DNA of 64,000 nt from Planctomycetota bacterium (GTDB lineage: Bacteria; Planctomycetota; Phycisphaerae; Phycisphaerales; SM1A02). The notes beneath the pieces were generated by a model that did no database searches, was not told the DNA's origin, and saw nothing but the letters and a program-made list of their open reading frames with translations. Location: positions 1-64,000 of the forward strand of contig QWPW01000010.1 of assembly GCA_003671025.1 (NCBI GenBank). The letters are read 5' to 3'. The translations under genes were made by a program, and so were the position numbers. The first letter of the stretch is position 1; each line of letters opens with the position of its first letter. Positions 1 to 64,000 of this stretch are shown piece after piece.

Positions 1-19
1 GCGGCGGGTGACTTTGCGC

Positions 20-51
20 AAAAAAAAACAACCCCCGACCGAAGTCGGGGG
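20..51 (-). terminator. Hairpin with flanking A-tract (minus-strand terminator shape)
   Basis: An 8-bp perfect stem (cccccgac / gtcggggg) with a cgaa loop spans 32-51. It is preceded on the plus strand by a run of eight A (21-28). Read on the minus strand this is a GC-rich hairpin followed by a T-run, the classic intrinsic terminator. No minus-strand gene is evident just to its right, so it may instead act weakly on a plus-strand gene ending left of the window; a T6 run lies at 71-76. Confidence 0.45.
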
Positions 52-595
52 CGGAGGGAGGGAAAAGGGCTTTTTTGGGAGTCGAGTCTTGCGACTCTTC
101 TCAAACCAAATATGGCACGAAAATGGGCGTAGGCAAATGCTCTAACCAATATTCTTGGAATCGTCCTCACAATTGTTGCGACTGGTGCAGGCGAACAAGC
201 CGAGGGAGTGGCTGGATCGGCGGCGGAACATGCATATCTGTAGGTCGTTGGGTGAAACACCGGTCGCAGACGCCGGACGATTGTCGACGGCCAAACCCCC
301 AAATCGTCGTGTTGATTGCGCCCGGATCGGTCGGCTGTTGGAGCGGGCCGCGTCGCCTGTTCGCGAAGCGAGAGATTCCCGCGCGCGCGCTGCGACGCGT
401 TCGAGCGAGATCGGTACGAACACGCCATGGGCGCTCCCCGCTGTACTCGCACGATGCGTGCGATGCACAGGCGGGGTGGTAGACTCAACGATTCGAGTGT
501 GCTGCCCCGAAGTGCTCGCGCCTAAGGTGCGAGCCGATTTCTGCGGGAAAAGAAACGCATTCGCTGCGAAAAACCACTTCCGTCTCAGGAACCTT
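52..595. other. Leader region without a convincing gene
   Basis: The DUF1573 reading frame is open upstream to about 155, but the translated extension is rich in Arg, Ser and Cys, has no recognisable domain, and would bury the lipoprotein signal peptide. It is treated as noncoding 5' region. No RNA gene or clear promoter was recognised. Confidence 0.5.
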
Positions 596-1855
596 ATGAC
601 CATGCTGCACTCAACCTCACACCTCGCCAGTCTCCTTCGCCGCGCGGCAATCAGCGCGGCGATTGCATCTTCCGCGCTCCTCGTCGCTTGCGACGGCGGA
701 TCGACGGGAACGGTCACCGTCTCCGCACCGACGCCCGCGCCCGCCGTTGCGCCAACAGCGCCGACGGCCCCAACTCCAGCTGCGGGGAGTGCCGGCAGCG
801 CGATTCAACCACCAGTCGTGAGCGCCGCGGCCCTCGCCGCCGCGCAGACGACAACGCCCGCAGCAGCTGCGAGTACACCGGCTAGTCCCGCTGCGGACGA
901 AGCGATCGACGCGCCGCCGCCGATCCGTCTCGATCCTGAAGTCATGGACTTCGGCATCATTCCGCCGTCGGTCACCCGTGAGGGGATCGTGAAACTGATC
1001 AACACCAGCCAGAAGGAACTCGAGATCCTCACTGTGCAGCCGAGCTGTAAGTGCACGACGCTGGGCGACGATATTTCGGGACAGAAAATTCCGCCGGGCG
1101 GGTTCATCGAACTCAAGGCGGCAATGAAAGCGCAGTCTTCTCCGGGCACGAAGAAAGCCGAGATCAAGATTCTTGTCGACGGCTACTCGCAGGTGCTCAA
1201 CGTGAATTTGCGGAACGAAGTGTCGTTGCCCGTGCGCATCACTCCCGCGTACCTCAATGTCGTGAAGGGTCAACCGCTCACGGGTCGCACCGTGATCGAG
1301 TCCATCGACAAGCAGCCCTTCACCGTGTGCGCCGTGGGCGGAAAGCCTCCGCACTTGGTTGGCTTTGATCCTGCGACCGACGCGCCGCGCAACCAGTATT
1401 TGCTCGAGTGGGATTTCGAGCGCGACTTTGAACCAGGCAAGGCGCCGCGCTACTGGATCATCGAGACCGATCGCGCCGACTGCCCGCTCATCGACATCTT
1501 CGTGCGCCACGAATCGACGATGCCGTTGCCGAAGCTCAAGCTCACCGACTATCGCCATTCGTTTGGCCGCATTGAGCAGGGTGTGAATCCAGAGTTCGTC
1601 GTTGACATCACCGAGATCGGTGCGGAAGAGCGCATCGTCACTGCCGCGAGCGATTCGAGTGCGGCGAAGATCGAGCTCGTGGGAACAACGCTCGAGGGCG
1701 ACACTACTCATGTGACGCTGCGCATGATTCCGAACGCGGACACCGTGGGCATCACCTATATCCCGTTCAAGTTGTACTCCTCAACGCGTCAGCAAGAGAT
1801 TTACTTTTGGGGGCAGATCGTCCCCAAGGGTCATACTGGTTGCTTGAGCAAGTGA
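596..1855 (+). CDS. DUF1573 domain lipoprotein
   Basis: This 419-residue exported lipoprotein begins at ATG 596 because that start places a signal peptide at the N-terminus with lipobox LVAC and lipidated Cys32. A Pro/Ala/Thr-rich linker (about 40-108) follows. The DUF1573 domain starts near residue 119 (DFGIIPPS) and carries the family's Cys motif as SCKCT (150-154; the usual form is SCGCT). DUF1573 is an Ig-like/ASH-type fold common in Planctomycetes and Bacteroidetes surface proteins; its biochemical role is not established. The C-terminal half (about 240-419) looks like a second beta-rich domain. The gene is followed by a tandem 11-mer and a strong terminator, so it is probably monocistronic. 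Confidence 0.85.
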   Translation: MTMLHSTSHLASLLRRAAISAAIASSALLVACDGGSTGTVTVSAPTPAPAVAPTAPTAPTPAAGSAGSAIQPPVVSAAALAAAQTTTPAAAASTPASPAADEAIDAPPPIRLDPEVMDFGIIPPSVTREGIVKLINTSQKELEILTVQPSCKCTTLGDDISGQKIPPGGFIELKAAMKAQSSPGTKKAEIKILVDGYSQVLNVNLRNEVSLPVRITPAYLNVVKGQPLTGRTVIESIDKQPFTVCAVGGKPPHLVGFDPATDAPRNQYLLEWDFERDFEPGKAPRYWIIETDRADCPLIDIFVRHESTMPLPKLKLTDYRHSFGRIEQGVNPEFVVDITEIGAEERIVTAASDSSAAKIELVGTTLEGDTTHVTLRMIPNADTVGITYIPFKLYSSTRQQEIYFWGQIVPKGHTGCLSK

Positions 1856-1900
1856 GTGCGACGCGCGGTTGAACGCGCGAGTCGCGCGCGAACACATCGC

Positions 1901-1922
1901 AGATCAGACACAGATCAGACAC
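1901..1922. repeat. 11-nt tandem repeat, two copies, 3' of the DUF1573 gene
   Basis: The unit agatcagacac occurs twice head-to-tail at 1901-1911 and 1912-1922, 46 nt after the stop codon and just before the terminator hairpin. It belongs to the set of short tandem repeats in this window. Confidence 0.8.
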
Positions 1923-1926
1923 ACAA

Positions 1927-1963
1927 GAATCGAGCCGCAGTGAGTGCGGCTCGATTCGTTTTT
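1927..1963 (+). terminator. Intrinsic terminator of the DUF1573 gene
   Basis: A perfect 13-bp stem (gaatcgagccgca / tgcggctcgattc) with a 5-nt loop is followed by gttttt. The position, 70 nt after the DUF1573 stop, fits a rho-independent terminator for that gene. Confidence 0.9.
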
Positions 1964-2033
1964 GAGTCTTGACTGATGCGAGTGATGGGCAATGAAGTGA
2001 AGTGCGAACGCGCGGCGCGCTCGCAGTGCACGC

Positions 2034-2849
2034 TCACCAACCGAGTCCGGTCAGAATCATGCGCACGCCTGCGAACGCGAGCAGGATCGAGAGCACGAGG
2101 CGAGTCGCGTCGATGGGAAGGCGATAGACCAGCGCCGCGCCAATCGTTCCGCCCACCATTGCCAAGGGCGCGAGCAACCCTGCGAGCATGAGCGACTCGC
2201 GCGTGGTCAGTGGAGTTCCATCGGGGGTCGTGAGCGTCGCGATGCTCAGATTCTTCGCCAGCGCGCCGACTGCACAGGCCACGATCATCGCCGCGGCAGA
2301 ACTCGCGACCGCTTGGCGCAGGGGAAGTCGGCCGAACTTTCGCAGCAATGGAACCATGATCGCACCGCCGCCGATTCCTAAGAGGCCCGACGCGAAGCCG
2401 CCGGTGAGGCCGATGCCAACGGCGAGCGGCAGCGGACAACGCGCGTCAGGAGTGGTTGCGCAATCGGGCACGCGGCGGATGAGCGCAATCAGCTCGGAAA
2501 TGGCTGCAAAACACAGAAAAACGCCGAACACCGCCGCGAGTGGCTTGGGCGAAAACAGGTTGCTGATGAGCACTCCGGCGACGGCGGCGCCGGTAGTCGC
2601 CAGAGCCATGGCGGGGACGATGTCGCGGCGAATGGTCCCGCGCCCGCGATGTCGATTCGTCGCAGCGACGGCCACGAAGACGTTGGCGATCAGCGCCGCC
2701 GCTTGATAGAGGTGTTGGTTTGTCCCCAGTAAAAAAGTGAGCGCGGGGATGATGAATACTGATCCGCCGAGGCCCAGCAATCCGCCCAGAACGCCGCCAG
2801 TCAGGCCAATGGCCATGATCGCGATCACTTGGAACGAAGACCAATCCAT
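2034..2849 (-). CDS. TauE/SafE family (TSUP) membrane exporter
   Basis: This 271-residue integral membrane protein has about eight hydrophobic segments. It begins with a glycine-rich helix (GGVLGGLLGLGGSVFIIP) and repeats that pattern near residue 155 (GFASGLLGIGGGAIMVPLL). The duplicated G-rich signature is diagnostic of the TauE/SafE (4-toluene sulfonate uptake) permeases, which move sulfite, sulfonates or other small anions across the inner membrane. The substrate cannot be read from sequence. It is convergent with the DUF1573 gene and divergent from the 3D-domain gene, hence likely transcribed alone. Confidence 0.9.
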   Translation of the reverse strand: MDWSSFQVIAIMAIGLTGGVLGGLLGLGGSVFIIPALTFLLGTNQHLYQAAALIANVFVAVAATNRHRGRGTIRRDIVPAMALATTGAAVAGVLISNLFSPKPLAAVFGVFLCFAAISELIALIRRVPDCATTPDARCPLPLAVGIGLTGGFASGLLGIGGGAIMVPLLRKFGRLPLRQAVASSAAAMIVACAVGALAKNLSIATLTTPDGTPLTTRESLMLAGLLAPLAMVGGTIGAALVYRLPIDATRLVLSILLAFAGVRMILTGLGW

Positions 2850-3278
2850 CGATGCACACTAGCAGGACGTGCGTGAGAGGTTGATGGCGCGCGTGGCAGC
2901 GGCGGTCGGGCGAGACACGTCGCTTCGCCCCCGCGTCAGTTGCGAGATTCGCGGGCGCTCGCGGCGGGTTGAGCGCGCAAACGCGTCGCCAACGAGGCGA
3001 CGAATGACTTGCGCAGGATGTGCGCTTGGCGCGGGGCATCGACCCGCTGCTTCGTGAGAATTCACTGCAAATCCTTGGCTTTGCGCGAGGACGGTGTACG
3101 ATCGTCGAACAGTGTGGCGCGGCAACGCGTCTCGCTGCCGAGGCCGAACTCGCGCGGGCGTCGCATCCGCAACTTCGGCGTACATGCACTCGAACCAATG
3201 AGAAATGAACCCCAAAGCGAGAAGCTCTGACGGGATGTCCTTCACGACACTCCGCGTCTGCCAGATGAAGCAACACCG
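2850..3278. other. Divergent intergenic region, no gene recognised
   Basis: This 429-bp spacer separates two divergent genes and should hold both promoters. Open frames on both strands are Arg/Ala/Ser-rich, lack domain similarity and look like chance GC-rich frames. No structured RNA was recognised. Confidence 0.5.
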
Positions 3279-4142
3279 ATGCCCTCACCCATGAGACAAC
3301 TTCACGCGATGAACTCGACTGCGCCTGCGCGTCGATGGTTGCGTGAAATGCTGGGCGATTTGGGGCCGCGCATGTGGGCGATGTTTGTGGTGATGACGTT
3401 CGCCGGCGCGCTCGCCGCGCTTGGCATCGCGACGGGTCAGCAGGCATCGAGTTCGCCGACGGAGTCGGCAACGGAATCAGCGACCGAATCTACGACTGAC
3501 TCTTCAACCGCCTCGACCACAGAATCTCAGCGCGCACCAGACAAGGCCGCGCGCGCGCAGAGTGCGCTCGACACGATTTTGAATCCGCGTTCGACGAGCA
3601 CTTCCAACACCAGCGCCCGCGACTCGCGCGAAACATCTGCTCAGAATTCGGCCAAGCCCGCGCGAAGTACCCACAACGACGCGGCCACGTCCACGCGCAA
3701 AGACGCAAACGCCGAACCGACGAGCGCCTCGATACGCGAGTCCGCGTCAACCTCCACATTCAACGGTCGCCCCATCCGCATTGCGCGCACGATTCGCATG
3801 AAAGTCACCGCGTACAGCCCCGATGCGCAGAGTTGTGGCGCGAGCGCCGATGGCATCACCGCGAGCGGGTACTCAGTCTTCACCAACGGCGGCAATCTCG
3901 TCGCCGCCGATCCGAAGTTGCTTCCTCTTGGCTCGATCGTGAGCATTCCTGGTTACGCAGGCGATGCAGTCGTCCCCGTGCTCGATGTTGGTGGAGCGAT
4001 CAAGGGCAACAAACTTGATGTGCTTTATGCGACCCACGCGCGAGCGCGGCAGTGGGGCGTGCAAGAACTCGAAGTCATCGTGTGGGAATACGCCGACGGC
4101 CAACCTTCGGGATTTAAGCGCTTGCGCCGCAATTCCAAATGA
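3279..4142 (+). CDS. Membrane-anchored 3D-domain (RlpA/MltA-fold) protein
   Basis: This 287-residue protein has one N-terminal transmembrane helix (about 32-52). A long Ser/Thr-rich extracytoplasmic linker (about 55-165) follows, then a C-terminal 3D domain (about 172-285). The domain shows VTAYSPD, ITASG, VAADPKLLPLGS, VLDVGGAIKGN and KLDVLY, which supply the conserved aspartates that name the family. The 3D domain is a double-psi barrel found in lytic transglycosylases (MltA) and resuscitation/cell-wall proteins, so a peptidoglycan-directed role is likely but unproven. ATG codons at 3279, 3291 and 3309 are all possible starts. The stop codon lies within a 13-nt duplication. Confidence 0.82.
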   Translation: MPSPMRQLHAMNSTAPARRWLREMLGDLGPRMWAMFVVMTFAGALAALGIATGQQASSSPTESATESATESTTDSSTASTTESQRAPDKAARAQSALDTILNPRSTSTSNTSARDSRETSAQNSAKPARSTHNDAATSTRKDANAEPTSASIRESASTSTFNGRPIRIARTIRMKVTAYSPDAQSCGASADGITASGYSVFTNGGNLVAADPKLLPLGSIVSIPGYAGDAVVPVLDVGGAIKGNKLDVLYATHARARQWGVQELEVIVWEYADGQPSGFKRLRRNSK

Positions 4143-4164
4143 CGTTCGATCGTGACGTTCGATA
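4140..4164. repeat. 13-nt duplication containing the stop codon of the 3D-domain gene
   Basis: The unit tgacgttcgatcg starts with the TGA stop at 4140-4142 and is repeated at 4153-4164 with one mismatch at the last compared base. The second TGA is 13 nt downstream and therefore not in frame with the first. Confidence 0.75.
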
Positions 4165-4224
4165 CCAACTGAACAAGGGCGCAAGCGTGTCTGCTCGGCG
4201 AGCATTGCTCGCATTGGCATGGGT

Positions 4225-5781
4225 TCACGCAGCATCTCCCACGCGGATGCGATCAAGCACGCGATAGTGAATCGCTTCGGCGATGTGCGCATCGGTCACG
4301 CTTTCTATGCCGTCGATGTCCGCGATGGTGCGCGCCACACGGCGGATGCGGTCGTAGGCACGCGCCGACAGACCGAGCTCACGCATCGCACTTTCGAGCA
4401 GTCGTTGCGCAGGTCCTTCGAGTGCGCACACGCGATCGAGTTCGCGTCCCGACAGTCGCGCGTTGGGTCGACTGCGACCTTGACGCACTTCCATTCTGCC
4501 TCGCGCTTCGAGGACCAACGTGCGCAGCGTCGCGCTCGTTGCTCCAGGACGCGCGAGATGCAGCGACGCGAAGGGCACCGCGCGGACTTCGATGTGCAGA
4601 TCAATGCGATCAAGCAGCGGTCCCGACAAGCGCCCGATGTATTTGTCTTGCGCACGTCGCTCGGTGGCGCTGCCGGCAAAGCCGCCCGCGTGGGTTGGAT
4701 TCATCGCAGCGATGAGCATGGTGCGCGCGGGAAATCGCAGGGTTCCGCTCGCGCGCGCGATGGTGACGAAGCCGTCTTCAAGCGGTTCGCGTAAGCACTC
4801 GAGTGCGACGCGCGGAAACTCGGGCAGCTCATCGAGAAAGAGCACGCCGTGATGGGCGAGACTCACTTCGCCAGGACGCGGTGTGCTTCCGCCACCGACA
4901 ATGGCCGCGGGACTGGCCGAGTGATGCGGTGATCGAAACGGTCGCTCGCGAATGAGGCCCGCGCCGCGCGGCACCGCGCCAATCGACGAGTAGATACGCG
5001 TGACATCGAGCGCTTCGTCGGGCGTGAGTGGCGGCAAGATCCCCGGCAACGCGCGCGCCATCATGGTCTTGCCGCTTCCCGCGGGACCAATCATGATCGC
5101 GTTGTGTCCACCGGCAGCAGCGATGGCCATCGCGCGCTTGGCCGCTTCCTGTCCGCGCACTTCCGAAAAATCCAGAGCCGCGCCAAACGGTGGGGGACAT
5201 TCATCGGGCGCGCGTTCTGGCGTCATCTCGTAGAGCTGATTGAGAAACCCGACCGCTTCTTCGAGACGGGCGACGCCATAGACCTCGATGCCCGCGACTG
5301 CCGCCGCTTCGGGCGCGTTCTCGCGTGGGACGATGACGCCGCGCAATTTTTCGCTGCGCGCGAGAAACGCGAGACTGGTCGCGCCGCGAATCGGTCGCAC
5401 TTGTCCATCGAGCGCGAGTTCGCCCGCAATGGCGAAGCCGGCCAGTCGCTCGTCGGCGCGTTCGCCGAGCACACCTTGCATGCGCAGCAGCGCGATGGCA
5501 ATGGGCAAGTCGTAGAGCGGGCCTTCTTTGCGCAAATCCGCGGGCGCGAGATTGATGGTGCACATCCCGCGCGGCGTGGGGAATCCGCAATTGGACAACG
5601 CCGCGCGGACGCGCTGGCTCGACTCGCGCACCGAGACATCGGGCAAGCCGACGAGCGACATCCGAGGAGTCTTCTCCTCACTGCCTTCGCCGCTGAAGCG
5701 TTCGTCGCATTCGATCTCGACGGGAAGCGCATCGATGCCGCGCAAAGCGAAACTCTGAACTCGACTTTGAATCCGTTGCAT
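4225..5781 (-). CDS. comM: YifB/ComM family Mg chelatase-like AAA ATPase
   Basis: This 518-residue protein has the three expected parts. An N-terminal Lon-protease-like domain covers about 1-185 (SLVGLPDVSVRES, LAPADLRKEGPLYDLPIA). An AAA+ Mg-chelatase domain has Walker A GPAGSGKT (232-239) and Walker B LFLDELPEF. A C-terminal Mg-chelatase helical domain ends in SARAYDRIRRVARTIADI. ComM homologues are hexameric helicases that promote branch migration during natural transformation; whether this organism is competent cannot be told. ATG 5781 matches family N-termini better than GTG 5787. It is followed at a distance by putA on the same strand. Confidence 0.93.
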   Translation of the reverse strand: MQRIQSRVQSFALRGIDALPVEIECDERFSGEGSEEKTPRMSLVGLPDVSVRESSQRVRAALSNCGFPTPRGMCTINLAPADLRKEGPLYDLPIAIALLRMQGVLGERADERLAGFAIAGELALDGQVRPIRGATSLAFLARSEKLRGVIVPRENAPEAAAVAGIEVYGVARLEEAVGFLNQLYEMTPERAPDECPPPFGAALDFSEVRGQEAAKRAMAIAAAGGHNAIMIGPAGSGKTMMARALPGILPPLTPDEALDVTRIYSSIGAVPRGAGLIRERPFRSPHHSASPAAIVGGGSTPRPGEVSLAHHGVLFLDELPEFPRVALECLREPLEDGFVTIARASGTLRFPARTMLIAAMNPTHAGGFAGSATERRAQDKYIGRLSGPLLDRIDLHIEVRAVPFASLHLARPGATSATLRTLVLEARGRMEVRQGRSRPNARLSGRELDRVCALEGPAQRLLESAMRELGLSARAYDRIRRVARTIADIDGIESVTDAHIAEAIHYRVLDRIRVGDAA

Positions 5782-5897
5782 ACACACGGTTGTAACCGTG
5801 GTTTTCGCCGAGTCTGGTTTTCACCACACTTTTACTGACGAGAATTTTTGGTGCGCGTCGCGACACATCAACGCGCGCATCACCCTTGACGAACGCA

Positions 5898-8800
5898 TCA
5901 TTCAAGCCCAGGCGCGAATCCGCGGCGCATCGTGTTTTCACACACCGCGCGCGGCTCGACGAACTGCATCAAGTAATCGCGTCCGCCCGCTTTCGATCCG
6001 ATGCCCGACATGCCGAAGCCGCCGAACGGTTGTCGTCCCACCAACGCACCGGTGCTGCCGCGATTGAGATAGAGGTTGCCCACGCGGAACTCGCGACGCG
6101 CGCGCGCGAGATGCGCAGGCTTGCGGCTGTACACCGCGCCGGTGAGTTTGTACTCAGGCGCGTTGGCGATGCGCAGCGCTTCGTCGAAATCTTTCGCGTA
6201 CATCACGGCGAGCACTGGGCCGAAAATCTCTTCGCGCGCGAGTCGATGTTCTGGCTTGATCGCGCTGAAGATCGAAGGACCAACATACGGTTTGCCCACG
6301 CGCGCTTCGAGTCCATCAGGAATATCAAGCGTGAGTTCGTGCTTACCTTCGCGCTTACCAATCTCAATGTAGGAACGAATCTTTTGCGCGGCCTCGAGAT
6401 CGATGACCGGACCGATGTCGGTCGAAGGCTGCGACGGATCGCCGACTACCAACGCGCGCGTGGCGCCGATCAATCGATGGAGGAACGGTTCGTACGCGCT
6501 GCCCACCACAATCGCGCGGCTCGCAGCAGAACATTTCTGTCCGCAGAAACCAAACGCACTCTGACGCACACCGAGCACCGCTTCGTCGAGATCCGCAGAG
6601 GTGTCGATGATGATGGCGTTCTTGCCGCCCATCTCGCAGACAACTTTCTTGACGAACTCTTGTCCCGGCGCGACCACGCCCGCGGCTTGCACGATGTCGA
6701 GTCCCACGCCTTTGCTTCCGGTGAAGGCGATGATGGCCACGAGCGGATCGCGCACAAGGGTGGCGCCAACGGTTTCACCAGGACCCGCGAGAAAATGCAG
6801 CACGTCGCGCGGAGCGCCTGAATTCCACAGGATTTCGCACATCAGCCGCGCAATCGCCGGCGTTTGTTCGGCGGGCTTGACCACCACCGTGTTGCCCGTC
6901 ACCAACGCCGCCACCGTCATGCCACAACAAATCGCGAGTGGAAAGTTCCACGGCGCAATCACCGCGGCAACTCCGCGCGGTTGATACCACTGTTCATTGA
7001 GTTCGCCAACGAATTGGCCAAGTCGCTCGGCGGCAAACAGTCGTGCGCCTTCGCGCGCGTAGTACTCGCAGAAGTCAATCGCTTCACACACATCGGCGTC
7101 GGCTTCGCGCCAAACTTTGCCGCTCTCTTTGACGATCACTGCGGACAGTTCATCGCGACGCGCGCGCATTCCTGCCGCGGCTTTGATGAGGACATCGGCG
7201 CGCGTGCGGTACTCGCTGTCGCGCCAGGCAGGAAACGCAGCGTGTGCCTTGGCGACGACGCGCGTGGCATCACTCGCAGTTGAGCTGTTGGCGATCACTG
7301 CAACGTTGCTGCGCGTCATCGCATTCTGAAATGGTTCACGCACAGAGGCGAGCGCGAAGTTGCGCATCGGCTCGGTGTGAAATGGTCGGCTGTCACCGAT
7401 GCCCGCACTTGCGGCGCTCAGCGCGTGACGCTCGGGCGAAGTCGCGATGCGCTCGACGCCGAGGTCATTGGAAAACGTGCGATGCGGGCTCGCGAGCAAT
7501 TTCTCCGTAGACGCGTTGTCTTTGAATCCCGCTTTGAGCCACGATTCGTTGGAACTGTTCTCCAGCAAACGCCGCACGAGATAGGCCATGCCGGGAATGA
7601 GTTCGCCGATGGGCACATATTCACGCAAGCGAAGATCAAGATCAATCGCCGCAAGTTTGAGTTGATCGCCCATGCCGTAGAGCATTTGCAATTCAAGTGC
7701 CGACTTGGGAAGCCCGCGTTTCTCCAGCGCGGCCAACGTCGCCGCAATGGAGCGCGCGTTGTGACTTCCAAGTGCGAGCTTCACGCCGCCTTGTCCAGTC
7801 GCGCTGGGAGTCGAAGCAACAAACGCCGCGGCCATGCGCTCGAAGCACGCATCGGTATCAACCTTGCGACTCCACACTGGCACGGGCCAACCTTGTTGCT
7901 CCGCTTGAATCGTCTCGTAATCCCAATACGCGCCCTTGACCAGACGCACCGTGACTTGTCGTCCCGTGCGCTTAGACCAATCGATGATGCGCTGCGCATC
8001 GCTGTCGCCCGTGCGCAAATACGCTTGCATGGCGAGACCCGCGTGGAAGTCATGCTTCTCGCAGGCACGCATGAACAACTCGAGCGTGAGATCCTTGAGC
8101 GCAAACTGCTCCATGTCGAAGTTGACGAAAACCCCGCGTTTTTTGGCACTTTCGAGGATCGGTCCGATGTTCGCGAGCAATCCGCGGATTGATCCTTCGG
8201 TGTCAATCGGATCGACGCGCGCGGAGAGCGAACTGATCTTGATCGACACATTGGTGCGCGGAATCGGACCGAGATGATCGCTCTCCAAACGCGCGTTCGA
8301 TGCAAACGACGAGACCGCGTGCGGAAGATTTTCGATGAGGTCGAGATACTTGCGGCGGTACGCATCGGCTTCTTCATCGCTCACGCATGCTTCGCCCAGC
8401 AGATCCACCGAGAAGCACAAACCCGAGTCCCAAACTTTGCGCAGCGTCGGCAGCGCCGTCGCGGCGTCAGTGCCCGCGATGAACTTCGAGGCCATCGAAG
8501 TGATTTGCGTGGACATGGTCTTGGTGACCACACCCTTCATCAGCACGCCCGCTTTGAGTGCGGTGGCCACGAATGGCGGTGGAGTCACGCCGGGTTGCGC
8601 GAGGTAATCGGTGAGATGCTCGTAGACCGCATCGGAATCTTTGAGCGTGGGGAAGCAATCGACGAAGCGAAAGATTTGCACCTTGAACGCTTCATCTTGC
8701 ATGGCCCAGTCCATGAGCCCTTCACTCCACACCGCAAGCATGTTGGTCTTTGCTCCGCGTGCGCGCGTGAGAAAGTCGCTTCCGATGGCCAGTGCGCGCG

Positions 8801-8915
8801 CTTCCAACGCCGCATCGAGAGGCGCGATGACGCGCCCGTCATCGCGAATGCGTGTCGCGGCGACAACAGGTGCGGGGGCGGAAACTGACTTCTTACTTTT
8901 GAAAAACAGCGCCAT
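5898..8915 (-). CDS. putA: Bifunctional proline dehydrogenase / delta-1-pyrroline-5-carboxylate dehydrogenase
   Basis: This 1005-residue fusion oxidises proline to glutamate in two steps. The N-terminal half (about 60-480) is an FAD proline dehydrogenase barrel, with NVSIKISSLSARVDPID and VRLVKGAYWDYE. The C-terminal half (about 500-1000) is an aldehyde dehydrogenase with WNFPLAICCG for NAD binding, the general base in CEMGGKN, and catalytic Cys near residue 795 (GFCGQKCSA). There is no N-terminal DNA-binding domain, so it is enzyme-only. ATG 8915 is preferred. An upstream start at 9029 would add 38 residues without similarity. The bases 5' of ATG 8915 carry no Shine-Dalgarno sequence. Confidence 0.95.
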   Translation of the reverse strand: MALFFKSKKSVSAPAPVVAATRIRDDGRVIAPLDAALEARALAIGSDFLTRARGAKTNMLAVWSEGLMDWAMQDEAFKVQIFRFVDCFPTLKDSDAVYEHLTDYLAQPGVTPPPFVATALKAGVLMKGVVTKTMSTQITSMASKFIAGTDAATALPTLRKVWDSGLCFSVDLLGEACVSDEEADAYRRKYLDLIENLPHAVSSFASNARLESDHLGPIPRTNVSIKISSLSARVDPIDTEGSIRGLLANIGPILESAKKRGVFVNFDMEQFALKDLTLELFMRACEKHDFHAGLAMQAYLRTGDSDAQRIIDWSKRTGRQVTVRLVKGAYWDYETIQAEQQGWPVPVWSRKVDTDACFERMAAAFVASTPSATGQGGVKLALGSHNARSIAATLAALEKRGLPKSALELQMLYGMGDQLKLAAIDLDLRLREYVPIGELIPGMAYLVRRLLENSSNESWLKAGFKDNASTEKLLASPHRTFSNDLGVERIATSPERHALSAASAGIGDSRPFHTEPMRNFALASVREPFQNAMTRSNVAVIANSSTASDATRVVAKAHAAFPAWRDSEYRTRADVLIKAAAGMRARRDELSAVIVKESGKVWREADADVCEAIDFCEYYAREGARLFAAERLGQFVGELNEQWYQPRGVAAVIAPWNFPLAICCGMTVAALVTGNTVVVKPAEQTPAIARLMCEILWNSGAPRDVLHFLAGPGETVGATLVRDPLVAIIAFTGSKGVGLDIVQAAGVVAPGQEFVKKVVCEMGGKNAIIIDTSADLDEAVLGVRQSAFGFCGQKCSAASRAIVVGSAYEPFLHRLIGATRALVVGDPSQPSTDIGPVIDLEAAQKIRSYIEIGKREGKHELTLDIPDGLEARVGKPYVGPSIFSAIKPEHRLAREEIFGPVLAVMYAKDFDEALRIANAPEYKLTGAVYSRKPAHLARARREFRVGNLYLNRGSTGALVGRQPFGGFGMSGIGSKAGGRDYLMQFVEPRAVCENTMRRGFAPGLE

Positions 8916-9072
8916 AAGGAGGCGCAGTATAGATGCCTCGGCTTGGCGCGCGAGTATGCGCGTTCGCGCAATAGCCGCAGAAAAATAGGAGTTTTCAGCG
9001 AGTGAGGGAAACCGAGGAACGCAATGCAATCAAACGCGCGGTGGCCGCGACGGCGCGCTTCTTGGGTGAAGA

Positions 9073-10713
9073 TCAGCCAGTCACGCGCGTGGCGGCGTTG
9101 ATCGCTCGGTCATAGACACGGATCGTGCGCGTCGCGGCGCCATCCCAGTTGATGCCGCGAATCTCGAACGCGCCGTGCTCAACCAATTGTCGAGACAGCG
9201 GCGGATGTCGCAGCACCGCGATGATCTTGTCGGCCATGTCTTCGATATCCCAGAAGTCCACTTTGAGTGCATGCATCAGCACTTCGCTCACACCTGAGGA
9301 CTTCGAGATCAACACGGGAACGTTGTGGCTCATCGCTTCGAGCGGAGCGATGCCAAACGGTTCGCTCACGCTGGGCATGACGTAGAGATCAGCCATGGCA
9401 AACACGCGCGCGATGTCGCGGCCTCGCAGAAAGCCCGTAAACAGCACTTTGTTTCCGATGCCCATGCTTGCGGCCATTTCGATCATGCGTTGCGCTTGAT
9501 CGCCAGAGCCCGCGACGACGAACTTGACATCGTCCATGTACTCAAGAACTTTTTTCGCCGCTTGAATGAAGTACTCGGGGCCCTTTTGCAAGGTGATGCG
9601 ACCAAAGTAGAGAACGATCTTGTCCTTCGAATGAATCGGCTGCACGCCCGCGTCGGCGGGATCGAGATCGACACCGTTGTAGACCACATCAATCTTCGAT
9701 GCGGCCACTCCGTAGCGATTGATGCAGACATTTTTGGTGAGCATGCTCACGGCGATGGCGCGCGTCGCGCCGTGCATTCCGCGGCGCTCGATGTTGTACA
9801 CCTGTTGATTGGGATGCTCACCCGAGCGATCAAACTCGGTTGAGTGCACATGCACCACCAGCGGTTTCCCCGAGAGTTTCGCGATGGCGAGTCCGGCGGG
9901 ATAGGTGAGCCAATCGTGCGCGTGAATGACATCAAAGGTCTTGCCGCGCGTGGCCTCGACGGCGAAGCGCGCGTAGCGATCGGCCATTCCTAAGAGATCG
10001 CCCGAGTAGTCCGCGCTCTCTGTGGTGCAGATCTGTTGCATTTCGCGCGGTCGGTGCGCGGTCTCGGGAAGCGCCGCAGCCATCGCGCGATCGACGGGAT
10101 CACGAATGAGTTCGGGAAACGCGCCCGCGTTTGCGAGCATGCGAATCAGTTCGATGTTCCAGCCCGCCTCACGCATCAGTCGCACGCTCTCGGCCACGCG
10201 AAAGGGAGAGGGCGTCGATTCGGTGGTTTCGCCACCGTGACCCAGGTCGTGATCAGACGCATGATCGATTGTGTCGTACACGCCGCTGAATGATGTCTCG
10301 AGTTCGACGAATTTCGTCGAGGTGAAGTCGGCGATCATGCGACTCCATTGGTCATCATCATTGTTCGCGGGCGACTCGTCCATGATCGGAGTCCTCACGA
10401 CGTGCTCGTGGTACGTCATGGCGGGCGTCGCCGGCGTGAAAGTCGCGGTTTGCGCCGCGATTGCCGGCGTTTTTGCGATGGTTGCGCTGGTCACGGTCGG
10501 CACGGGATTGCGCGGGAGACGATGAATCGTCGACCCTGGACTGACCAACTCAACATGCGACGCGAGATCGCCGGGCACTGGCTTGGGCAACACGAATGTG
10601 ACGTCGACCCCTTGGCGATCGAGCGCTTTGGTAAGACCATGGCACGCAGTACCAAGCCCTCCAGTAATAAACGGAGGAAACTCCCAGCCGAGCATGAGTA
10701 CGCGTGGTGCCAT
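9073..10713 (-). CDS. GT4-family glycosyltransferase, glycogen-synthase-like
   Basis: This 546-residue GT-B enzyme opens with VLMLGWEFPPFITGGLGTAC, the nucleotide-sugar/acceptor loop (K/T-x-GGL) seen in glycogen and starch synthases and related GT4 enzymes. The N-lobe contains HAHDWLTYPAGLA and HSTEFDRSGE. The C-lobe carries the GT4 pattern YFGRITLQKGPEYFIQAA and the EPFGIAPLEAMS sugar-nucleotide motif. A low-complexity insert (about 75-230) separates the first motif from the rest. Donor and acceptor cannot be fixed from sequence; a polysaccharide or alpha-glucan product is likely. The unknown gene upstream is on the same strand, 115 bp away. Confidence 0.9.
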   Translation of the reverse strand: MAPRVLMLGWEFPPFITGGLGTACHGLTKALDRQGVDVTFVLPKPVPGDLASHVELVSPGSTIHRLPRNPVPTVTSATIAKTPAIAAQTATFTPATPAMTYHEHVVRTPIMDESPANNDDDQWSRMIADFTSTKFVELETSFSGVYDTIDHASDHDLGHGGETTESTPSPFRVAESVRLMREAGWNIELIRMLANAGAFPELIRDPVDRAMAAALPETAHRPREMQQICTTESADYSGDLLGMADRYARFAVEATRGKTFDVIHAHDWLTYPAGLAIAKLSGKPLVVHVHSTEFDRSGEHPNQQVYNIERRGMHGATRAIAVSMLTKNVCINRYGVAASKIDVVYNGVDLDPADAGVQPIHSKDKIVLYFGRITLQKGPEYFIQAAKKVLEYMDDVKFVVAGSGDQAQRMIEMAASMGIGNKVLFTGFLRGRDIARVFAMADLYVMPSVSEPFGIAPLEAMSHNVPVLISKSSGVSEVLMHALKVDFWDIEDMADKIIAVLRHPPLSRQLVEHGAFEIRGINWDGAATRTIRVYDRAINAATRVTG

Positions 10714-10828
10714 CTGATTCCTAAAGCCTCGCCGCGCGGGGTGCGCTTCGTCCTACATTTTGAGCGCGATGCCCGCAGATCTGTGCTGCTCTAGTCATCC
10801 CCGACCGCGTATTTCGCACGGTGCCCAT

Positions 10829-11281
10829 TTAGTCTTTGTCGCCGCCGCCAACATCGCCAAGGGCGCGAAACGCCGCTTCATAGGCGAACAGAAACTGGAT
10901 CACGGTCGCGAGTTGATACGTCGCCTCGGCGCGCGGAATCGGATTCTCAAAGGTGTACAACTTCGCCTCATCGCGAAAGTGTTTGACGGTGGGCGCTTTG
11001 CCGTGCCAACCGAGTTCGGCGAGTTCCTCTTCGACGAGCTCTTCGAGCGGATCGCCAAAGTGCATCAGGTCGGTCTCGATTGATTCGCTCAGCCAACGAT
11101 CTGCGGTAGCAAATCGCACCCACAATTCATCGCCCACTTGTGCCACTTCGTACCACGCGGGCTCGGGGCAATCCTTCGCGTGGCAGCGCACGCGATCGGC
11201 GAGAAGTTCGACCTTGCTGAAGACTCCGCGCGCAGAGGCTTGGTCACAAAGCAAAGAAAGGAGAGCGGTCGCGGTGGTCAT
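10829..11281 (-). CDS. Conserved-looking hypothetical protein, acidic, 150 aa
   Basis: I do not recognise this soluble 150-residue protein. It is rich in Glu/Asp, has two Cys (CHAKDCPE, about residues 33-39) that could form a small metal or redox site, and has an amphipathic C-terminal half without membrane segments. Length, codon pattern and a clean ATG at 11281 support a real gene. It lies 115 bp upstream of the glycosyltransferase on the same strand and may be co-transcribed with it. The function is unknown. Confidence 0.7.
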   Translation of the reverse strand: MTTATALLSLLCDQASARGVFSKVELLADRVRCHAKDCPEPAWYEVAQVGDELWVRFATADRWLSESIETDLMHFGDPLEELVEEELAELGWHGKAPTVKHFRDEAKLYTFENPIPRAEATYQLATVIQFLFAYEAAFRALGDVGGGDKD

Positions 11282-11584
11282 TGGAGCTTCAAGGGACAGT
11301 CGGTCAACAGGTGAGAAGGGCGGTCATCGTAACGAGGCTTCTCGGTTGCCGTTCCCTTCGAGAAAGGATGCCGAGTTCCTTCGAGTGGGGGTTCGCGCAC
11401 ACCGATCACCATTCAAGTGCCAACGCGCGAGCGTTCAATTCATATCACGCAAATGGGACTGAACTGCGCAGCGGTGCTGTTGTGACCCGATGCGCAGAAT
11501 CTGCGCGAAGGCACCGTACGATGTGACCGACTGCTCGCAGAAGCGGCGGTGAACTGGGTCACTTTCGAGAAACGAGTTCGGCGC

Positions 11585-12721
11585 ATGGGTGCAACGCATG
11601 ATTCAACGACGTCTTCGGCAAGCGATGGCGCTCACGGCGCGCCCGCAGTCGAAGGCAACGCCAAGGCGAGTGGACCGTGGACAGTGCGCGCGCTGTTGGC
11701 ATGGATAAACGGATTCCTCAAGGATCGCGATGTCGACAGCCCGCGTTCGATCGCGGAGATCTTGCTCGCGAGCACGCTGCAGATTGAACGACTCAAGTTG
11801 TACATGGAGCCTGATCGAGTGCTCGATGCGAGTGAACTCACTCACCTGCGCGCGTTGGTTGCGCGCGCGGGTCGACACGAGCCGGTGCAATTCTTGGTGG
11901 GACGCTGTCATTTCCTCGGGCGTGAGTTTGAAGTGGCGCCTTGCACTTTGATTCCGCGTCCCTGCACCGAGTTGTTGGTCGACCGCGCACTCGAGTGGTA
12001 TCGCGCACGCAGTGGCGGCCCAAGCGCACGTGACGGCACTGGCGCACGTGACGGCACTGGCGCACGTGTGTTGGAATTGGGGACGGGCACCGGATGCATC
12101 GCAGTCTCGCTCGCGCTTGGACTGCGCGCCATTGATCGTCCGCAAGGAAGTGGATGTCGTCCACTGGCGAGCAGCGCCTCGACGCGCGCGGATGTTGCTG
12201 CGTCAATTCCGACGATCGCGATCAATGGCGAATCGAGCAGCGAGACAACATCGTCGAGCGAAGTTGCCCTCGTTGGTGCGACGCTCACGATCATCGCGAC
12301 CGACATTGTTGCGGAGGCCGTTGCGTTAGCGACGCGCAATGCCGCGCGTTTAGGCGCGTCGATGATTGACTTCCGTGTGGGCGATCTGTGGGCACCAGTG
12401 GAGGGAGAGGCAGCGTTTGATCTGCTCGTTTCCAATCCGCCCTATGTCACCGATGACGAGTATCTCGCGCTTGACCGCAACGTGCGCGAGTACGAACCCG
12501 CGTCGGCGCTGCGTGGAGGTCGCGACGGACTCGATGTGGTGCGGCGCATCGCACAGTCTGCGCCAACGCGCGTGGCCAGTGGCGGCATGGTGTTGCTCGA
12601 GATCGGTTGGAAGCATCGCGACGGCGCGATCGCGCTCTTTCGCAACAGTGCGTGGCGCGACGTCGAAGTGCTGCAAGATGGCGACGCGCTCGATCGTGTG
12701 TTGGTTGCGCATCGCGTATAG
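11585..12721 (+). CDS. prmC: Release factor N5-glutamine methyltransferase
   Basis: This enzyme methylates the GGQ glutamine of peptide-chain release factors using SAM. An N-terminal helical domain (about 32-125) precedes the Rossmann domain. The SAM motif is VLELGTGTGCIAVS (162-175), and the catalytic NPPY motif at 284-287 sits in FDLLVSNPPYV. The protein is longer than the family norm (378 versus about 280 residues). This is due to an N-terminal Ser/Gly-rich tail and a roughly 45-residue low-complexity insert (about 183-230) between SAM motif I and the acidic loop. A 6-residue tandem repeat (ARDGTG twice) lies just before motif I. ATG 11585 is chosen; GTG 11549 is an alternative. Confidence 0.9.
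   Translation: MGATHDSTTSSASDGAHGAPAVEGNAKASGPWTVRALLAWINGFLKDRDVDSPRSIAEILLASTLQIERLKLYMEPDRVLDASELTHLRALVARAGRHEPVQFLVGRCHFLGREFEVAPCTLIPRPCTELLVDRALEWYRARSGGPSARDGTGARDGTGARVLELGTGTGCIAVSLALGLRAIDRPQGSGCRPLASSASTRADVAASIPTIAINGESSSETTSSSEVALVGATLTIIATDIVAEAVALATRNAARLGASMIDFRVGDLWAPVEGEAAFDLLVSNPPYVTDDEYLALDRNVREYEPASALRGGRDGLDVVRRIAQSAPTRVASGGMVLLEIGWKHRDGAIALFRNSAWRDVEVLQDGDALDRVLVAHRV
12024..12068. repeat. 18-nt in-frame tandem repeat inside prmC
   Basis: Two perfect copies of the 18-nt unit gcgcacgtgacggcactg (12024-12041 and 12042-12059) are followed by half a copy. They add ARDGTG units directly in front of the SAM-binding loop, with reading frame preserved. Confidence 0.85.
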
Positions 12722-12754
12722 CGCAGTGCGACCAACGGTGCGATCTCTCAGCGT

Positions 12755-14422
12755 TTAGCCGCGCGCCGCACGCTCCACCAAAGCCTTGTGCGCTTCTTCA
12801 AGCAACTGCGACACCTGAAACGGCTTGAAGAGAAAGCAGTGCAATCCCTCTTGGCTTGAACGCACGATGGAGTGATTGGGGTCGTAGCCAAACGCAGTCA
12901 TCAGGATGACGGGAGTGTTGACGTCGGCATCTTTACTGGCGCGAAACACTTCGTATCCGTTGGCGTCGGGCATGCGCACGTCGGAGATGACGAGATCAAA
13001 GGGCGTCTTCGCGGTGGCGTGCGCACGAATCGCGGCAATCGCGGTGGCGCCATCGGGAAACTCTTCGACGCGGCAGCCTTGTTGTTCCAACACGGCGCGC
13101 ACGGTGGCGCGAATGATCGGCTCGTCGTCGGCCACCGCGATGAAACGCCCAGCAAAGATGGGATCGCGATGACCCTCGCGCAGAAAGTCATCCGCACCGA
13201 GCACGCTGCGTGGCTTGCTGTTGGAGTCGCGCAACAACTCATCCACTTTGGCCACGTTTTTCACCAGACGCGTCGCGACTTCGGTGATCTCATCTGCGCC
13301 AAGAGCGGTGAGCAACGCACGCGCGTCGTCGGCGATCTGCCCCAGCGGAGTCGCAGTTTCGCGGGAAATGTTGGCGAGAATCGCGCGATGAGTCTCGCAA
13401 CGTTCGGCGACAAGCATGTCGAGAAAGTTCAGCGAGAGCGCGACGTAGCGCCCGAGCAACTCTGCGCCCAACCGATCTTCGTCATCGAAGTGATCGAGTT
13501 CACTGCTCTCCACATTGAGTACACCGATGACGCGGTCATGCAAACGTAATGGCACAGTGAGCGTGCTCGCGGCGTCGGGCAAACCTCGCACATATCGCGG
13601 CTCTTTGCTTACATCGCAACAGAGGATGCTTTCGCCTGTGGTCGCAACGATTCCGCTGAGTCCGTTGTTTTCGCCGCGCGCAAAGATGCGCTCGCCAATT
13701 CCCAAGGGCACGAGACCAGAGCAGAACACGAGCTCCAATTGGTCCGTCCGTTTATCAACCAGGCGATACTCGAAGTGATCGAAGCCGAGCACACTTCGTG
13801 TCGCCGAGACGACGCGCATCTCAAGTGCGCGCAAACGTTCGGATGCATTGAGCGCGCGAATGGACTCAGGATCAAACTGCAGCAACTCAACACCCGACTG
13901 ATCAATCGCATCGAGTCGATCTTGCAAACGTCGCGTCGCGGTCGCGTCGACCAGCAGCGCCACGGCGCTATCAACAGGCTCACTGCTGCCATCGGTGAGC
14001 GTGCGTCGCAGCGGAGTCATCACCACTTCGTACCAATTGCCCATCGCGCGAAAACTCGCGCGCAATGTGGCGGCGGTGGCCTTGGAGCGTTGCCACGCGT
14101 TGATCGCGTCCACGCAACAATCAGCGAATCGGCGCATGGTTTCGGGTGCTTGGCCCGCGAGCCCATGGCTCATCCACACAATCTCGCCCTTAGGTTCGAC
14201 GATGCCCACACCTTGCCCAAGGAGTTCGAGCGCGCGCGCGGCGCGATCGGCGAGGACACCATTTTTTTGAGTGATGACGAAGTCGTGCAGCGCGAGCAGC
14301 AGCGTCGAATCGAGCTCATGCGTACCGCGCAGTTCGTAGGTGAACTCGGGAGCGAGCGGTGGCGCGGCGTGCGGGGTCGCGCCGAGATCATCCCGAGGTG
14401 AATGTGAGTCGTCTATCGCCAT
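12755..14422 (-). CDS. GAF-domain response regulator with degenerate kinase-like helix
   Basis: This 555-residue signalling protein has an N-terminal PAS-like region (about 25-185) and a GAF domain (about 195-345, with SGIVATTGESILC and LTVPLRLHDRVIGVLNVES). A helical stretch (about 350-415) follows, resembling a histidine-kinase dimerisation domain. A C-terminal receiver domain covers about 430-550, with phosphoacceptor Asp481 in LVISDVRMPD, Thr in LMTAFG and Lys in LFKPF. The H-box equivalent reads ISRETATPL where kinases have SHELRTPL, so the phosphorylated His is replaced by Arg. There is no ATPase domain. It therefore probably receives phosphate from a separate kinase or phosphotransferase. 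It ends 33 bp from prmC, convergent. Confidence 0.85.
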   Translation of the reverse strand: MAIDDSHSPRDDLGATPHAAPPLAPEFTYELRGTHELDSTLLLALHDFVITQKNGVLADRAARALELLGQGVGIVEPKGEIVWMSHGLAGQAPETMRRFADCCVDAINAWQRSKATAATLRASFRAMGNWYEVVMTPLRRTLTDGSSEPVDSAVALLVDATATRRLQDRLDAIDQSGVELLQFDPESIRALNASERLRALEMRVVSATRSVLGFDHFEYRLVDKRTDQLELVFCSGLVPLGIGERIFARGENNGLSGIVATTGESILCCDVSKEPRYVRGLPDAASTLTVPLRLHDRVIGVLNVESSELDHFDDEDRLGAELLGRYVALSLNFLDMLVAERCETHRAILANISRETATPLGQIADDARALLTALGADEITEVATRLVKNVAKVDELLRDSNSKPRSVLGADDFLREGHRDPIFAGRFIAVADDEPIIRATVRAVLEQQGCRVEEFPDGATAIAAIRAHATAKTPFDLVISDVRMPDANGYEVFRASKDADVNTPVILMTAFGYDPNHSIVRSSQEGLHCFLFKPFQVSQLLEEAHKALVERAARG

Positions 14423-14690
14423 AGAAGCTGTCGTGTTCGGCTCTCACTGTACTTTCGCGCCGCAAGAATAGGTGTTCCATCGTCGCGCAACAATGAAGCG
14501 CGTTCTGGCGGCTTCAATCGCCGGTGAATTGTCGCCGGGGCATTAGGGCACATGATGGGTGATGTGATGCATCGCGCGCACTGCGCACCAACGTTTTTTT
14601 CGCGCGTGATTGACCACCCAAACCGACGATTGAGTGCGCCATTGTTCCAACCGAGAGTTCGCTTCGATACACTCCGCCGCGTGTCGATGA

Positions 14691-15764
14691 ATGCATGGAC
14701 CGCACTCTCGCGTTGTGGAGCGCTCAAGCGTGGCCGTTGAGCCGCGTGCATGCGCGGTCGTCGTTGCACCAACGACGGACGCGTGCAGCATCTCTGCGGT
14801 TGGACTCACCAAACGCTTTGGCTCGGCGTGGGCATTGCGCGGCGCAACGCTGCGACTTCCTCAACATGGAGTGGTGGGAATCCTCGGGCCCAACGGCGCG
14901 GGAAAGACCACCCTCATTCGCATGTTTGCAGGAGTACTCGCGCCCGATGACGGCGAGCTCACCGTCGACGGAATCGATGCACGCGTCAATGCACAGCAAG
15001 CGCGAGCCGCGGTGGGATATCTCCCCGAGTCCGCGCCGCTTTATCCCGAATTGACCGTGCGCGAGTACCTCAAGTTTCGCGCCGATCTCGCGGGAGTACC
15101 TCGCGCGCAACGCGAGCATCACATCGCGACTTCCATGGAACACGCGGATGTCACATCATTCGCGCATCGTTGTTGCGGGACACTTTCCAAGGGCATGCAA
15201 CAGCGCGTGGGTTTAGCCGCGGCGATTCTCGCGCAGAGCCGCATCATCATTCTCGACGAACCTTCGGTGGGACTCGATCCCGCGCAAGCGCTGCGTTTTC
15301 GCGCGCTGGTGCGGCAACTCGGCGACACGCGACTGGTGTTGCTGTCATCGCATTTGTTGAGTGAGGTCGAGAGTGTCTGTTCGCAGATCGTGGTCATCGC
15401 ACATGGACGCGTGCTCGCTCATGAAAGCATGAGTGCGTTTCGCGCGCGCGCCCTCGAAGGAAGCAGCTATTGCGCCGAGAGCGACCGTGCGATTGCCGGT
15501 GACCCGATCATCGCCAAGCTGTGCACTTCCATCACGCAGAGCACGACCGCAGATGGTTGGACGCGCACGATTTTTTCGGCGCCGGCAACCAGCAATGCGC
15601 GCGAAGTGTTTGCGCGGGTGGCGCTGCGTGAGGGAATCACGGTGCGCGTGCTCGAACGCGCTGATGCGAGTCTCGAGTCGGTGTTCGTCGCGTTGGTGCA
15701 TTCGTCAGCGGCGCAAGAGGCTGCTTCGTTGCCTTGCAACGTGGCCAACGAGGCCAACACATGA
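14691..15764 (+). CDS. ABC transporter ATP-binding protein, GldA-like
   Basis: This is the ATPase subunit of an ABC-2-type system. It carries Walker A GPNGAGKT (66-73), Q-loop region YLPESAPLYPELTVREYL, signature LSKGMQQR (a variant of LSGGQ), Walker B IIILDEPSVGLDP and H-loop LLSSH. The order and content match GldA-type ATPases. The C-terminal 70 residues form the extension typical of this subgroup. The true start is uncertain: ATG 14691 gives a long N-terminal tail, and GTG 14730 is a plausible alternative. Its TGA overlaps the ATG of the next gene by 4 bp, implying translational coupling. Confidence 0.92.
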   Translation: MHGPHSRVVERSSVAVEPRACAVVVAPTTDACSISAVGLTKRFGSAWALRGATLRLPQHGVVGILGPNGAGKTTLIRMFAGVLAPDDGELTVDGIDARVNAQQARAAVGYLPESAPLYPELTVREYLKFRADLAGVPRAQREHHIATSMEHADVTSFAHRCCGTLSKGMQQRVGLAAAILAQSRIIILDEPSVGLDPAQALRFRALVRQLGDTRLVLLSSHLLSEVESVCSQIVVIAHGRVLAHESMSAFRARALEGSSYCAESDRAIAGDPIIAKLCTSITQSTTADGWTRTIFSAPATSNAREVFARVALREGITVRVLERADASLESVFVALVHSSAAQEAASLPCNVANEANT

Positions 15765-18619
15765 GTGACGCATCGACGCCGCGCGCGCTGCGCCAATTGC
15801 TTGCTCGAACACCGCGTGCATCGCGCGTCGATTCGCTGCGCACATCACTGCGGGGGATGCTCGCCATCGCCAAACGCGATTTTTACAGCGCGTTCGTCGC
15901 CGCAACAGGATGGATCGTTCTCGCCATCGTGGGCATCGTGGCGTCGGTGACATTCTTCGCAGGCTCGTTTGACGAAGGCACACCCGCGAGTTTGCGCACC
16001 GCGCTGCTCGCAACAGGTTGGGCGTTGTTGGCGACCGCGCCTGCGATTTCGATGCGCGCGTTCAGCGAAGAGTTTCGCCTCAAGACTTGGGAAACACTTT
16101 TCGCGGCGCCGCTAGGAGTGACCGCGTTGGTGCTAGGCAAAGCGCTCGCGTGCGCGGGACTGGTGGCGGTGAGTTTGCTTCCGGTCGCGTTACTCGCGTT
16201 GCCGCTGGAAATCTATTCCACACCTGATTACGGCGAAATCGCCTGCGGACTGCTGGGTTTGTTTCTCGCAGGCATGTCGGCGGCCGCGATCGGCATCGCA
16301 GTCTCGACCACCACCGCGAGCCAGACCGTCGCGTTTCTCGGTGCGTTCTTTAGTTGGCTTGGCTTGGTCGCGGGCTCGCGCATTCTGGTCAACGCGTTGC
16401 CGCTTGAGTACGCGCCCATCGCCGCGGCATGCGATCCGTTGCAACGGCTCGAAGGATTCGCGCTGGGCTTGTTCGACAGCGGAGCAGTTGCGTTTTTTGT
16501 CGCGATCATCGTGGTGTCGCTGGTCGCAGGAATTGTTTCGCTCGAACGCATTCGTGATCGCGCCGCGCGCACACGCGTTGGTCGCGGCACGCGCATCGTC
16601 GAAGGTGCGTTGTTTCTCACCGTCACGTTGTGCGCGGTTGTCGCGGCGACGGCGATGTTCTCGCAACCGGCACTGCGTTACGAACTCGATGCCACCAAGA
16701 CGCGCCGCTACAGCTTGGCGCCATCGACCACCGCGCTGCTCGAGCAACTGAACGGTCCGTGGCAAGTGCTGCTGTTCGTCGATGCGACCGCCGCAGACAA
16801 AGCGGTGCTGCGTCAAATCGATGAAGTGCTCGAGCGCTTTCATGAAGCCAATCCCAACATCGATGCGCGCCGCATTGATCCGAGCGATCCCGCAGCTTCG
16901 GGCGCGTTTGAAGAAGCGCTGGCATCGATCGTCGCCACCCGCGCGGGAGATCTCGCACGCGCAGAGGACGCGATTCGTCGCGGGCTGACGACCTATGAGT
17001 TGTTTCGCGCGAGCGCCGCGTCACAACCCGCGGGACTGCGCGCGGCCGCGCAAACACTTCCGACGGACAGCACGGTGCGACGCGCGCTTGAACAAGTGGC
17101 CGCGCTCTTTGCGCAAGTCAACAGCGACGGCGAGCAGTTTGCCACGCGCGTCAACGAACTTTCACGGACCACCGCGTCGCGTCCGCTCCCTGATATCGAA
17201 GGCGCGCGCAGCGCACTCGCGCAAGGCTTCCGCGTGTGGGGCGATCAACTCGCGTCGGCGGCGGCACTGTTTGCGCAGTGGCGCGCCGATCCCGTGTTGC
17301 CGAGTGCGTTGCGCGCAGTGGTGAGTTCGCGCATCGATCCCTACGAACAACTGGCCGCGTCGATGCAGACCGCGCGCCAAGAACTCGAAGCGTTGCCAAC
17401 GATGGAGTTCAACGCGCTCGGACGCGAACTCATGCAAGGCGATGCCGCGGTGGTGGCAGGAGCGGGGCATCTCGCAGTCGTTCCTGCGTGGCGCATTTTC
17501 CCGCGCGCGATTGCGGCGGGCGAAGATCGCGTGACCTACAGCTGGAGCTTCCGCGGCGAAGAAGTTCTCACCGGCGCGCTGCGCAGTATCTCGTCGCAGA
17601 GCATGCCCGAGGTCGTCTTCGTCCACAGCGAACGCGATTCGCTCTTGCGTGCAAAGCAAGATGGCAGTGAGCTCGCCGCCGTCACCGATGCTCTGCGCAG
17701 TGCTGGTTTTTCTGTGCGCGAGTGGACTCCGGGTCGAGGCGAACGACCAACGCCAGTTGTAGGAACGACACAAGTGTTTGTGATCATTCCCGCACTGCGT
17801 CGTGGTCAGTTTGATCTTTCGCGCGAAGAGCGTTTGCTCGCAGAAGAGGCCGCGCGATTGATCAATGATGGCGCGCCTGTCTTGCTTACTGCAGGTCGCA
17901 GCATGCTCGCAGTGATGGGTCAAGCAGATCCGTGGCAACGATTGCTCGCGCCGTTTGGTCTCGAGCCTGACGCCGCGCGCGTCGTCCTCGAAATGACCGC
18001 GACTGCCGATGGAACGCCTGAAGTGCGACCATGGCAATTGATTGAGCGTGTGCCCGCAAACTCGGCGTTGTCGAGTCGCTTGCGTGGCCGCGCGATCTTG
18101 CTCAATCAAGCGATGCGTATTCGCATTGCAGATCCATTGCCCGAAGGCGTGCGCGTGGAAGTTGCGGTCGAAGTCGAGCCGAGCACCGTGCGTTGGCTCG
18201 CCGATGATTGGCGCGAGAATGAAGTGCGCGAAGTGCCTGTGCAGAAGCGTTTTTCGCAACCATTGCCTGTCGCCGTGATGGCGGAGCGGAAGTTGCCCGT
18301 AGGCTCGCAACGAGTGATGTTGGTCGGCAGCGGTGGCTGGTTGCTCACCAGCGTGGCCGACTTGTCCGACAGTCTCGGCGGCGGACGCACGGCGTTGGTG
18401 AATCCGGGAAACCGCGAGATGTTGTTGGCCTCGGTGTCGTGGCTTGCAGGGCGCGAGGATTTGCTCGATGCAGGTTTGAGCGGACGCGAAGTCGCGCGCA
18501 TCGAAGGACTCACGCCCAACATGCGTCGCGTGTGGAGCGTCTCCGTTAGCGCGATCCTAGCTCTGGCACCGATGGCACTCGGCGCGTTGGTGATTCAACG
18601 AAGAAGGCGGCGCGCATGA
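15761..18619 (+). CDS. GldF-GldG-like fused ABC permease/periplasmic protein
   Basis: This 952-residue protein starts at ATG 15761, overlapping the ATPase stop. Residues about 28-280 form a six-helix ABC-2 permease (GldF-like, e.g. ISMRAFSEEFRLKTWETLFA). A further helix near 295 leads into a large extracytoplasmic region (about 310-910) that opens with YELDATKTRRYSLAPST, the start typical of GldG/DUF4350-type proteins. A single C-terminal helix (VWSVSVSAILALAPMALGAL) re-anchors it. In Bacteroidetes GldF and GldG are separate and form an ABC complex needed for gliding; here they are one chain. In non-gliding phyla the role is unknown. Confidence 0.85.
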   Translation: MSDASTPRALRQLLARTPRASRVDSLRTSLRGMLAIAKRDFYSAFVAATGWIVLAIVGIVASVTFFAGSFDEGTPASLRTALLATGWALLATAPAISMRAFSEEFRLKTWETLFAAPLGVTALVLGKALACAGLVAVSLLPVALLALPLEIYSTPDYGEIACGLLGLFLAGMSAAAIGIAVSTTTASQTVAFLGAFFSWLGLVAGSRILVNALPLEYAPIAAACDPLQRLEGFALGLFDSGAVAFFVAIIVVSLVAGIVSLERIRDRAARTRVGRGTRIVEGALFLTVTLCAVVAATAMFSQPALRYELDATKTRRYSLAPSTTALLEQLNGPWQVLLFVDATAADKAVLRQIDEVLERFHEANPNIDARRIDPSDPAASGAFEEALASIVATRAGDLARAEDAIRRGLTTYELFRASAASQPAGLRAAAQTLPTDSTVRRALEQVAALFAQVNSDGEQFATRVNELSRTTASRPLPDIEGARSALAQGFRVWGDQLASAAALFAQWRADPVLPSALRAVVSSRIDPYEQLAASMQTARQELEALPTMEFNALGRELMQGDAAVVAGAGHLAVVPAWRIFPRAIAAGEDRVTYSWSFRGEEVLTGALRSISSQSMPEVVFVHSERDSLLRAKQDGSELAAVTDALRSAGFSVREWTPGRGERPTPVVGTTQVFVIIPALRRGQFDLSREERLLAEEAARLINDGAPVLLTAGRSMLAVMGQADPWQRLLAPFGLEPDAARVVLEMTATADGTPEVRPWQLIERVPANSALSSRLRGRAILLNQAMRIRIADPLPEGVRVEVAVEVEPSTVRWLADDWRENEVREVPVQKRFSQPLPVAVMAERKLPVGSQRVMLVGSGGWLLTSVADLSDSLGGGRTALVNPGNREMLLASVSWLAGREDLLDAGLSGREVARIEGLTPNMRRVWSVSVSAILALAPMALGALVIQRRRRRA

Positions 18620-20019
18620 AGTGGATTCGCGTGTTCCTCGTCGCCGCCGTGGCGGTGAGTTTCGCGTTCGTCGCGCGCGCACTGCGCAGTGATGCGACGA
18701 GTACGACCCAAGTCATGCGACCACTGGTGGCCGCTGATGCCATCGATCCCGAGCGACTCGGTGAAGTGCTGCTCACGCGCGACGGCGTTCTTTATCGCTT
18801 CGTGCGCAAAGGCGATTCATGGTCGCAGACCGAGCCAGTCGTTCATCCTGTTGACGGTTGGAGCATGAAGCAACTCGCGTCGCGCGTGCTCAAGCTCGAA
18901 GTGGTGCGCATCGTTTCATCGGGCGCGACCAGTGACGCAACGGCGGCGCTGCATGATGCGGGACTCGCTCCACCACTGGGACGTCTTGAGTTGCGCGAAT
19001 TGGCGCAGAGCGATGGTTCGCGCCGCACGATTGTGATTGACCTCGGCCGACGCAGTCTTGCGGGACGCGCGTTTGCGCGCGTCGAATCAAGTGACGCCGC
19101 GTCGCGCAGCGCAAACGATTTCGCCGTGGTCAACGCAGGACTGCACGAGTTTGCCATTGATCGCGAAGTGCATGAGTTTCGCCGTCGCGAGTTGTTTGTC
19201 GATCTGGGCGAAGTCGATCGCGTCGAGTTTTCCAGCGGAGACAAACGCACCGAATTGGTGCGTAAGGGACGGACGTTTCGCGTCGAGTCTCCCGTGCAAG
19301 CGCGCGCCGATCGAGCGCAGGCCGAAGAGTTGGTCGATGCGTTGCGTCGCGCGCGTTCGTCGGGATTCGTCACCGATGCGCCCACGGATCTTGCGGTGTA
19401 TGGCTTGGCACCTCCGGCCGCGATGATCACCGTGTGGTCGGGCAACACGCAGACCAACGTGTTGATTGGCGATCCCGTTTCGATTGGCGCACAGGATCGA
19501 TTCGGTCTCGTCGAAGGGACGAGCACGGTGTTGCGATTGAGCGCAACCATATTGGCCACTGCCTTGCCGCGCGTCGAGCGCTTGGTCGATGCGATCGCCA
19601 GCGGTGTGCGCGCCGCTGATGTCGGCGCGTTGGAGATCGCGTTGACATCGGGCCAACGAATCACGCTGCGTCGCGAAGTGAACAAATGGACCGCGACCGT
19701 TTCCGAGCAAGGAGCAACCACCGAGCCGCGCGTGTTGGCGGTGGACTCAAACGCAGTCGAACGACTGCTCGCGGCGCTCACTCAAACTCGCGCGGCAAGC
19801 CTTGAAATCGCGGCATTTCCCGCACAAGACGCGGTGGGACTGGTGACGTTTTTCGGCTTCGGCAACGAGCCCATCGACACCGTGCGTGTTGCGCGCCGAC
19901 AAGAGCAGGGCGCAACCAAAACGATTCTCGAGAATGGCGACGGAGTCTTGCGCGTGCATGGCGCGATCGATCTCCCGTTGAGCGCGGATGAACTTGCGCT
20001 CGGCGTCACCCAGCCGTGA
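18616..20019 (+). CDS. DUF4340 domain protein, third gene of the Gld-like operon
   Basis: This 467-residue protein has one N-terminal signal or anchor helix (about 3-23), so the rest lies outside the cytoplasm. It is made of repeated alpha/beta modules typical of DUF4340: LVAADAIDPERLGEVLLTR, a central FVVNAGLHEFAIDREVHEFR-type block and YGLAPPAAMITVWSG. DUF4340 genes routinely follow gldG-like genes, which suggests a partner of the ABC complex. The ATG overlaps the upstream TGA by 4 bp. No catalytic signature is visible. A run of gcatc-type short repeats follows the stop. Confidence 0.85.
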   Translation: MKWIRVFLVAAVAVSFAFVARALRSDATSTTQVMRPLVAADAIDPERLGEVLLTRDGVLYRFVRKGDSWSQTEPVVHPVDGWSMKQLASRVLKLEVVRIVSSGATSDATAALHDAGLAPPLGRLELRELAQSDGSRRTIVIDLGRRSLAGRAFARVESSDAASRSANDFAVVNAGLHEFAIDREVHEFRRRELFVDLGEVDRVEFSSGDKRTELVRKGRTFRVESPVQARADRAQAEELVDALRRARSSGFVTDAPTDLAVYGLAPPAAMITVWSGNTQTNVLIGDPVSIGAQDRFGLVEGTSTVLRLSATILATALPRVERLVDAIASGVRAADVGALEIALTSGQRITLRREVNKWTATVSEQGATTEPRVLAVDSNAVERLLAALTQTRAASLEIAAFPAQDAVGLVTFFGFGNEPIDTVRVARRQEQGATKTILENGDGVLRVHGAIDLPLSADELALGVTQP

Positions 20020-20020
20020 G

Positions 20021-20055
20021 CGCATCGCATCGCGTCGCATCGCATGGCATCGCGT
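20021..20055. repeat. Simple repeat of gcatcgc-type words after the DUF4340 stop
   Basis: A 15-nt word, cgcatcgcatcgcgt, is followed by an expanded near-copy (cgcatcgcatggcatcgcgt). The tract fills the gap between two convergent genes, starting 2 nt after the TGA of the DUF4340 gene. Confidence 0.65.
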
Positions 20056-20078
20056 CGTTGAGAGGCGCCTCGATGGCG

Positions 20079-21212
20079 TCACTCTCGCAAGGCGTGATAC
20101 TCATCCTGTTGCCGCCAGCGATAGTGGAGCAACACATCGGCGCCGCGCATGCGCGCAGCGAGCGATCGTGCGCGGGGAATGTCGGCGAGAACTTGCGGAT
20201 TCAGTTTGCGCACGCCTCGCGCTGCGTCATCGTCGCCCACGAGAAACGGAGCGATGAACACAAACGCTTCGTCGAGCAAATCTTCACGCAGTAGTCGAGC
20301 GATCACGCCGCCGCCTGATTCCACCATCACGTTGGCGATGCCGGATGCGGCCAACGCGCGCATGCAATCGGTGAGCGTGTCCTGCGCGCCGAGTTCCATC
20401 GCGCGCACGCCCACGCGCGCGAGTGCCGCGACGCGTTCATCGAACTCTTGATCATGAGTTGCTTCGCGTCGCGCGCGAACCAATATCACAGTGGGCGCGC
20501 TGTTGTCGCAGAGGTGCGCCGTGAGCGGCAACTGGGCATCGGGATCAAACACAATGCGCCATGGTGTCCGCATCGCGCGCGCGTTGCGCACCGTGAGTCG
20601 CGGATTGTCTGCCAGAACAGTGCCGATTCCGGTGAGGATCGCGTCGACGCGCCCGCGTTCACGATGAACCATCGCGCGACTGCGTGCACCTGAAATCCAT
20701 TGGCTTTCCCCTGAAGCAAGCGCAATCGCGCCATCGATCGATTGCGCCCATTTCGCGGTGATCCACGGCAGTTTCGTGGCGACACGTTTGCGAAAGGGCA
20801 GCGTGAGCTCGCTCGCCAATGCGTGCGGAAAGTGGCGCACGATCATGCCTGCCGCGCGCAGCCGCGCGGCGCCGCCTTGAGCAATCGCGTTGGGATCCGC
20901 GACCGCGTAGATGAGTTGGGTGATGCCCGCCGCAAGCAGTGCGTCACAACACGGTCCAGTGCGACCACGATGCGCGCATGGTTCAAGCGTGACGATCGCG
21001 GTCGCTCCGCGTGCGCGGGTGCCCGCTGCGTTGAGCGCTTCAATCTCCGCGTGTGCTTCGCCGCAACGACGGTGATATCCCTGCGCGATTGTGTCGCCGC
21101 GCGCGCTCACGATCACGCATCCGACCATCGGATTTGGTTCGACGCCGCCGTGTCCGCGCGCGGCGAGACGCACGGCGCGATCAAGATGGGCGCGAATCGC
21201 GGCGTCGTTCAT
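20079..21212 (-). CDS. ribD: Riboflavin biosynthesis deaminase/reductase
   Basis: This 377-residue enzyme performs the deaminase and reductase steps that follow GTP cyclohydrolase II in riboflavin synthesis. The N-terminal cytidine-deaminase-like domain holds the zinc ligands HAE (54-56) and Cys79/Cys88 in LEPCAHRGRTGPC. The C-terminal reductase domain starts near 155 (KWAQSIDGAIAL) and contains VESGGGVIARLL. Its ATG overlaps the stop of the upstream SpoIIE-type phosphatase gene by 4 bp, so the two are translationally coupled. No other rib gene is in the window, and no FMN riboswitch was recognised. Confidence 0.95.
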   Translation of the reverse strand: MNDAAIRAHLDRAVRLAARGHGGVEPNPMVGCVIVSARGDTIAQGYHRRCGEAHAEIEALNAAGTRARGATAIVTLEPCAHRGRTGPCCDALLAAGITQLIYAVADPNAIAQGGAARLRAAGMIVRHFPHALASELTLPFRKRVATKLPWITAKWAQSIDGAIALASGESQWISGARSRAMVHRERGRVDAILTGIGTVLADNPRLTVRNARAMRTPWRIVFDPDAQLPLTAHLCDNSAPTVILVRARREATHDQEFDERVAALARVGVRAMELGAQDTLTDCMRALAASGIANVMVESGGGVIARLLREDLLDEAFVFIAPFLVGDDDAARGVRKLNPQVLADIPRARSLAARMRGADVLLHYRWRQQDEYHALRE

Positions 21213-23107
21213 AGCGCGCTCTGGGCGTAGATGAGCGAATTACTCGGCGGCGCATCACCGGTGATTCCCGAGAACACCGAGCGTCGCGAGAGAAACACGA
21301 TTTCCGCGATGAGCAAGTCGTCTTCGGTCATGCCCGCTTCAAACGTTTCGATGAGGCGCATGAGATAGGTCGGCCAACTGGTTGGGCCCGTCGGTCGACG
21401 CATCAGTTCACGCAATCGATCGAGTCCGAAGCGTTCGCCGCGAGGACTCTTCGCGTCATAGGCGCCGTCAGTGAGTAACACCATGGTGTCGCCCTCGTTG
21501 AGCAGGAGCGAAGCCTCTTCTTGTCCGAAGGTCTCGCTGTCGACGGCCCCGAGCAAGAATGTCGTCGACTCCAATTCACGCAATTTTCCGCGGGAACGCA
21601 GGAAAATCGGCGGATGTCCCGCACTGGCGTAGCGCAATTCGCCCGAGCGTGAATCAAGCGTGAGGATCAAGCCCGTGGCGTAGAGTTGATGGCGCGCAAG
21701 CAGTCGGTGGAAGTATCGATTGAGTCGCGCCAGCAATCGCGCGGGACCTTCCTCAGGATGCTCGTCACGCAGTCGTTCGATTTCGCCGTGGATACGCGCC
21801 ACCGTCATCGCGCTGGCGAGTCCATGTCCCGTGACATCGAGCAGCATGAGATGGAATCGCTCTTGATCATCCATCCACGCGTGAATGAAGTCGCCACCGA
21901 TGTCTGCAGCAGGGCGATAGCCGAAGTCAAAGCGCATCCAACCGGCATCGAGCGGTTTAGGAAAGAGCGACTCATGCACGGCGCGTGCTTGCATAAATTC
22001 GCGGCGCATCGCCAGAAAGCGTCGTCCCACGAAACCAGACTTGAATCGATTGCGATGCCAACGCAAGCGCGCGTAACAGAGAAACAGCGCGGGCGCGAAG
22101 AGAAATGGAACCGCGATCACCGTGAAGAGGAGCGAAATCCATTCGTGATTTGAGACGGCCAATCCCAATCGCAGCAACAACCAACAGGCCAACAATGGAA
22201 GGATTGGCTTGAGCGATTCGCGCCACGTCCACGGCAAGAACAACGAGGCCGTGAGATGCCAGAAGAAAATCGTGAGCAGCGGAGTCACGGCGGTGTCCGT
22301 GATCAAGAGCATCATCGTGGTCTCGAGCGCGAAGCTCACGAAGCCGATGAGCAAGATCATCCGCGTAGCGGCGCGGACGAATTCGCTGCGCGTGTACAGC
22401 CGCGCGCGCACATAGATTCCGAAGTACGCGACCACCGCGAAGAAGGGAAGCGACGCGAGTACCCAAATCCACCATGCGACGTACGTTGCGGTTTCGGCGA
22501 GTGTTTCGATGGATTGCAGCGGCGCGCGGCTGATTTCGCGAGTGAGTTGCGTGCCGATGTTGGGCGGTGTTTCGGCGCCCGACTCGTTGGTGTCCTGCGC
22601 GAGTTGCGTGTCGCCGCCATCAGTGACCGTGTCGCTGACCTCGGCGCGCGGTGCAGAAGTCTTTGGCTCAACGACTTTCTCCACCACGCGCTGCGCGATG
22701 GTTCCCAGCGCATCAAGCGTCGAGACGACGGGCTCGTCGCGGCTGTCGCGTGCGTCTCGTTGTGCTTGGCGTTGTTCGATTCTGTCTGCTGCTGCAATCG
22801 CCGCGGCATCACCTGGTCGAGGCGGAAGTCCCGCATCGGCGCGCTGCTCGGCGCGTTCAGCGCGCATCTCGATGGGCGTCGGTGGAGCGATCGAAATCGC
22901 GGATTCATTCGCAGAGGCGCTCCACACCGAACCGAGAATCAGCACCGTGGTGGAGACCACTTGAAACAGTGCGTAGGCGATGCACAGCATTCCGAGTCTG
23001 CGACGCAGCCACTGGCCGAGCTCGCGCTCATACTCGGCGCGAAACACACCTTGCTCGCCGGAAATCTCAACTGGTTCACCTGTCGGATCTGTCATGGGGT
23101 TGCCCAT
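21209..23107 (-). CDS. Membrane-bound SpoIIE/RsbU-type PP2C phosphatase
   Basis: This protein has a short cytosolic start, one helix (about 20-48), a Ala/Asp/Glu-rich extracytoplasmic stretch (about 50-195), a cluster of five or so helices (about 200-370), and a C-terminal SpoIIE phosphatase domain (about 400-615). Metal-binding motifs are visible: ADIGGDF, LLDVTGHGLAS, YASAGHPP and LLTDGAYDA. Proteins of this type dephosphorylate Ser/Thr on anti-sigma-factor antagonists in partner-switching stress pathways. No anti-sigma or STAS gene is nearby; the only partner in the transcription unit is ribD. ATG 23107 or 23095 is the likely start, since residues upstream lack family similarity. Confidence 0.88.
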   Translation of the reverse strand: MGNPMTDPTGEPVEISGEQGVFRAEYERELGQWLRRRLGMLCIAYALFQVVSTTVLILGSVWSASANESAISIAPPTPIEMRAERAEQRADAGLPPRPGDAAAIAAADRIEQRQAQRDARDSRDEPVVSTLDALGTIAQRVVEKVVEPKTSAPRAEVSDTVTDGGDTQLAQDTNESGAETPPNIGTQLTREISRAPLQSIETLAETATYVAWWIWVLASLPFFAVVAYFGIYVRARLYTRSEFVRAATRMILLIGFVSFALETTMMLLITDTAVTPLLTIFFWHLTASLFLPWTWRESLKPILPLLACWLLLRLGLAVSNHEWISLLFTVIAVPFLFAPALFLCYARLRWHRNRFKSGFVGRRFLAMRREFMQARAVHESLFPKPLDAGWMRFDFGYRPAADIGGDFIHAWMDDQERFHLMLLDVTGHGLASAMTVARIHGEIERLRDEHPEEGPARLLARLNRYFHRLLARHQLYATGLILTLDSRSGELRYASAGHPPIFLRSRGKLRELESTTFLLGAVDSETFGQEEASLLLNEGDTMVLLTDGAYDAKSPRGERFGLDRLRELMRRPTGPTSWPTYLMRLIETFEAGMTEDDLLIAEIVFLSRRSVFSGITGDAPPSNSLIYAQSAL

Positions 23108-23170
23108 CGTAGAAGCGGAAATCAAGAATGTCGCGCCGCTGCGTCGCGAGTTCATCAAAGTAGGAAAGCG

Positions 23171-23199
23171 CAACCGCCACCGAAAGTCGGTGGCGGTTG
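23171..23199 (-). terminator. Strong hairpin downstream of fusA
   Basis: A perfect 13-bp stem (caaccgccaccga / tcggtggcggttg) with a 3-nt loop lies 48 nt past the fusA stop. On the minus strand it is followed by gctttcctacttt, a T-rich but interrupted tail. It is positioned to separate fusA from the phosphatase gene. Confidence 0.6.
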
Positions 23200-23246
23200 C
23201 GGGGTTTGTTGGAGAGTCACCGCGCGTTGACGCGGTGAGTCGCGAC

Positions 23247-25364
23247 TCACTTGTTGCTTGCGAGCACGAGTTCCTTGAGCTTCTCAGGCATGATGCGGTA
23301 CATGCTTGGTTCCATCGAGCTGGTGGCGCGACCTTGGGTCATCGAGCGCAGCGTGGTGGTGTAACCAAAGAGCTCGCTCAGCGGAACTTCACAGGTCAGC
23401 AGACGCGCATTGCCGCGCATTTCGCTGTCGATGATGGAACCGCGTCGCGAGGCGATGTCGCCGGAAACGTTGCCGAAGAATTCATCAGGAGTGGTGACCA
23501 CGAGCTTCATGATGGGCTCGAGCAACGCAGGACGCGCCTTCATGACCGCTTCGCGCAGCGCCAACATGCCCGCTTGTTCGAAGGCGATCTGGCTCGAGTC
23601 AACATCGTGATACGAACCGAAGACCAACTGCACACGGACGTTGATCAGCGGGTAACCGCCGAGCACGCCCGAGGCCGCAGCTTGACGCACGCCGTATTCG
23701 ATCGACGGAATGAACTCGCGCGGAACCACGCCGCCCGCGATCTTGTCTTCGAACACGATGCCGTTCTTCATGGGCAACTTGAGCTCATCCGCCTCGGCCT
23801 GCGTGCAGGGGAGAACGGTGAGCACCGCGTCGCCGAACTGACCGCGTCCACCGGACTGCTTCTTGAACAGACCGCGAACGTCCTTGGCCACGGCAGTGAT
23901 GGTTTCGCGATAAGAAACGCGCGGCTTGCCCACGTTCACGCCGACCTTCATGTCGCGCACCAACTTGTTCTTGATGATCTCAAGGTGAAGTTCACCCATG
24001 CCCGCGATGATGGTCTCGCCGGTTTCATCGTTGTAGTTGGAGCGGAACGAAGGATCCTCACGACGGATGGTGGTGAGCGCGTCGCCGAGCTTCTTCTTGT
24101 CGTCCGAGGTGATCGGCTCGATCGACATCGAGATGACCGGTTCAGGGAAGGTCATGCGCTCAAGGATGATCGGATGATCAGGGTCGCAGATGGTGTCGCC
24201 GGTGTACGAACTCTTGAGTCCGATGACCGCGACGATGTTGCCCGAACGCACTTCGTCGAGAGCATTGCGATCGCGCGCATGCATCTCGAAGATGCGGCTG
24301 ACGTTTTCCTTCTTGCCGTTGCCAGGGTTGAGCACGCGGCTGCCCTTCTCGAGCGTGCCGGAATACACGCGGATGTAGGTGAGGTCGCCGTGCGTGTCCG
24401 AAACCACTTTGAACACGAGCGCGGAGAACGGCGCCGACGCATCATGGGGACGACTCAACTTCTGATTGATGTCGTCAGGGTTGACGCCCATGGTGTCGGG
24501 ACGCTCGGTTGGATTGGGGAGATAGTCGACTGCAGCGTCGAGCACCTTCTGCACGCCGGTGTTCTTGAGCGCGCTTCCGCAGAGAACTGGGAAACCCTTC
24601 TGCTCAATGCAACCCTTGCGGATCGCAGCCTTGATCTGCTCGTTGGTGATCTTGCTCGGATCGGTGATGAACACCTCGGCGAGCGTGTCATCCATTTCCG
24701 CGGCCTTCTCGATGAGTTCGCTGCGCCAGTACTCGGCGCTGTCGCGCAATTCCGCAGGAATCTCGGTCTCGGTGAAGGTCACGCCTTGATCTTCGGGCGA
24801 CCAGTAGGTGGCGGTCATGGTCACGAGATCGATGACGCCCTTGAAGGTCTCGCCCTTACCGATGGGGAGCTGAATCGCAATCGCGTTCGCGCCCAAGCGC
24901 GTCTTCATCGAGTTGAAGCTGAACTCCCAATCCGCGCCCATCTTGTCCATCTTGTTGATGAAGCAGCAACGTGGAACGCCGTAACGATCCGCTTGACGCC
25001 ACACGGTTTCCGACTGCGCTTCCACGCCTTCTTTGCCGTCGAACACTGCGATGGCGCCGTCGAGCACGCGCAGCGAACGCTCGACTTCAATGGTGAAGTC
25101 CACGTGGCCGGGGGTGTCGATGAGATTGACTTTGTATTCGATGCCGTCCTTGGTCCAAGGGCAGGTCGTCGCGGCCGACTGAATGGTGATGCCGCGCTCT
25201 TGCTCTTCCTGGAGGAAGTCCATGGTCGCCGTGCCTTGATGCACTTCACCGATCTTGTAGTTGCGACCGGTGTAATACAAAATGCGCTCGGTGACGGTGG
25301 TCTTGCCCGCGTCGATGTGAGCGCAGATGCCGATGTTGCGGACGTGCTGGAGTTCGTTAGCCAT
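23247..25364 (-). CDS. fusA: Translation elongation factor G
   Basis: This 705-residue GTPase catalyses ribosomal translocation. It has the full EF-G domain set: GTPase with AHIDAGKT (15-22), the switch region [19 protein letters not shown] and NKMDKMGAD, then EF-Tu-like domain II (about 310-400) and domains III-V to the C-terminus. The length is normal. It is not flanked by rpsL/rpsG or tuf as in the usual str operon. A 568-bp spacer lies upstream and a hairpin downstream, so it appears to be expressed from its own promoter. Translation starts at ATG 25364, preceded by gcaggatt, a weak Shine-Dalgarno-like stretch. Confidence 0.97.
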
Positions 25365-25932
25365 GGAAGTAATCCTGCGAAAGTGCTGCGCGTAACAGCG
25401 CGGCGTGGGGAGCGGTCAAGTCACCCAAGTAGAGCCAGAATGGCACCGAGTTTGGGCGGGTGAATGGACAAGTTTTCGTTTGTTTGCGCGGCGAGTGTCG
25501 CGCGTCTTAGCGAACGCGCGACGATGCGCTCCTCAACCAGTCGCGCGGGCGTGAACCCGTGCATGATCGCGTGCATGCTCGAGGGCATGCACAGTCGGTA
25601 GAGGTTGAGTCGTCAGCGTGAGTCAAGTAAGTTCTCGCGATCGCCGAATTTTCGGCGAGCCGCGCAGTCTAGAACTTCCCTCGAGTGAATGCAACAGCGT
25701 TGATCGTGAGAAGGATGGACTCGAGCACAGGGGTGTTGTCCTTGTATCGAGGCTCGCTCGCCCTATGCGTTCTTAGAGGCGGACTCATCGGGCGCAGTGG
25801 AGGGGGAATCGCTCAACACCGGCGGTTCACTGCGGTTCACTGCGGGAATCGCCATCAAACCGCGTCTCCCATAACAGGTGGCGATCCGTTGCCTAACTGC
25901 GGCAGCGCGGCGCCTAGAGCCAGAAATGCGCC
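25365..25932. other. Spacer upstream of fusA, regulatory region
   Basis: This 568-bp stretch has no convincing gene. It contains an 8-bp inverted repeat (gtcgcgcg / cgcgcgac, 25497-25522), a palindromic cgccgaattttcggcg element near 25643-25658, and a 10-nt tandem repeat at 25823. It should hold the fusA promoter and leader. Open frames inside it are short and lack domain similarity. Confidence 0.5.
25823..25845. repeat. 10-nt tandem repeat
   Basis: Two perfect copies of cggttcactg (25823-25832 and 25833-25842) are followed by cgg. The repeat lies in the spacer about 88 nt beyond the 3' end of the RNase HII-like gene. Confidence 0.75.
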
Positions 25933-26886
25933 TCAGACCGAACGCACAAAGTCGCGTTGCGGAATGTCGGTGGCCGCAAGAATGGTGGTGACTTCGGCGA
26001 GGAAGCGGCGGCCGTCTTCGACATAGCCCGCGGTCGGAGCGAGCGCGGGCATGTGTCCGATGAAGAACGCGTTGAGGCGACGCATGAAGAGTTCGCGCAC
26101 GTACTTCGCGCCCATCGACGCGAGTGCTACTGGAAGATGACGTTCTTCAGCACCGACCTCGAACGAGATGATGAGTCCTTCGCCGATCTCGTAGGTCGAT
26201 TGATCTTCACTCTCGCTGATGGTGCGCACCGGCGCGCCGCGCGCAATGTGCGTCTCGAGTTCTTCCGCGTATTGCGCGCGTCCACCTTGGCGATCGACGG
26301 CGATGAACGCGGGTTCGTCGCCGCGCAGCAAATCAACCGTGCGCACCGCGTCAAAGATGAGTGACATGTTCACCAGGGCTTTGTTGCGCAGCGTTGCGTA
26401 GAGCGCGTTGAATGCGGGAGCATCAAGCGCAGCAACACCAAGGTGCGCGAGCGAGGCACCGCTGTGCGCATAAGCGCGCGCGACCATGTTGCGCGCAATG
26501 GTGACATCGAATGGACTGAGTGAAACAGGGAGCGCAAGCGCAGTCGCGTGCCACGGAGTCGCGGCACTGATGCGCGTGTGCACGCCGAGTTCGTCGAACA
26601 ACGCGCGATCATCGGCGAGAGAATTTTCGCTGCAAAACGCGAGGACTCCGCGCTCGAGATGAATGAGCGGATCTTCTCCCGCGCGCTTGAGTTTCTTGCT
26701 GTCGCTGATAGGAATGCGTCGCCGCGAGTCTTTCACTTTGCGACACACCGCGCGATCAAAGAGCTTCCACAAGTCGGGCGGAGTTGCGATGTCGCGGTGA
26801 TCGTTCACGCGAAACGCGCTCGCGCCAATGCACAGCGGACCAAGAAGGGGGCCGTATCCAGCTTCGTCGACGCCTGCGTAAATCAC
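25933..26886 (-). CDS. RNase HII-like ribonuclease H superfamily protein
   Basis: Three blocks recall ribonuclease HII, which removes ribonucleotides from DNA. They are an N-terminal GVDEAGYGPLLGP (family GxDEAGRGPLAGP; catalytic Asp7/Glu8), ISDSKKL (about 60-66), and a C-terminal AKYVRELFMRRLNAF with a FIAVDRQGG Asp block before it. At 317 residues it is longer than bacterial RnhB (about 200), and the conserved Arg of DEAGRG is Tyr. It is therefore a divergent relative whose activity should not be assumed. GTG 26886 overlaps the mnmA stop as GTGA and places the catalytic motif at the very N-terminus, as in RnhB. ATG 26925 is the alternative. Confidence 0.75.
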   Translation of the reverse strand: MIYAGVDEAGYGPLLGPLCIGASAFRVNDHRDIATPPDLWKLFDRAVCRKVKDSRRRIPISDSKKLKRAGEDPLIHLERGVLAFCSENSLADDRALFDELGVHTRISAATPWHATALALPVSLSPFDVTIARNMVARAYAHSGASLAHLGVAALDAPAFNALYATLRNKALVNMSLIFDAVRTVDLLRGDEPAFIAVDRQGGRAQYAEELETHIARGAPVRTISESEDQSTYEIGEGLIISFEVGAEERHLPVALASMGAKYVRELFMRRLNAFFIGHMPALAPTAGYVEDGRRFLAEVTTILAATDIPQRDFVRSV

Positions 26887-28055
26887 GCGGGGATAGTAGT
26901 GGCTCCGCGCGTCTCGCTGATCCATCCGCCGCCGAGGATGCGCTCCTCTTGGTCGTAACAGACCACTGCTTGCCCAGGAGCAACGCCAGGCTCTGCGTTG
27001 TCAAACGCAACGGACAGGATGCGCACACCGTCGCGCGAGGTGATGGTCGCGCGTGCGGGGATGGCTCGTCCGTGCGAGCGCACTTGCGCGGTGCACACGA
27101 TCGTTGCGTCGCTGGTCGCGTCATTGGTGTCGTCGATGGCGCCATCAACCGCGCCATACCACACGACTTCTGCAGCCTCGACGCCGTGCACATCAAGCGA
27201 CTCACGCGGACCAACCACCACCGTGTTGCGCGCCGTGTCTTTACGAATCACGTAGAGCGGAATCGATGCCGAGACGCGAAGTCCCTTGCGTTGACCGACG
27301 GTGAAATGCTGATGTCCCTCGTGACGACCGAGCTCGTGCCCTGACTCGTCTTCAATCGCGCCCTCGCTGAATCGCGTGGGCGCGCGACGCTCGAGGAACG
27401 CGGCGTAGTCATCGGGAACGAAGCAAATCTCCTGCGAATCAGGCTTGTCGAACACAGGCAACCCGAGCTCGCGCGCGACTTCGCGCACCGCGGGTTTTTC
27501 CATCTCGCCAATGGGCAACATCATTTTGGAAAGCGCTTCGCGGCCGATTCCAAACAGAACATACGACTGATCTTTGGCAACATCGAGTCCGCGACGAATG
27601 CGCGCGCCGTACGCAGAATGCTCAACCCGCGCGTAGTGGCCGGTCGCGACGGCGGCGCAACCGAGTTGTTCGGCGTACTGGCGCAGCTTGCCAAACTTCA
27701 GCCAATCGTTGCAACGCACGCAGGGATTGGGCGTGCGGCCCGCGTGGTACTCCTCTTCGAAGTAGGAAATGATGCGACCGAAGTCGTTGCGAAAATTCAC
27801 GACGTAGAAGGGGACATCAAGTTTGGCCGCGACCAAGCGCGCGTCCGCGGCGTCGTTGATTGAGCAACAACCTTGATGGCCAATCTTGGCCGCGCTACCG
27901 AATCGGCACTGCGAACCTTCAATCGGCGTCTCGAGTTCTTCGCCCGGACTTCCCAGTCGCATGAAGCAACCGATGACCTCATGGCCATCGCGTTTGAGCA
28001 GCGCCGCCGCGACAGAACTGTCGACGCCGCCGGACATGGCCAAGAGGATCTTCAC
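26883..28055 (-). CDS. mnmA: tRNA-specific 2-thiouridylase
   Basis: This 390-residue enzyme inserts sulfur at U34 of tRNA Lys/Glu/Gln. It has the PP-loop SGGVDSS (8-14) for ATP, the catalytic cysteines Cys112 (NPCVRCN) and Cys211 (SQEICFVPDD), and the GHYARV tRNA-binding segment. The C-terminal barrel domain (about 255-385) contains HFTVGQRKGL. A Cys-rich insert (about 50-64, with CRFGS and GCCSIND) lengthens the N-terminal half. Translation starts at GTG 28055. The stop overlaps the start of the RNase HII-like gene, so the two are coupled. Confidence 0.95.
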   Translation of the reverse strand: MKILLAMSGGVDSSVAAALLKRDGHEVIGCFMRLGSPGEELETPIEGSQCRFGSAAKIGHQGCCSINDAADARLVAAKLDVPFYVVNFRNDFGRIISYFEEEYHAGRTPNPCVRCNDWLKFGKLRQYAEQLGCAAVATGHYARVEHSAYGARIRRGLDVAKDQSYVLFGIGREALSKMMLPIGEMEKPAVREVARELGLPVFDKPDSQEICFVPDDYAAFLERRAPTRFSEGAIEDESGHELGRHEGHQHFTVGQRKGLRVSASIPLYVIRKDTARNTVVVGPRESLDVHGVEAAEVVWYGAVDGAIDDTNDATSDATIVCTAQVRSHGRAIPARATITSRDGVRILSVAFDNAEPGVAPGQAVVCYDQEERILGGGWISETRGATTIPA

Positions 28056-28088
28056 GATGGCACTCTATCGCGCGCGTTCATGCGCGCA

Positions 28089-28124
28089 CCTTGCGCATCA
28101 CCTTGCGCATCACCTTGCGCATCA
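28089..28124. repeat. Three perfect 12-nt repeats carrying the aldolase stop codon
   Basis: On the minus strand the 12-nt unit tgatgcgcaagg occurs three times without a mismatch from 28124 down to 28089. The first TGA is the stop codon of the aldolase gene. Because the period is a multiple of three, TGA recurs in frame at 28112-28110 and 28100-28098. Confidence 0.95.
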
Positions 28125-29192
28125 CGCGACGGTGACTTGTGGACAGAGGTAAACGTCTTGAATCGCGTTGAGCAACTTTACGCCATCGGCAAATGGCTTT
28201 TGGAAGGCTTTTCGGCCTGATATCAGACCGGTTCCGCCTGCGCGCTTGTTGATGACCGCGGTGCGCACCGCGTCCGCGAGATCGTTCGCGCCGCTCGCTC
28301 CACCAGAGTTGATCAGTCCCGCTCGACCGCAGTAGCAGTTGAGCAACTGATAGCGGCAGAGGTCAATCGGATGATCGCTGGCAAGATCGCTGTACATGCG
28401 CTTGTCGAGTTTGCCGTAGCTTGAATCACCCGAGTTGAGCGCGAGGAAACCGCCGTTGAGTTCAGGCAACTTCTGTTTGATGATGTCGGCCTTGATGGTG
28501 ACACCAAGATGATTCGCTTGTCCGGTGAGGTCAGCGGACGTGTGATAGTCCTTGCCATCAATCTTGAATGAGTTGTTGCGCAGGTAGCACCACAACACAG
28601 TGGCCATGCCCAGCTCATGCGCTTCATCGAATGCGCGCGCGACTTCCACGATCTGTCGCGCTGATTGATCGCTGCCGAAATAAATCGTGGCACCCACTGC
28701 AGTGGCGCCGAGATTCCACGCTTCGCGCACCGAGCCAAACATAATCTGATCGAACTTGTTGGGGTAGGTCATCAACTCGTTGTGATTGAGCTTGACCAGA
28801 AACGGGATCTGATGCGCGTACTTGCGCGACACCGAAGAGAGCACGCCAAAGGTTGAGGCGACTGCGTTGCAACCGCCCGCGATGGCGAGCTTGACGATGT
28901 TCTCGCCGTCGAAGTACGCGGGGTTCTTCGCGAAGCTCGCGCCCGCGGAGTGTTCGATTCCCTGATCGACGGGGAGGATGGACATGTATCCCGAGTTGGC
29001 CAATCGTCCCGTGCCGTAGAGCGCGGCCAGACTGCGCAACACTTGTGGGTTGCGATCGGTTGGGCCAAAGATGTCGTTCACAAACGTCGGCCGCGGCAGA
29101 TGCAGCAAGTCCTTGGTGACCTTCGCTTGATGCGTCAGGAGCGTGTCGGCGTCAGTACCAAGGAGCGATTGAATCGAGCTGAATGTCGACAT
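28122..29192 (-). CDS. fbaB: Class I fructose-bisphosphate aldolase (DhnA/FbaB type)
   Basis: This 356-residue enzyme cleaves fructose 1,6-bisphosphate through a Schiff-base lysine. The archaeal/DhnA-type signature is seen in [20 protein letters not shown] and [23 protein letters not shown] and the C-terminal phosphate-binding INSGGASG segment complete the barrel. ATG 29192 is preferred over an upstream frame start (29225) because an AGGAA element lies 7 nt before it and the extra residues do not look native. It shares its strand with mnmA downstream, separated only by the repeat-containing 66-bp gap. Confidence 0.93.
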
Positions 29193-29281
29193 GTAATTTC
29201 CTGCAACAAGTTCGAGTGGGATCAAGTGATGTGGACGCGCAAGACAAATTCATCCTGATCGTCGCGCGCGAAATGTAACAG

Positions 29282-29305
29282 GCTCGCGCGAAGCAACGCG
29301 CGAGC
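29282..29305 (-). terminator. GC-rich hairpin after the P-type ATPase gene
   Basis: A 9-bp perfect stem (gctcgcgcg / cgcgcgagc) with a 6-nt loop sits 73 nt beyond the ATPase stop. No T-run follows on the minus strand, so it may be a weak or Rho-assisted terminator or simply a GC-rich inverted repeat. Confidence 0.35.
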
Positions 29306-29377
29306 AATCGTGGCGCAAACAGTGTGTGCGAAACGATGCAACGCGTCACCCGTCGCACCCACACATCCTCGCGCAAG

Positions 29378-31405
29378 TCACTGAGGAAGCGTGAGCATCT
29401 TGCGCCCAGGCTTGGCCGCAGCGACCGATTCGTGCTGACGACGAATCTCTTCGCTCGCGGCGAATTCTTCGCCAAACCGCACCAAACGCAGCGAATTGGC
29501 GATGACAAAGATGTACGCGGCCGCTTGATAGAAAGGCGTGACCCAGATGTACAAGCGACCTGTTGCCGCGAGCGCGAGGCCAACCACGGCCAAGAGAATC
29601 GCCACACCAATGTTGAGTGCGATGACCGACTTGGTCTTGCGCGCGATCTCGAGCAAGAAGGGAACCGTGCGCAAATCGTCGTTCATCAACGCCACGCCCG
29701 CGCTGTTGGTGGCGATGTCGGAACCGGAAAGTCCCATGGCCACACCGACATCGGCGGTGGCGAGCATCGGTCCGTCGTTGATTCCGTCGCCGACCACCAA
29801 GGTGCGATGTCCCTTGCTCATGAGGTACTTGAGTTCTTCGTGTTTCTCTTCGGGCAAGCACTCGGCTTCGATCGAATCGACGCCGACCGCTTGTCCCACG
29901 CGCGTGGCCACGGCGAGTCGATCGCCAGTGAAGATCGCCACGCGGCGCACACCGAGTTCGCGCAGTTTGCTCACGACTTCGGCGGCGTTGCGGCGCAACT
30001 TGTCTTCGAGTCCGACCGCGCCGAGATAGCGTCCATACGCCATGACGTGCACGCTCGACATGCCGTCGATTTTTTCTTCGACGGCTTTGATTTGCGCTGC
30101 GGCGTCTGGATTGAGTTCAAGAATCCACGCGCCACGCCCTGCGAAAATCTCGCCTTCCGCCGTGGTGGCCACTACGCCGCGTCCATGCAATTCGCGGTAG
30201 GCGAGCACAGGATTGGCCACGATGCGCGCGCGTTGTGCAGTCTCGAGAATCGAACGTGCCAGCGGATGATTCGATGAACGTTCCGCATCCGTCGCCGCTT
30301 GCAACAACGTCGCGCCATCAACGCCATCGGCGGGCGCGAGGCGACTCACTGCAAACTTGCCCGTGGTGAGCGTTCCAGTTTTGTCCATCACCACGGTGTC
30401 GATGTCGGCGGCGCTCTCGAGAGTGCGCGTCGCTTTGATCATGACTCCTAAGCGCGCAGCAGCCGCAAACGCCGCGACCATCGCGGTGGGATAGGCGATG
30501 AGCAACGCGCCCGGACAAGTCACCACCAAGACGGTGATGGCGCGCTCAGCGGCAACGGCCTTCGCATCTGGAGAGCCTGATTTTGCCGTGAAAAACCACA
30601 CAATGAGCGCGACCATCAACACGATGGGAACGTAGTACGCAGAGATGCGTTCGATGAGTTCTTGCTTGCGCCCCTTGGCGCTCTCCGCTTCGCGAATGAG
30701 TTTTTCCACCTTGCCGATGGTGGTGTCGCCTTTGACCGCGGTGACCTCAACATCAATCTGTCCCGTGAGATTCGTGGTACCCGCGTACACGCTCACACCG
30801 GGTTGCACTTCGATGGGAACCGCTTCACCAGTGAGCGACGCTTGATTGATGTTGGAAGTACCCGCGCGCACGATGCCGTCGGCGGGGAGGTTTTCACCAG
30901 GACGAATACGCACGGTGGCGCCGCGCGTGAGCTGCGCCAGCGAGACTTCGCGCTCGGCTCCGGCGCTGTCAACGACGCGGGCGATGTCAGGAGTGAGTTC
31001 GATGAGTTCGCGAATCGCACGTTGCGCGCCCCACGCCGTGCGTGAGAGCACGAGCTCGCTGAACCACAGAAAAAAGGCCAAGAAACCGGCGGCGAGATAG
31101 AGCTCGTTGGCGATGGCGGCAAACACCGCGAGGCTCGCGAGACTGTCGCTCGAGGCGCGGCCTTCGCGCAATTCTTCAAACGCGCCCTTGGCCAGCGGCA
31201 CGACGAGGATCAATGCGCCCAGCAACGCAGGGATGTCGCTGACCGTGCTCTCGATGCCAAACAACTTGGCAACCCACGCGGCCAGCAGCAGCATGCCGCC
31301 CAACAGCGCGATGAACAGCTGTCGCTCGAGGCGGATTGCGCCGTCGGCATCATCGGCGTGTCGACTGATTGAGGATTCGGGCGGGGTCGAAGTGAGTGTC
31401 GACAT
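29378..31405 (-). CDS. P1B-type heavy-metal-transporting ATPase, CPG motif
   Basis: This 675-residue metal pump has the actuator motif LTGEAVP (about 191), phosphorylation site DKTGT (341-345) and hinge VVGDGINDGPML, with transmembrane pairs before, between and after. In the metal-binding helix the motif is TCPGALLIAYP (CPG at 297-299) instead of the usual CPC, CPH or SPC. There is no N-terminal HMA metal-binding domain. The metal therefore cannot be assigned; zinc, cadmium or a related ion is a reasonable guess. ATG 31405, preceded by GGAAACC, gives the family-like N-terminus. Confidence 0.9.
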   Translation of the reverse strand: MSTLTSTPPESSISRHADDADGAIRLERQLFIALLGGMLLLAAWVAKLFGIESTVSDIPALLGALILVVPLAKGAFEELREGRASSDSLASLAVFAAIANELYLAAGFLAFFLWFSELVLSRTAWGAQRAIRELIELTPDIARVVDSAGAEREVSLAQLTRGATVRIRPGENLPADGIVRAGTSNINQASLTGEAVPIEVQPGVSVYAGTTNLTGQIDVEVTAVKGDTTIGKVEKLIREAESAKGRKQELIERISAYYVPIVLMVALIVWFFTAKSGSPDAKAVAAERAITVLVVTCPGALLIAYPTAMVAAFAAAARLGVMIKATRTLESAADIDTVVMDKTGTLTTGKFAVSRLAPADGVDGATLLQAATDAERSSNHPLARSILETAQRARIVANPVLAYRELHGRGVVATTAEGEIFAGRGAWILELNPDAAAQIKAVEEKIDGMSSVHVMAYGRYLGAVGLEDKLRRNAAEVVSKLRELGVRRVAIFTGDRLAVATRVGQAVGVDSIEAECLPEEKHEELKYLMSKGHRTLVVGDGINDGPMLATADVGVAMGLSGSDIATNSAGVALMNDDLRTVPFLLEIARKTKSVIALNIGVAILLAVVGLALAATGRLYIWVTPFYQAAAYIFVIANSLRLVRFGEEFAASEEIRRQHESVAAAKPGRKMLTLPQ

Positions 31406-31547
31406 AGTGGTTTCCAAGGTGAGTGGTGAAAGGTAGCAGAGGGCTTGCCGCTGCGAGTTGGTCGCAGAGGGCCGAGTGCATCGATGCGTCAATCACTTGT
31501 TGGTGCGCGGCGCGCGACTCGGTACTGCGCGTCGCATCGGCGCGATC

Positions 31548-31805
31548 ATGACTGCGATCGCCAAGAACCCGATCTTGCTGACCCATCCGCTCGGCGGGAG
31601 CAGCGACATTCTCAGCGCATGGAGTATTCGCAAGGTCACGCTGGCTGAAGCGGATGCGCTGCTTAACCAGGCGTTTCATGAGGGTGACCGTGTTGGGGAC
31701 GGTCGCACGGGTGAGCAGTTCGTGTTTCAGTGGGAACGCTCAAGCCGGTGGAATCACCGAAGTTGCCAATCGAGAATGGGGGGGAAACCTGCAGCCGCGC
31801 AGTGA
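31548..31805 (+). CDS. Possible small protein, 85 aa
   Basis: This frame starts at ATG 31548 (MTAIAKNPILLTHPLGG) and has balanced amino-acid composition over its first 65 residues, unlike chance frames nearby. The last 20 residues are Arg/Ser/Trp-rich and less convincing. No domain is recognised, there is no signal peptide, and no Shine-Dalgarno is visible. It could be a genuine short gene or coincidence. Confidence 0.3.
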   Translation: MTAIAKNPILLTHPLGGSSDILSAWSIRKVTLAEADALLNQAFHEGDRVGDGRTGEQFVFQWERSSRWNHRSCQSRMGGKPAAAQ

Positions 31806-31923
31806 CCGAACATGTCGTCATCGGCGGGCTGGCTAAACGGTGAGGCTCGCTTGGTGCGGCGCTTGTTTCATGGTGCAGCGTTGTGCGCATCAGTGTCGTT
31901 GCTGATGACACGATTGCGATCGG

Positions 31924-31950
31924 CGAACGCGCATCGAACGCGCATCGAAC
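31924..31950. repeat. 11-nt tandem repeat before gpsA
   Basis: Two perfect copies of cgaacgcgcat (31924-31934 and 31935-31945) are followed by cgaac. The tract is upstream of the preferred gpsA start; the gpsA frame happens to be open across it. Confidence 0.75.
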
Positions 31951-31975
31951 CTGCGTGACGGGATATGCTCCGTTG

Positions 31976-33052
31976 GTGCAAGCATCCGCCACGCAACAAC
32001 ACTCCGAACACATCGTGATCGTTGGTGATGGGCAGATGGCGCTGGTGCTTGCCGATGTACTTGCGTATCGATTGGGTGACGCGTCGAGCAAGCAGCGCGC
32101 GGACATGCTCGGCTCTGTCGCAATTCTCTCGCCCTTTGCACAAGCCGCGACGGAACTCGCGGCGACTCGCAAGAGTCCGCGACTTGCGCATTTCACGCTC
32201 AGTGAAAACGTGCGCGTGACTGCGGATCCGTCGGTGCTCGCGACGGCCACGATGGTGGTGTGCGCGATTCCCACGCAGTTCATTCGTGCGACCTTCACGC
32301 GCTTCGCTGATGCGCTGCCTCGTGGAGTGCCCGTGGTCAGCGTGGCCAAAGGAATCGAAGTCGAAACATTTCGCGTGCCGTGTGACATCATTGGTGAAAC
32401 GCTGGGCGAAACGCACGCGCTTGCCGCACTGAGCGGCCCGTCGATTGCGGCGGAACTCGCGCGGCGATTGCCCGCAGCACTAGTGGCTGCGAGCAGCGAC
32501 GAGGCATTGGCGATGCGGGTGCAAGCGGCGTTCACTTCGCCATGGACCAAGATCTACACCTCGGATGATGTGGTGGGAGTCGAGCTCGCTGGTGCGTGCA
32601 AGAATGTGATCGCCATCGCAGCGGGTGTCGCCGATGGACTCGGACTGGGCGCGAATGCGAAGAGCGCGTTGCTCGCGCGCGGACTCGCGGAGATGGCTCG
32701 CGTCGGTGTCGCGCTCGGTGGACGCGTGGAAACATTTTTCGGCGTCGCAGGCGCGGGCGATTTGGCGACGACATGCTTCGCGCCGGAAGGGCGCAATCGC
32801 AGTTTCGGCGAGCGTCTTGCGCGTGCCACCGAGGGTGATGCCTCGGCGCGTGTGCAGATGGCATTGGCCGCGTCAAACTCAGTGGTCGAAGGAGTTCCCA
32901 CCGCACAAGCGTTGGTGCGATTGGCGCGTGAGCGCAATCTCGATCTGCCGATCTGCTCCGCGGTCGCGGCGATGGTGTTCGATGGACTCGACCCGCGTCA
33001 AGCGCTGGCGCAACTGATGGCGCGTGCGTCCACGACCGAGCGCATCAGTTAG
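31976..33052 (+). CDS. gpsA: NAD(P)-dependent glycerol-3-phosphate dehydrogenase
   Basis: This enzyme makes sn-glycerol 3-phosphate for phospholipids. Family blocks are VAKGIEVETF, LSGPSIAAEL, the catalytic-domain stretch ACKNVIAIAAGVADGLGLG, GAGDLATTCF and the C-terminal EGVPTAQALVRLA. The N-terminal nucleotide loop reads VGDGQMALVLADVL, so the third glycine of GxGxxG is Ala and the first spacer is Asp. The start is uncertain: there is no in-frame ATG, TTG 31973 or GTG 31976 would begin just before the Rossmann fold, and GTG 31883 would add a repeat-encoded tail. Its TAG stop lies inside a 12-nt tandem repeat. Confidence 0.88.
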   Translation: MQASATQQHSEHIVIVGDGQMALVLADVLAYRLGDASSKQRADMLGSVAILSPFAQAATELAATRKSPRLAHFTLSENVRVTADPSVLATATMVVCAIPTQFIRATFTRFADALPRGVPVVSVAKGIEVETFRVPCDIIGETLGETHALAALSGPSIAAELARRLPAALVAASSDEALAMRVQAAFTSPWTKIYTSDDVVGVELAGACKNVIAIAAGVADGLGLGANAKSALLARGLAEMARVGVALGGRVETFFGVAGAGDLATTCFAPEGRNRSFGERLARATEGDASARVQMALAASNSVVEGVPTAQALVRLARERNLDLPICSAVAAMVFDGLDPRQALAQLMARASTTERIS

Positions 33053-33074
33053 CGCAACAGTTAGCGCAACAGTT
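33046..33074. repeat. 12-nt tandem repeat containing the gpsA stop codon
   Basis: Two perfect copies of cagttagcgcaa (33046-33057 and 33058-33069) plus cagtt. TAG of gpsA (33050-33052) recurs in frame at 33062-33064. Confidence 0.92.
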
Positions 33075-33096
33075 CCGGTGCGAGAATTCGCGCGCG

Positions 33097-33372
33097 TCAC
33101 TCCTCTTCGCCGAATTTCGCTTCAACCAATTTGAGCAGCGTGGCCAACGCATCTCGCTCATCGCTGCCATCGACTTCGATCTCGATCACGCTTCCGCAGG
33201 TTCCCGCGAGCATGAGCATTTGCAAGATCGACTTGCCATCGACGACTTCGCCATCGCCGAGTTTGCGCACCAAGATGGCCGCAGAAAAACGCGATGCCTC
33301 TTCAACGAAGGTCATCGCGGGACGCGCGTGCAATCCCAGTCGGTTCACGATGGTCGCTTGTGCGCGGATCAT
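33097..33372 (-). CDS. HPr-family phosphocarrier protein
   Basis: This 91-residue phosphocarrier has phospho-accepting His15 in RLGLHARPA and a regulatory-serine equivalent in GKSILQMLML (Ser48). ATG 33372 is chosen because it places the histidine at the canonical position 15 and leaves 4 bp after the ptsN stop, whereas the upstream ATG 33408 would overlap ptsN. With PtsN immediately upstream it should form part of a nitrogen-PTS-like relay. No enzyme I or sugar permease is present in the window, so its phosphate donor is elsewhere. Confidence 0.93.
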   Translation of the reverse strand: MIRAQATIVNRLGLHARPAMTFVEEASRFSAAILVRKLGDGEVVDGKSILQMLMLAGTCGSVIEIEVDGSDERDALATLLKLVEAKFGEEE

Positions 33373-33376
33373 TCGA

Positions 33377-33853
33377 TCACGCGCCAACTTGTCCGGCGTC
33401 TGCTTCATCTAGCAGCGTGAGCACTTCCTTCACGCTGCTCGCTTGACGCAGGAAACGACGAAACTGATCTTTCGAGAGATGCGAAAAAATCGCTTGAATC
33501 GCATCGAGGTGCAGTTCCGGTTTCTCTTCGGGCGAAAGCAGCAGGAAGATCGAATAGACCGGCTGCTTGTCGAGCGAATTGAAATCGACTCCGCCGCGAC
33601 TCACACCAATCGCGGCCATCGGCGTGTGCACCGCCGCGGACTTGGTGTGGGGAATCGCGACGCCGTGATTGAGTCCCGTGGAACCCTTGTTTTCACGCGC
33701 GATGATCGCCTTGGCAAACTGGTCGCGCATGTCCGCCGAAACTTTGCCACTAGCAACCAATGCGTCGAGCAGTTCCTTCACCACATCCTCGCGCTTGACC
33801 GCGACAAGGTTGGGAATGATGGCTTTCTCGACGACGATTTCTCGGAGTTTCAT
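33377..33853 (-). CDS. ptsN: PTS IIA (PtsN-like) regulatory protein
   Basis: This 158-residue EIIA of the fructose/nitrogen-regulatory class has the active-site histidine in NHGVAIPHTK and the FLLLSPEE and HLDAIQAIFSHL segments typical of PtsN. It receives phosphate from HPr, and in other bacteria it regulates potassium uptake and kinases rather than sugar import. It lies between hpf and the HPr gene, the usual PTS-Ntr neighbourhood, but rpoN is missing. ATG 33853 is chosen; the frame upstream is occupied by translated 12-nt repeats and is not credible protein. Confidence 0.93.
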   Translation of the reverse strand: MKLREIVVEKAIIPNLVAVKREDVVKELLDALVASGKVSADMRDQFAKAIIARENKGSTGLNHGVAIPHTKSAAVHTPMAAIGVSRGGVDFNSLDKQPVYSIFLLLSPEEKPELHLDAIQAIFSHLSKDQFRRFLRQASSVKEVLTLLDEADAGQVGA

Positions 33854-33939
33854 AGAGTGGCGTGCCTGCGTTTTTCCGTAAGTGGTGAAGTGGTGGTCAG
33901 TGCGATCGATGGCGAATCCACGTTGGGAAACGCGCCCGT

Positions 33940-34008
33940 GCGCCATTGCGTGCGCCATTGCGCGCGCCATTACGCGCGCCATTACGCGCGCCATTACGCG
34001 CGCCATTT
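33940..34008. repeat. Array of five 12-nt repeats between hpf and ptsN
   Basis: Five full copies of a 12-nt unit (gcgccattacgc with first two copies varying at the g/a and t/c positions) and a 9-nt remnant fill 33940-34008. It lies 22 nt beyond the hpf stop and 87 nt upstream of ptsN. Read on the minus strand each unit contains taatgg or caatgg. This is the longest array in the window. Confidence 0.95.
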
Positions 34009-34029
34009 ACTGAATTGATCGGTCGGCTC

Positions 34030-34332
34030 TTATTGTCCGTGCTTGTGGTCGCGCACGCGTGACTTGTGATCAGTGAGTTGTCGTGCTTCGCGATCGATGG
34101 CAAGGTCAATCGCCGCGTACAGATCTTGGTCTCGGTAGTTCACAATGAAGTCGTCGTGATGCTCGACATCCACGATGAATTCGACATGGAAACCGTTGGC
34201 CTCCTTCTCGATGACGCAGTCGATCGACAGCACCTTGTCGAAGTAGCGCACCAGCTTCGCAGCCTTGGTGCGAACATAGGTGTCGATGGCCTCGGTGATC
34301 TCGATGTGCTTGCCCTTGACATTGATCTGCAT
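34030..34332 (-). CDS. hpf: Ribosome hibernation promoting factor, short form
   Basis: This 100-residue protein is of the HPF/YfiA class, which binds in the decoding region of the 30S subunit and silences ribosomes in stationary phase. The beta-alpha-beta pattern VKGKHIEITEAIDTYVRTKA, then VEFIVDVEHHDDFIVNY and DLYAAIDLAIDREARQL, is intact. It lacks the C-terminal dimerisation domain of long HPF. Its linkage to ptsN and HPr is the classic PTS-Ntr gene order. Translation starts at ATG 34332. Confidence 0.93.
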   Translation of the reverse strand: MQINVKGKHIEITEAIDTYVRTKAAKLVRYFDKVLSIDCVIEKEANGFHVEFIVDVEHHDDFIVNYRDQDLYAAIDLAIDREARQLTDHKSRVRDHKHGQ

Positions 34333-34433
34333 AATGAACTCGCTTTCAAATACGGCCGCTCAACAAGCGCCGTCGATTGGTGTTGCAATTTGGGAAGAGT
34401 CGGAACGCTCGCTCTTCTGCTTCTTGGTGTGGC

Positions 34434-35309
34434 TCACAATTTCACACTTAACTCTGACGCCGTCTTCTCGCTTTGATTGATGGTGGTTGCAGGTGTTTCG
34501 CGCGCGCTTGGGCGCGCTTGCGGGACAACAACACCCGCAGACACAAGGTAGCGAAGTGCCTCGTCGATCGTGAGGTCAACTTCGCGGACTTGCGACTTGG
34601 GTACTGAGACGATCCAACCGGTGAAGGGAGTGGGGGAACTCGGCACGAAAACAGTGAGGCTATCGCCCACCGTTGCCACTAGTTGCGGCGCGGTCTCGCC
34701 TGTGACCAAGCCCACGCTCCACACGCCGGCGCGCGGATATTCGATCATGACTACGCGATTGAAATCGAGGCGTTTCTTGGTGCCGCCAAAGAGAAACTCG
34801 ACCACTTGCTTCAACGCGGGATAGACCTGGCGAATCCCCGGGACCGTGAGTAATCCCGCTTCGAACGCCGCGAGCAATGTTCGTCCTAAGAAGCCGCCCA
34901 CCAATCGGCCGAGCGCATACACGGCAACGACGGCGATGACGAGACCAACAAGATCGAGATACCAGCGCGCGTTCCACCACGCGCTGATGTGTTCGCGCAC
35001 GAGCGTCCAGCGTGCCGAGGATGTAGACGCGTCGAGTCGCAGTTGCAGCGCGCGCGTTTGTTCCGCGGCCACCTCGGCTTCAGTGGGAAGAAATTGTTCG
35101 AGTGGGATTGATTCTGCGCTCAACGCCACAACTAAGCGCAGGCCAGAGTTGATCGGCTCGGCGATGTTGCTGTCAACGAAGCGATAGGCCGCAACGAAGA
35201 TCCACAACATCAACACGCTCGGAAGCACCACGCCCATGCCGCGCAGAAAAAACTGTCCGCGCGGAGATTTCGAAACAACAGGATGCGCGAGTGGCTCGTG
35301 GGAGTGCAT
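34434..35309 (-). CDS. DUF502 family membrane protein
   Basis: This 291-residue inner-membrane protein has helices near residues 22-45 and 120-150 and the DUF502 signature blocks GLLTVPGIRQVYPALKQVVE and VPSSPTPFTGWIVSVPKSQV. The family is broadly conserved in bacteria and in plants (LCV/COV proteins); its molecular function is not known. It carries an extra 45-residue hydrophilic insert between the two helices. ATG 35309 is preferred over the frame start at 35366, whose extra residues precede a normal N-terminus. Confidence 0.88.
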   Translation of the reverse strand: MHSHEPLAHPVVSKSPRGQFFLRGMGVVLPSVLMLWIFVAAYRFVDSNIAEPINSGLRLVVALSAESIPLEQFLPTEAEVAAEQTRALQLRLDASTSSARWTLVREHISAWWNARWYLDLVGLVIAVVAVYALGRLVGGFLGRTLLAAFEAGLLTVPGIRQVYPALKQVVEFLFGGTKKRLDFNRVVMIEYPRAGVWSVGLVTGETAPQLVATVGDSLTVFVPSSPTPFTGWIVSVPKSQVREVDLTIDEALRYLVSAGVVVPQARPSARETPATTINQSEKTASELSVKL

Positions 35310-35390
35310 AGAGCGGATCGAGTGTAGGGAGTCGGTCGCGCATTGTCGCGTGATGAATTGCGACATCGAAACGAGTGCGCGCCACCGTCG

Positions 35391-36887
35391 CTATTGCCCC
35401 AGCGGACGAGGCACGATTTGCACTGCCAACTCAACCGCATCACGGCGATAGCGCACTTCGATCGCGCGCCCGAGAGCCAATCGCGCGACCGCGAGCATCA
35501 ACTCATCGCGGTTGCGCACGGGCACGCCATCGATGGAGAGAATGACATCATTCACGCGGATTCCTGCGGCTTTTGCCGCCGAACGCGCCACGAACGAGCG
35601 GACTTTGACGCCATCCACCGCTTCATCGGCGGTGAATCCCAGCGACGCATCGCCACGCGTGACCGAGTCATCCACGGCGCCGCGCTCGATCATCCATTTG
35701 CGCCAACGTGCCTCGACCTTGGACAGCGGTTCGCCGAACGCGCGTTCAATCGCGCTCGACCCGTCGGGATCCGCGGCGAAGGTGTCACACAGCGCGCGGT
35801 AAAAATCCTCGAGCTTGCGTTCGCGTGCGAAGAACTCAAACATCGCGCGCGTCTGCGGATAGAGGCGTTCGGCATCCTCCATGAAACTCTCGCTGCTCAG
35901 CGAGACGAGATCTTTCCACGCGCGCGCCGTGTTCGAAGTCACTTGCTTGCGCGCGAGATTGAACCGAATGTTGGGATGAAACTCGATCCGTCCGTCGGCT
36001 TTGAGTTCGTAGTCTTCGTAGAGACTGGCCAGTCCTTCTTGCACCCACATCGGATGACGTTGACCGAGGCGATCCATGTGCGCGTAGTGCGCGAGGTGGA
36101 CAAACTCGTGTTGCAAACTTTGTCCGGTGTCGCGCGCGACCAGTCGTCGCTCGCGATGTAAATACATGCCCTTGATCTCAGGGCGATCGAGATACGCCTT
36201 CGCATCTTCCGGTCGCACAATGGCGACGAGCACGGGCGTGGTTGACGGTTTGAGGAAGTACGCCTTGAGCAAATGCCGTTGCAGTTCGCTCAGCATCGCC
36301 TTCATGCGCGCGTGCGCTTGCGGCTCCAAGATTGTCGCGTACACCAAGTTGCCGTCTTCATCGCGGTCGTAGCGATAGTTGTCGCCGTGCGCGGCTTTCC
36401 ACTGCACGAGCGGATCGGGAGCGCTGCGTCGTGAGCGATTGGCGCCAGGCGCCCGCGGAGTTTTGCTTTCGACGCGTTCGCGCGCTTCAAAGATCGCTTC
36501 GTAGGTGGTGGAGGCACGAATCGGTTCGAGGTCTGGGTCCGCTTCCATCAAATCAAAGTCGCGAAATCCTGCGGAAACACAGGCCAAAAGTCGACGCTCG
36601 GCTTCGGGCAACTCGCCCAACTGCGCGAGGCAACACGCGGCGTTGTAGTGGAGCAGCGGGTCGGTCACGCCTGACGCAAGCCGTCCGTCGATGAGCGCCA
36701 ACGCTTCGTGAAATTTGCGTGCGTGGAGCGCGCTGTCGATCTCACCTTGCGTGGCGACCGGTGTTGGCTTGATGATTGGCGGAGCGTCGCGCAGCGTTTG
36801 CGCCTGCGCGAGCGGGGGACATGTCGTGAGCAGGAGAACGCAACTCCACCGCGCAACTCTGCGAAATTGTTGCGTCACATGCGTCAT
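35391..36887 (-). CDS. Secreted TPR-metallopeptidase-PDZ protein
   Basis: This 498-residue exported protein has a signal peptide (about 1-29, cut after AQA), two TPR-like helical repeats (about 47-125) and a gluzincin metalloprotease-like domain. The zinc motif is HEFVH (260-264) with third ligand Glu284 in WVQEGLASLYEDYE. A C-terminal PDZ domain covers about 400-495 (GIRVNDVILSIDGVPV). The active-site residues are all present, so it is probably a periplasmic or cell-surface peptidase; the substrate is unknown. ATG 36887 overlaps the purN stop as ATGA, making it the third gene of a coupled thioesterase-purN-peptidase unit. Confidence 0.87.
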   Translation of the reverse strand: MTHVTQQFRRVARWSCVLLLTTCPPLAQAQTLRDAPPIIKPTPVATQGEIDSALHARKFHEALALIDGRLASGVTDPLLHYNAACCLAQLGELPEAERRLLACVSAGFRDFDLMEADPDLEPIRASTTYEAIFEARERVESKTPRAPGANRSRRSAPDPLVQWKAAHGDNYRYDRDEDGNLVYATILEPQAHARMKAMLSELQRHLLKAYFLKPSTTPVLVAIVRPEDAKAYLDRPEIKGMYLHRERRLVARDTGQSLQHEFVHLAHYAHMDRLGQRHPMWVQEGLASLYEDYELKADGRIEFHPNIRFNLARKQVTSNTARAWKDLVSLSSESFMEDAERLYPQTRAMFEFFARERKLEDFYRALCDTFAADPDGSSAIERAFGEPLSKVEARWRKWMIERGAVDDSVTRGDASLGFTADEAVDGVKVRSFVARSAAKAAGIRVNDVILSIDGVPVRNRDELMLAVARLALGRAIEVRYRRDAVELAVQIVPRPLGQ

Positions 36888-37486
36888 GTTGCGCGCGCCA
36901 GTTGCGTTGATGCGAGTCGCGCGGCCATGATCGCGATCGCTTGCGGGTACGCAATGCATTCTTCGTCGAAGACGCGTGCGGCGAGGGTGTGCGCGGTGTC
37001 GTCGCGATGCACTGCGCAACGGCGCTCTAGTACGAACGCGCCGTGGTCGTACTCTTCGTCGACTTCATGAACAGTGCAGCCTGATTCCTGCACGCCCGCG
37101 GCAATCACCGCGCGATGGACATGAAGTCCATACATGCCTTGTCCGCCAAACTGCGGCAGGAGTCCCGGATGAATGTTGAGGCAACGATCAGCCCAACGCG
37201 TGCCCACACGAAACTTGCGCAGATAGCCGGCGAGACAGACGAGATCAACGCGCGCCGCGTCCAACACCGCATCGATGCGCGTGTCGACATCGTGACCAAG
37301 CGGGACACTCGCGACACGCACGCCCGAGTCGCGGCATCGCTGCACACCTTCGCCATCCATGCGATGCGTGATCACGATTGCGACATGCGCGTCCAGCGCA
37401 GAATTCGCTGGCGCACGGCAAAAAGCGTCGAGATTGATCGCGGTGCGTCCACCGCCAGAGATCAGGATTCCCAGGCGCAGCGTCAC
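36884..37486 (-). CDS. purN: Phosphoribosylglycinamide formyltransferase
   Basis: This 200-residue enzyme transfers formyl from 10-formyl-THF to GAR in purine synthesis. Key residues are visible: GILISGGGRT for phosphate binding, the catalytic Asn104 and His106 in CLNIHPGLLP, and Asp147 in EEYDHGAFV. The start codon is GTG 37486, overlapping the upstream thioesterase stop as GTGA. Its own stop overlaps the downstream peptidase start. No other pur gene is present in the window. Confidence 0.93.
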   Translation of the reverse strand: MTLRLGILISGGGRTAINLDAFCRAPANSALDAHVAIVITHRMDGEGVQRCRDSGVRVASVPLGHDVDTRIDAVLDAARVDLVCLAGYLRKFRVGTRWADRCLNIHPGLLPQFGGQGMYGLHVHRAVIAAGVQESGCTVHEVDEEYDHGAFVLERRCAVHRDDTAHTLAARVFDEECIAYPQAIAIMAARLASTQLARAT

Positions 37487-37923
37487 GCGCTTGTCCCGTC
37501 CCGCGGAGTTTCATCGCGCGCAATGGTGTTTAACGGCGCGGTGCGAAAATCAATCGAGTGTCCCTGCGCATCCACCGCCACCATCGTCAACTGCGCCTCG
37601 GTGACGCGCGCCCACGAACCGTCGAGCCGCTGTGCATCGACCACCACTTGCACGCACGCCGAGCTGCGACCGAGGCGAATGGTGCGCGAACGAAACTCAA
37701 CTACTTCGCCCACGTCCACCGGCGCTTTGAAATCGACGCGATCCACCGATGCGGTGACCCAACGATGCAAGCCGTGACGGCGCGCCTCGACGTATCCCGC
37801 TTGATCGATGTAGGCCAAGATGATTCCGCCGAAGATCGTGCCCTGATGATTGGTGTCGCGCGGCATCATCAGCACGCGCAGTGCAAGTTGAGGGGCGTCC
37901 ACAGCGGGTAATTCGGCGGGCAT
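37483..37923 (-). CDS. Hotdog-fold acyl-CoA thioesterase
   Basis: This 146-residue member of the YciA/BFIT-type thioesterases hydrolyses acyl-CoA. The signature is RDTNHQGTIFGGIILAYIDQ, with the catalytic Asn and Asp environment, and VDFKAPVDVGEVVEF beyond it. It is first in the coupled thioesterase-purN-peptidase unit. ATG 37923 is preferred over TTG 37932. The divergent glycosyltransferase gene begins 71 bp away. Confidence 0.9.
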   Translation of the reverse strand: MPAELPAVDAPQLALRVLMMPRDTNHQGTIFGGIILAYIDQAGYVEARRHGLHRWVTASVDRVDFKAPVDVGEVVEFRSRTIRLGRSSACVQVVVDAQRLDGSWARVTEAQLTMVAVDAQGHSIDFRTAPLNTIARDETPRDGTSA

Positions 37924-37994
37924 GCACACCAATGGTAGCGATGCACATGCGCCGTCAATGCAGCAGTTCGCGCAAGAACGCCGATCTTCAGCAC

Positions 37995-39554
37995 ATGCCC
38001 TTAGCGACGGTGATCATTCCCAACTTCAACAACGGACGTGCAAGTTCGCGCGACGGTGCACACGATTTTCTCGGCGATTTGCTGGCAAATCTCGAGCTCA
38101 CGTTGCGTGATGATCCCACCGAACTTGAGATTGTCGTCGCCGATGATGGTTCGTCCGACGACAGTTTGGCCACGGCGCGCGCATGGTCGCAGCGCGTGTG
38201 GAGCACCGACTCACGTCGCGCGGGGCAACCATTTTTGCGCCTCATCGAACTCCCGCACAGCGGCGTTTTGTCCCATGTGCTCAACGCGCTACATCAACAA
38301 ACAGAGGGCGAGTTCATCTGTCGTCTCGACGGCGACGTGATCATCGACACGCCGCGATGGGTCGAGCGGTGCATCGCGCTGATGGGGCGTCATCCAAACG
38401 CCGCGGTGATGACTGGTCTGCAAAAACTTCCCGATGGCCGCAACCATGCGTTCGGCGATGCGATCCTGAGTCCGCTGGGCTACCACCATCTCGGTCAAGG
38501 ACTGCGTGACGATGAGTTGCCACCCGAACTTGAAGTCGAACATGTGATGGGGTGTTTTCATGTTTCGCGCCGCGCCGCAATCGCAGCGGTCGGTGGCTAC
38601 GACGAAGAAGTGTTGCGCGGTCAAACGGAAGAACTAGCCATGCGTCTTAATCTCGCGGGCTTTACCGCCTTCGCGACCACTAGTGTGGTGTTTCGACATT
38701 TTCATATGCAACGTAATTGGCGCGCGAATGCCGCCGACACTAGTGAGGGCTTGGGGCGAAGTCTTGACACATTCGCACGCAAGTGGGGTTGTGACCGGCT
38801 CGCGCCCGATTTGCGTGAGGTGTGGCAGCGTTGGCAGGGCACGCCGTTGGTCCAGCGGGCAAGTTTGACCGCGCCCACCGCGTGGAATCCCTTGGAAACA
38901 GGGGATTTCACGCAGGATCAGGAGTGGTCGCGCTTTGGTCACGACCCCTCCGTGACCGCGTCAGTTGCTGCCGAACTGGCCATGTTGCGCTCGGCTCCCG
39001 GTCCATTGGCGATCCTTGGTGCGCGCAGCGGACTTACCGCAATGTTGCGCGCGCGTGATGGCGTCGAAGTGCACGCACTCGAAGAAAATGCAGCGCTTGT
39101 TGCCGCGGGGATGACTAAATTTCTGACAATGGCAACGCCGGTTCCATCACTCAACTTCACACAGGTAAAGACGCTTGAGCAGAGCGGGTTGGCAGAGGAT
39201 TCGTTTGCCTGCGTTGCGTTGCTTGACAGCATCGAGCGTTTGTGGAATCCTGTCGGAGTCCTAAGGGAAGCGAGACGCTTGCTCAAACTCAATGGGTTTC
39301 TCCTCGTGAGAACTCGAGCGCGGGTAGCGGGAATGGAAAGTCGCGGGGCCGCGCTGCATCCGTTTGCGGCGCACGAATTGATTCAGATTGTCCGGCATGT
39401 TGGTGGCTTCGAGCTTTTGCTCTCGCCATCGGACGCTTCCTCGCTTGATACGAGTGGGCGTTGGAACCTTGTCGCACGAAAGTCTGAGTTGGGTACCCGC
39501 AGTGTTCACTTTGGCGTCTCGCCGATCGAGCCGACCGCCGCAAATCGAGAGTAA
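37995..39554 (+). CDS. GT2 glycosyltransferase fused to a methyltransferase-like domain
   Basis: This 519-residue two-domain protein has an N-terminal GT-A glycosyltransferase (about 1-260), with TVIIPNFNNG, nucleotide-sugar VVADDGSSDD, metal-binding CRLDGDVII and the acceptor-side GGYDEEVLRGQTEELAMR. A C-terminal SAM-methyltransferase-like domain (about 330-480) has LAILGARSGLTAML as the SAM loop and NPVGVLREARRLLKLNGFLL, typical of class I enzymes. It probably transfers and modifies a sugar in a surface glycan. No other glycan genes sit next to it. The SAM loop departs from GxGxG, so methyltransferase activity is less certain than glycosyl transfer. Confidence 0.88.
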   Translation: MPLATVIIPNFNNGRASSRDGAHDFLGDLLANLELTLRDDPTELEIVVADDGSSDDSLATARAWSQRVWSTDSRRAGQPFLRLIELPHSGVLSHVLNALHQQTEGEFICRLDGDVIIDTPRWVERCIALMGRHPNAAVMTGLQKLPDGRNHAFGDAILSPLGYHHLGQGLRDDELPPELEVEHVMGCFHVSRRAAIAAVGGYDEEVLRGQTEELAMRLNLAGFTAFATTSVVFRHFHMQRNWRANAADTSEGLGRSLDTFARKWGCDRLAPDLREVWQRWQGTPLVQRASLTAPTAWNPLETGDFTQDQEWSRFGHDPSVTASVAAELAMLRSAPGPLAILGARSGLTAMLRARDGVEVHALEENAALVAAGMTKFLTMATPVPSLNFTQVKTLEQSGLAEDSFACVALLDSIERLWNPVGVLREARRLLKLNGFLLVRTRARVAGMESRGAALHPFAAHELIQIVRHVGGFELLLSPSDASSLDTSGRWNLVARKSELGTRSVHFGVSPIEPTAANRE

Positions 39555-39562
39555 GACTGGCC

Positions 39563-40186
39563 ATGAGCGATCCCGTTACCGAAGCCCCTGTTCTACAAAT
39601 CACCAAGGCCTCCACGTGGCAAGCAGTTCGACTGCCACTACGCCTGCGCATCTTCGAGACTGCTCGTCGCCTCGGCGAAGCATCAGTCACCGAACTCGCG
39701 TTGGCGGTTGGACTCAATCGAACCGCGCTCTATTTCCATTTGCGCCAACTCGAGAAGGCCGGTCTGCTGGTCTCGCGCAGCGGCGCGCCAACTCCAGGAC
39801 GCCGCGGCAAGCGTCCGCGTTACTACCGCGCGACTGCGCAGGAGATCGCGTTCCCCCTCGATAAAGATGGCAAGCGCGATACCCAGAAGGCCTGCGATTT
39901 CTGGCGCCCTTGGCTCACCGAGAGCCGCGGCGTGGTGCTCGATCCCAAGAGTCCTGGTGGAACCTCGGCCAAGCGCGTGCTCATGTCATGGGAAAATCTC
40001 ACCGAGGACGAAGCGGGACGCGTGCGTTCGCTGGCCAACGAACTCGAAGACATCGTTCGTCGCGCGCGCAATCGTGCGAACATGATGCGCAAGGCACCGT
40101 GCGCCAATTACCACGTGGGCATGATCATGGTTCCTCTCGAAGGCCAAACCATGCCTGGACCAGAGATCAAGTTCAAGTCCAAGTGA
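39563..40186 (+). CDS. ArsR-like winged-helix transcriptional regulator
   Basis: This 207-residue protein has an N-terminal winged helix-turn-helix (about 22-80): RLRIFETARRLGEASVTELA, then the recognition helix NRTALYFHLRQLEKAGLL and a basic wing rich in Arg/Lys (PGRRGKRPRYY). The rest is helical with no obvious ligand domain. It likely binds DNA and may control the adjacent glycosyltransferase, whose stop is only 8 bp upstream. No conserved cysteine pair for metal sensing is present. Confidence 0.85.
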   Translation: MSDPVTEAPVLQITKASTWQAVRLPLRLRIFETARRLGEASVTELALAVGLNRTALYFHLRQLEKAGLLVSRSGAPTPGRRGKRPRYYRATAQEIAFPLDKDGKRDTQKACDFWRPWLTESRGVVLDPKSPGGTSAKRVLMSWENLTEDEAGRVRSLANELEDIVRRARNRANMMRKAPCANYHVGMIMVPLEGQTMPGPEIKFKSK

Positions 40187-40220
40187 TCAATACGCACCGA
40201 TGAGGCGCGTCTAAACACAA

Positions 40221-40262
40221 GCCGCCGACCCTTCGCATTGCGAGGGGTCGGCGGCGTTTTTC
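40221..40262 (+). terminator. Intrinsic terminator after the winged-helix regulator
   Basis: An 11-bp stem (gccgccgaccc / gggtcggcggc) enclosing a small tcgc/gcga inner stem is followed by gttttt. The flanking A-rich bases upstream allow it to work also for uvrA, which ends 29 bp to its right on the other strand. Confidence 0.88.
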
Positions 40263-40290
40263 ATAGATCGTGTTGCGTGATGCGATGCGC

Positions 40291-43212
40291 TTACTTCGGG
40301 GCGAGCATGGTCTTGAGCCACTTGCCCGTCCAACTGCTGCGATGTTTGGCGAGCTGTTCAGGTGTTCCCGTGGCAACGAGTTTGCCGCCGCGATCGCCGC
40401 CTTCAGGCCCGAGGTCGATGATCCAATCCGCGCACTTGACCACGTCGAGGTTGTGTTCGATGACGACCAGCGTGTGACCTTTGTCGGCAAGTCGCTGCAA
40501 GACCTCGAGCAAGCGCGCGACATCGGCGAAGTGCAGTCCAGTCGTCGGTTCGTCGAGCACGTACAGCGTGGGCGCATCGGTGGCGTTACCGAGCTCGGTA
40601 GCCAGTTTGACACGCTGCGCCTCGCCGCCGGAAAGAGTTGTCGATGCTTGTCCAAGTTGCACATAGCCAAGTCCAACATCGCACAGGCACGTGAGCATGC
40701 GGTGGATCTTGGGGTGCGCGTCGAAGAACTGCGATGCCTCCTCGATGGTGGCTTCAAGCACATCGGCGATGCTTCGTCCGCGATACTTGATTTCCAGCGT
40801 TTCGCGGGAATAACGGCGACCACGACAGACTTCGCACGACACAAACACATCGGGCAAGAAATGCATTTCGATGCGCTTGGTTCCTTGGCCTTGGCACTCT
40901 TCGCAGCGGCCGCCTTTGACATTAAATGAGAAACGCCCTGGCTCATATCCGCGAATTTTTGATTCAGGAACAAGCGCCCAAATGCGGCGAATTTCATCGA
41001 AGATTCCCGTGTACGTCGCGGGGTTTGATCGTGGCGTCCGCCCGATGGGAGATTGATCGACCTCGATGACGCGTTCGATCTTGTTCAGTCCGGTGACGCG
41101 TCCGTGCGCACCAGTCGGGGCGGATTCGCCGAGCACATGCTTGCGCGCGGCGGGCAGGAGAATGTCGTTGACCAACGTGGACTTGCCCGAACCGGAAACG
41201 CCAGTCACGCACACGATGCCGTTGAGTGGAAATGCGACATCGATCGATTGCAAGTTGTGCTCGCACGCGCCCTTGATCGAAATCGCGCGCGACTCGCTGA
41301 CCGCGCGACGCGTTGTGGGAATCTCAATGCGCTTGCGTCCCGAGAGATACTCACCCGTGAGACTGGTTGGATGTGTCGCGATGGTCTGGAAGTTTCCCTG
41401 CGCAACCAACGTGCCGCCGTACTTTCCGGGTCCTGGCCCAATGTCAACGATCCAATCGGCCGCGCGCATCATGTCTTCGTCGTGTTCAACGACGAGCACA
41501 CTGTTGCCGATGTCACACAACCGACGCAGGGTGGCGATGAGTCGATCATTGTCGCGTTGATGCAAACCAATCGTTGGTTCATCGAGCACGTAGCACACGC
41601 CAACCAGTCCGCTGCCCACTTGGGTCGCGAGTCGAATGCGTTGCGCTTCCCCGCCCGAGAGCGTGGAACTGGTGCGATCGAGTGACAAGTAATCGAGTCC
41701 CACCGAAGAGAGAAATCCCAAGCGCGCCTGAATCTCTTTGAGGATCGGTGCTGCGATTTGCCTTGATTCCTCGCTCAATTCGAGCGATTGCATCACCGCC
41801 AACGCGCGCGCCACGGTCATGGCCGCGATGTCCGCGATGGAAAGTTTCAGGGTGCCGCTGTGCAACTTCACCGCGAGCGCTTCGACGCGCAGTCGTGTGC
41901 CGTGACAGGTCTCACATGGCGCCTGACTCATGTAGGCGATGAGTCGTTGCTTGACGCTGTCGCTCTCCGTGTTCTCCATCAACCGAGTGAGATGTGGCAT
42001 CACACCTTCCCACTTGAAGAGTGGCTTGCCGCTCTCGCTCGCGCTTCCGTGCATGAGCAGGTTGCGAAGCTTCGCGGGCACATCGGCATACGGAGTGTCG
42101 AGACTGATCGCAGCAGCTTTGGCAAAGCCGCGCAATTGCTTGGAGTAGAAGTGAATCTTGCGCCACGGAGCGATCGCTTCGCGCAGCGGCTTGGTTTGAT
42201 CGGGCACGCACAACGCTTCGTCAAACTCATTCACATTCCCCAGTCCAGCGCAGGCGGGACAGGCGCCGTGGGGAGAGTTGAAACTGAACAGTCGCGGCTC
42301 GAGTTCTTCGAGAGCGCATTCGGGATGGGTGGGGCAGGCGAACTTCTCGCTGAAGGGATGCGCTTCCCATGTCTCGCTTCCCGTGTCACCGCTGGCGATG
42401 AGCACCACCAGCGAACCGCCCGCGAGTTTCAGCGCCGTCTCGACGCTTTCGTGAATGCGTTGTCGCGCGGAGTCTTCGATCACGATGCGATCGACGACCG
42501 CTTCGATGTCGTGCAGTTCGTAGCGCCCCAAGTTCAGCGGGTTTTCGCCCGCGTGCTTGAGCACGTCGCGCAGATCAATCACCACGCCGTTGACGCGCGC
42601 GCGCACGAGTCCCTGTTTTTGCAGGGATTCCAGCACTTCGCGATGAAATCCTTTTTTGCCTCGCACCACCGGCGCGCACAACATCGCGCGCTTTGATGCG
42701 AACTTCTTCAGCAACGTCTCCACGACCTGGCTCGGGTTCGAAGCAGTGATGCGCTTGCCGCAGACGTGTGGTGCTTTCGTCTTGCTCGCGCTCTTCGTGG
42801 ATGCTTTGCTTGATGATTCACTCGCGGCAGTCTTGTGCCAACACGTCGGCGTGCCGCATCGCGCACACAGCAGTCGCAGGTAATCCCAAATCTCGGTGGT
42901 GGTGGCCACGATTGAACGCGGACTGTGACTGCCCGATCGTTGCTCGATCGCGATCGTCGGAGGGAGTCCGTCGATCGCTTCGACATTCGGTTTCTGCATC
43001 TGATCGAGAAACTGGCGCGCGTACGCGGAGAGCGACTCCATGTACTTGCGCTGGCCCTCCGCGAAAATCGTGTCGAATGCGAGCGAACTCTTGCCGCTGC
43101 CAGAAACGCCAGTGATCACCACGAGCTTGTCTCGTGGAAGCTCGAGTGTGAGGTTCTTCAGGTTGTGTTCGCGTGCACCGCGAACACTGATGGACTTCTC
43201 GGGCGTAATCAT
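40291..43212 (-). CDS. uvrA: Excinuclease ABC subunit A
   Basis: This 973-residue damage-recognition ATPase of nucleotide excision repair has two ABC modules. The first Walker A is GVSGSGKS (35-42) and the second lies in [17 protein letters not shown]; both [10 protein letters not shown] signatures are present. Zinc-finger cysteines are in CPTHPEC...CPAC and CEECQGQG...CEVCRG. An unusual Ser/Lys/Ala-rich insert occupies about residues 126-150, between CARCGTPTC and VCGKRI. ATG 43212 matches the family N-terminus. uvrB lies about 3.1 kb upstream on the same strand with nrfHA between. Confidence 0.96.
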
Positions 43213-43277
43213 GGGGCACAGATGATAGGGTCCTCCTCGCTCGGTTCTCACACTCATCAGCGCGCGTCTCTCGAAGA

Positions 43278-43817
43278 ATGCGACCTCCGCGCCACGCGAT
43301 TGTGGGGATTCAGGGAGTTTTTACGATCTCGAGTCGCTCCGAGCCGAAAGAAACAGTAGAAATTAAGTTCTCCGTGGCATCAATTCAACCAATCCTCGCT
43401 TCTCCCGCTCTTGGTGCGCCCACCCCCGCGTGTGGCGTGCAGGGAATTGCGGTCTCGCCGTTGGCGATTCATAACTTGGTTGTGATGGAAACGGTGTTGC
43501 GAGCGGATGGGTGCGTCGCAGCAGGCGCATCGATGCCCAGCGGGACAATTGCGGCGGCGCAGGTGCCGTGTACGCCGGTCAAACCGACGACACCGACAAC
43601 CACTGCGACAACCACTGCGACAACAACTGCGACAACAACTGCGACAACCACGATTCCGGCGTACACGCACGCCTCGCCCTCAAATGTCGTGCTTCCACGA
43701 CTTCACGAGGGCAAGACCATCCCAGGACCTGCCGAATGGCGCGCGCTCGAACAGCGCGCGTCTTCTTTTAGGTTGCGTGGAAGTGGTGGCTGCATTGGCC
43801 GACCAGGCGAGCGCTGA
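43278..43817 (+). CDS. Uncertain protein with Thr-rich repeats, 179 aa
   Basis: An open frame from ATG 43278 encodes a 179-residue chain with a Thr/Ala repeat tract (about 105-125) produced by a 12-nt DNA repeat. There is no signal peptide, membrane segment or recognised domain. The codon pattern is unconvincing in its first and last thirds. It may be a fast-evolving small gene or simply spacer. Confidence 0.3.
   Translation: MRPPRHAIVGIQGVFTISSRSEPKETVEIKFSVASIQPILASPALGAPTPACGVQGIAVSPLAIHNLVVMETVLRADGCVAAGASMPSGTIAAAQVPCTPVKPTTPTTTATTTATTTATTTATTTIPAYTHASPSNVVLPRLHEGKTIPGPAEWRALEQRASSFRLRGSGGCIGRPGER
43595..43642. repeat. Four 12-nt tandem repeats (gacaacmactgc)
   Basis: Four copies of gacaaccactgc/gacaacaactgc (43595-43606, 43607-43618, 43619-43630, 43631-43642) are followed by a degenerate partial copy. 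The first two and last two copies differ by one base. Confidence 0.92.
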
Positions 43818-43876
43818 GCGCGCCGTTGACTCTAGTTAATTGATGATCGCGTCCTCCGTGCGCCGAACATCAGTTC

Positions 43877-44194
43877 ATGAACCAACCCATCAACCAAATC
43901 GGGTGCACCAGCGAAGAACTGCGCACGCTTTCAGCTGAATTCGCAGCGAGCCGAGCGTCTGCGTCACGTTGGCGACTCATCGCCGTGGGCACCATCGCCT
44001 GCGCTGGCGGCATCGTGCTCGGCGGAATGCAGCAAGTGTCCACCCGCAAGATGCAAGCCATCGTGCTTGACCCTTCGCGCAGCTCGGGCCGATGGAACTC
44101 CACTCTGCTCGCGGTCGATGAGTCGGGCAAAGTGTATTCGCTGAACACTTCCAAACCGCAGACGGTGTGGGAAGCGTTCATGTACTCGCCGTGA
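43877..44194 (+). CDS. Small single-pass membrane protein, 105 aa
   Basis: This 105-residue protein has a helical N-terminus, one transmembrane helix (about 33-50, RLIAVGTIACAGGIVLGG) and a short outside domain ending in AVDESGKVYSLNTSKPQ. I do not recognise a family. ATG 43877 and amino-acid balance support a real gene. It converges with nrfA, leaving 21 bp between stop codons. Confidence 0.6.
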   Translation: MNQPINQIGCTSEELRTLSAEFAASRASASRWRLIAVGTIACAGGIVLGGMQQVSTRKMQAIVLDPSRSSGRWNSTLLAVDESGKVYSLNTSKPQTVWEAFMYSP

Positions 44195-44215
44195 GTGCTT
44201 CTCGCATCGAGTGAA

Positions 44216-45709
44216 TCATTCGTCCTTCGCGAGCCGTGCACTCTCGGCGATGACCGTCGTTCCTTGACGCGCGAGATCGATGCATTCGGCGAGCACGCGC
44301 GCCGCTTCTTGCGGCGCGTGGAATCCCATCGAGTTCTCAGCGCTCACCCAGTCGAGGCGAAACTGTGCGCCGCGCTGCAGCGCGCGTGCCTTGTCGAGGT
44401 CTACCTCAGCGACGCCATCGCCTTTCGCTTGCGCGATACGCGTGATGAGTTCGCTCACCGCCGCCTCACCACGATGCAGCAGTCCTGCAGTCGTGTCTTG
44501 AATCGTCTGCACGCGCGCGAGCAGCACGTTTTCATCGGTGGGATGGCAGTTCAAACACGCGCCCGCAATGTTGAGCAGCGGACTGCGCACGTGGTGACTG
44601 GAGATTTTCACTGCGCCGACGCGTTCGTAGGGCATGTGGCAATCCGCGCATGAAACACCCATTTGCGCGTGAACTCCCTGCGACCACATTTCAAACTCTG
44701 GATGTTGCGCTTTCAACGCGGGTGCGCCCGAAACCGCATGCGTCCAATCGCTGAAACCGATCGAGTTGTAGTACGCCTCTTGCGACTCAACTTTGAGTCC
44801 GTTCATCCACGGATAGGTGAGTCGCTTGGTTTCGGGAGCGAAGTAATACTCGACATGACATTGACCGCACACGAGTGAACGCATCTCTTGACGCGACGCG
44901 AGTGCGTTGGGGTTGTAGGGAACTTTCTTGTCACCTTGACGCCATCGCTCGATGCTCGGCAGATGCGCTTGCGGCGCAGAGCTCGCCGCAAGCGCGGCCA
45001 TTCCTTCCAGCATGGCAGGACGCGACACGCGTAGCGAGAGCGTCTTGGGATCGTGGCAATCCAAGCACGCGACCGGATGACTCACCAGCGCAGTCGCTTC
45101 TGCGTAGGGAAGTTTGCACACCTCGGAAAATCCTGCGAGCAACTGCGCTTGACCGTTGGGCGAGAGCAGGGGATCGGTGGGAACACCGACGGCTCCGGCT
45201 TCGAGACCCTTGGCGCGGTACGCAGGAATCACGCTCGCGTGACAGTGAAGACACGCGCCCGGTTGCTTCTTCTGCTTGACGCGTTCGGTCTCGCGTTGGT
45301 CTTGCAACATGTAGCTGTGACCGCGGTCTTCGCGAAAGTCGATGGCGAAGGCGTATCCCGCCCAAATGTTGCGCCACACGGGGTTTTCATCGAGTTTTTG
45401 AAACCCGTCGCTTCCGCCATAGCGGGTTCGCTCGGTGTCGACAGTGCGCTTGTAGCTGTCGTACTGATGCGGGAAGTCGCGCCCCCACGTCGCGGGATCC
45501 ACGGTGGTTTCGTTGAGATCGACGGTGCGATACGCGACTTGCAACGCTTCTGCTTTGCGATCGCTGATGTTGGTGAGCAACGCCGCAACACCGAAGGTTC
45601 CGCCCGCAGCGGCGACCGCGGTGACGACCCACAGTCGTCGCGAAGAGCGAGGAGGAGCTGCGAGTGCGGACGTGTTCTTGTTCGTGTTGTCATGCATGTT
45701 GTCGTTCAT
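44216..45709 (-). CDS. nrfA: Ammonia-forming cytochrome c nitrite reductase, catalytic subunit
   Basis: This 497-residue pentahaem enzyme reduces nitrite to ammonium in the periplasm. It is anchored or exported by an N-terminal helix (about 27-47). Haem sites are at 153-157 (CLHCH), 215-219, 281-285, 354-358 and 385-389. The first, catalytic haem normally has CxxCK; here it is CxxCH, a known minority variant. Other active-site features fit NrfA: Arg in TLSLRVSRPA, Tyr in CGQCHVEYY and His in KISSHHVRSPL. The start overlaps the nrfH stop as ATGA. Confidence 0.95.
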   Translation of the reverse strand: MNDNMHDNTNKNTSALAAPPRSSRRLWVVTAVAAAGGTFGVAALLTNISDRKAEALQVAYRTVDLNETTVDPATWGRDFPHQYDSYKRTVDTERTRYGGSDGFQKLDENPVWRNIWAGYAFAIDFREDRGHSYMLQDQRETERVKQKKQPGACLHCHASVIPAYRAKGLEAGAVGVPTDPLLSPNGQAQLLAGFSEVCKLPYAEATALVSHPVACLDCHDPKTLSLRVSRPAMLEGMAALAASSAPQAHLPSIERWRQGDKKVPYNPNALASRQEMRSLVCGQCHVEYYFAPETKRLTYPWMNGLKVESQEAYYNSIGFSDWTHAVSGAPALKAQHPEFEMWSQGVHAQMGVSCADCHMPYERVGAVKISSHHVRSPLLNIAGACLNCHPTDENVLLARVQTIQDTTAGLLHRGEAAVSELITRIAQAKGDGVAEVDLDKARALQRGAQFRLDWVSAENSMGFHAPQEAARVLAECIDLARQGTTVIAESARLAKDE

Positions 45710-46206
45710 GGCGCGATTCCTCGTTGCTCGAAACGATCTGGAATGTGTGTGTGCTCAGCCGCGTGTGCAACGCCGGGATGGCAACGCACACATCCGTCGT
45801 CGATCACGTTTTGTGCGTGGCTCGCCGACGGCTGATGAAAGAGTTGTCCATGGCAACGAACGCAATTGGCTTCGACCACCGCGAGTCCAGGTTCATGGAT
45901 GCGAATGTGTTCGGGGAATCCACCGAGCGTGAAGGCTTTGGAGTGGTGCCATCCGTTGAGACTTTTGGTGAGCCACTTGCCCACAAGGTCGTGCGGGACA
46001 TGGCAATCGTTGCAAGTGGTGACCGCATGATGACGGCCGCGCTCCCATGCAGTGAATTGAGGTCGCATGACGTGGCAATTCAAACACGCCGAAGGATCAT
46101 CGGACATGTACGCCGTTCCCTCGGCGTAGTGAAACGTGAAGGCGCCGACTCCGAGGGTCACACCCACCAAGATCACTGTGACGATGCGTAGCTTGCTGTG
46201 CCTCAT
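45706..46206 (-). CDS. nrfH: Cytochrome c nitrite reductase, membrane subunit
   Basis: This 166-residue NapC/NirT-type quinol dehydrogenase passes electrons from the quinol pool to NrfA. It has one N-terminal helix (about 8-26) and four haem sites CxxCH at 41-45, 65-69, 115-119 and 139-143. The first is followed by Met (CLNCHVMRPQ), as in NrfH proteins where Met ligates haem 1. It is the first gene of an nrfHA operon and its ATG 46206 has GGAGAG upstream. Confidence 0.94.
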   Translation of the reverse strand: MRHSKLRIVTVILVGVTLGVGAFTFHYAEGTAYMSDDPSACLNCHVMRPQFTAWERGRHHAVTTCNDCHVPHDLVGKWLTKSLNGWHHSKAFTLGGFPEHIRIHEPGLAVVEANCVRCHGQLFHQPSASHAQNVIDDGCVRCHPGVAHAAEHTHIPDRFEQRGIAP

Positions 46207-46339
46207 AGAGAACTCTCCATACGGGAGGGCACTCTATCATGTAATCTGGATCTTGATATCCGTATTGCGCGGTCGCGCCGAGAAATCGTGGTTTTTCCTT
46301 TTCGACTTTGGATCGCTGTCCCCGGCGGTCATGCACGTG

Positions 46340-48424
46340 TCATCGATCGGAACGCGCCGAAGATACGTGCGTCAGCGCTTGCGTCCGCGACCGGCGCGCG
46401 TGCCCGGCATGCCTGCCTTCGATGGGCGCGGGGCTTCTTCGTCGGGCTTGGGCCGTCGCGCATTGGCAGGAAGTGATTTCAGTTTCGAGATCTCGTCGCG
46501 CAGTCGCGCGGCCTTCTGTGTCTTCTTCGTTGCCGTTGACATCGTCAACGACATGTGGGTCGCGCGCGTCGGCTCCGCGTTTGGCAGTGCGATGCGCGGC
46601 AAGCTCGAGTTCGATGCCGCGACGAATCGCTTTCTGAATCGTGGTGGGCACCACGCCATGTTCTGCGTTGTACGCGAGTTGCTTCACGCGACGACGCTCG
46701 ACCTCGAGCATGGCCTTGTGCATTTCCGGCGTGACTTCGTCGGCGTAGAGCAGCGCCAACGAGTTCGCGTTGCGCGCGGCGCGTCCCATGGTTTGGATGA
46801 GCGCCGATTGACTGCGCAAGAAACCTTGCTTGTCCGCGTCGAGAATGCACACCAGCGAAACCTCAGGTAAATCGAGGCCTTCACGCAAGAGGTTCACGCC
46901 GACGAGCACATCGAAGCCGCCTTCGCGCAACTCGCGCAGCAGTTCGAGTCGGTCCAGCGTTTCGATATCGCTGTGCAAGTAGCGCGCGCGCATTCCTTCA
47001 CGGTGGAGATACGCGGTGAGGTCTTCACACAACCGTTTGGTGAGCGCGGTGACCAAGGTGCGCTCGCCTTTCTCGGCGCGCAGCCGAGCTTCGCGCAAGA
47101 GGTCAGGAACTTGCGTGCGCGCGGGGCGCACTTCAATTGGAGGGTCGACCAATCCAGTGGGACGAATCACTTGCTCGACGATGAGGCCGAGTGCTTGCTC
47201 GAGTTCCCACGGTCCTGGCGTGGCCGACACGTGAATCACTTGCGGGATGAGTTCGATGAACTCGTCAAACTTGAGTGGCCGATTGTCCAGCGCGCTGGGA
47301 AGTCGAAACCCGTGGTCGATCAGCGTCTGCTTGCGCGCGCGATCGCCGAAGTACATCCCACGAATCTGCGGCAGCGTGACGTGCGACTCATCGATGATGC
47401 ACAGCCAGTCGTTCTCGTCGCCGCCGGGCGACGCGCGAAAGTAATCGAGCAGCGTCCACGCGCGTTCGCCCTCGGCGCGGCCATCAAAGTGACGTGAGTA
47501 GTTTTCGATGCCGTTGCAGAAACCGGTTTCTTGTAACAACTCAAGATCGTGTCTCGTGCGCGAAAGCAATCGCTGCGCTTCGAGCAGTTTGCTTTCGCTG
47601 CGCAGTTGAATCACGCGCTCGTCGAGTTCGAGACGAATCGAAGCGATGGCCTTCAACTTCTGTTCCTCGGGCATCACGTAATGCACGGCAGGGAAGATGA
47701 GCGCCTTCGATTCGTCGGCAAGAATCTCGCCCGTGAGCGGATCGAATAGTTGGATCGAATCCACGGTGTCGCCAAAGAGATCGATTCGAATCGCGTACTT
47801 CTCGTATGCGGGATAGATCTCGATGCAATCGCCGCGCACACGAAAATCACCGCGTTCAGGCGCGATTTCGTTGCGTTTGTATTGCATCGCGGAGAGGCCG
47901 AGCAAGAAGTCGCGTCGCGCGATGGGTTCTCCGCGCGTGACCAGCAACGTCTTGTTGCGATACTCGTTGGGCGAACCCAGTCCGTACAAGCATGACACGC
48001 TGGCCACGACGATGGCATCGCGCCGTGAGAGCAATTGACTCGTCGCCGCGAGACGCAAACGATCGAGATCGGCGTTGCGCGACGCATCTTTCTCGATGTA
48101 GATGTCGCGCTGCGGGATGTAGGCTTCGGGCTGGTAGTAGTCGTAGAAACTGACGAAGTAACTCACCGCGTTTTTGGGAAAGAGTTCCTTCATCTCTTCG
48201 TACAACTGCGCCGCGAGCGTCTTGTTGTGCGAGACGATCAGCGTGGGCCGATTCACTTGCGTGATCACGTTGGCCATGGTGAACGTCTTGCCCGTTCCCG
48301 TCGCACCCAACAACACGAGATGCTTGCGCTGGTCGTGAATGCCCGCGACCAACTCTTCGATCGCCACGGGCTGATCGCCCATCGGCGCATACGGACTCTG
48401 AAGAAGGAAGGGGATTTCCGACAT
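46340..48424 (-). CDS. uvrB: Excinuclease ABC subunit B, probable 3' frameshift
   Basis: This UvrB helicase loads onto damage with UvrA. It has Walker A GATGTGKT (40-47), the beta-hairpin FVSFYDYYQPEAYIPQ and helicase motifs including GVNLLREGLDLPE and QTMGRAARN. It is complete up to about residue 625. Past IRRGIELELAAHRTAKRG the frame loses family character. A different frame on the same strand encodes KAARLRDEISKLKSLP, resembling the second half of the UVR domain, and ends at 46372. A single-base indel around 46515-46560 would join them. Whether this is real, programmed or a sequence error is unknown. ATG 48424 is chosen over GTG 48433. Confidence 0.92.
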   Translation of the reverse strand: MSEIPFLLQSPYAPMGDQPVAIEELVAGIHDQRKHLVLLGATGTGKTFTMANVITQVNRPTLIVSHNKTLAAQLYEEMKELFPKNAVSYFVSFYDYYQPEAYIPQRDIYIEKDASRNADLDRLRLAATSQLLSRRDAIVVASVSCLYGLGSPNEYRNKTLLVTRGEPIARRDFLLGLSAMQYKRNEIAPERGDFRVRGDCIEIYPAYEKYAIRIDLFGDTVDSIQLFDPLTGEILADESKALIFPAVHYVMPEEQKLKAIASIRLELDERVIQLRSESKLLEAQRLLSRTRHDLELLQETGFCNGIENYSRHFDGRAEGERAWTLLDYFRASPGGDENDWLCIIDESHVTLPQIRGMYFGDRARKQTLIDHGFRLPSALDNRPLKFDEFIELIPQVIHVSATPGPWELEQALGLIVEQVIRPTGLVDPPIEVRPARTQVPDLLREARLRAEKGERTLVTALTKRLCEDLTAYLHREGMRARYLHSDIETLDRLELLRELREGGFDVLVGVNLLREGLDLPEVSLVCILDADKQGFLRSQSALIQTMGRAARNANSLALLYADEVTPEMHKAMLEVERRRVKQLAYNAEHGVVPTTIQKAIRRGIELELAAHRTAKRGADARDPHVVDDVNGNEEDTEGRATARRDLETEITSCQCATAQARRRSPAPIEGRHAGHARRSRTQALTHVSSARSDR
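46372..46560 (-). other. Out-of-frame UVR-domain tail of uvrB
   Basis: In the frame shifted +1 from uvrB, this segment reads KKTQKAARLRDEISKLKSLP and then a Pro/Arg/Lys tail ending GTRAGRGRKR. The first part resembles the second half of UVR domains (FExAAxLRDxIxxL). The frame is open only as a continuation of uvrB; upstream it gives no sensible protein. It is taken as the displaced C-terminus. Confidence 0.6.
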
Positions 48425-48436
48425 GTCGCGCACAGG

Positions 48437-51040
48437 TTACGCGCAGGCAAGCAGCGCGCGCGCGTGCATGCGCGCAAGTCGGATCACCGAAGGAAGTGCG
48501 GCCAAGAGTGCGACCAACACAATCGTCGCCGCGCCGAACAACATTGGCGCGAAGGGGATCACCCATTGCAACGCTAAGCCTGCGAAATCGCGATAGAGCG
48601 AGACGCCCATCCACGCGAGTTGCAATCCCAACATCGTGCCTGAGCAGATTCCTGCAAGAGCCATGATGATCGTCTCGCCCAAGACCAGTGCGACCAACGT
48701 GTGCGTCGAGCCACCGACCGCGCGCAGCACACCGAACTCACGACTGCGCGCGGCGATTCCTGCGGCAACCACGCTGCCCACGCCGATCGCGGCCAAGCAC
48801 AACGCCGCGAGTGCGACGGCGGAAGTGATGCGCAAGATGCTCGCGCCGATCTCGTCAACCAATGCGCGAATCGCGCGACCGCTCGAAAACACCGCGCCAG
48901 GAACGGCATCTTCGACAGCGATGCGCAACGCGTCGTCGATTGCGGCCGCCTCGGTCTGCGTTGTGGTTTGCGGTGCAGTGCGCAAACGCAGCTGCATCAT
49001 GTACGCGTCGCTGGTGTTGAAATGGCGCTTCACCGCGGCGAAGTCCATGAAGATGCAACTCACGGCTTGTTCCATGTAGATCTGTCGCATGCCAAATGTC
49101 TGCGTGGCGATGTCGAGTCCCGCCGCGGTCACCACGCCGACAATCTCAAATTCCGCTTCGTTGCTGCCCGAACCCAAACGCAATTTGGATCCGACGCCTT
49201 TGTTGCGCGCGATGAGAAACTCGGGCGCGACCAGAATCGCATCGCCTTGCTCGAGTCGTGGGATCGCCGTCTCGGGCGAGCCTTGCAACCAATCGAGTCG
49301 GTTCATCTCGAGGAACGGTCGCGGCTCGAAGCCCACACAAACCACGCTCGTCGGTCCCATTCCATCGACGCCGAAGACTTGTTCGCCCGCGATGCGTAGC
49401 GGGAGATAGCCGATGGGCAGCGCTTGTTCGACTTGGGGCAACGAACGAATGCGTGTTTGTTCCTCGGCGCTGAGTCCCGAAGTTGCGAAGATAAATCCAT
49501 CGGCAAAACGCACGCGTTCGCGCAAGTCGCGAATGATCGCGTCGCCGTTGGAACGCGTGCTCACCAGCACCGACATGGCGACCATCAACGCGCCCGCGGT
49601 GCATCCCAATCGCCAAGGCATGCGCGCAATACTGTCGCGCAAGAGTCCGCGCGGAAGTCGCAGCACCACTTCGAGTGCGCGGCTCGACGCGAACGAAACC
49701 ACCAGCAAAATCGGCACCGAGAGCAAGAACCACCCGACGTGCAGCAGTGGCAGTCCACCGAAGATGTACAACCAGAAGCGCGTATCGCGCGAGCTCGGCG
49801 TGAGGAACATCGCCCACAACGCGAAGCAGAGCAACGCGATCAAGACCGCGATCGCGACATGCCCGCGTTGCGGAACACGCGCGCGCACGGCCAGTGCTTC
49901 GAGTGGAGAAATGCGTGCCGCACGCAGCGCAGGAAAGAGCGCGCCGCACAGGCCCGCGGCAAATGCGCCGGCGAACGCGATGAGTATGCCTTGCACATCA
50001 ATCGCCATTCCGCCCGTGAGATACTCGCTGTAGTACGCGACGAGCAGCGACACGATGCCGATGCCCAGCGGCGCGCCCAACACGCCGCCGAGAAGACCGA
50101 TCACTCCACCGACGATCAACTGCGCGCCAAAGAGTTGTGCGCGCGAGGCACCGATCGCGCGCGCGACGCCCATCTCGCGCAGCTCTTCGAGCACCGCAGT
50201 GGTCATGCCCGTGGCGATGATCGCCGCGCACGAGAGAAACGCGATCATGGTCGCGATCAGCGTCGACAAACGGCTCGCGGCAATTTGTTTGTCCATGCCC
50301 GTGCGCACGCGTTCGGCGGGTTCGCACAACATCGGCTCTTGCACGCGCGATGCATTTGTCTCGCTCCACTGCGTCACGTCGATTCCTTCGTCGAGCGCGA
50401 TGGCGATGCCGGTGATCTTGAGCTCGCGCTTGGTCGCGGTGGCCAACGTCTGCATGTCGATTTCGATGAGCGGTCGTTGCAGCGCGCCTAAACGCGGTCG
50501 TTGATAGATGCCCACCACGCGCACCGTCATCGGCGCACCAAAGCGCGCAATACGCAGTGAATCCCCAGGTTTTGCTGCGAGTGCTTGCGCTGTTTGCGGA
50601 TCAAGCACGACTTCGCCCGCGTTGCTCACGCGCGTGCCTGATTCGATTTCGACTTCGCGAAAGAATGCGTCTTCGCGCGGATCAATGCCGCGTGCTTGCA
50701 CAGTGCATCGACGCGCTCGTCCCTCTGAATCCAACGCACCCTCATGCACCAACGTGAGCGATCCCGCCAAGCGCGCCGTCGCACGCGCAACTCCCGGCCA
50801 CGTGCGCACGTCGTCCAACAACGCGCCGTCGAACGCTTCGGCGTAGCGATGCACAATGCGCGCATCGGTCGCGCCCAGCGCGCGCACGATGGATGATTCG
50901 AGGGTCATCTGCGCCGTGCGCATGCCGCTGGTGACAGCGACCACGAGACTCGTGGCCAACGCGGCAGCGGCGATGAGCAGCGCAGTTCTACTGCTCTTGC
51001 CGAGCAAGCTCTTGCGCGCGAAGGGCCAGAGTGCCCGCAT
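48437..51040 (-). CDS. FtsX-type ABC transporter permease (MacB/LolCE class)
   Basis: This membrane protein of about 867 residues has two FtsX domains. Helix 1 is near 12-35, followed by a periplasmic domain, then helices around 230-380. A second set includes helices near 410-470 and a long periplasmic domain, and three C-terminal helices end the chain. Motifs AVLEELREMGVARAIGAS and RSREFGVLRAVGGS are the coupling segments typical of the family. Such permeases export lipids, lipoproteins or peptides rather than import solutes. ATG 51040 is likely, overlapping the ATPase gene by 53 bp. uvrB follows 12 bp downstream. Confidence 0.88.
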   Translation of the reverse strand: MRALWPFARKSLLGKSSRTALLIAAAALATSLVVAVTSGMRTAQMTLESSIVRALGATDARIVHRYAEAFDGALLDDVRTWPGVARATARLAGSLTLVHEGALDSEGRARRCTVQARGIDPREDAFFREVEIESGTRVSNAGEVVLDPQTAQALAAKPGDSLRIARFGAPMTVRVVGIYQRPRLGALQRPLIEIDMQTLATATKRELKITGIAIALDEGIDVTQWSETNASRVQEPMLCEPAERVRTGMDKQIAASRLSTLIATMIAFLSCAAIIATGMTTAVLEELREMGVARAIGASRAQLFGAQLIVGGVIGLLGGVLGAPLGIGIVSLLVAYYSEYLTGGMAIDVQGILIAFAGAFAAGLCGALFPALRAARISPLEALAVRARVPQRGHVAIAVLIALLCFALWAMFLTPSSRDTRFWLYIFGGLPLLHVGWFLLSVPILLVVSFASSRALEVVLRLPRGLLRDSIARMPWRLGCTAGALMVAMSVLVSTRSNGDAIIRDLRERVRFADGFIFATSGLSAEEQTRIRSLPQVEQALPIGYLPLRIAGEQVFGVDGMGPTSVVCVGFEPRPFLEMNRLDWLQGSPETAIPRLEQGDAILVAPEFLIARNKGVGSKLRLGSGSNEAEFEIVGVVTAAGLDIATQTFGMRQIYMEQAVSCIFMDFAAVKRHFNTSDAYMMQLRLRTAPQTTTQTEAAAIDDALRIAVEDAVPGAVFSSGRAIRALVDEIGASILRITSAVALAALCLAAIGVGSVVAAGIAARSREFGVLRAVGGSTHTLVALVLGETIIMALAGICSGTMLGLQLAWMGVSLYRDFAGLALQWVIPFAPMLFGAATIVLVALLAALPSVIRLARMHARALLACA

Positions 51041-51770
51041 CAAGATTCTCCGTAGTGAAAGATCCCGCAACCAATCCATCGCGCAGCACAGTGACGCGTT
51101 CACAATGCGCCGCGGCGGCGGGTTCATGGGTGATCATGATCAACAGCGTTTCATGAGTCCGCGCAATGCTGGCCAACAGCGCAAACAATCGTTGCGACGC
51201 AGCGCTGTCGAGATTTCCCGTCGGTTCATCCGCGAGAATCACCGCAGGTTTGAAGTAGAGCGCGCGCGCAATCGCGACGCGCTGTTGCTCGCCGCCGGAA
51301 AGTGCGTCGGGTCGATGATGCGCGCGTTCGAGCACACCGAGTTGTTCGAGCAGTTCACTGGCGCGTGTCTCGCACTCGCGTCGCGGACGACCGTCGAGTT
51401 GCGCGGGCAACATGACGTTGTCGAGCGCGGTCATCGCGGGCAACAAATTGAAGTTCTGAAAGATGATGCCCACTGCGCGCCGTCGATAGAGCGTGAGCGC
51501 GCGTTCATTCATGCTGTCGACGCGCGCGCCGGCGACGGTGATCGTGCCCGCAGTGGGGCGATCGAGTCCCGCGATGAGATGAAGCAGGCTGCTCTTGCCG
51601 CTGCCCGACGCGCCCATGATGCAGTGCATCCCTGCGCCGTTGATTTCGAGATCAACGCCGCGCAACGCTTCGACGTAACGCGTGTTGCCCGCGGAGCGAA
51701 GTTCGTAGTGCTTCACCACCCCGCGACAGGAAATGCTTGGCGTGGCGCGTTGCAAAGGTGATCCTTCCAT
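50988..51770 (-). CDS. ABC transporter ATP-binding protein (MacB/LolD class)
   Basis: This ATPase partner of the FtsX permease has Walker A GASGSGKS (53-60), signature LSGGEQQRVA, Walker B VILADEPTGNLDS and H-loop MITHEPAAA. The layout matches LolD/MacB ATPases, which power mechanotransmission by their FtsX partner. ATG 51770 is preferred; GTG 51794 would add eight residues. Its 3' end overlaps the permease start. Confidence 0.93.
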   Translation of the reverse strand: MEGSPLQRATPSISCRGVVKHYELRSAGNTRYVEALRGVDLEINGAGMHCIMGASGSGKSSLLHLIAGLDRPTAGTITVAGARVDSMNERALTLYRRRAVGIIFQNFNLLPAMTALDNVMLPAQLDGRPRRECETRASELLEQLGVLERAHHRPDALSGGEQQRVAIARALYFKPAVILADEPTGNLDSAASQRLFALLASIARTHETLLIMITHEPAAAAHCERVTVLRDGLVAGSFTTENLDAGTLALRAQELARQEQ

Positions 51771-51816
51771 CAGCGCGCGGAGTGCATCCGTCACGCATCA
51801 GACTCCCGCTCATCGC

Positions 51817-52197
51817 TCAGTGGCCGTGCGTTTGGTCGTACGCGCTGCCATTGGGAAGTGCCAGAATCGCCGAGGTATCCGCGACATCAAGCTTCACCAG
51901 CCAGCCCTTGCCAAAGGGATCGCTGTTGAGCAGCGACGGGTCCTTGGCCGCATCGGCGTTCACCGCAACGATGGTGCCCGCGACCACCGAGTAAATCTCG
52001 CTGGTGGTCTTCACGCTCTCCACTTCACCGACGGGTTTGCCCGCGGCGACTGCGGTTCCCACCGATTTCATCCCGACATAGGTGATGTCGGTGAGCGCAT
52101 CGGCAGCGTGTTGGGTGATGCCCATGGTCACGGTCTTGCCGTCCACGCGGAACCATTCGTGAGTTTCAGAAACGCGGCAATCGGTAGGAGTCGACAT
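51817..52197 (-). CDS. gcvH: Glycine cleavage system H protein
   Basis: This 126-residue lipoyl carrier of the glycine cleavage complex has its lipoylated Lys63 in VESVKTTSEIYS (usually ESVKAASDIYS) and the upstream EWFRVDGKTVTMGIT strand pattern. The N-terminal start at ATG 52197 gives the normal length and puts the lysine near position 64 of the Escherichia coli protein. The P, T and L partners are not in the window. It is the first gene upstream of the MacB-like pair on the same strand. Confidence 0.93.
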   Translation of the reverse strand: MSTPTDCRVSETHEWFRVDGKTVTMGITQHAADALTDITYVGMKSVGTAVAAGKPVGEVESVKTTSEIYSVVAGTIVAVNADAAKDPSLLNSDPFGKGWLVKLDVADTSAILALPNGSAYDQTHGH

Positions 52198-52722
52198 GGT
52201 TGCTCTTTGAAGTAGGAACCCAACACGACGGCGGTCGTCAGGGCGGGGGGGCACAATGGTAACGACGGCTTGCGTGGTCGCGCACCATTTGCGACCGCCT
52301 CCATGACTCGGTCGATTCGTCGGTTGTTGGTAGTGGATTTCGTGAGCAGCCGCGACCGCGATTGCCTTCGGCGAACTCGCGCGTACGGCGCCTGCGTTAT
52401 CAGGAGGAAGACCACGCGCGCGCACTGTCCATTGGAACTCCGATTAGTCAATCGGCGAGTTCTTTGAGTGGCGTGCTTCGCGCGCAGAGTCGTTTGTTAG
52501 ACTCCTTGAGTGATGGGCGGTTCGATCTGGGAGTCAGGCTTTTGCTCAATGGTGATCTAAGGTCATCGGGGCAAGGGTGGGCGCCGCAGGGCTTGCGATG
52601 AGTCGGTCAAGAGTGCGTGGCTAGCGCGATGTATGCAATCCCAATGCGCCGAGAGGCAGCAGTGATACGGCAGGTTTTTTAGTCAGGACGACTTAAGGTC
52701 GTCCAACCTTCAAGGCTCATTT
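52198..52722. other. Divergent spacer upstream of the TIM-barrel gene
   Basis: This 525-bp region has no gene I can support. A 7-bp inverted repeat, ggacgac-ttaag-gtcgtcc (52686-52704), sits 18 bp before the GTG start and could be an operator or leader hairpin. A Shine-Dalgarno-like aggagga occurs at about 52401 without a credible frame after it. Confidence 0.45.
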
Positions 52723-53715
52723 GTGCAACCAGAAATTCTGCTCGCGCTTTCCGCATCGTCCGTTCGACCGCTCTTGGCGGCGAAGGATCCGCGCTGCCCT
52801 GATATTTATTCGCTGCCGCAGTTCGTCGCCACCGATTTGCAGTTGCGCGGACTGAATCTCCCCACGGATTTGCTCGTCGGTTTCGGATTGCCTGCGATCG
52901 ATCGCCTGCGCGATGAAGCGGATCGCGCGCACTGCCCCGTGCTCTTGCTCACCGAAGAAACCCCCATCGATTTCACCGATCGCGGTCCGGGTTGGCTGCG
53001 TTCGCTTGATCGACTCAAGCGCTTGGGCACAGCCGCGAATCGACTCGGTTGCCCTTCGATTGCGCTCCGTGCATCCGGCCCCGCGACCGACGCGGCGTTC
53101 GAGGCGACTGCCGCGGGAATCAAGATTGCGCTGCGCGAACTCGATCGCTTCGAACTCATGCTTTTACTGGCGCCCACCGAAGGACTTACCTTCGAGGCCG
53201 CCAAGATGACCGAGCTGATCAAGAAGATCGGCGGCTTTCGCATCGGAAGTTTCCCAAGCTTCGCGCACGCGCATGCGACGGGGAATCTCGACAAAACGCT
53301 GCGCACATTGGCGCCCTACGCGTCGGCGATTTCCGCGAGCATCCGCGGCTTCGAGAAAGATGGAGTGCACGACGGATTCAGTCTCGAGGAGTGCATGGAT
53401 AGCATTCGTCGCGTTGGCTTTGTGAACACGCTCACGCTTGAATTTGTGGGTCGCGGCGAATGGGGTGCGACGAACCAGGTTGCGCTCGCGAGCAACGTGC
53501 CGTCGAGCGAACCTGTTGCGGTTGAAGTTGGCGCAACGAAATCGTCGAGCAAGAAGTCGACCGCCAAGACCGCAACGAAAACGGCAGGCAAGTCCGCAGG
53601 CAAGTCCGCAGGCAAGCCCGCCGTCGATGTCATCGCCGAGTTGGAAACTGCGCGTCGCATCCTGAGTGCGTCAATCGTCGAGCCCGAGTTGGCGTTTGAT
53701 GAAGAGGAGGAGTGA
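52723..53715 (+). CDS. Xylose-isomerase-like TIM-barrel protein
   Basis: This 330-residue protein resembles sugar phosphate isomerase/epimerase barrels found in Planctomycetes. Recognisable stretches are GLPAIDRLRDEADRAHCPVL, LGTAANRLGCPSIALR and IGSFPSFAHA, with an acidic final strand VNTLTLEFVGRGEWG. The barrel ends near 255. A Lys/Thr/Ala-rich linker with three GKSA-type repeats and an acidic tail (EEEE) follow. The metal-binding residues are not all obvious, so enzymatic activity is uncertain. It starts with GTG and its TGA is followed directly by the TTG start of cmk. Confidence 0.7.
   Translation: MQPEILLALSASSVRPLLAAKDPRCPDIYSLPQFVATDLQLRGLNLPTDLLVGFGLPAIDRLRDEADRAHCPVLLLTEETPIDFTDRGPGWLRSLDRLKRLGTAANRLGCPSIALRASGPATDAAFEATAAGIKIALRELDRFELMLLLAPTEGLTFEAAKMTELIKKIGGFRIGSFPSFAHAHATGNLDKTLRTLAPYASAISASIRGFEKDGVHDGFSLEECMDSIRRVGFVNTLTLEFVGRGEWGATNQVALASNVPSSEPVAVEVGATKSSSKKSTAKTATKTAGKSAGKSAGKPAVDVIAELETARRILSASIVEPELAFDEEEE
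53587..53622. repeat. Three in-frame 12-nt repeats encoding GKSA
   Basis: Copies of ggcaagtccgca at 53587-53598 and 53599-53610 and a third with two changes at 53611-53622 encode GKSA-GKSA-GKPA within the basic linker of the TIM-barrel protein. Confidence 0.88.
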
Positions 53716-54504
53716 TTGCCTGTCGTGTCGGCCACCGCTGAATTCATCGTCACCATCGACGGGCCCGCAGGTACGGGCAAGTCGACCGTGGCTCATCGTC
53801 TCGCACGACGACTCGGTCTCGAGTTTCTCGACACGGGCGCGATGTATCGCGCCGCCGCGCTCGAAGCGATCGATCGCGGCATTTCGTTGTCCGATGGCGA
53901 GAGCGTGGCCACGCTGGTGCGCACCATGGAATTGCGTTTCGATTGGCGACGCGATCCTCCGGAAATGCTTGTGGACGGCCGCGCCGTGGGCGAGCGCATT
54001 CGCACGCAGGAAGTCACTCGCGCGGTGTCCATCGTCGCGTCGAACTCAGCGGTGCGCGCGGCGATGGTTGAATCGCAACGACTCATCGCGTCGCTGCATC
54101 CGCGCTTGGTTACCGAAGGACGCGATCAAGGATCGCTGGTTTTTCCCGACGCAGACGTGCGCATCTATCTCGACGCGCGCCCCGAAATCCGCGCGCGTCG
54201 TCGCGTCGATCAATTGCGCGTGAAAGGCATCGAGACCACCGAAGCCGAAGTGTTGGCGCAAATCATCGAGCGCGATGCGATGGATTCATCGCGACGCGAT
54301 GGTCCGCTCATTTGTCCGCGCGGCGCTGATGTTGTGGAAACCAGCGACATGCATATCGATGCGGTCGTCGATGCGTTGGTGGCGATCGTCAAGAAGCGCG
54401 CGGGCAAGGCGCTGGTGCAAAGTGCGCGTGAGCGCGACGAGTTGAACGCCGATCGCAGCATGCATGGCGACAGCGACGGGACCCACGCGGACGGTCGCGC
54501 GTGA
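53716..54504 (+). CDS. cmk: Cytidylate kinase
   Basis: This 262-residue kinase phosphorylates (d)CMP. It has P-loop GPAGTGKS (16-23), the NMP-binding LGLEFLDTGAMYRAAAL and LID-region EGRDQGSLVFPDADVRIYL. A 35-residue C-terminal extension rich in charged residues is not part of the family. Initiation appears to be at TTG 53716, immediately after the previous TGA, with GAGGAGGAG as ribosome-binding site. The stop overlaps the plsC GTG. cmk and plsC are adjacent in many bacteria. Confidence 0.94.
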   Translation: MPVVSATAEFIVTIDGPAGTGKSTVAHRLARRLGLEFLDTGAMYRAAALEAIDRGISLSDGESVATLVRTMELRFDWRRDPPEMLVDGRAVGERIRTQEVTRAVSIVASNSAVRAAMVESQRLIASLHPRLVTEGRDQGSLVFPDADVRIYLDARPEIRARRRVDQLRVKGIETTEAEVLAQIIERDAMDSSRRDGPLICPRGADVVETSDMHIDAVVDALVAIVKKRAGKALVQSARERDELNADRSMHGDSDGTHADGRA

Positions 54505-55202
54505 GGGCGTTGCCTAATTCGTTTGACTTCGATCGCCGAGTTCCTGGACGCGGATTTATTCGCGTCGCATGGTGGGACTTCTGCGCGTTTCTCTGTTGGT
54601 CGTGGCTAAAGATTTGCTTTCGTCTGCGACGACTCAAGCGCGAGCGTGTGCCCAAGACCGGCGCGATTCTGGTCATCTCCAATCATCAATCGTTTCTCGA
54701 TCCGATGGTGAATGGCGTGACCGTCTGGGATCGCCAGTTCACTGCAATGGCGCGCGATTCGCTGTTCGTGTGGCCCTTCGGTTGGATTCTGCGCTCAGTG
54801 AGTGCGCGTCCGATTCGTCGTGAGGGCGGCGATCTCGAAGCGATGAAGACCGCGATCTCCGAACTGCAAGCAGGACGGGTGGTCATCATGTATCCCGAAG
54901 GCACGCGATCGCCGGACGGTTCATTGCAAGAATTCAAGCGCGGTGTGTTGCTGCTCATTCGTCGCTGCAAGCCCACGGTGCTGCCGATGGGTGTCGAAGG
55001 AAGTTTCGCCGCATGGCCCAAGGGTCGTCGCTTTCCTAAGTTGCGCGGACGTGTCGTGTGTCTTTGTGGCGAGCCGATGTCGGGCGAAGAACTGGCCAAG
55101 CTCGATGGCGATCAAGCGCTCGCCGCGATGCGTGCAGCGGTCAACGTCGTGCATCAAGAGGCGATCGTCGAACACCGACGTTGGTGCGGAGAATCCGCGT
55201 GA
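54501..55202 (+). CDS. plsC: 1-acyl-sn-glycerol-3-phosphate acyltransferase
   Basis: This 233-residue membrane-associated enzyme acylates lysophosphatidate. It has the acyltransferase motif NHQSFLD (His62, Asp67), PEGTRS (132-137) and a hydrophobic N-terminal helix. It starts at GTG 54501 within a GTGA overlap with cmk. The stop overlaps the next gene's GTG in the same way. It supplies phosphatidate downstream of GpsA, which is also encoded in this window. Confidence 0.93.
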   Translation: MRALPNSFDFDRRVPGRGFIRVAWWDFCAFLCWSWLKICFRLRRLKRERVPKTGAILVISNHQSFLDPMVNGVTVWDRQFTAMARDSLFVWPFGWILRSVSARPIRREGGDLEAMKTAISELQAGRVVIMYPEGTRSPDGSLQEFKRGVLLLIRRCKPTVLPMGVEGSFAAWPKGRRFPKLRGRVVCLCGEPMSGEELAKLDGDQALAAMRAAVNVVHQEAIVEHRRWCGESA

Positions 55203-56449
55203 CAGGTGCGCCGTGCCCGAGTGCCGGGGCGCCGTGTCCGTTGAACAACGAGATGCGCGCCGCAGCACGCGCGGTTGCATCGCGCCTCACCGACAAGGGG
55301 TTCACCGCACTTTTCGCTGGCGGATGTGTGCGTGATTGGTTGCTCGGACATGTTCCCGACGACTACGACATCGCGACCGATGCGGTGCCTGATCGCATCA
55401 GAGAAATTTTTCCTTCGGCGCGCAGCGTGGGCGAATCGTTTGGCGTGATGTTGGTGCGTCACGCGCGTCACACGTTTGAGGTGGCGACGTTTCGCAAAGA
55501 TGGCCCGTATCACGATGGCCGTCGTCCGAGCTCAGTGGAGTTTTCCGATCGCGATGCCGACGCCGCGCGACGCGACTTCACCGTCAACGGAATATTTCAG
55601 GATCCACGCGACGACTCGATCATCGACTTGTGGAATGGCCGCGGCGATCTCGCGGCTCGACTCATTCGCGCCATTGGTGATCCACACGCGCGCATCGCCG
55701 AGGATCGATTGCGCATGTTGCGCGCGGTGCGCTTTGCCGCGCGACTGGGCTTCACCATCGAGCCAGCCACGGCCGCGGCGATCACGGCCCACGCACGCGA
55801 ACTCGCGTCGGTGAGCGCGGAACGCGTGGGCGAAGAACTGCGCAAGATGCTCGCGCATCCGTCGCGCGCGGATGCCGCGCACTCCTGCGAGACTCTCGGA
55901 CTTGACCGCGCGGTGTTTGCGAGCGCGGCAATCGTCGGAGAACTCACGCGTCTGCGCGCGCTTGCGGCACAATCCGAATCGATGACCGCGTTGGCCGCGT
56001 GGTGGCTCGATCGCGCTGCGCGAGGCGGCGAAGAGAGCATCTTGCAGGCGACCGCGCACGCGCGGACAGCGCTCAAACTATCCAACGCCGAGACGACGCT
56101 GTTCGAGGCCACACTCACCGCGCGCGAGCGAATTTGCCGCGATTTTGCGGGATATTCGCTGGCCGCGCGCAAGCGGCTCGCCGCATCGCTGGGCTTTGAT
56201 GCGGCCTTGGACATCGTGGCCGCAGAAGACCTGGACAGCGCCGATCGCTGGCGTCGCATGGCCGATATAGAGCTTCCCTCGCGCATGCTTCCCACGGCGC
56301 TGGTCAACGGAGAATCGCTGCTGCGCGAGGGGTATCGCGCCGGTCCGTCGTTCAAGGTGCTGCTCGATTTGGCGATGGATGCGCAGCTCGAGCGGCGCAT
56401 CATGAGCGAAGCCGAGGGCCTCGCGTTGGTGCGTCAGTCGTCGAAGTGA
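55199..56449 (+). CDS. CCA tRNA nucleotidyltransferase / poly(A) polymerase family
   Basis: This 416-residue class II nucleotidyltransferase contains GGCVRDWLLG (41-50), the catalytic aspartates in DYDIATD (55-61), RRDFTVNG and DRLRMLRAVRFAARL. The N-terminal catalytic and neck regions suit either CCA addition or poly(A) polymerase; the C-terminal part is short and does not decide. GTG 55199 overlaps the plsC TGA. An internal ATG (55253) lies just before the conserved region and is an alternative. It closes the TIM-cmk-plsC-cca operon. Confidence 0.88.
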   Translation: MTGAPCPSAGAPCPLNNEMRAAARAVASRLTDKGFTALFAGGCVRDWLLGHVPDDYDIATDAVPDRIREIFPSARSVGESFGVMLVRHARHTFEVATFRKDGPYHDGRRPSSVEFSDRDADAARRDFTVNGIFQDPRDDSIIDLWNGRGDLAARLIRAIGDPHARIAEDRLRMLRAVRFAARLGFTIEPATAAAITAHARELASVSAERVGEELRKMLAHPSRADAAHSCETLGLDRAVFASAAIVGELTRLRALAAQSESMTALAAWWLDRAARGGEESILQATAHARTALKLSNAETTLFEATLTARERICRDFAGYSLAARKRLAASLGFDAALDIVAAEDLDSADRWRRMADIELPSRMLPTALVNGESLLREGYRAGPSFKVLLDLAMDAQLERRIMSEAEGLALVRQSSK

Positions 56450-56509
56450 TTCGCGCAATTCGTTGCATCCCGCGAGCGTTTGCGTCGTTCCATCGATGCC
56501 GACCGAACG

Positions 56510-56563
56510 GTCAGACATGAGTCAGACGCGGGTCAGACGCGGGTCAGACACAGGTCAGAACAC
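56510..56563. repeat. 11-nt tandem repeat array after the CCA-type gene
   Basis: Units gtcagacatga, gtcagacgcgg, gtcagacgcgg and gtcagacacag occupy 56510-56553, followed by gtcagaacac. The array begins 60 nt past the preceding stop codon. The central two copies are identical. Confidence 0.92.
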
Positions 56564-56692
56564 TGCTTCGATGCCTCTCTGAATTTGCCACCCACGGCGG
56601 TTTCAATGCGCAACCATCTGCGCGCCGACCGTAAGATGGCAAGTCTTCTCCGCGCAGGGACTCACCTGCGCATTCCTTCTCGCGAGACCACC

Positions 56693-57877
56693 ATGCGCCA
56701 CGCAGCTACCGTCACATCCGTCGTCACACGCGCCGCAGCATCGATCTTGTTCGCAGGCGCCGCAGCGACGACCGCGACCGCCGACACCACGGGTGCGGCA
56801 CTTCCGTCGACGCTCACCGCGCCAAAGGTCTACGTGTTCCCGCTCACGGGACAGATGGGCACCGATATCTCGCCGCAACTCTTCGACATCATCGTCGAAG
56901 ACATCAAGAAGCAGAAGCCAGACATCGTGGTGATGCAACTCAAGAGCGCGGACAAAGATCGCAACGACTATTTGCAGAACGACGACAGGATGGAATTCGG
57001 TATGCCCCAAGTGGAGCAGTACCGCGACATGGTGAAGAAGGTCCACGAAGAACTCCCCAAGATTCCGCAGATCATGTGGGTCGAAGATTCAGTGGGTTTC
57101 GCCACGCTCATCGCGCTCGGTTGGCCTGATCTCTACATGAAGAGCGATGCGCGCATGTCGGGTTTGCAAGGCGTTGCCGCGATGGCGCAGGGTTGGCAGG
57201 ATCCCGATGTTGCCGCCAAGATGCTCGCGGCGTGGACCGGCATCGGCAAGGGAATTCTGCAGCAGGGCGGCTACCGACTCGAACTTGGCGACGCGATGAT
57301 TTTCCCAGAGCAAACGCTTTCGGTGAATTTCGATGGACGCAAAGTGACATGGTTGCTCGACACCGCGGGCGTGTGGATCGTCGACAGCAGCAAGGAAGTC
57401 ACCGCGCACTTTGATGCGACTCTCGCAGAAGACACTGGTCTCGCCGACGGCATCGCGGACTCGCTTGATGATCTGATGTTCTTGCTCGGCTACCGCGAAT
57501 TCACGCAGGTTGAGAGCGGTCCCAAACTCGCCAAGCAATACGTTGAGGACTGGCGCCGCAGCATGGATCGCTGCGTCGAGTGGATGGCTGATGCGAAGGA
57601 TGTTGATTCGACCGTCGCGGGATTGGGCAAGGCTAAGACGCTGTACGAGAAGGTTCTCGCGGCGATGAAGCAATTCCCCGCACTCGAATTGCGTCTTGGT
57701 CGTATGGGTATTCCAAGCAAGGGACAACTCGAAATCGAGATCGACAACATCAAGAAAGAAATCCAGCGCGCGCGCGAAGCTGAGAAGGGCAATCGTGGCG
57801 GCGGCAGCGGATCGGGGAGCACTGGTCGCGGCCTCGGCGGCGGCGGCGGTCTCGGTGGCGGCAAGCGCGGCAGCTGA
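56693..57877 (+). CDS. Secreted ClpP/NfeD-fold protein, paralogue 1
   Basis: This 394-residue protein has a signal peptide (about 1-33) and then a ClpP/crotonase-type fold recognisable by VVMQLKSADKDRND and WVEDSVGFATLIALGWPDLYM. These are equivalent to the oxyanion strand and catalytic-Ser helix of NfeD/SppA peptidases. The Pro-Gly-Gly strand of those enzymes is missing, and the serine position is a DSVG variant, so catalysis is doubtful. C-terminal coiled-coil helices (about 300-370) end in a Gly/Ser-rich, low-complexity tail. ATG 56693 is chosen since it yields the signal peptide. The next gene is a relative. Confidence 0.75.
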   Translation: MRHAATVTSVVTRAAASILFAGAAATTATADTTGAALPSTLTAPKVYVFPLTGQMGTDISPQLFDIIVEDIKKQKPDIVVMQLKSADKDRNDYLQNDDRMEFGMPQVEQYRDMVKKVHEELPKIPQIMWVEDSVGFATLIALGWPDLYMKSDARMSGLQGVAAMAQGWQDPDVAAKMLAAWTGIGKGILQQGGYRLELGDAMIFPEQTLSVNFDGRKVTWLLDTAGVWIVDSSKEVTAHFDATLAEDTGLADGIADSLDDLMFLLGYREFTQVESGPKLAKQYVEDWRRSMDRCVEWMADAKDVDSTVAGLGKAKTLYEKVLAAMKQFPALELRLGRMGIPSKGQLEIEIDNIKKEIQRAREAEKGNRGGGSGSGSTGRGLGGGGGLGGGKRGS

Positions 57878-57935
57878 GTATTTGTCGCAAGTTTCAAGTC
57901 GGGCGTGCAGTGATTCCCGCGCGCCTAAGGGAAGT

Positions 57936-57971
57936 CTGATCGCAAGACTGATCGCAAGCCTGATCGCAAAC
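57936..57971. repeat. Three 12-nt repeats between the two ClpP-fold genes
   Basis: Copies ctgatcgcaaga, ctgatcgcaagc and ctgatcgcaaac lie head-to-tail at 57936-57971, differing only in the last two bases. They end 12 nt before the ATG of the second paralogue, in the place expected for its ribosome-binding site. Confidence 0.93.
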
Positions 57972-57983
57972 TACGAACTGATC

Positions 57984-59348
57984 ATGAAACATAACACTGT
58001 TCTTCGCTCGCTCACGGTTTCAACTCTGGCACTCGGGCTTTCGTTGGGCGCCCTGTCGAGTGCGACGGCTGCGTTTCCCAACGCGCCACGCATGGGAGAT
58101 GTCAAGCTCGCCAACGGCGGAGTGTGGAAGGGCGATGTGGGCGCGCAAGTTCGTGCGACCTTCATGGTCAATGGAAAAGAAGTCATCGTTGAAGGCAAAG
58201 TCACCAAGCTCGACAAGAGCCTCGTCGTGATTGAGGTCACAGAGGGCGGCAAGTTGGTCAAGAAGACCATCCTCTCGCTCGATCTGAAAAAGATGGAGAC
58301 GCTCGCGGCAGCTGCTGCTGGCGCATCCACTCCTGGCGTCGCGACGACAACCATTGCGAGCGGAGCGGGCGCCAAAACCGCAAGCACCGCGACCACCGCT
58401 GCAACGACCACGACTGATGCCACTGCCGCGAAGATCCCCAGCGTGTTCGTGCTTCCATGGGAAGGCACCGTCGGCATCGGCGCGCGTCACGACGAAATCG
58501 AAATGATCGCCAAGGAAGCGGACAAGCTCGGTCCTGGCCAGATCATCGTGCTCGAAGTCAACAGTCCCGGTGGACTGGTGACCGAAGGCGACAAGATCAA
58601 CGTCACGCTTACCGAACTGAAGAAGCGTCATCGCGTCGTCGCGTGGATCAAGAAGGCGATCTCCGCGGCGGCGTTCACCAGCCTGCACTGCGACGAGATT
58701 TACTTCATGCGCGTTGGCGCGCTCGGTTCGATCACGATGTTCGCGGGACAGACCGCGATCTCCGGCGCTGAGCTGCAAGCTTGGCTCAAGATGCTCGGCG
58801 AAGTGTGCGAACTCGGCGGCCGTCCCGCGATCGTTGGTCAAGCGATGGTCACCAATCCGGTTCTGTGCAGTTACGACCGCGACGACGATGGCAACATCAC
58901 GTGGTATTCGACACTCGAGGGCAAGTACGACCTCTCCGACGAGAAGCAGAATCTCACCCTCAACTGCGACAACGCGCTGCATTGCAAGTTTTCGGATGGG
59001 ACTGCGGACACCGTCGAAGAACTCGCCGCGTGCATGCAGTTGAAGGAATGGAAAGAAGCGAGCGATGTCGGCCGCAAGATCCACGAGGATTGGCAGCGCA
59101 CGCTCAAGCAGTGTGCGGAAATCAAACCGCTGCTGCTCAACGACTATCAGAATCCCGGTGGCGCCGATGCAGTTGCGCAGATCGGTAATCAGATCAAGGC
59201 CATCACTGAGATCTTGAAGTGGTACGACCGTTGCTATCCCGGCATGGTCTACGAAGCGCCCAATCTCCCACCAGATAAGAAGCCGCTGCAAGATGAGCTC
59301 GAAGCGTTGAAGAAGCGCTTGGGAAATATCAAGCGCAACCAGCGCTGA
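57984..59348 (+). CDS. Secreted ClpP/NfeD-fold serine peptidase-like protein, paralogue 2
   Basis: This 454-residue protein has a signal peptide (about 1-30), an SH3-like beta segment (about 35-105) and an Ala/Thr linker. A NfeD/SDH-type domain follows (about 150-300): IIVLEVNSPGGLVTEGDKI gives the oxyanion PGG loop, and KAISAAAFTSLHCDEIYFM holds the candidate nucleophile Ser. GALGSITMFAG follows, and a helical C-terminus (about 380-450) completes it. The motif set is better preserved than in its neighbour, so this one may be an active periplasmic peptidase. A Cys-rich patch (CELGG, CDNALHC) is unusual. Its stop codon is inside a 21-nt tandem repeat. Confidence 0.82.
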   Translation: MKHNTVLRSLTVSTLALGLSLGALSSATAAFPNAPRMGDVKLANGGVWKGDVGAQVRATFMVNGKEVIVEGKVTKLDKSLVVIEVTEGGKLVKKTILSLDLKKMETLAAAAAGASTPGVATTTIASGAGAKTASTATTAATTTTDATAAKIPSVFVLPWEGTVGIGARHDEIEMIAKEADKLGPGQIIVLEVNSPGGLVTEGDKINVTLTELKKRHRVVAWIKKAISAAAFTSLHCDEIYFMRVGALGSITMFAGQTAISGAELQAWLKMLGEVCELGGRPAIVGQAMVTNPVLCSYDRDDDGNITWYSTLEGKYDLSDEKQNLTLNCDNALHCKFSDGTADTVEELAACMQLKEWKEASDVGRKIHEDWQRTLKQCAEIKPLLLNDYQNPGGADAVAQIGNQIKAITEILKWYDRCYPGMVYEAPNLPPDKKPLQDELEALKKRLGNIKRNQR

Positions 59349-59392
59349 CGCAACACAAGCACGCGCTGACGCAACACAAGCACGCGCTGACG
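59342..59392. repeat. 21-nt tandem repeat containing the stop codon of the peptidase-like gene
   Basis: Two perfect copies of a 21-nt unit beginning gcgctgacgc (59342-59362, 59363-59383) and a 9-nt partial copy. The TGA stop at 59346-59348 recurs in frame at 59367-59369 and 59388-59390. Confidence 0.94.
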
Positions 59393-59426
59393 ACGCGAGC
59401 CGTTCACGCGAAACATTTCAATCAAC

Positions 59427-59455
59427 AACGCCCTGCGTATTTCGCAGGGCGTTTT
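59427..59455 (+). terminator. Intrinsic terminator after the ClpP-fold gene pair
   Basis: An 11-bp perfect stem (aacgccctgcg / cgcagggcgtt) with a tattt loop ends in a short T-run (gttttc). It lies 78 nt after the stop of the second paralogue. Confidence 0.85.
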
Positions 59456-59511
59456 CCTAGGTGAGTTGTCGCGTACTTGCGCGGTGACATCATCCACATG
59501 AGGATGCATTC

Positions 59512-60159
59512 ATGTCGACGCAACCTTCCGATCCTGAACTGCCTAGTGAACCGTACGCGCCCTATCCCGACGATCTCGCGGCACGTCGCGCGACATGGCC
59601 GACGGCGTTTGGCGTCGTCTCGCTCGTCGTCGGTGTGCTGGGAATGTGCATGCAAGGCGCGGCTGTGGGCATGTCGCTCGGAGGCGACAAGATCATGGGA
59701 CTCGCGGGCATGTCGATTTCGCCAGCACCGCGCATCGTGCAAATCGTTGGCGGCACACAGGCGATAATTTGCACGATGCTCGGAGTGATGCTGATCATCG
59801 GCTCGCGGCTGCTCATCATGCGCAAGCCGCTGGGCGCGCAACTGGTGAAGTGGTGGGCGATCACGCGTTTGATCATGGTGGTCTTTGGTCTCGGCGCTGT
59901 GGTGTTCACGCTGCGCGCGCAAGTCGAATGGCAGATCACCATGTCGAGCGAGATGCGCGAATTTGCTCGCGGCAAGGGGATCAAAGAAGCGGACTTGCCG
60001 CCGATTGCTGATCGCGAAGTCCTCGAGAAGCAAGCGATGTGGGGCGTCGGAATCGCGAGTGTGGGGTTTTCGGTGTGGCCATTCGTGATGGCCATCGTGC
60101 TCACGGGACGCAAGGGACGCGAAGACATCGCCACGTGGTCAGCTCCGCCGACTGCATGA
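59512..60159 (+). CDS. Four-helix membrane protein of unknown function
   Basis: This 215-residue protein has a Pro-rich cytosolic N-terminus and four predicted membrane helices: about 28-50, 72-102, 115-138 and 185-205 (for example FGVVSLVVGVLGMCMQGAAV). No family is recognised. A charged loop between helices 3 and 4 (MREFARGKGIKEADLPP) is the most distinctive part. ATG 59512 and the preceding terminator suggest an independent transcript. It converges with the ABC-2 permease gene. Confidence 0.75.
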   Translation: MSTQPSDPELPSEPYAPYPDDLAARRATWPTAFGVVSLVVGVLGMCMQGAAVGMSLGGDKIMGLAGMSISPAPRIVQIVGGTQAIICTMLGVMLIIGSRLLIMRKPLGAQLVKWWAITRLIMVVFGLGAVVFTLRAQVEWQITMSSEMREFARGKGIKEADLPPIADREVLEKQAMWGVGIASVGFSVWPFVMAIVLTGRKGREDIATWSAPPTA

Positions 60160-60228
60160 GTGAGCGTGTGATGTGTGATGCGATGGGATCGTGATTGCGC
60201 CCGCGGGTCGCGATACGACGCGACCAAC

Positions 60229-61266
60229 TCATCCCACTTCGCGACGCTGAAACAACATCGCAGCAACCGAGAGCATCGCCGTCACCAACGCGAGCGAATA
60301 GGGGATCGCGTACATGATGTAGTCCAGCGGAATCTCTTTTTTCTGCGTGAGCGTGTCGGAGAGCCAGAACAATTGGAAGTTCGGCAGTGCCGCGCGGCAG
60401 AACCAGAAGAAGCCATAACTCGCACTCTGCGCCGTGGTCATCACCGCTTCGCCTGCCGAGGCTTTGCGCGCCAATTCGGCGGCGTCAAGCAACGCGCGTC
60501 CCAACATCCAATCGGAAAGCAGTCCGAGGACAAACACGCCAAACACGATGGTGAGCGTGAGCACTTGTCCTAAGCGCGTGCTCGCAGCGATGGCGATGGC
60601 GTTGAGCACGAATGTCGCGAGCGCCATCAAGAACAGCGCCTTCCACATTTGCGGCTCGAACTGTTGCGCCAGTGGGACAGAGTTCCATTCCGCGTCAAAG
60701 AACAACGAGAGCAAGTAGGCGAAGCCCAAGAAGGGAACGCCGAGCACAATCGTCCACGCGGCGAAACTCTTGCCGTAGAAAAAGTTCATCCACGCGCCGA
60801 CCGCGATGGAGACGAGCATTGCGCCCGTGCCAAAGACGATCACGGGAATATGCAGCGGATCGCGTGCGGTTTGCAGAGTTCCATGCACTTCGACCAGCAT
60901 GAACACCAGCCCTAAGTAGAGCAACGCCACCAGCATTGCCACCGAGACTCCGAGAAACTTGCCCACCACAAACACCGGGCGCGGCACAGGCTTGGAGATG
61001 ACGGTGAGCACGGTGCGATTTTCGATTTCGCGCGCGAGCACGTTGGTGGCGATGAACGCGGCCAGCACGGTGGTCGCGAGAAACACAGTCGACAATCCGA
61101 TGTCGACAAACATGCGCTGATCGTCGGTCATGGTCCACGCGCTGAAGGGGTTGCTCATCACGATCAGAATCGTGGCCGCCACGCACACAATCAGCACGAT
61201 GGGCTGGCGGATCGACTCAAGGAAGGTGTTGCGCGCGATGGCGAGAAGCTGCTCAAAAAGGGACAT
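60229..61266 (-). CDS. ABC-2 type transporter permease
   Basis: This 345-residue permease has six or more helices. The N-terminal helix is amphipathic (ARNTFLESIRQPIVL). ATNVLAREIENRTVLTVISK is the cytosolic loop typical of ABC-2/NosY-type permeases. Later segments include YGKSFAAWTIVLGVPFLGFA, followed by a 3' hydrophilic loop. No ATPase gene is adjacent, so its partner must be elsewhere. Substrate unknown. Confidence 0.85.
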   Translation of the reverse strand: MSLFEQLLAIARNTFLESIRQPIVLIVCVAATILIVMSNPFSAWTMTDDQRMFVDIGLSTVFLATTVLAAFIATNVLAREIENRTVLTVISKPVPRPVFVVGKFLGVSVAMLVALLYLGLVFMLVEVHGTLQTARDPLHIPVIVFGTGAMLVSIAVGAWMNFFYGKSFAAWTIVLGVPFLGFAYLLSLFFDAEWNSVPLAQQFEPQMWKALFLMALATFVLNAIAIAASTRLGQVLTLTIVFGVFVLGLLSDWMLGRALLDAAELARKASAGEAVMTTAQSASYGFFWFCRAALPNFQLFWLSDTLTQKKEIPLDYIMYAIPYSLALVTAMLSVAAMLFQRREVG

Positions 61267-61566
61267 GCGTGGGCTTTGGTTTCAGGTGAAACGTGTCATG
61301 AGCATCGCGGGCATCGGTCGAGCGCGCCGCGTCTTGCGCCGTTGTCGTCGCGCTTGGAAGGCGACCCGAATTGTTTCGCAGCGAGGAGAAATGTCCGAGT
61401 GCGAAAGCGATGAGAACTCACCCCTGCACACTCGACGCGCGTACCTTACAGTACCAATCCATCCGTTGAGGATGGATCCATTTCTTGCCCGCGAGGGCGT
61501 GTCAAGGCCTTGCGTGCGCCTCGCGTGCGCGGGACCACAACCTGTTCGAACCAATTCCACGCACCG
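61267..61566. other. Divergent promoter region before the HflK-like gene
   Basis: This 300-bp gap separates divergent genes. No small gene, tRNA or terminator was recognised in it. A TTCGAA word at 61545 is not flanked by a T-stem. Confidence 0.45.
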
Positions 61567-63771
61567 ATGCGCATTGACCACCACGCCTACCAGCGGGCCA
61601 CGGGCGTCGCCGCCTCAGGCTTCTTCACACAGCTCGTCATCGCGCTGTTGCTCCTCGTTTTTGGAAAGTCGACCGGCGATTCGGCGAGCGTCATCGCGTC
61701 CTCATGGGCGTTCTGCGGCCTGGTCGTATGGCTTGGCTTGGTGTTGGTCTTTCATCAACATCGACTCGAGCGTCTTGAGAATTTGGAGATGGACGCGGGC
61801 ACGCGCCTCGATGACTCGGGACGTTTGTTCACTCCCGATGAAGCGCGCGTAGCCAAGCGACGTCTCGGCTTGATGCACTCGGTGCTCATGCCGATCGCGA
61901 GTTGCCTCTACGCGATGCTCTTGGTGGGAATGGCGTGGGGCGTGCTGTTGTGGTTCAGCCGCGTCGATGAAGCGAATGCCGATCTTGGACAATTCACCAC
62001 CACATCAGCCGCCGGTTGGCAATTGGCAGTCGCCTTCGGTTGCGCTCTCGCGTCGTTCATCTTCTCGCGATTTCTCGCGGGAATGAGCGTGCAACCAGCG
62101 TGGAGCAATCTGCGCGGCGGCGCCGCGGTGATGGTGGGAAATGCGTTGGTCTCGATGGCCGTCGGTGTGGGCACGATCTTCACGATGCTCGCCGACGATA
62201 AGAAGGAAGGCGTTGCCGTTCTCGAGGGCATCTCCTACGGCATCGCGATCTTCATGATGGTGGTCGCTGCCGAAACCACGCTGAACTTTCTGCTCAACCT
62301 CTATCGACCACGACGCGCCGGCGAAACGGCGCGTCCTGCTTTTGATTCGCGTCTGCTCAGTTTGTTTGCTGCGCCCGATTCCATCGTGCGTTCCATCAAC
62401 GAAGCGGTGAACTACCAGTTCGGTTTCGACATCACCAGTTCGTGGGGCTATCAACTGCTGCTGCGCAACTTCGTGCGCTTGCTTGCAGTGGGCGTGGTGG
62501 TGGTGTTTGCGCTCACTACGTTGGTGGTGGTTCAACCGCAAGAGCAAGCGTTGCGCTTGCGCTTTGGTCGGCCTATCGGCGAGGTCTATCAAGGCTCGCC
62601 CATGTCCAAGTTGCCTTGGCCCATCGACACCGCGATTGTGCGCGACGTGAATCGCGTGCGTGAGTTGCCGCTGGGACTCGTGCGTCCCGTGCGCGCGGGC
62701 GACGTGATCGTCTGGGGCGAAGAAACGATCGAGATCGATCAGATCACGAATCTGTTCTTAGTCGCCGCGGGTTCGCGCGCGGCCGATGCGCAAGCCGCGC
62801 AACGCGCCGCAGGATCATTGCTCGCTCCCAACGCGACGTTTGCGGGAAACGCAGCATTGGGGTCTGGCAGCGATCGCAGTTCTGAGCAAGGCGTTGCGCT
62901 CGCCACTGATCAATTCGCAGTGGTCGAAGCGGACATCGTGTTGCAGTATCGCGTGCGTGATCGCGAGCTCACCAAGTTCCTTGAGTTCTCCAACGACACT
63001 AAGAGTCGACGCACTGCGCTCGATATGCGCGAGCGTGCGATGAAGGCGATCGCGTTGCGTGAAGTCACGCGCGCGTTGAGTGTGCGCACGCTTGACGAAG
63101 TGCTTTCGCCGCCGATTGACGCGCCGCTGGTCGATGCGTTGGCGCAGGGAATTCAGCAGGCATTTGATGCATATGACTGTGGCGTTGAAGTGGTGGGACT
63201 GAGCATTCCGCGACTGCGCCCGCCGGGAAAAGACGGCGGCAAGTTCGAAGAACTTTCGGTCGCGCGTCAGAACGGCCGTCGTCAATTGGAAATGGAAACC
63301 AGCACCGTCAACACGACCATGAGTCTCATCATTGGCAGCGCCGCCGCCGCCGACGAGATGGTCAAGGGTATTGAAGAACTCGCACGCTTGGAGTCGGCCG
63401 CGAAGTTGCCTGACGGAGCCAACGCGCGTGTGGCCGCCGATGCGTTGCGCAACAAACTCGAGCAGCAATTGCTCGACTCACGCGCGCAAGCGGCGAGCGT
63501 GATTTCGGGCGCGCGCGCCATGCGTTGGACCGCGCTGATGGATGCGCAAGCGATTGCCCAAGATGTCCTCGGTCAAGCGCCTGCGTGGGAAGTTGACCCT
63601 GAGCTCTATCGCACGCGTCGCACGATGGAGGCGCTCGCCGATGCGCTGTCGAGTGTGCGCATCAAGTACATGTTGTTGCCCGATGCCGCGCGTGTGCGTG
63701 TCGACATCGACATGCAAGAGCCTTCGGCGGGACTCAACCTCGGCGACTATCTCGAGAAGAAACAAGAGTGA
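61567..63771 (+). CDS. hflK: HflK-like SPFH protein with extended multi-pass N-terminus
   Basis: This 734-residue protein is nearly twice the usual HflK length. Residues 1 to about 270 hold five or six membrane helices (first at about 15-35) with short loops. A further helix at about 310-332 (LLAVGVVVVFALTTLVVV) leads into the SPFH/band-7 domain: QPQEQALRLRFGRPIG, SKLPWPIDTAI and FAVVEADIVLQYRV. A helical stalk (about 560-680) follows. HflK and HflC form cage-like complexes around the FtsH protease. ATG 61567 starts just before the first helix. Confidence 0.88.
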   Translation: MRIDHHAYQRATGVAASGFFTQLVIALLLLVFGKSTGDSASVIASSWAFCGLVVWLGLVLVFHQHRLERLENLEMDAGTRLDDSGRLFTPDEARVAKRRLGLMHSVLMPIASCLYAMLLVGMAWGVLLWFSRVDEANADLGQFTTTSAAGWQLAVAFGCALASFIFSRFLAGMSVQPAWSNLRGGAAVMVGNALVSMAVGVGTIFTMLADDKKEGVAVLEGISYGIAIFMMVVAAETTLNFLLNLYRPRRAGETARPAFDSRLLSLFAAPDSIVRSINEAVNYQFGFDITSSWGYQLLLRNFVRLLAVGVVVVFALTTLVVVQPQEQALRLRFGRPIGEVYQGSPMSKLPWPIDTAIVRDVNRVRELPLGLVRPVRAGDVIVWGEETIEIDQITNLFLVAAGSRAADAQAAQRAAGSLLAPNATFAGNAALGSGSDRSSEQGVALATDQFAVVEADIVLQYRVRDRELTKFLEFSNDTKSRRTALDMRERAMKAIALREVTRALSVRTLDEVLSPPIDAPLVDALAQGIQQAFDAYDCGVEVVGLSIPRLRPPGKDGGKFEELSVARQNGRRQLEMETSTVNTTMSLIIGSAAAADEMVKGIEELARLESAAKLPDGANARVAADALRNKLEQQLLDSRAQAASVISGARAMRWTALMDAQAIAQDVLGQAPAWEVDPELYRTRRTMEALADALSSVRIKYMLLPDAARVRVDIDMQEPSAGLNLGDYLEKKQE

Positions 63772-63803
63772 CGGCGCGGATCCTAGAGATCAATCAACAC
63801 AAC

Positions 63804-63850
63804 GATCAACACAACGATCAACGCAACGATCAACGCAACGATCAACGACC
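63804..63850. repeat. 12-nt repeats between hflK and the next gene
   Basis: Copies gatcaacacaac (63804-63815), gatcaacgcaac (63816-63827) and gatcaacgcaac (63828-63839) are followed by gatcaacgacc. Degenerate copies also precede the tract. They fill most of the 133-bp gap after the hflK stop. Confidence 0.94.
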
Positions 63851-63904
63851 TGCAGCATCAACGACGCTCACACGCGTCATGAAGAACAAACGACGGAATC
63901 AGCT

Positions 63905-64000
63905 ATGAACAAGCGATCATCAGCCATTGCCCTTGGACTTGCCATCGTGGCCGTGCTCGTGCTTTACAGCACGACTTACAGCGTGAACTTCCATGAGATC
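63905..64000 (+). CDS. hflC: Partial HflC-like protein, N-terminus only
   Basis: The window ends 32 codons into this gene. Those residues show a signal-anchor helix (LGLAIVAVLVLYSTT) after MNKRSSAIA and end at NFHEI, as in HflC/SPFH starts. Position directly after the hflK-like gene supports HflC. The remainder is outside the window. Confidence 0.7.
   Translation, partial: MNKRSSAIALGLAIVAVLVLYSTTYSVNFHEI

Follow-up and report, generated by a model that had tools for sequence, protein, structure and literature searches.

Short tandem duplications with a preferred 11–12-nt step mark a genus of Planctomycetota

Head-to-tail duplications of 10–13 nt are a trait that marks the planctomycetotal genus studied here (Phycisphaerales; SM1A02). 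In spacers they show a sharp mode at 11–12 nt and a rate far higher than in the relatives sampled, short direct repeats accompany them, their copy number differs between sister species and their positions are not conserved. They reflect a duplication process that is active, guided by microhomology and equipped with a ruler, rather than a conserved gene-end element, and likely arise through replication slips that favour a step of 11–12 nt. As to how this happens, we tentatively favour re-pairing of primers or flaps on the lagging strand as the maker of the duplications in this genus, with a probability of about 0.42.

Results

Tandem repeats in the window

A sequence-only reading of the window (the whole 64,000-nt stretch analysed, positions 1 to 64,000 of contig QWPW01000010.1, assembly GCA_003671025.1) had listed fifteen short tandem repeats. 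All fifteen are present, and 13 were returned by TRF with the period that had been given (Table 1). The tract at 20021 exists but not with the 15-nt unit ascribed to it; its best unit is 5 nt, so the period of 15 is a multiple. In the window, 15 TRF arrays score 50 or more, where 40 second-order Markov shuffles average 1.2 (maximum 4); for period 10–13 the numbers are 9 and 0.07 (maximum 1). This density lies far above that of shuffled sequence, the comparison that the reading had proposed. Its claim that most tracts lie at gene ends also holds: 11 of the fifteen (1901, 4140, 20021, 25823, 28089, 33046, 33940, 56510, 57936, 59342 and 63804) overlap a stop codon or follow one within 90 nt, and the other four comprise two coding tracts (12024 and 53587), one within an uncertain ORF (43595) and one on the 5' side of a gene (31924). 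Neither an Rfam family, at gathering cut-offs, nor a tRNA was found in the window.

Table 1. Tandem-repeat tracts and neighbouring features of the window
Feature	Position	Context	Detection
11-nt tract, 2.2 copies	1900-1923	Convergent spacer, 44 nt past stop of plus-strand gene 596-1855	TRF
Terminator-like hairpin with T run	about 1928-1963	Immediately after tract 1900-1923	Read by eye
13-nt tract, 1.85 copies	4140-4163	Overlaps stop of 3D-domain gene (end 4142), convergent spacer	Absent from TRF list at score 30
18-nt tract, 2.5 copies	12024-12068	In frame within PrmC-like gene 11549-12721	TRF
Pentamer CGCAT-like array, 7.4 copies	20021-20057	Directly past stop at 20019, convergent with RibD-like gene	TRF
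10-nt tract, 2.4 copies	25822-25845	87 nt past stop of RNase HII-like gene; GCGG at either end	TRF
Long RNase HII-like gene, 330 aa	25933-26925	Minus strand
MnmA-like gene	26883-28055	Minus strand; tract 28087-28125 stands upstream
12-nt tract, 3.2 copies	28087-28125	Overlaps stop of DeoC-like gene (28122-29225, minus strand)	TRF
11-nt tract, 2.5 copies	31924-31950	5' side of GpsA-like gene (ORF 31883-33052; domain match begins near 32012)	TRF
12-nt tract, 3.0 copies	33039-33074	Overlaps GpsA-like stop codon 33050-33052, convergent with HPr gene	TRF
12-nt tract, 5.7 copies	33940-34007	22 nt past stop of S30AE-domain gene (34030-34332, minus strand); unit in two variants	TRF
12-nt tract, 4.8 copies	43594-43651	Within Thr-rich ORF 43278-43817 (plus strand), putative gene	TRF
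12-nt tract, 3.2 copies	53584-53621	Near C-terminal end of gene 52723-53715 (plus strand)	TRF
11-nt tract, 4.6 copies, 85% matches	56509-56559	About 59 nt past stop of PolyA_pol-domain gene (end 56449)	TRF
12-nt tract, 3.2 copies	57932-57969	54 nt past stop at 57877	TRF
21-nt tract, 2.4 copies	59342-59392	Overlaps stop 59346-59348 of NfeD-like gene	TRF
Hairpin with T run	about 59427-59455	3' of tract 59342-59392
12-nt tract, 4.6 copies	63793-63847	21 nt past stop at 63771	TRF

The genus compared with its relatives

Spacers of eight genomes of the genus hold 75 near-full tandem duplications of 10–13 nt in 213 kb, with a peak at 11–12 nt, against 4 in 47 kb for ten relatives outside the genus (P = 2e-4), none in 55 kb for E. 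coli and 1 in 52 kb for S. meliloti pSymB; gene calls and noncoding sums, those of E. coli included, come from a simple in-house gene finder, and spacer types carry errors. When all places are counted, tracts of step 10–13 number 111 in 1.64 Mb within the genus and 22 in 1.45 Mb outside it (rate ratio 4.5, P about 2e-13), whereas tracts of step 9 are equal at 27 and 23. The four spacer tracts outside the genus likewise have steps of 11 and 12, which may mean that a general process is at work that is only stronger in the genus. Inside genes, the genus is not clearly special: there are 31 coding tracts of step 12 in the genus (21.7/Mb) and 7 in the ten outside genomes (20.7/Mb), although 63 further named loci outside the genus (67 initially, less 4 that overlapped other samples) gave only 4 more in about 1.06 Mb.

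Every genome of the genus in the analysis is a draft of at least 30 contigs, which speaks for an assembly artefact. We give that explanation almost no credence, as the tracts occur in all eight genomes of the genus that were sampled and are rare in equally treated drafts of other genera, and the named contigs from the same genus stem from several projects.

A preferred step of 11–12 nt

Duplications in genus spacers were counted relative to pairs of 4-nt direct repeats. Per 1000 pairs, the rate reaches 20.6 for steps of 11 nt and 25.7 for steps of 12 nt, falls to 8.5 at 10 nt and 7.2 at 13 nt, and stays between 0 and 4.6 at the remaining distances between 7 and 30 nt. Pair numbers are nearly flat over these distances (813–1204), and the rate per pair at 11–12 nt is some 14–17 times the mean of the other steps. 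At steps of 10, 11, 12 and 13 nt, there are 8, 25, 34 and 8 spacer tracts respectively, compared with 3, 2, 31 and 0 coding tracts.

Ordinary slippage of the polymerase between short direct repeats could give this pattern if geometry, either about one helical turn or the duplex in the polymerase cleft, rather than primers set the step, and an altered polymerase, clamp or repair factor could account for the rise in the genus. Such slippage also fits the microhomology, the activity and the 11–12-nt mode, and imperfect repeats left after masking of the detected tracts likewise peak at 12 and 11 nt and, less strongly, at 21 and 24 nt. It is expected to favour short steps, however, and steps of 7–9 nt are as rare as those of 14–30 nt; the mode of 11–12 nt exceeds the 10.5 of a helical turn, and no factor that differs between genus and relatives was identified. 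Slippage is also the process named for intergenic tandem-repeat variation of Planctomycetota in passages of a Lake Biwa long-read study (PMC9426551). We consider it quite possible, though short of probable.

Flanking repeats and changes in copy number

The 53 two-copy tracts extend on average 4.5 nt past two full copies. The unit lies between direct repeats, and gains or losses of copies come in whole units. Two loci are one-copy in one sister species and multi-copy in the other, with ends GAG (13-nt step) and CGTGG (10-nt step); either state may be the ancestral one. Between the sister species G002 and G012, tract length differs at 7 of 9 tracts; the spacer orthologous to that of tract 33940-34007 differs at its edge by a 13-nt unit. 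These counts are limited to ten pieces of 93–98% identity (49,036 alignment columns, 1,841 substitutions and 30 indels, those from poorly aligned pieces excluded).

Footprints of excised mobile elements, or end-joining at staggered breaks, are another explanation; the tracts resemble in size the 10–13 bp target duplications left by some IS families. Both are very improbable, since 19 of 82 spacer tracts hold at least three perfect copies (up to 6.5), and the flanking direct repeats and whole-unit copy changes also argue against them. Ku was found in 8 of 61 genomes overall and in none of the 16 of the genus, and Ku/LigD end-joining was rejected on that account.

Placement and unit composition

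Tract density is 0.88/kb in convergent spacers, 0.32/kb in codirectional and 0.27/kb in divergent ones (convergent against codirectional, binomial P = 3e-4), where at least one of the 22 tracts typed as convergent is really codirectional: in its later runs the gene finder overlooked the MnmA-like gene, so that the spacer of tract 28087-28125 was wrongly typed. A stop codon is straddled by 13 of the 58 tracts of convergent and codirectional spacers, and codirectional spacers carry tracts outside the stretch that follows the stop as well. Placement at gene ends is real, although moderate in degree.

This placement would suit transcript-end elements under selection, such as terminator helpers, pre-terminator spacers or Rho loading sites; two window tracts stand just 5' of terminator-like hairpins, and the usual spacing of Rho sites fits a 12-nt period. 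We nevertheless judge such elements improbable. Orthologous spacer pairs in which both members carry a tract number 13 against 11.5 expected by chance (the pairs being non-independent), no more than chance, and a conserved role at given genes is not supported. The units are unrelated to one another, and 12-nt repeats are in excess inside genes as well, with 17 against 1.6 in codon-shuffled sequence. A Rho-like bias of C over G was absent from the sense strand of the units (C.269, G.262; flanks C.311, G.284); being neither C-rich nor G-poor, they were rejected as Rho utilisation (rut) sites. The sequence-only reading had offered two alternatives: active duplication or slippage, and a structural role for the tracts at the ends of transcripts. 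Density, length differences and flanking direct repeats speak for the former, while chance-level concordance and the unbiased units speak against the latter. Neither a shuffle-like density nor identical copy number combined with a lack of gene-end enrichment was observed.

Dispersed repeat families (REP, MIRU, MITE) were rejected for want of a common unit sequence, and the view that the tracts are not one dispersed family stands: the best 5-mer, GATCA, occurs in only 13 of 82 units (3.3 expected with a stop-proximal background; 13 of 73 against 2.4 in the smaller set). It was rejected as a common motif because it is weak in later sets (3 of 27 against 1.1; 1 of 13 against 0.2). TCA/TGA is firmer there (18 of 27 against 8.9; 8 of 13 against 4.4), an excess that may partly come from tracts straddling TGA stops.

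Discussion

Under the primer or flap re-pairing that we tentatively prefer, a stretch of 10–13 nt between short direct repeats would be the starting site. When lagging-strand fragments are joined, a primer-length piece of the nascent strand would re-pair one repeat away, turning ABA into ABABA. The step would then correspond to an RNA primer of about 10–12 nt, or to a flap made from it, and copies would accumulate in spacers because out-of-frame copies would be purged from genes, as the coding step counts set against those of spacers suggest. According to passages of the respective papers, the change from ABA to ABABA is the signature of yeast without the flap nuclease Rad27 (PMC5677150), and E. 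coli primers measure about 10 nt (PMC13220808). The same passages on rad27 (FEN1) yeast describe insertions with short direct repeats at their borders as well as copy changes of repeat units, as seen here. In contrast, the yeast has its flap nuclease deleted and B spans 1 to 91 bp (PMC5677150), whereas in the present case Pol I has its flap domain and the step stays tightly within 10–13 nt.

The Pol I 5' nuclease domain was found in 14 of 16 genomes of the genus. The organism's own Pol I is a single long open frame, in which we recognise what we take to be motifs known from its E. coli counterpart. With the domain present, the data do not agree with a plain loss of flap nuclease, and they lend no support to a lost Pol I 5' nuclease as the cause. 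In any joining of this kind the ligase must seal a strand whose RNA has been removed or replaced, a step on which the primer model is silent.

Bacterial minisatellites (VNTRs) resemble the present tracts in their head-to-tail copies and in a copy number that differs between close relatives; here, too, copies exceed chance (15 against 1.2) and copy number differs between relatives. Descriptions of VNTRs usually treat them as separate loci, whatever the period, whereas here one narrow period dominates the spacers of a whole genus. Tandem duplication is commonly regarded as background slippage in which no long step is preferred, and a mutation process with its own ruler would become open to direct study. 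The sharp spacer step is far weaker in the relatives sampled, so step length may be a heritable lineage trait. For freshwater Planctomycetota, passages of Okazaki et al. 2022 (PMC9426551) name polymerase slippage as the sole mechanism of intergenic tandem-repeat variation and give no unit length, genus or placement; relative to those passages the 11–12-nt mode and the genus restriction come from the present analysis. Some of the intergenic plasticity reported from Planctomycetota of lakes may stem from the process described here. The determinant of the size of small duplications becomes testable by comparing sister genera, and a named candidate gene is available for testing.

That candidate is a shortened RNase HIII-like gene, present in 16 of 16 genomes of the genus and in none of 45 relatives in a screen for genus restriction that covered five Pfam families and the RNase HIII-like protein. 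Its form in the genus scores 68.7 bits against NCBIfam rnhC, below the cut-off of 161.2, and covers positions 8–233 of the 284 of the profile; a C-terminal block found in 15 of 15 aligned longer-type homologues is missing from it. D104, E105, D207 and E235, which we take to be the catalytic acidic tetrad of RNase HIII, are invariant across 36 aligned sequences. The gene is a suggestive candidate cause of the duplications; the putative, C-terminally shortened protein would act on the RNA primers of the lagging strand. We think it rather unlikely that this enzyme misprocesses primers such that flaps of 11–12 nt are re-paired and joined, in which case the tandem duplications would record primer length. 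RNase HI is present in 16 of 16 genomes of the genus and in 40 of 45 others, and its loss was rejected as a cause. The RNase HII-like protein encoded in the window gave no match to solved-structure sequences at E 0.001; long forms resembling it, with weak matches, are found throughout the order.

Tandem tracts in the window and their turnover between sister species

All 15 tandem tracts named in the sequence-only reading are present in the window (C2:1-64000, from a draft genome of 3.25 Mb in 68 contigs), with two qualifications: the tract at 20021 is a pentamer array, and that at 4140, while present, has fewer than two copies. TRF arrays scoring at least 50 number 15 in the window, compared with 1.2 in second-order Markov shuffles, and those of period 10-13 nt number 9, against 0.07 in the same type of shuffle. 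The assigned placement at gene ends holds for 11 tracts, which overlap a stop codon or lie within 90 nt after one. Of the other four, two are inside genes, a third falls in an ORF whose status is uncertain and the fourth is on the 5' side of a gene.

Copy number was compared between two sister species of the genus, G002 and G012, over ten matched pieces of 93-98% identity (49,036 aligned columns containing 1,841 substitutions and 30 indels). Seven of the nine tracts with steps of 10-16 nt present in one or both species differ in length, the differences, unpolarised as gain or loss, being 12, 13, 13, 15, 2 x 10, 3 x 12 and 3 x 15 nt. Two loci have a single copy in one species and at least two in the other, with GAG and CGTGG at the borders, and in 53 two-copy tracts from the genus the repeat extends a mean of 4.5 nt past two full copies. 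The differing lengths and the short direct repeats at tract borders agree with the active duplication or slippage first proposed. There is good support for a real and active process of duplication that favours a step of 11-12 nt and is strong in the spacers of one genus.

An excess that is clear in the spacers of one genus

A tract was counted when the repetition of its unit fell short of the unit length by no more than one nucleotide. Stretches of the source genome and of seven same-genus genomes (1.64 Mb including the window, 213 kb noncoding) were compared with stretches of ten relatives at family or order level (385 kb, of which 47 kb is noncoding). In genus spacers, the steps of 10, 11, 12 and 13 nt have 8, 25, 34 and 8 tracts, respectively, and every other single step has 0 to 5. 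The spacers of the ten relatives hold four, two at step 11 and two at step 12; for steps 10-13, spacers in the 250 kb of E. coli K-12 searched have none and those in 350 kb of S. meliloti pSymB have one. With the outside totals enlarged by 63 further named loci, after removal of 4 overlapping ones, the genus has 111 tracts of step 10-13 over all places in 1.64 Mb, compared with 22 in 1.45 Mb of outside sequence (P ~2e-13), whereas both sides are equal at the 9-nt control step (27 and 23). As a marker we used the window protein at 29378-31405, whose closest relatives among named records mostly carry the label uncultured bacterium, Planctomycetota, Phycisphaera sp. or Phycisphaerales. In 65 kb of G031, the relative with the marker nearest to that of the genus (79% identity), spacers lack tracts of step 10-13; since few bases were sampled per outside genome, absence outside the genus should be read as rarity.

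Within genes of the genus, tracts keep the reading frame, with 31 at step 12 and only 3, 2 and 0 at steps 10, 11 and 13. That step-12 frequency (21.7/Mb) is similar to the one in the ten outside genomes (7 tracts, 20.7/Mb), although the 63 further loci contribute only 4 step-12 tracts when every place is counted. The higher frequency in the genus is thus clear for spacers but unsettled for genes. The in-gene parity counts against a purely genome-wide process.

Step preference and placement

Direct-repeat pairs are the raw material of slippage. In genus spacers, 4-nt pairs are nearly evenly supplied at distances of 7-30 nt (813 to 1,204 pairs each), yet duplications per 1000 pairs reach 20.6 at 11 nt and 25.7 at 12 nt, with 8.5 at 10 nt, 7.2 at 13 nt and 0 to 4.6 at all other distances in that range (28 events in 18,468 pairs, or 1.5 per 1000). 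The preference thus comes from the process or from survivorship, and not from the sequence. Imperfect repeats remaining after the detected tracts were masked also peak at 12 and 11 nt, which suggests long-standing turnover.

Tract density is 0.88/kb in convergent, 0.32 in codirectional and 0.27 in divergent spacers. In convergent and codirectional spacers together, 13 of 58 tracts straddle a stop codon; in codirectional spacers tracts are scarce close to the next start, with one in the 25 nt that precede it, and the others occur throughout the remainder. Orthologous spacers both carried a tract in 13 of 396 pairs, with 11.5 expected from the margins (the pairs are not independent), and the only tracts seen that look inherited from a common ancestor are those of G002 and G012. 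Our interpretation is a widely acting process in which copies are lost by selection where harmful, plus a moderate extra preference for convergent spacers. An argument against this interpretation is that tolerance alone may not account for the excess of convergent and stop-straddling tracts; nor may it explain the convergent density beside the 0.43/kb (21 tracts in 49 kb) found in the first 100 nt past the stop in codirectional spacers.

Candidate causes and an RNase HIII-like gene

Loss of the Pol I 5' nuclease domain is not supported as a cause (the domain was found in 14 of the 16 genus genomes), and two further simple candidates were rejected: loss of RNase HI (gene in 16/16) and Ku end-joining (Ku in 0/16). 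The genus encodes RNase HI, a long RNase HII-like protein and a third, RNase HIII-like gene.

Coordinates of the spacer and RNase H-related genes discussed
Feature	Location	Own genome	Remarks
Spacer between S30AE-domain gene and EIIA gene	window 33854-34029	tandem array, 12 nt x 5.7	
RNase HIII-like gene	L335:1201-1974	C25:33540-34307	about 255 aa, without C-terminal block
RNase HII-like gene	window 25933-26925 (-)		330 aa; Pfam profile matched over two short stretches only

Similar long RNase HII-like forms with weak profile matches occur across the order, and RNase HII activity of the window protein is putative. The RNase HIII-like gene was found in all 16 genus genomes (in G015 as a match of 67 residues only, at a contig end) and in none of 45 relatives. 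As this association of gene and trait is limited to one clade it counts as one event, and other genes will share the distribution. A search of 5.8 billion proteins listed 100 matches, of which 85 (P0002-P0086) share at least 50% identity; after a gap come 15 longer-type proteins at 31-38%. For P0003, a homologue with 83% identity, the predicted structure (mean pLDDT 92.6) best matches RNase H3 and HIII, and the acidic residues aligned with the active site, which we take to be catalytic, are invariant. Identity to nine same-genus copies is 53-63%, compared with 83-87% for the marker within the genus, indicating that the gene evolves fast.

In one pathway of Okazaki-fragment maturation in B. subtilis, RNase HIII cuts RNA primers internally (passages of PMC13220808 and PMC10191290); yeast without the flap nuclease Rad27 acquires ABA to ABABA insertions (passage of PMC5677150), and the E. 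coli primer is about 10 nt long (PMC13220808, same passages). Taken together, these suggest that a primer-length flap might be re-paired one repeat away and then joined. Polymerase slippage in which geometry sets the step is a serious candidate beside the primer-length flap.

Relation to known repeats, and minor observations

Searches of titles and abstract openings, with few subscription journals in scope, returned no description of such repeats, or of RNase HIII, in planctomycetes. The word "tandem" was not found in passages of a freshwater Planctomycetes genome paper (PMC6461901). A Lake Biwa long-read study (PMC9426551) ascribes tandem-repeat variation between genes of Planctomycetota to polymerase slippage, and unit length and genus are absent from its passages and section 10. 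Excerpts of a 2014 survey (PMC4060949) report an extreme excess of repeats with 6-11 bp units between the genes of three archaea, and a smaller one in several other genomes.

An element about 45-60 nt long (L277:12-71, on G002 contig C41) is dispersed over the contigs of G012, where it matches at more than 40 places, and has no hit in the 0.86 Mb of the source genome searched. At the edge of the S30AE/EIIA spacer (L151:13677-13740), G002 and G012 differ in length by one 13-nt unit; CGCCAT is common to this unit and to the 12-nt unit of the source genome.
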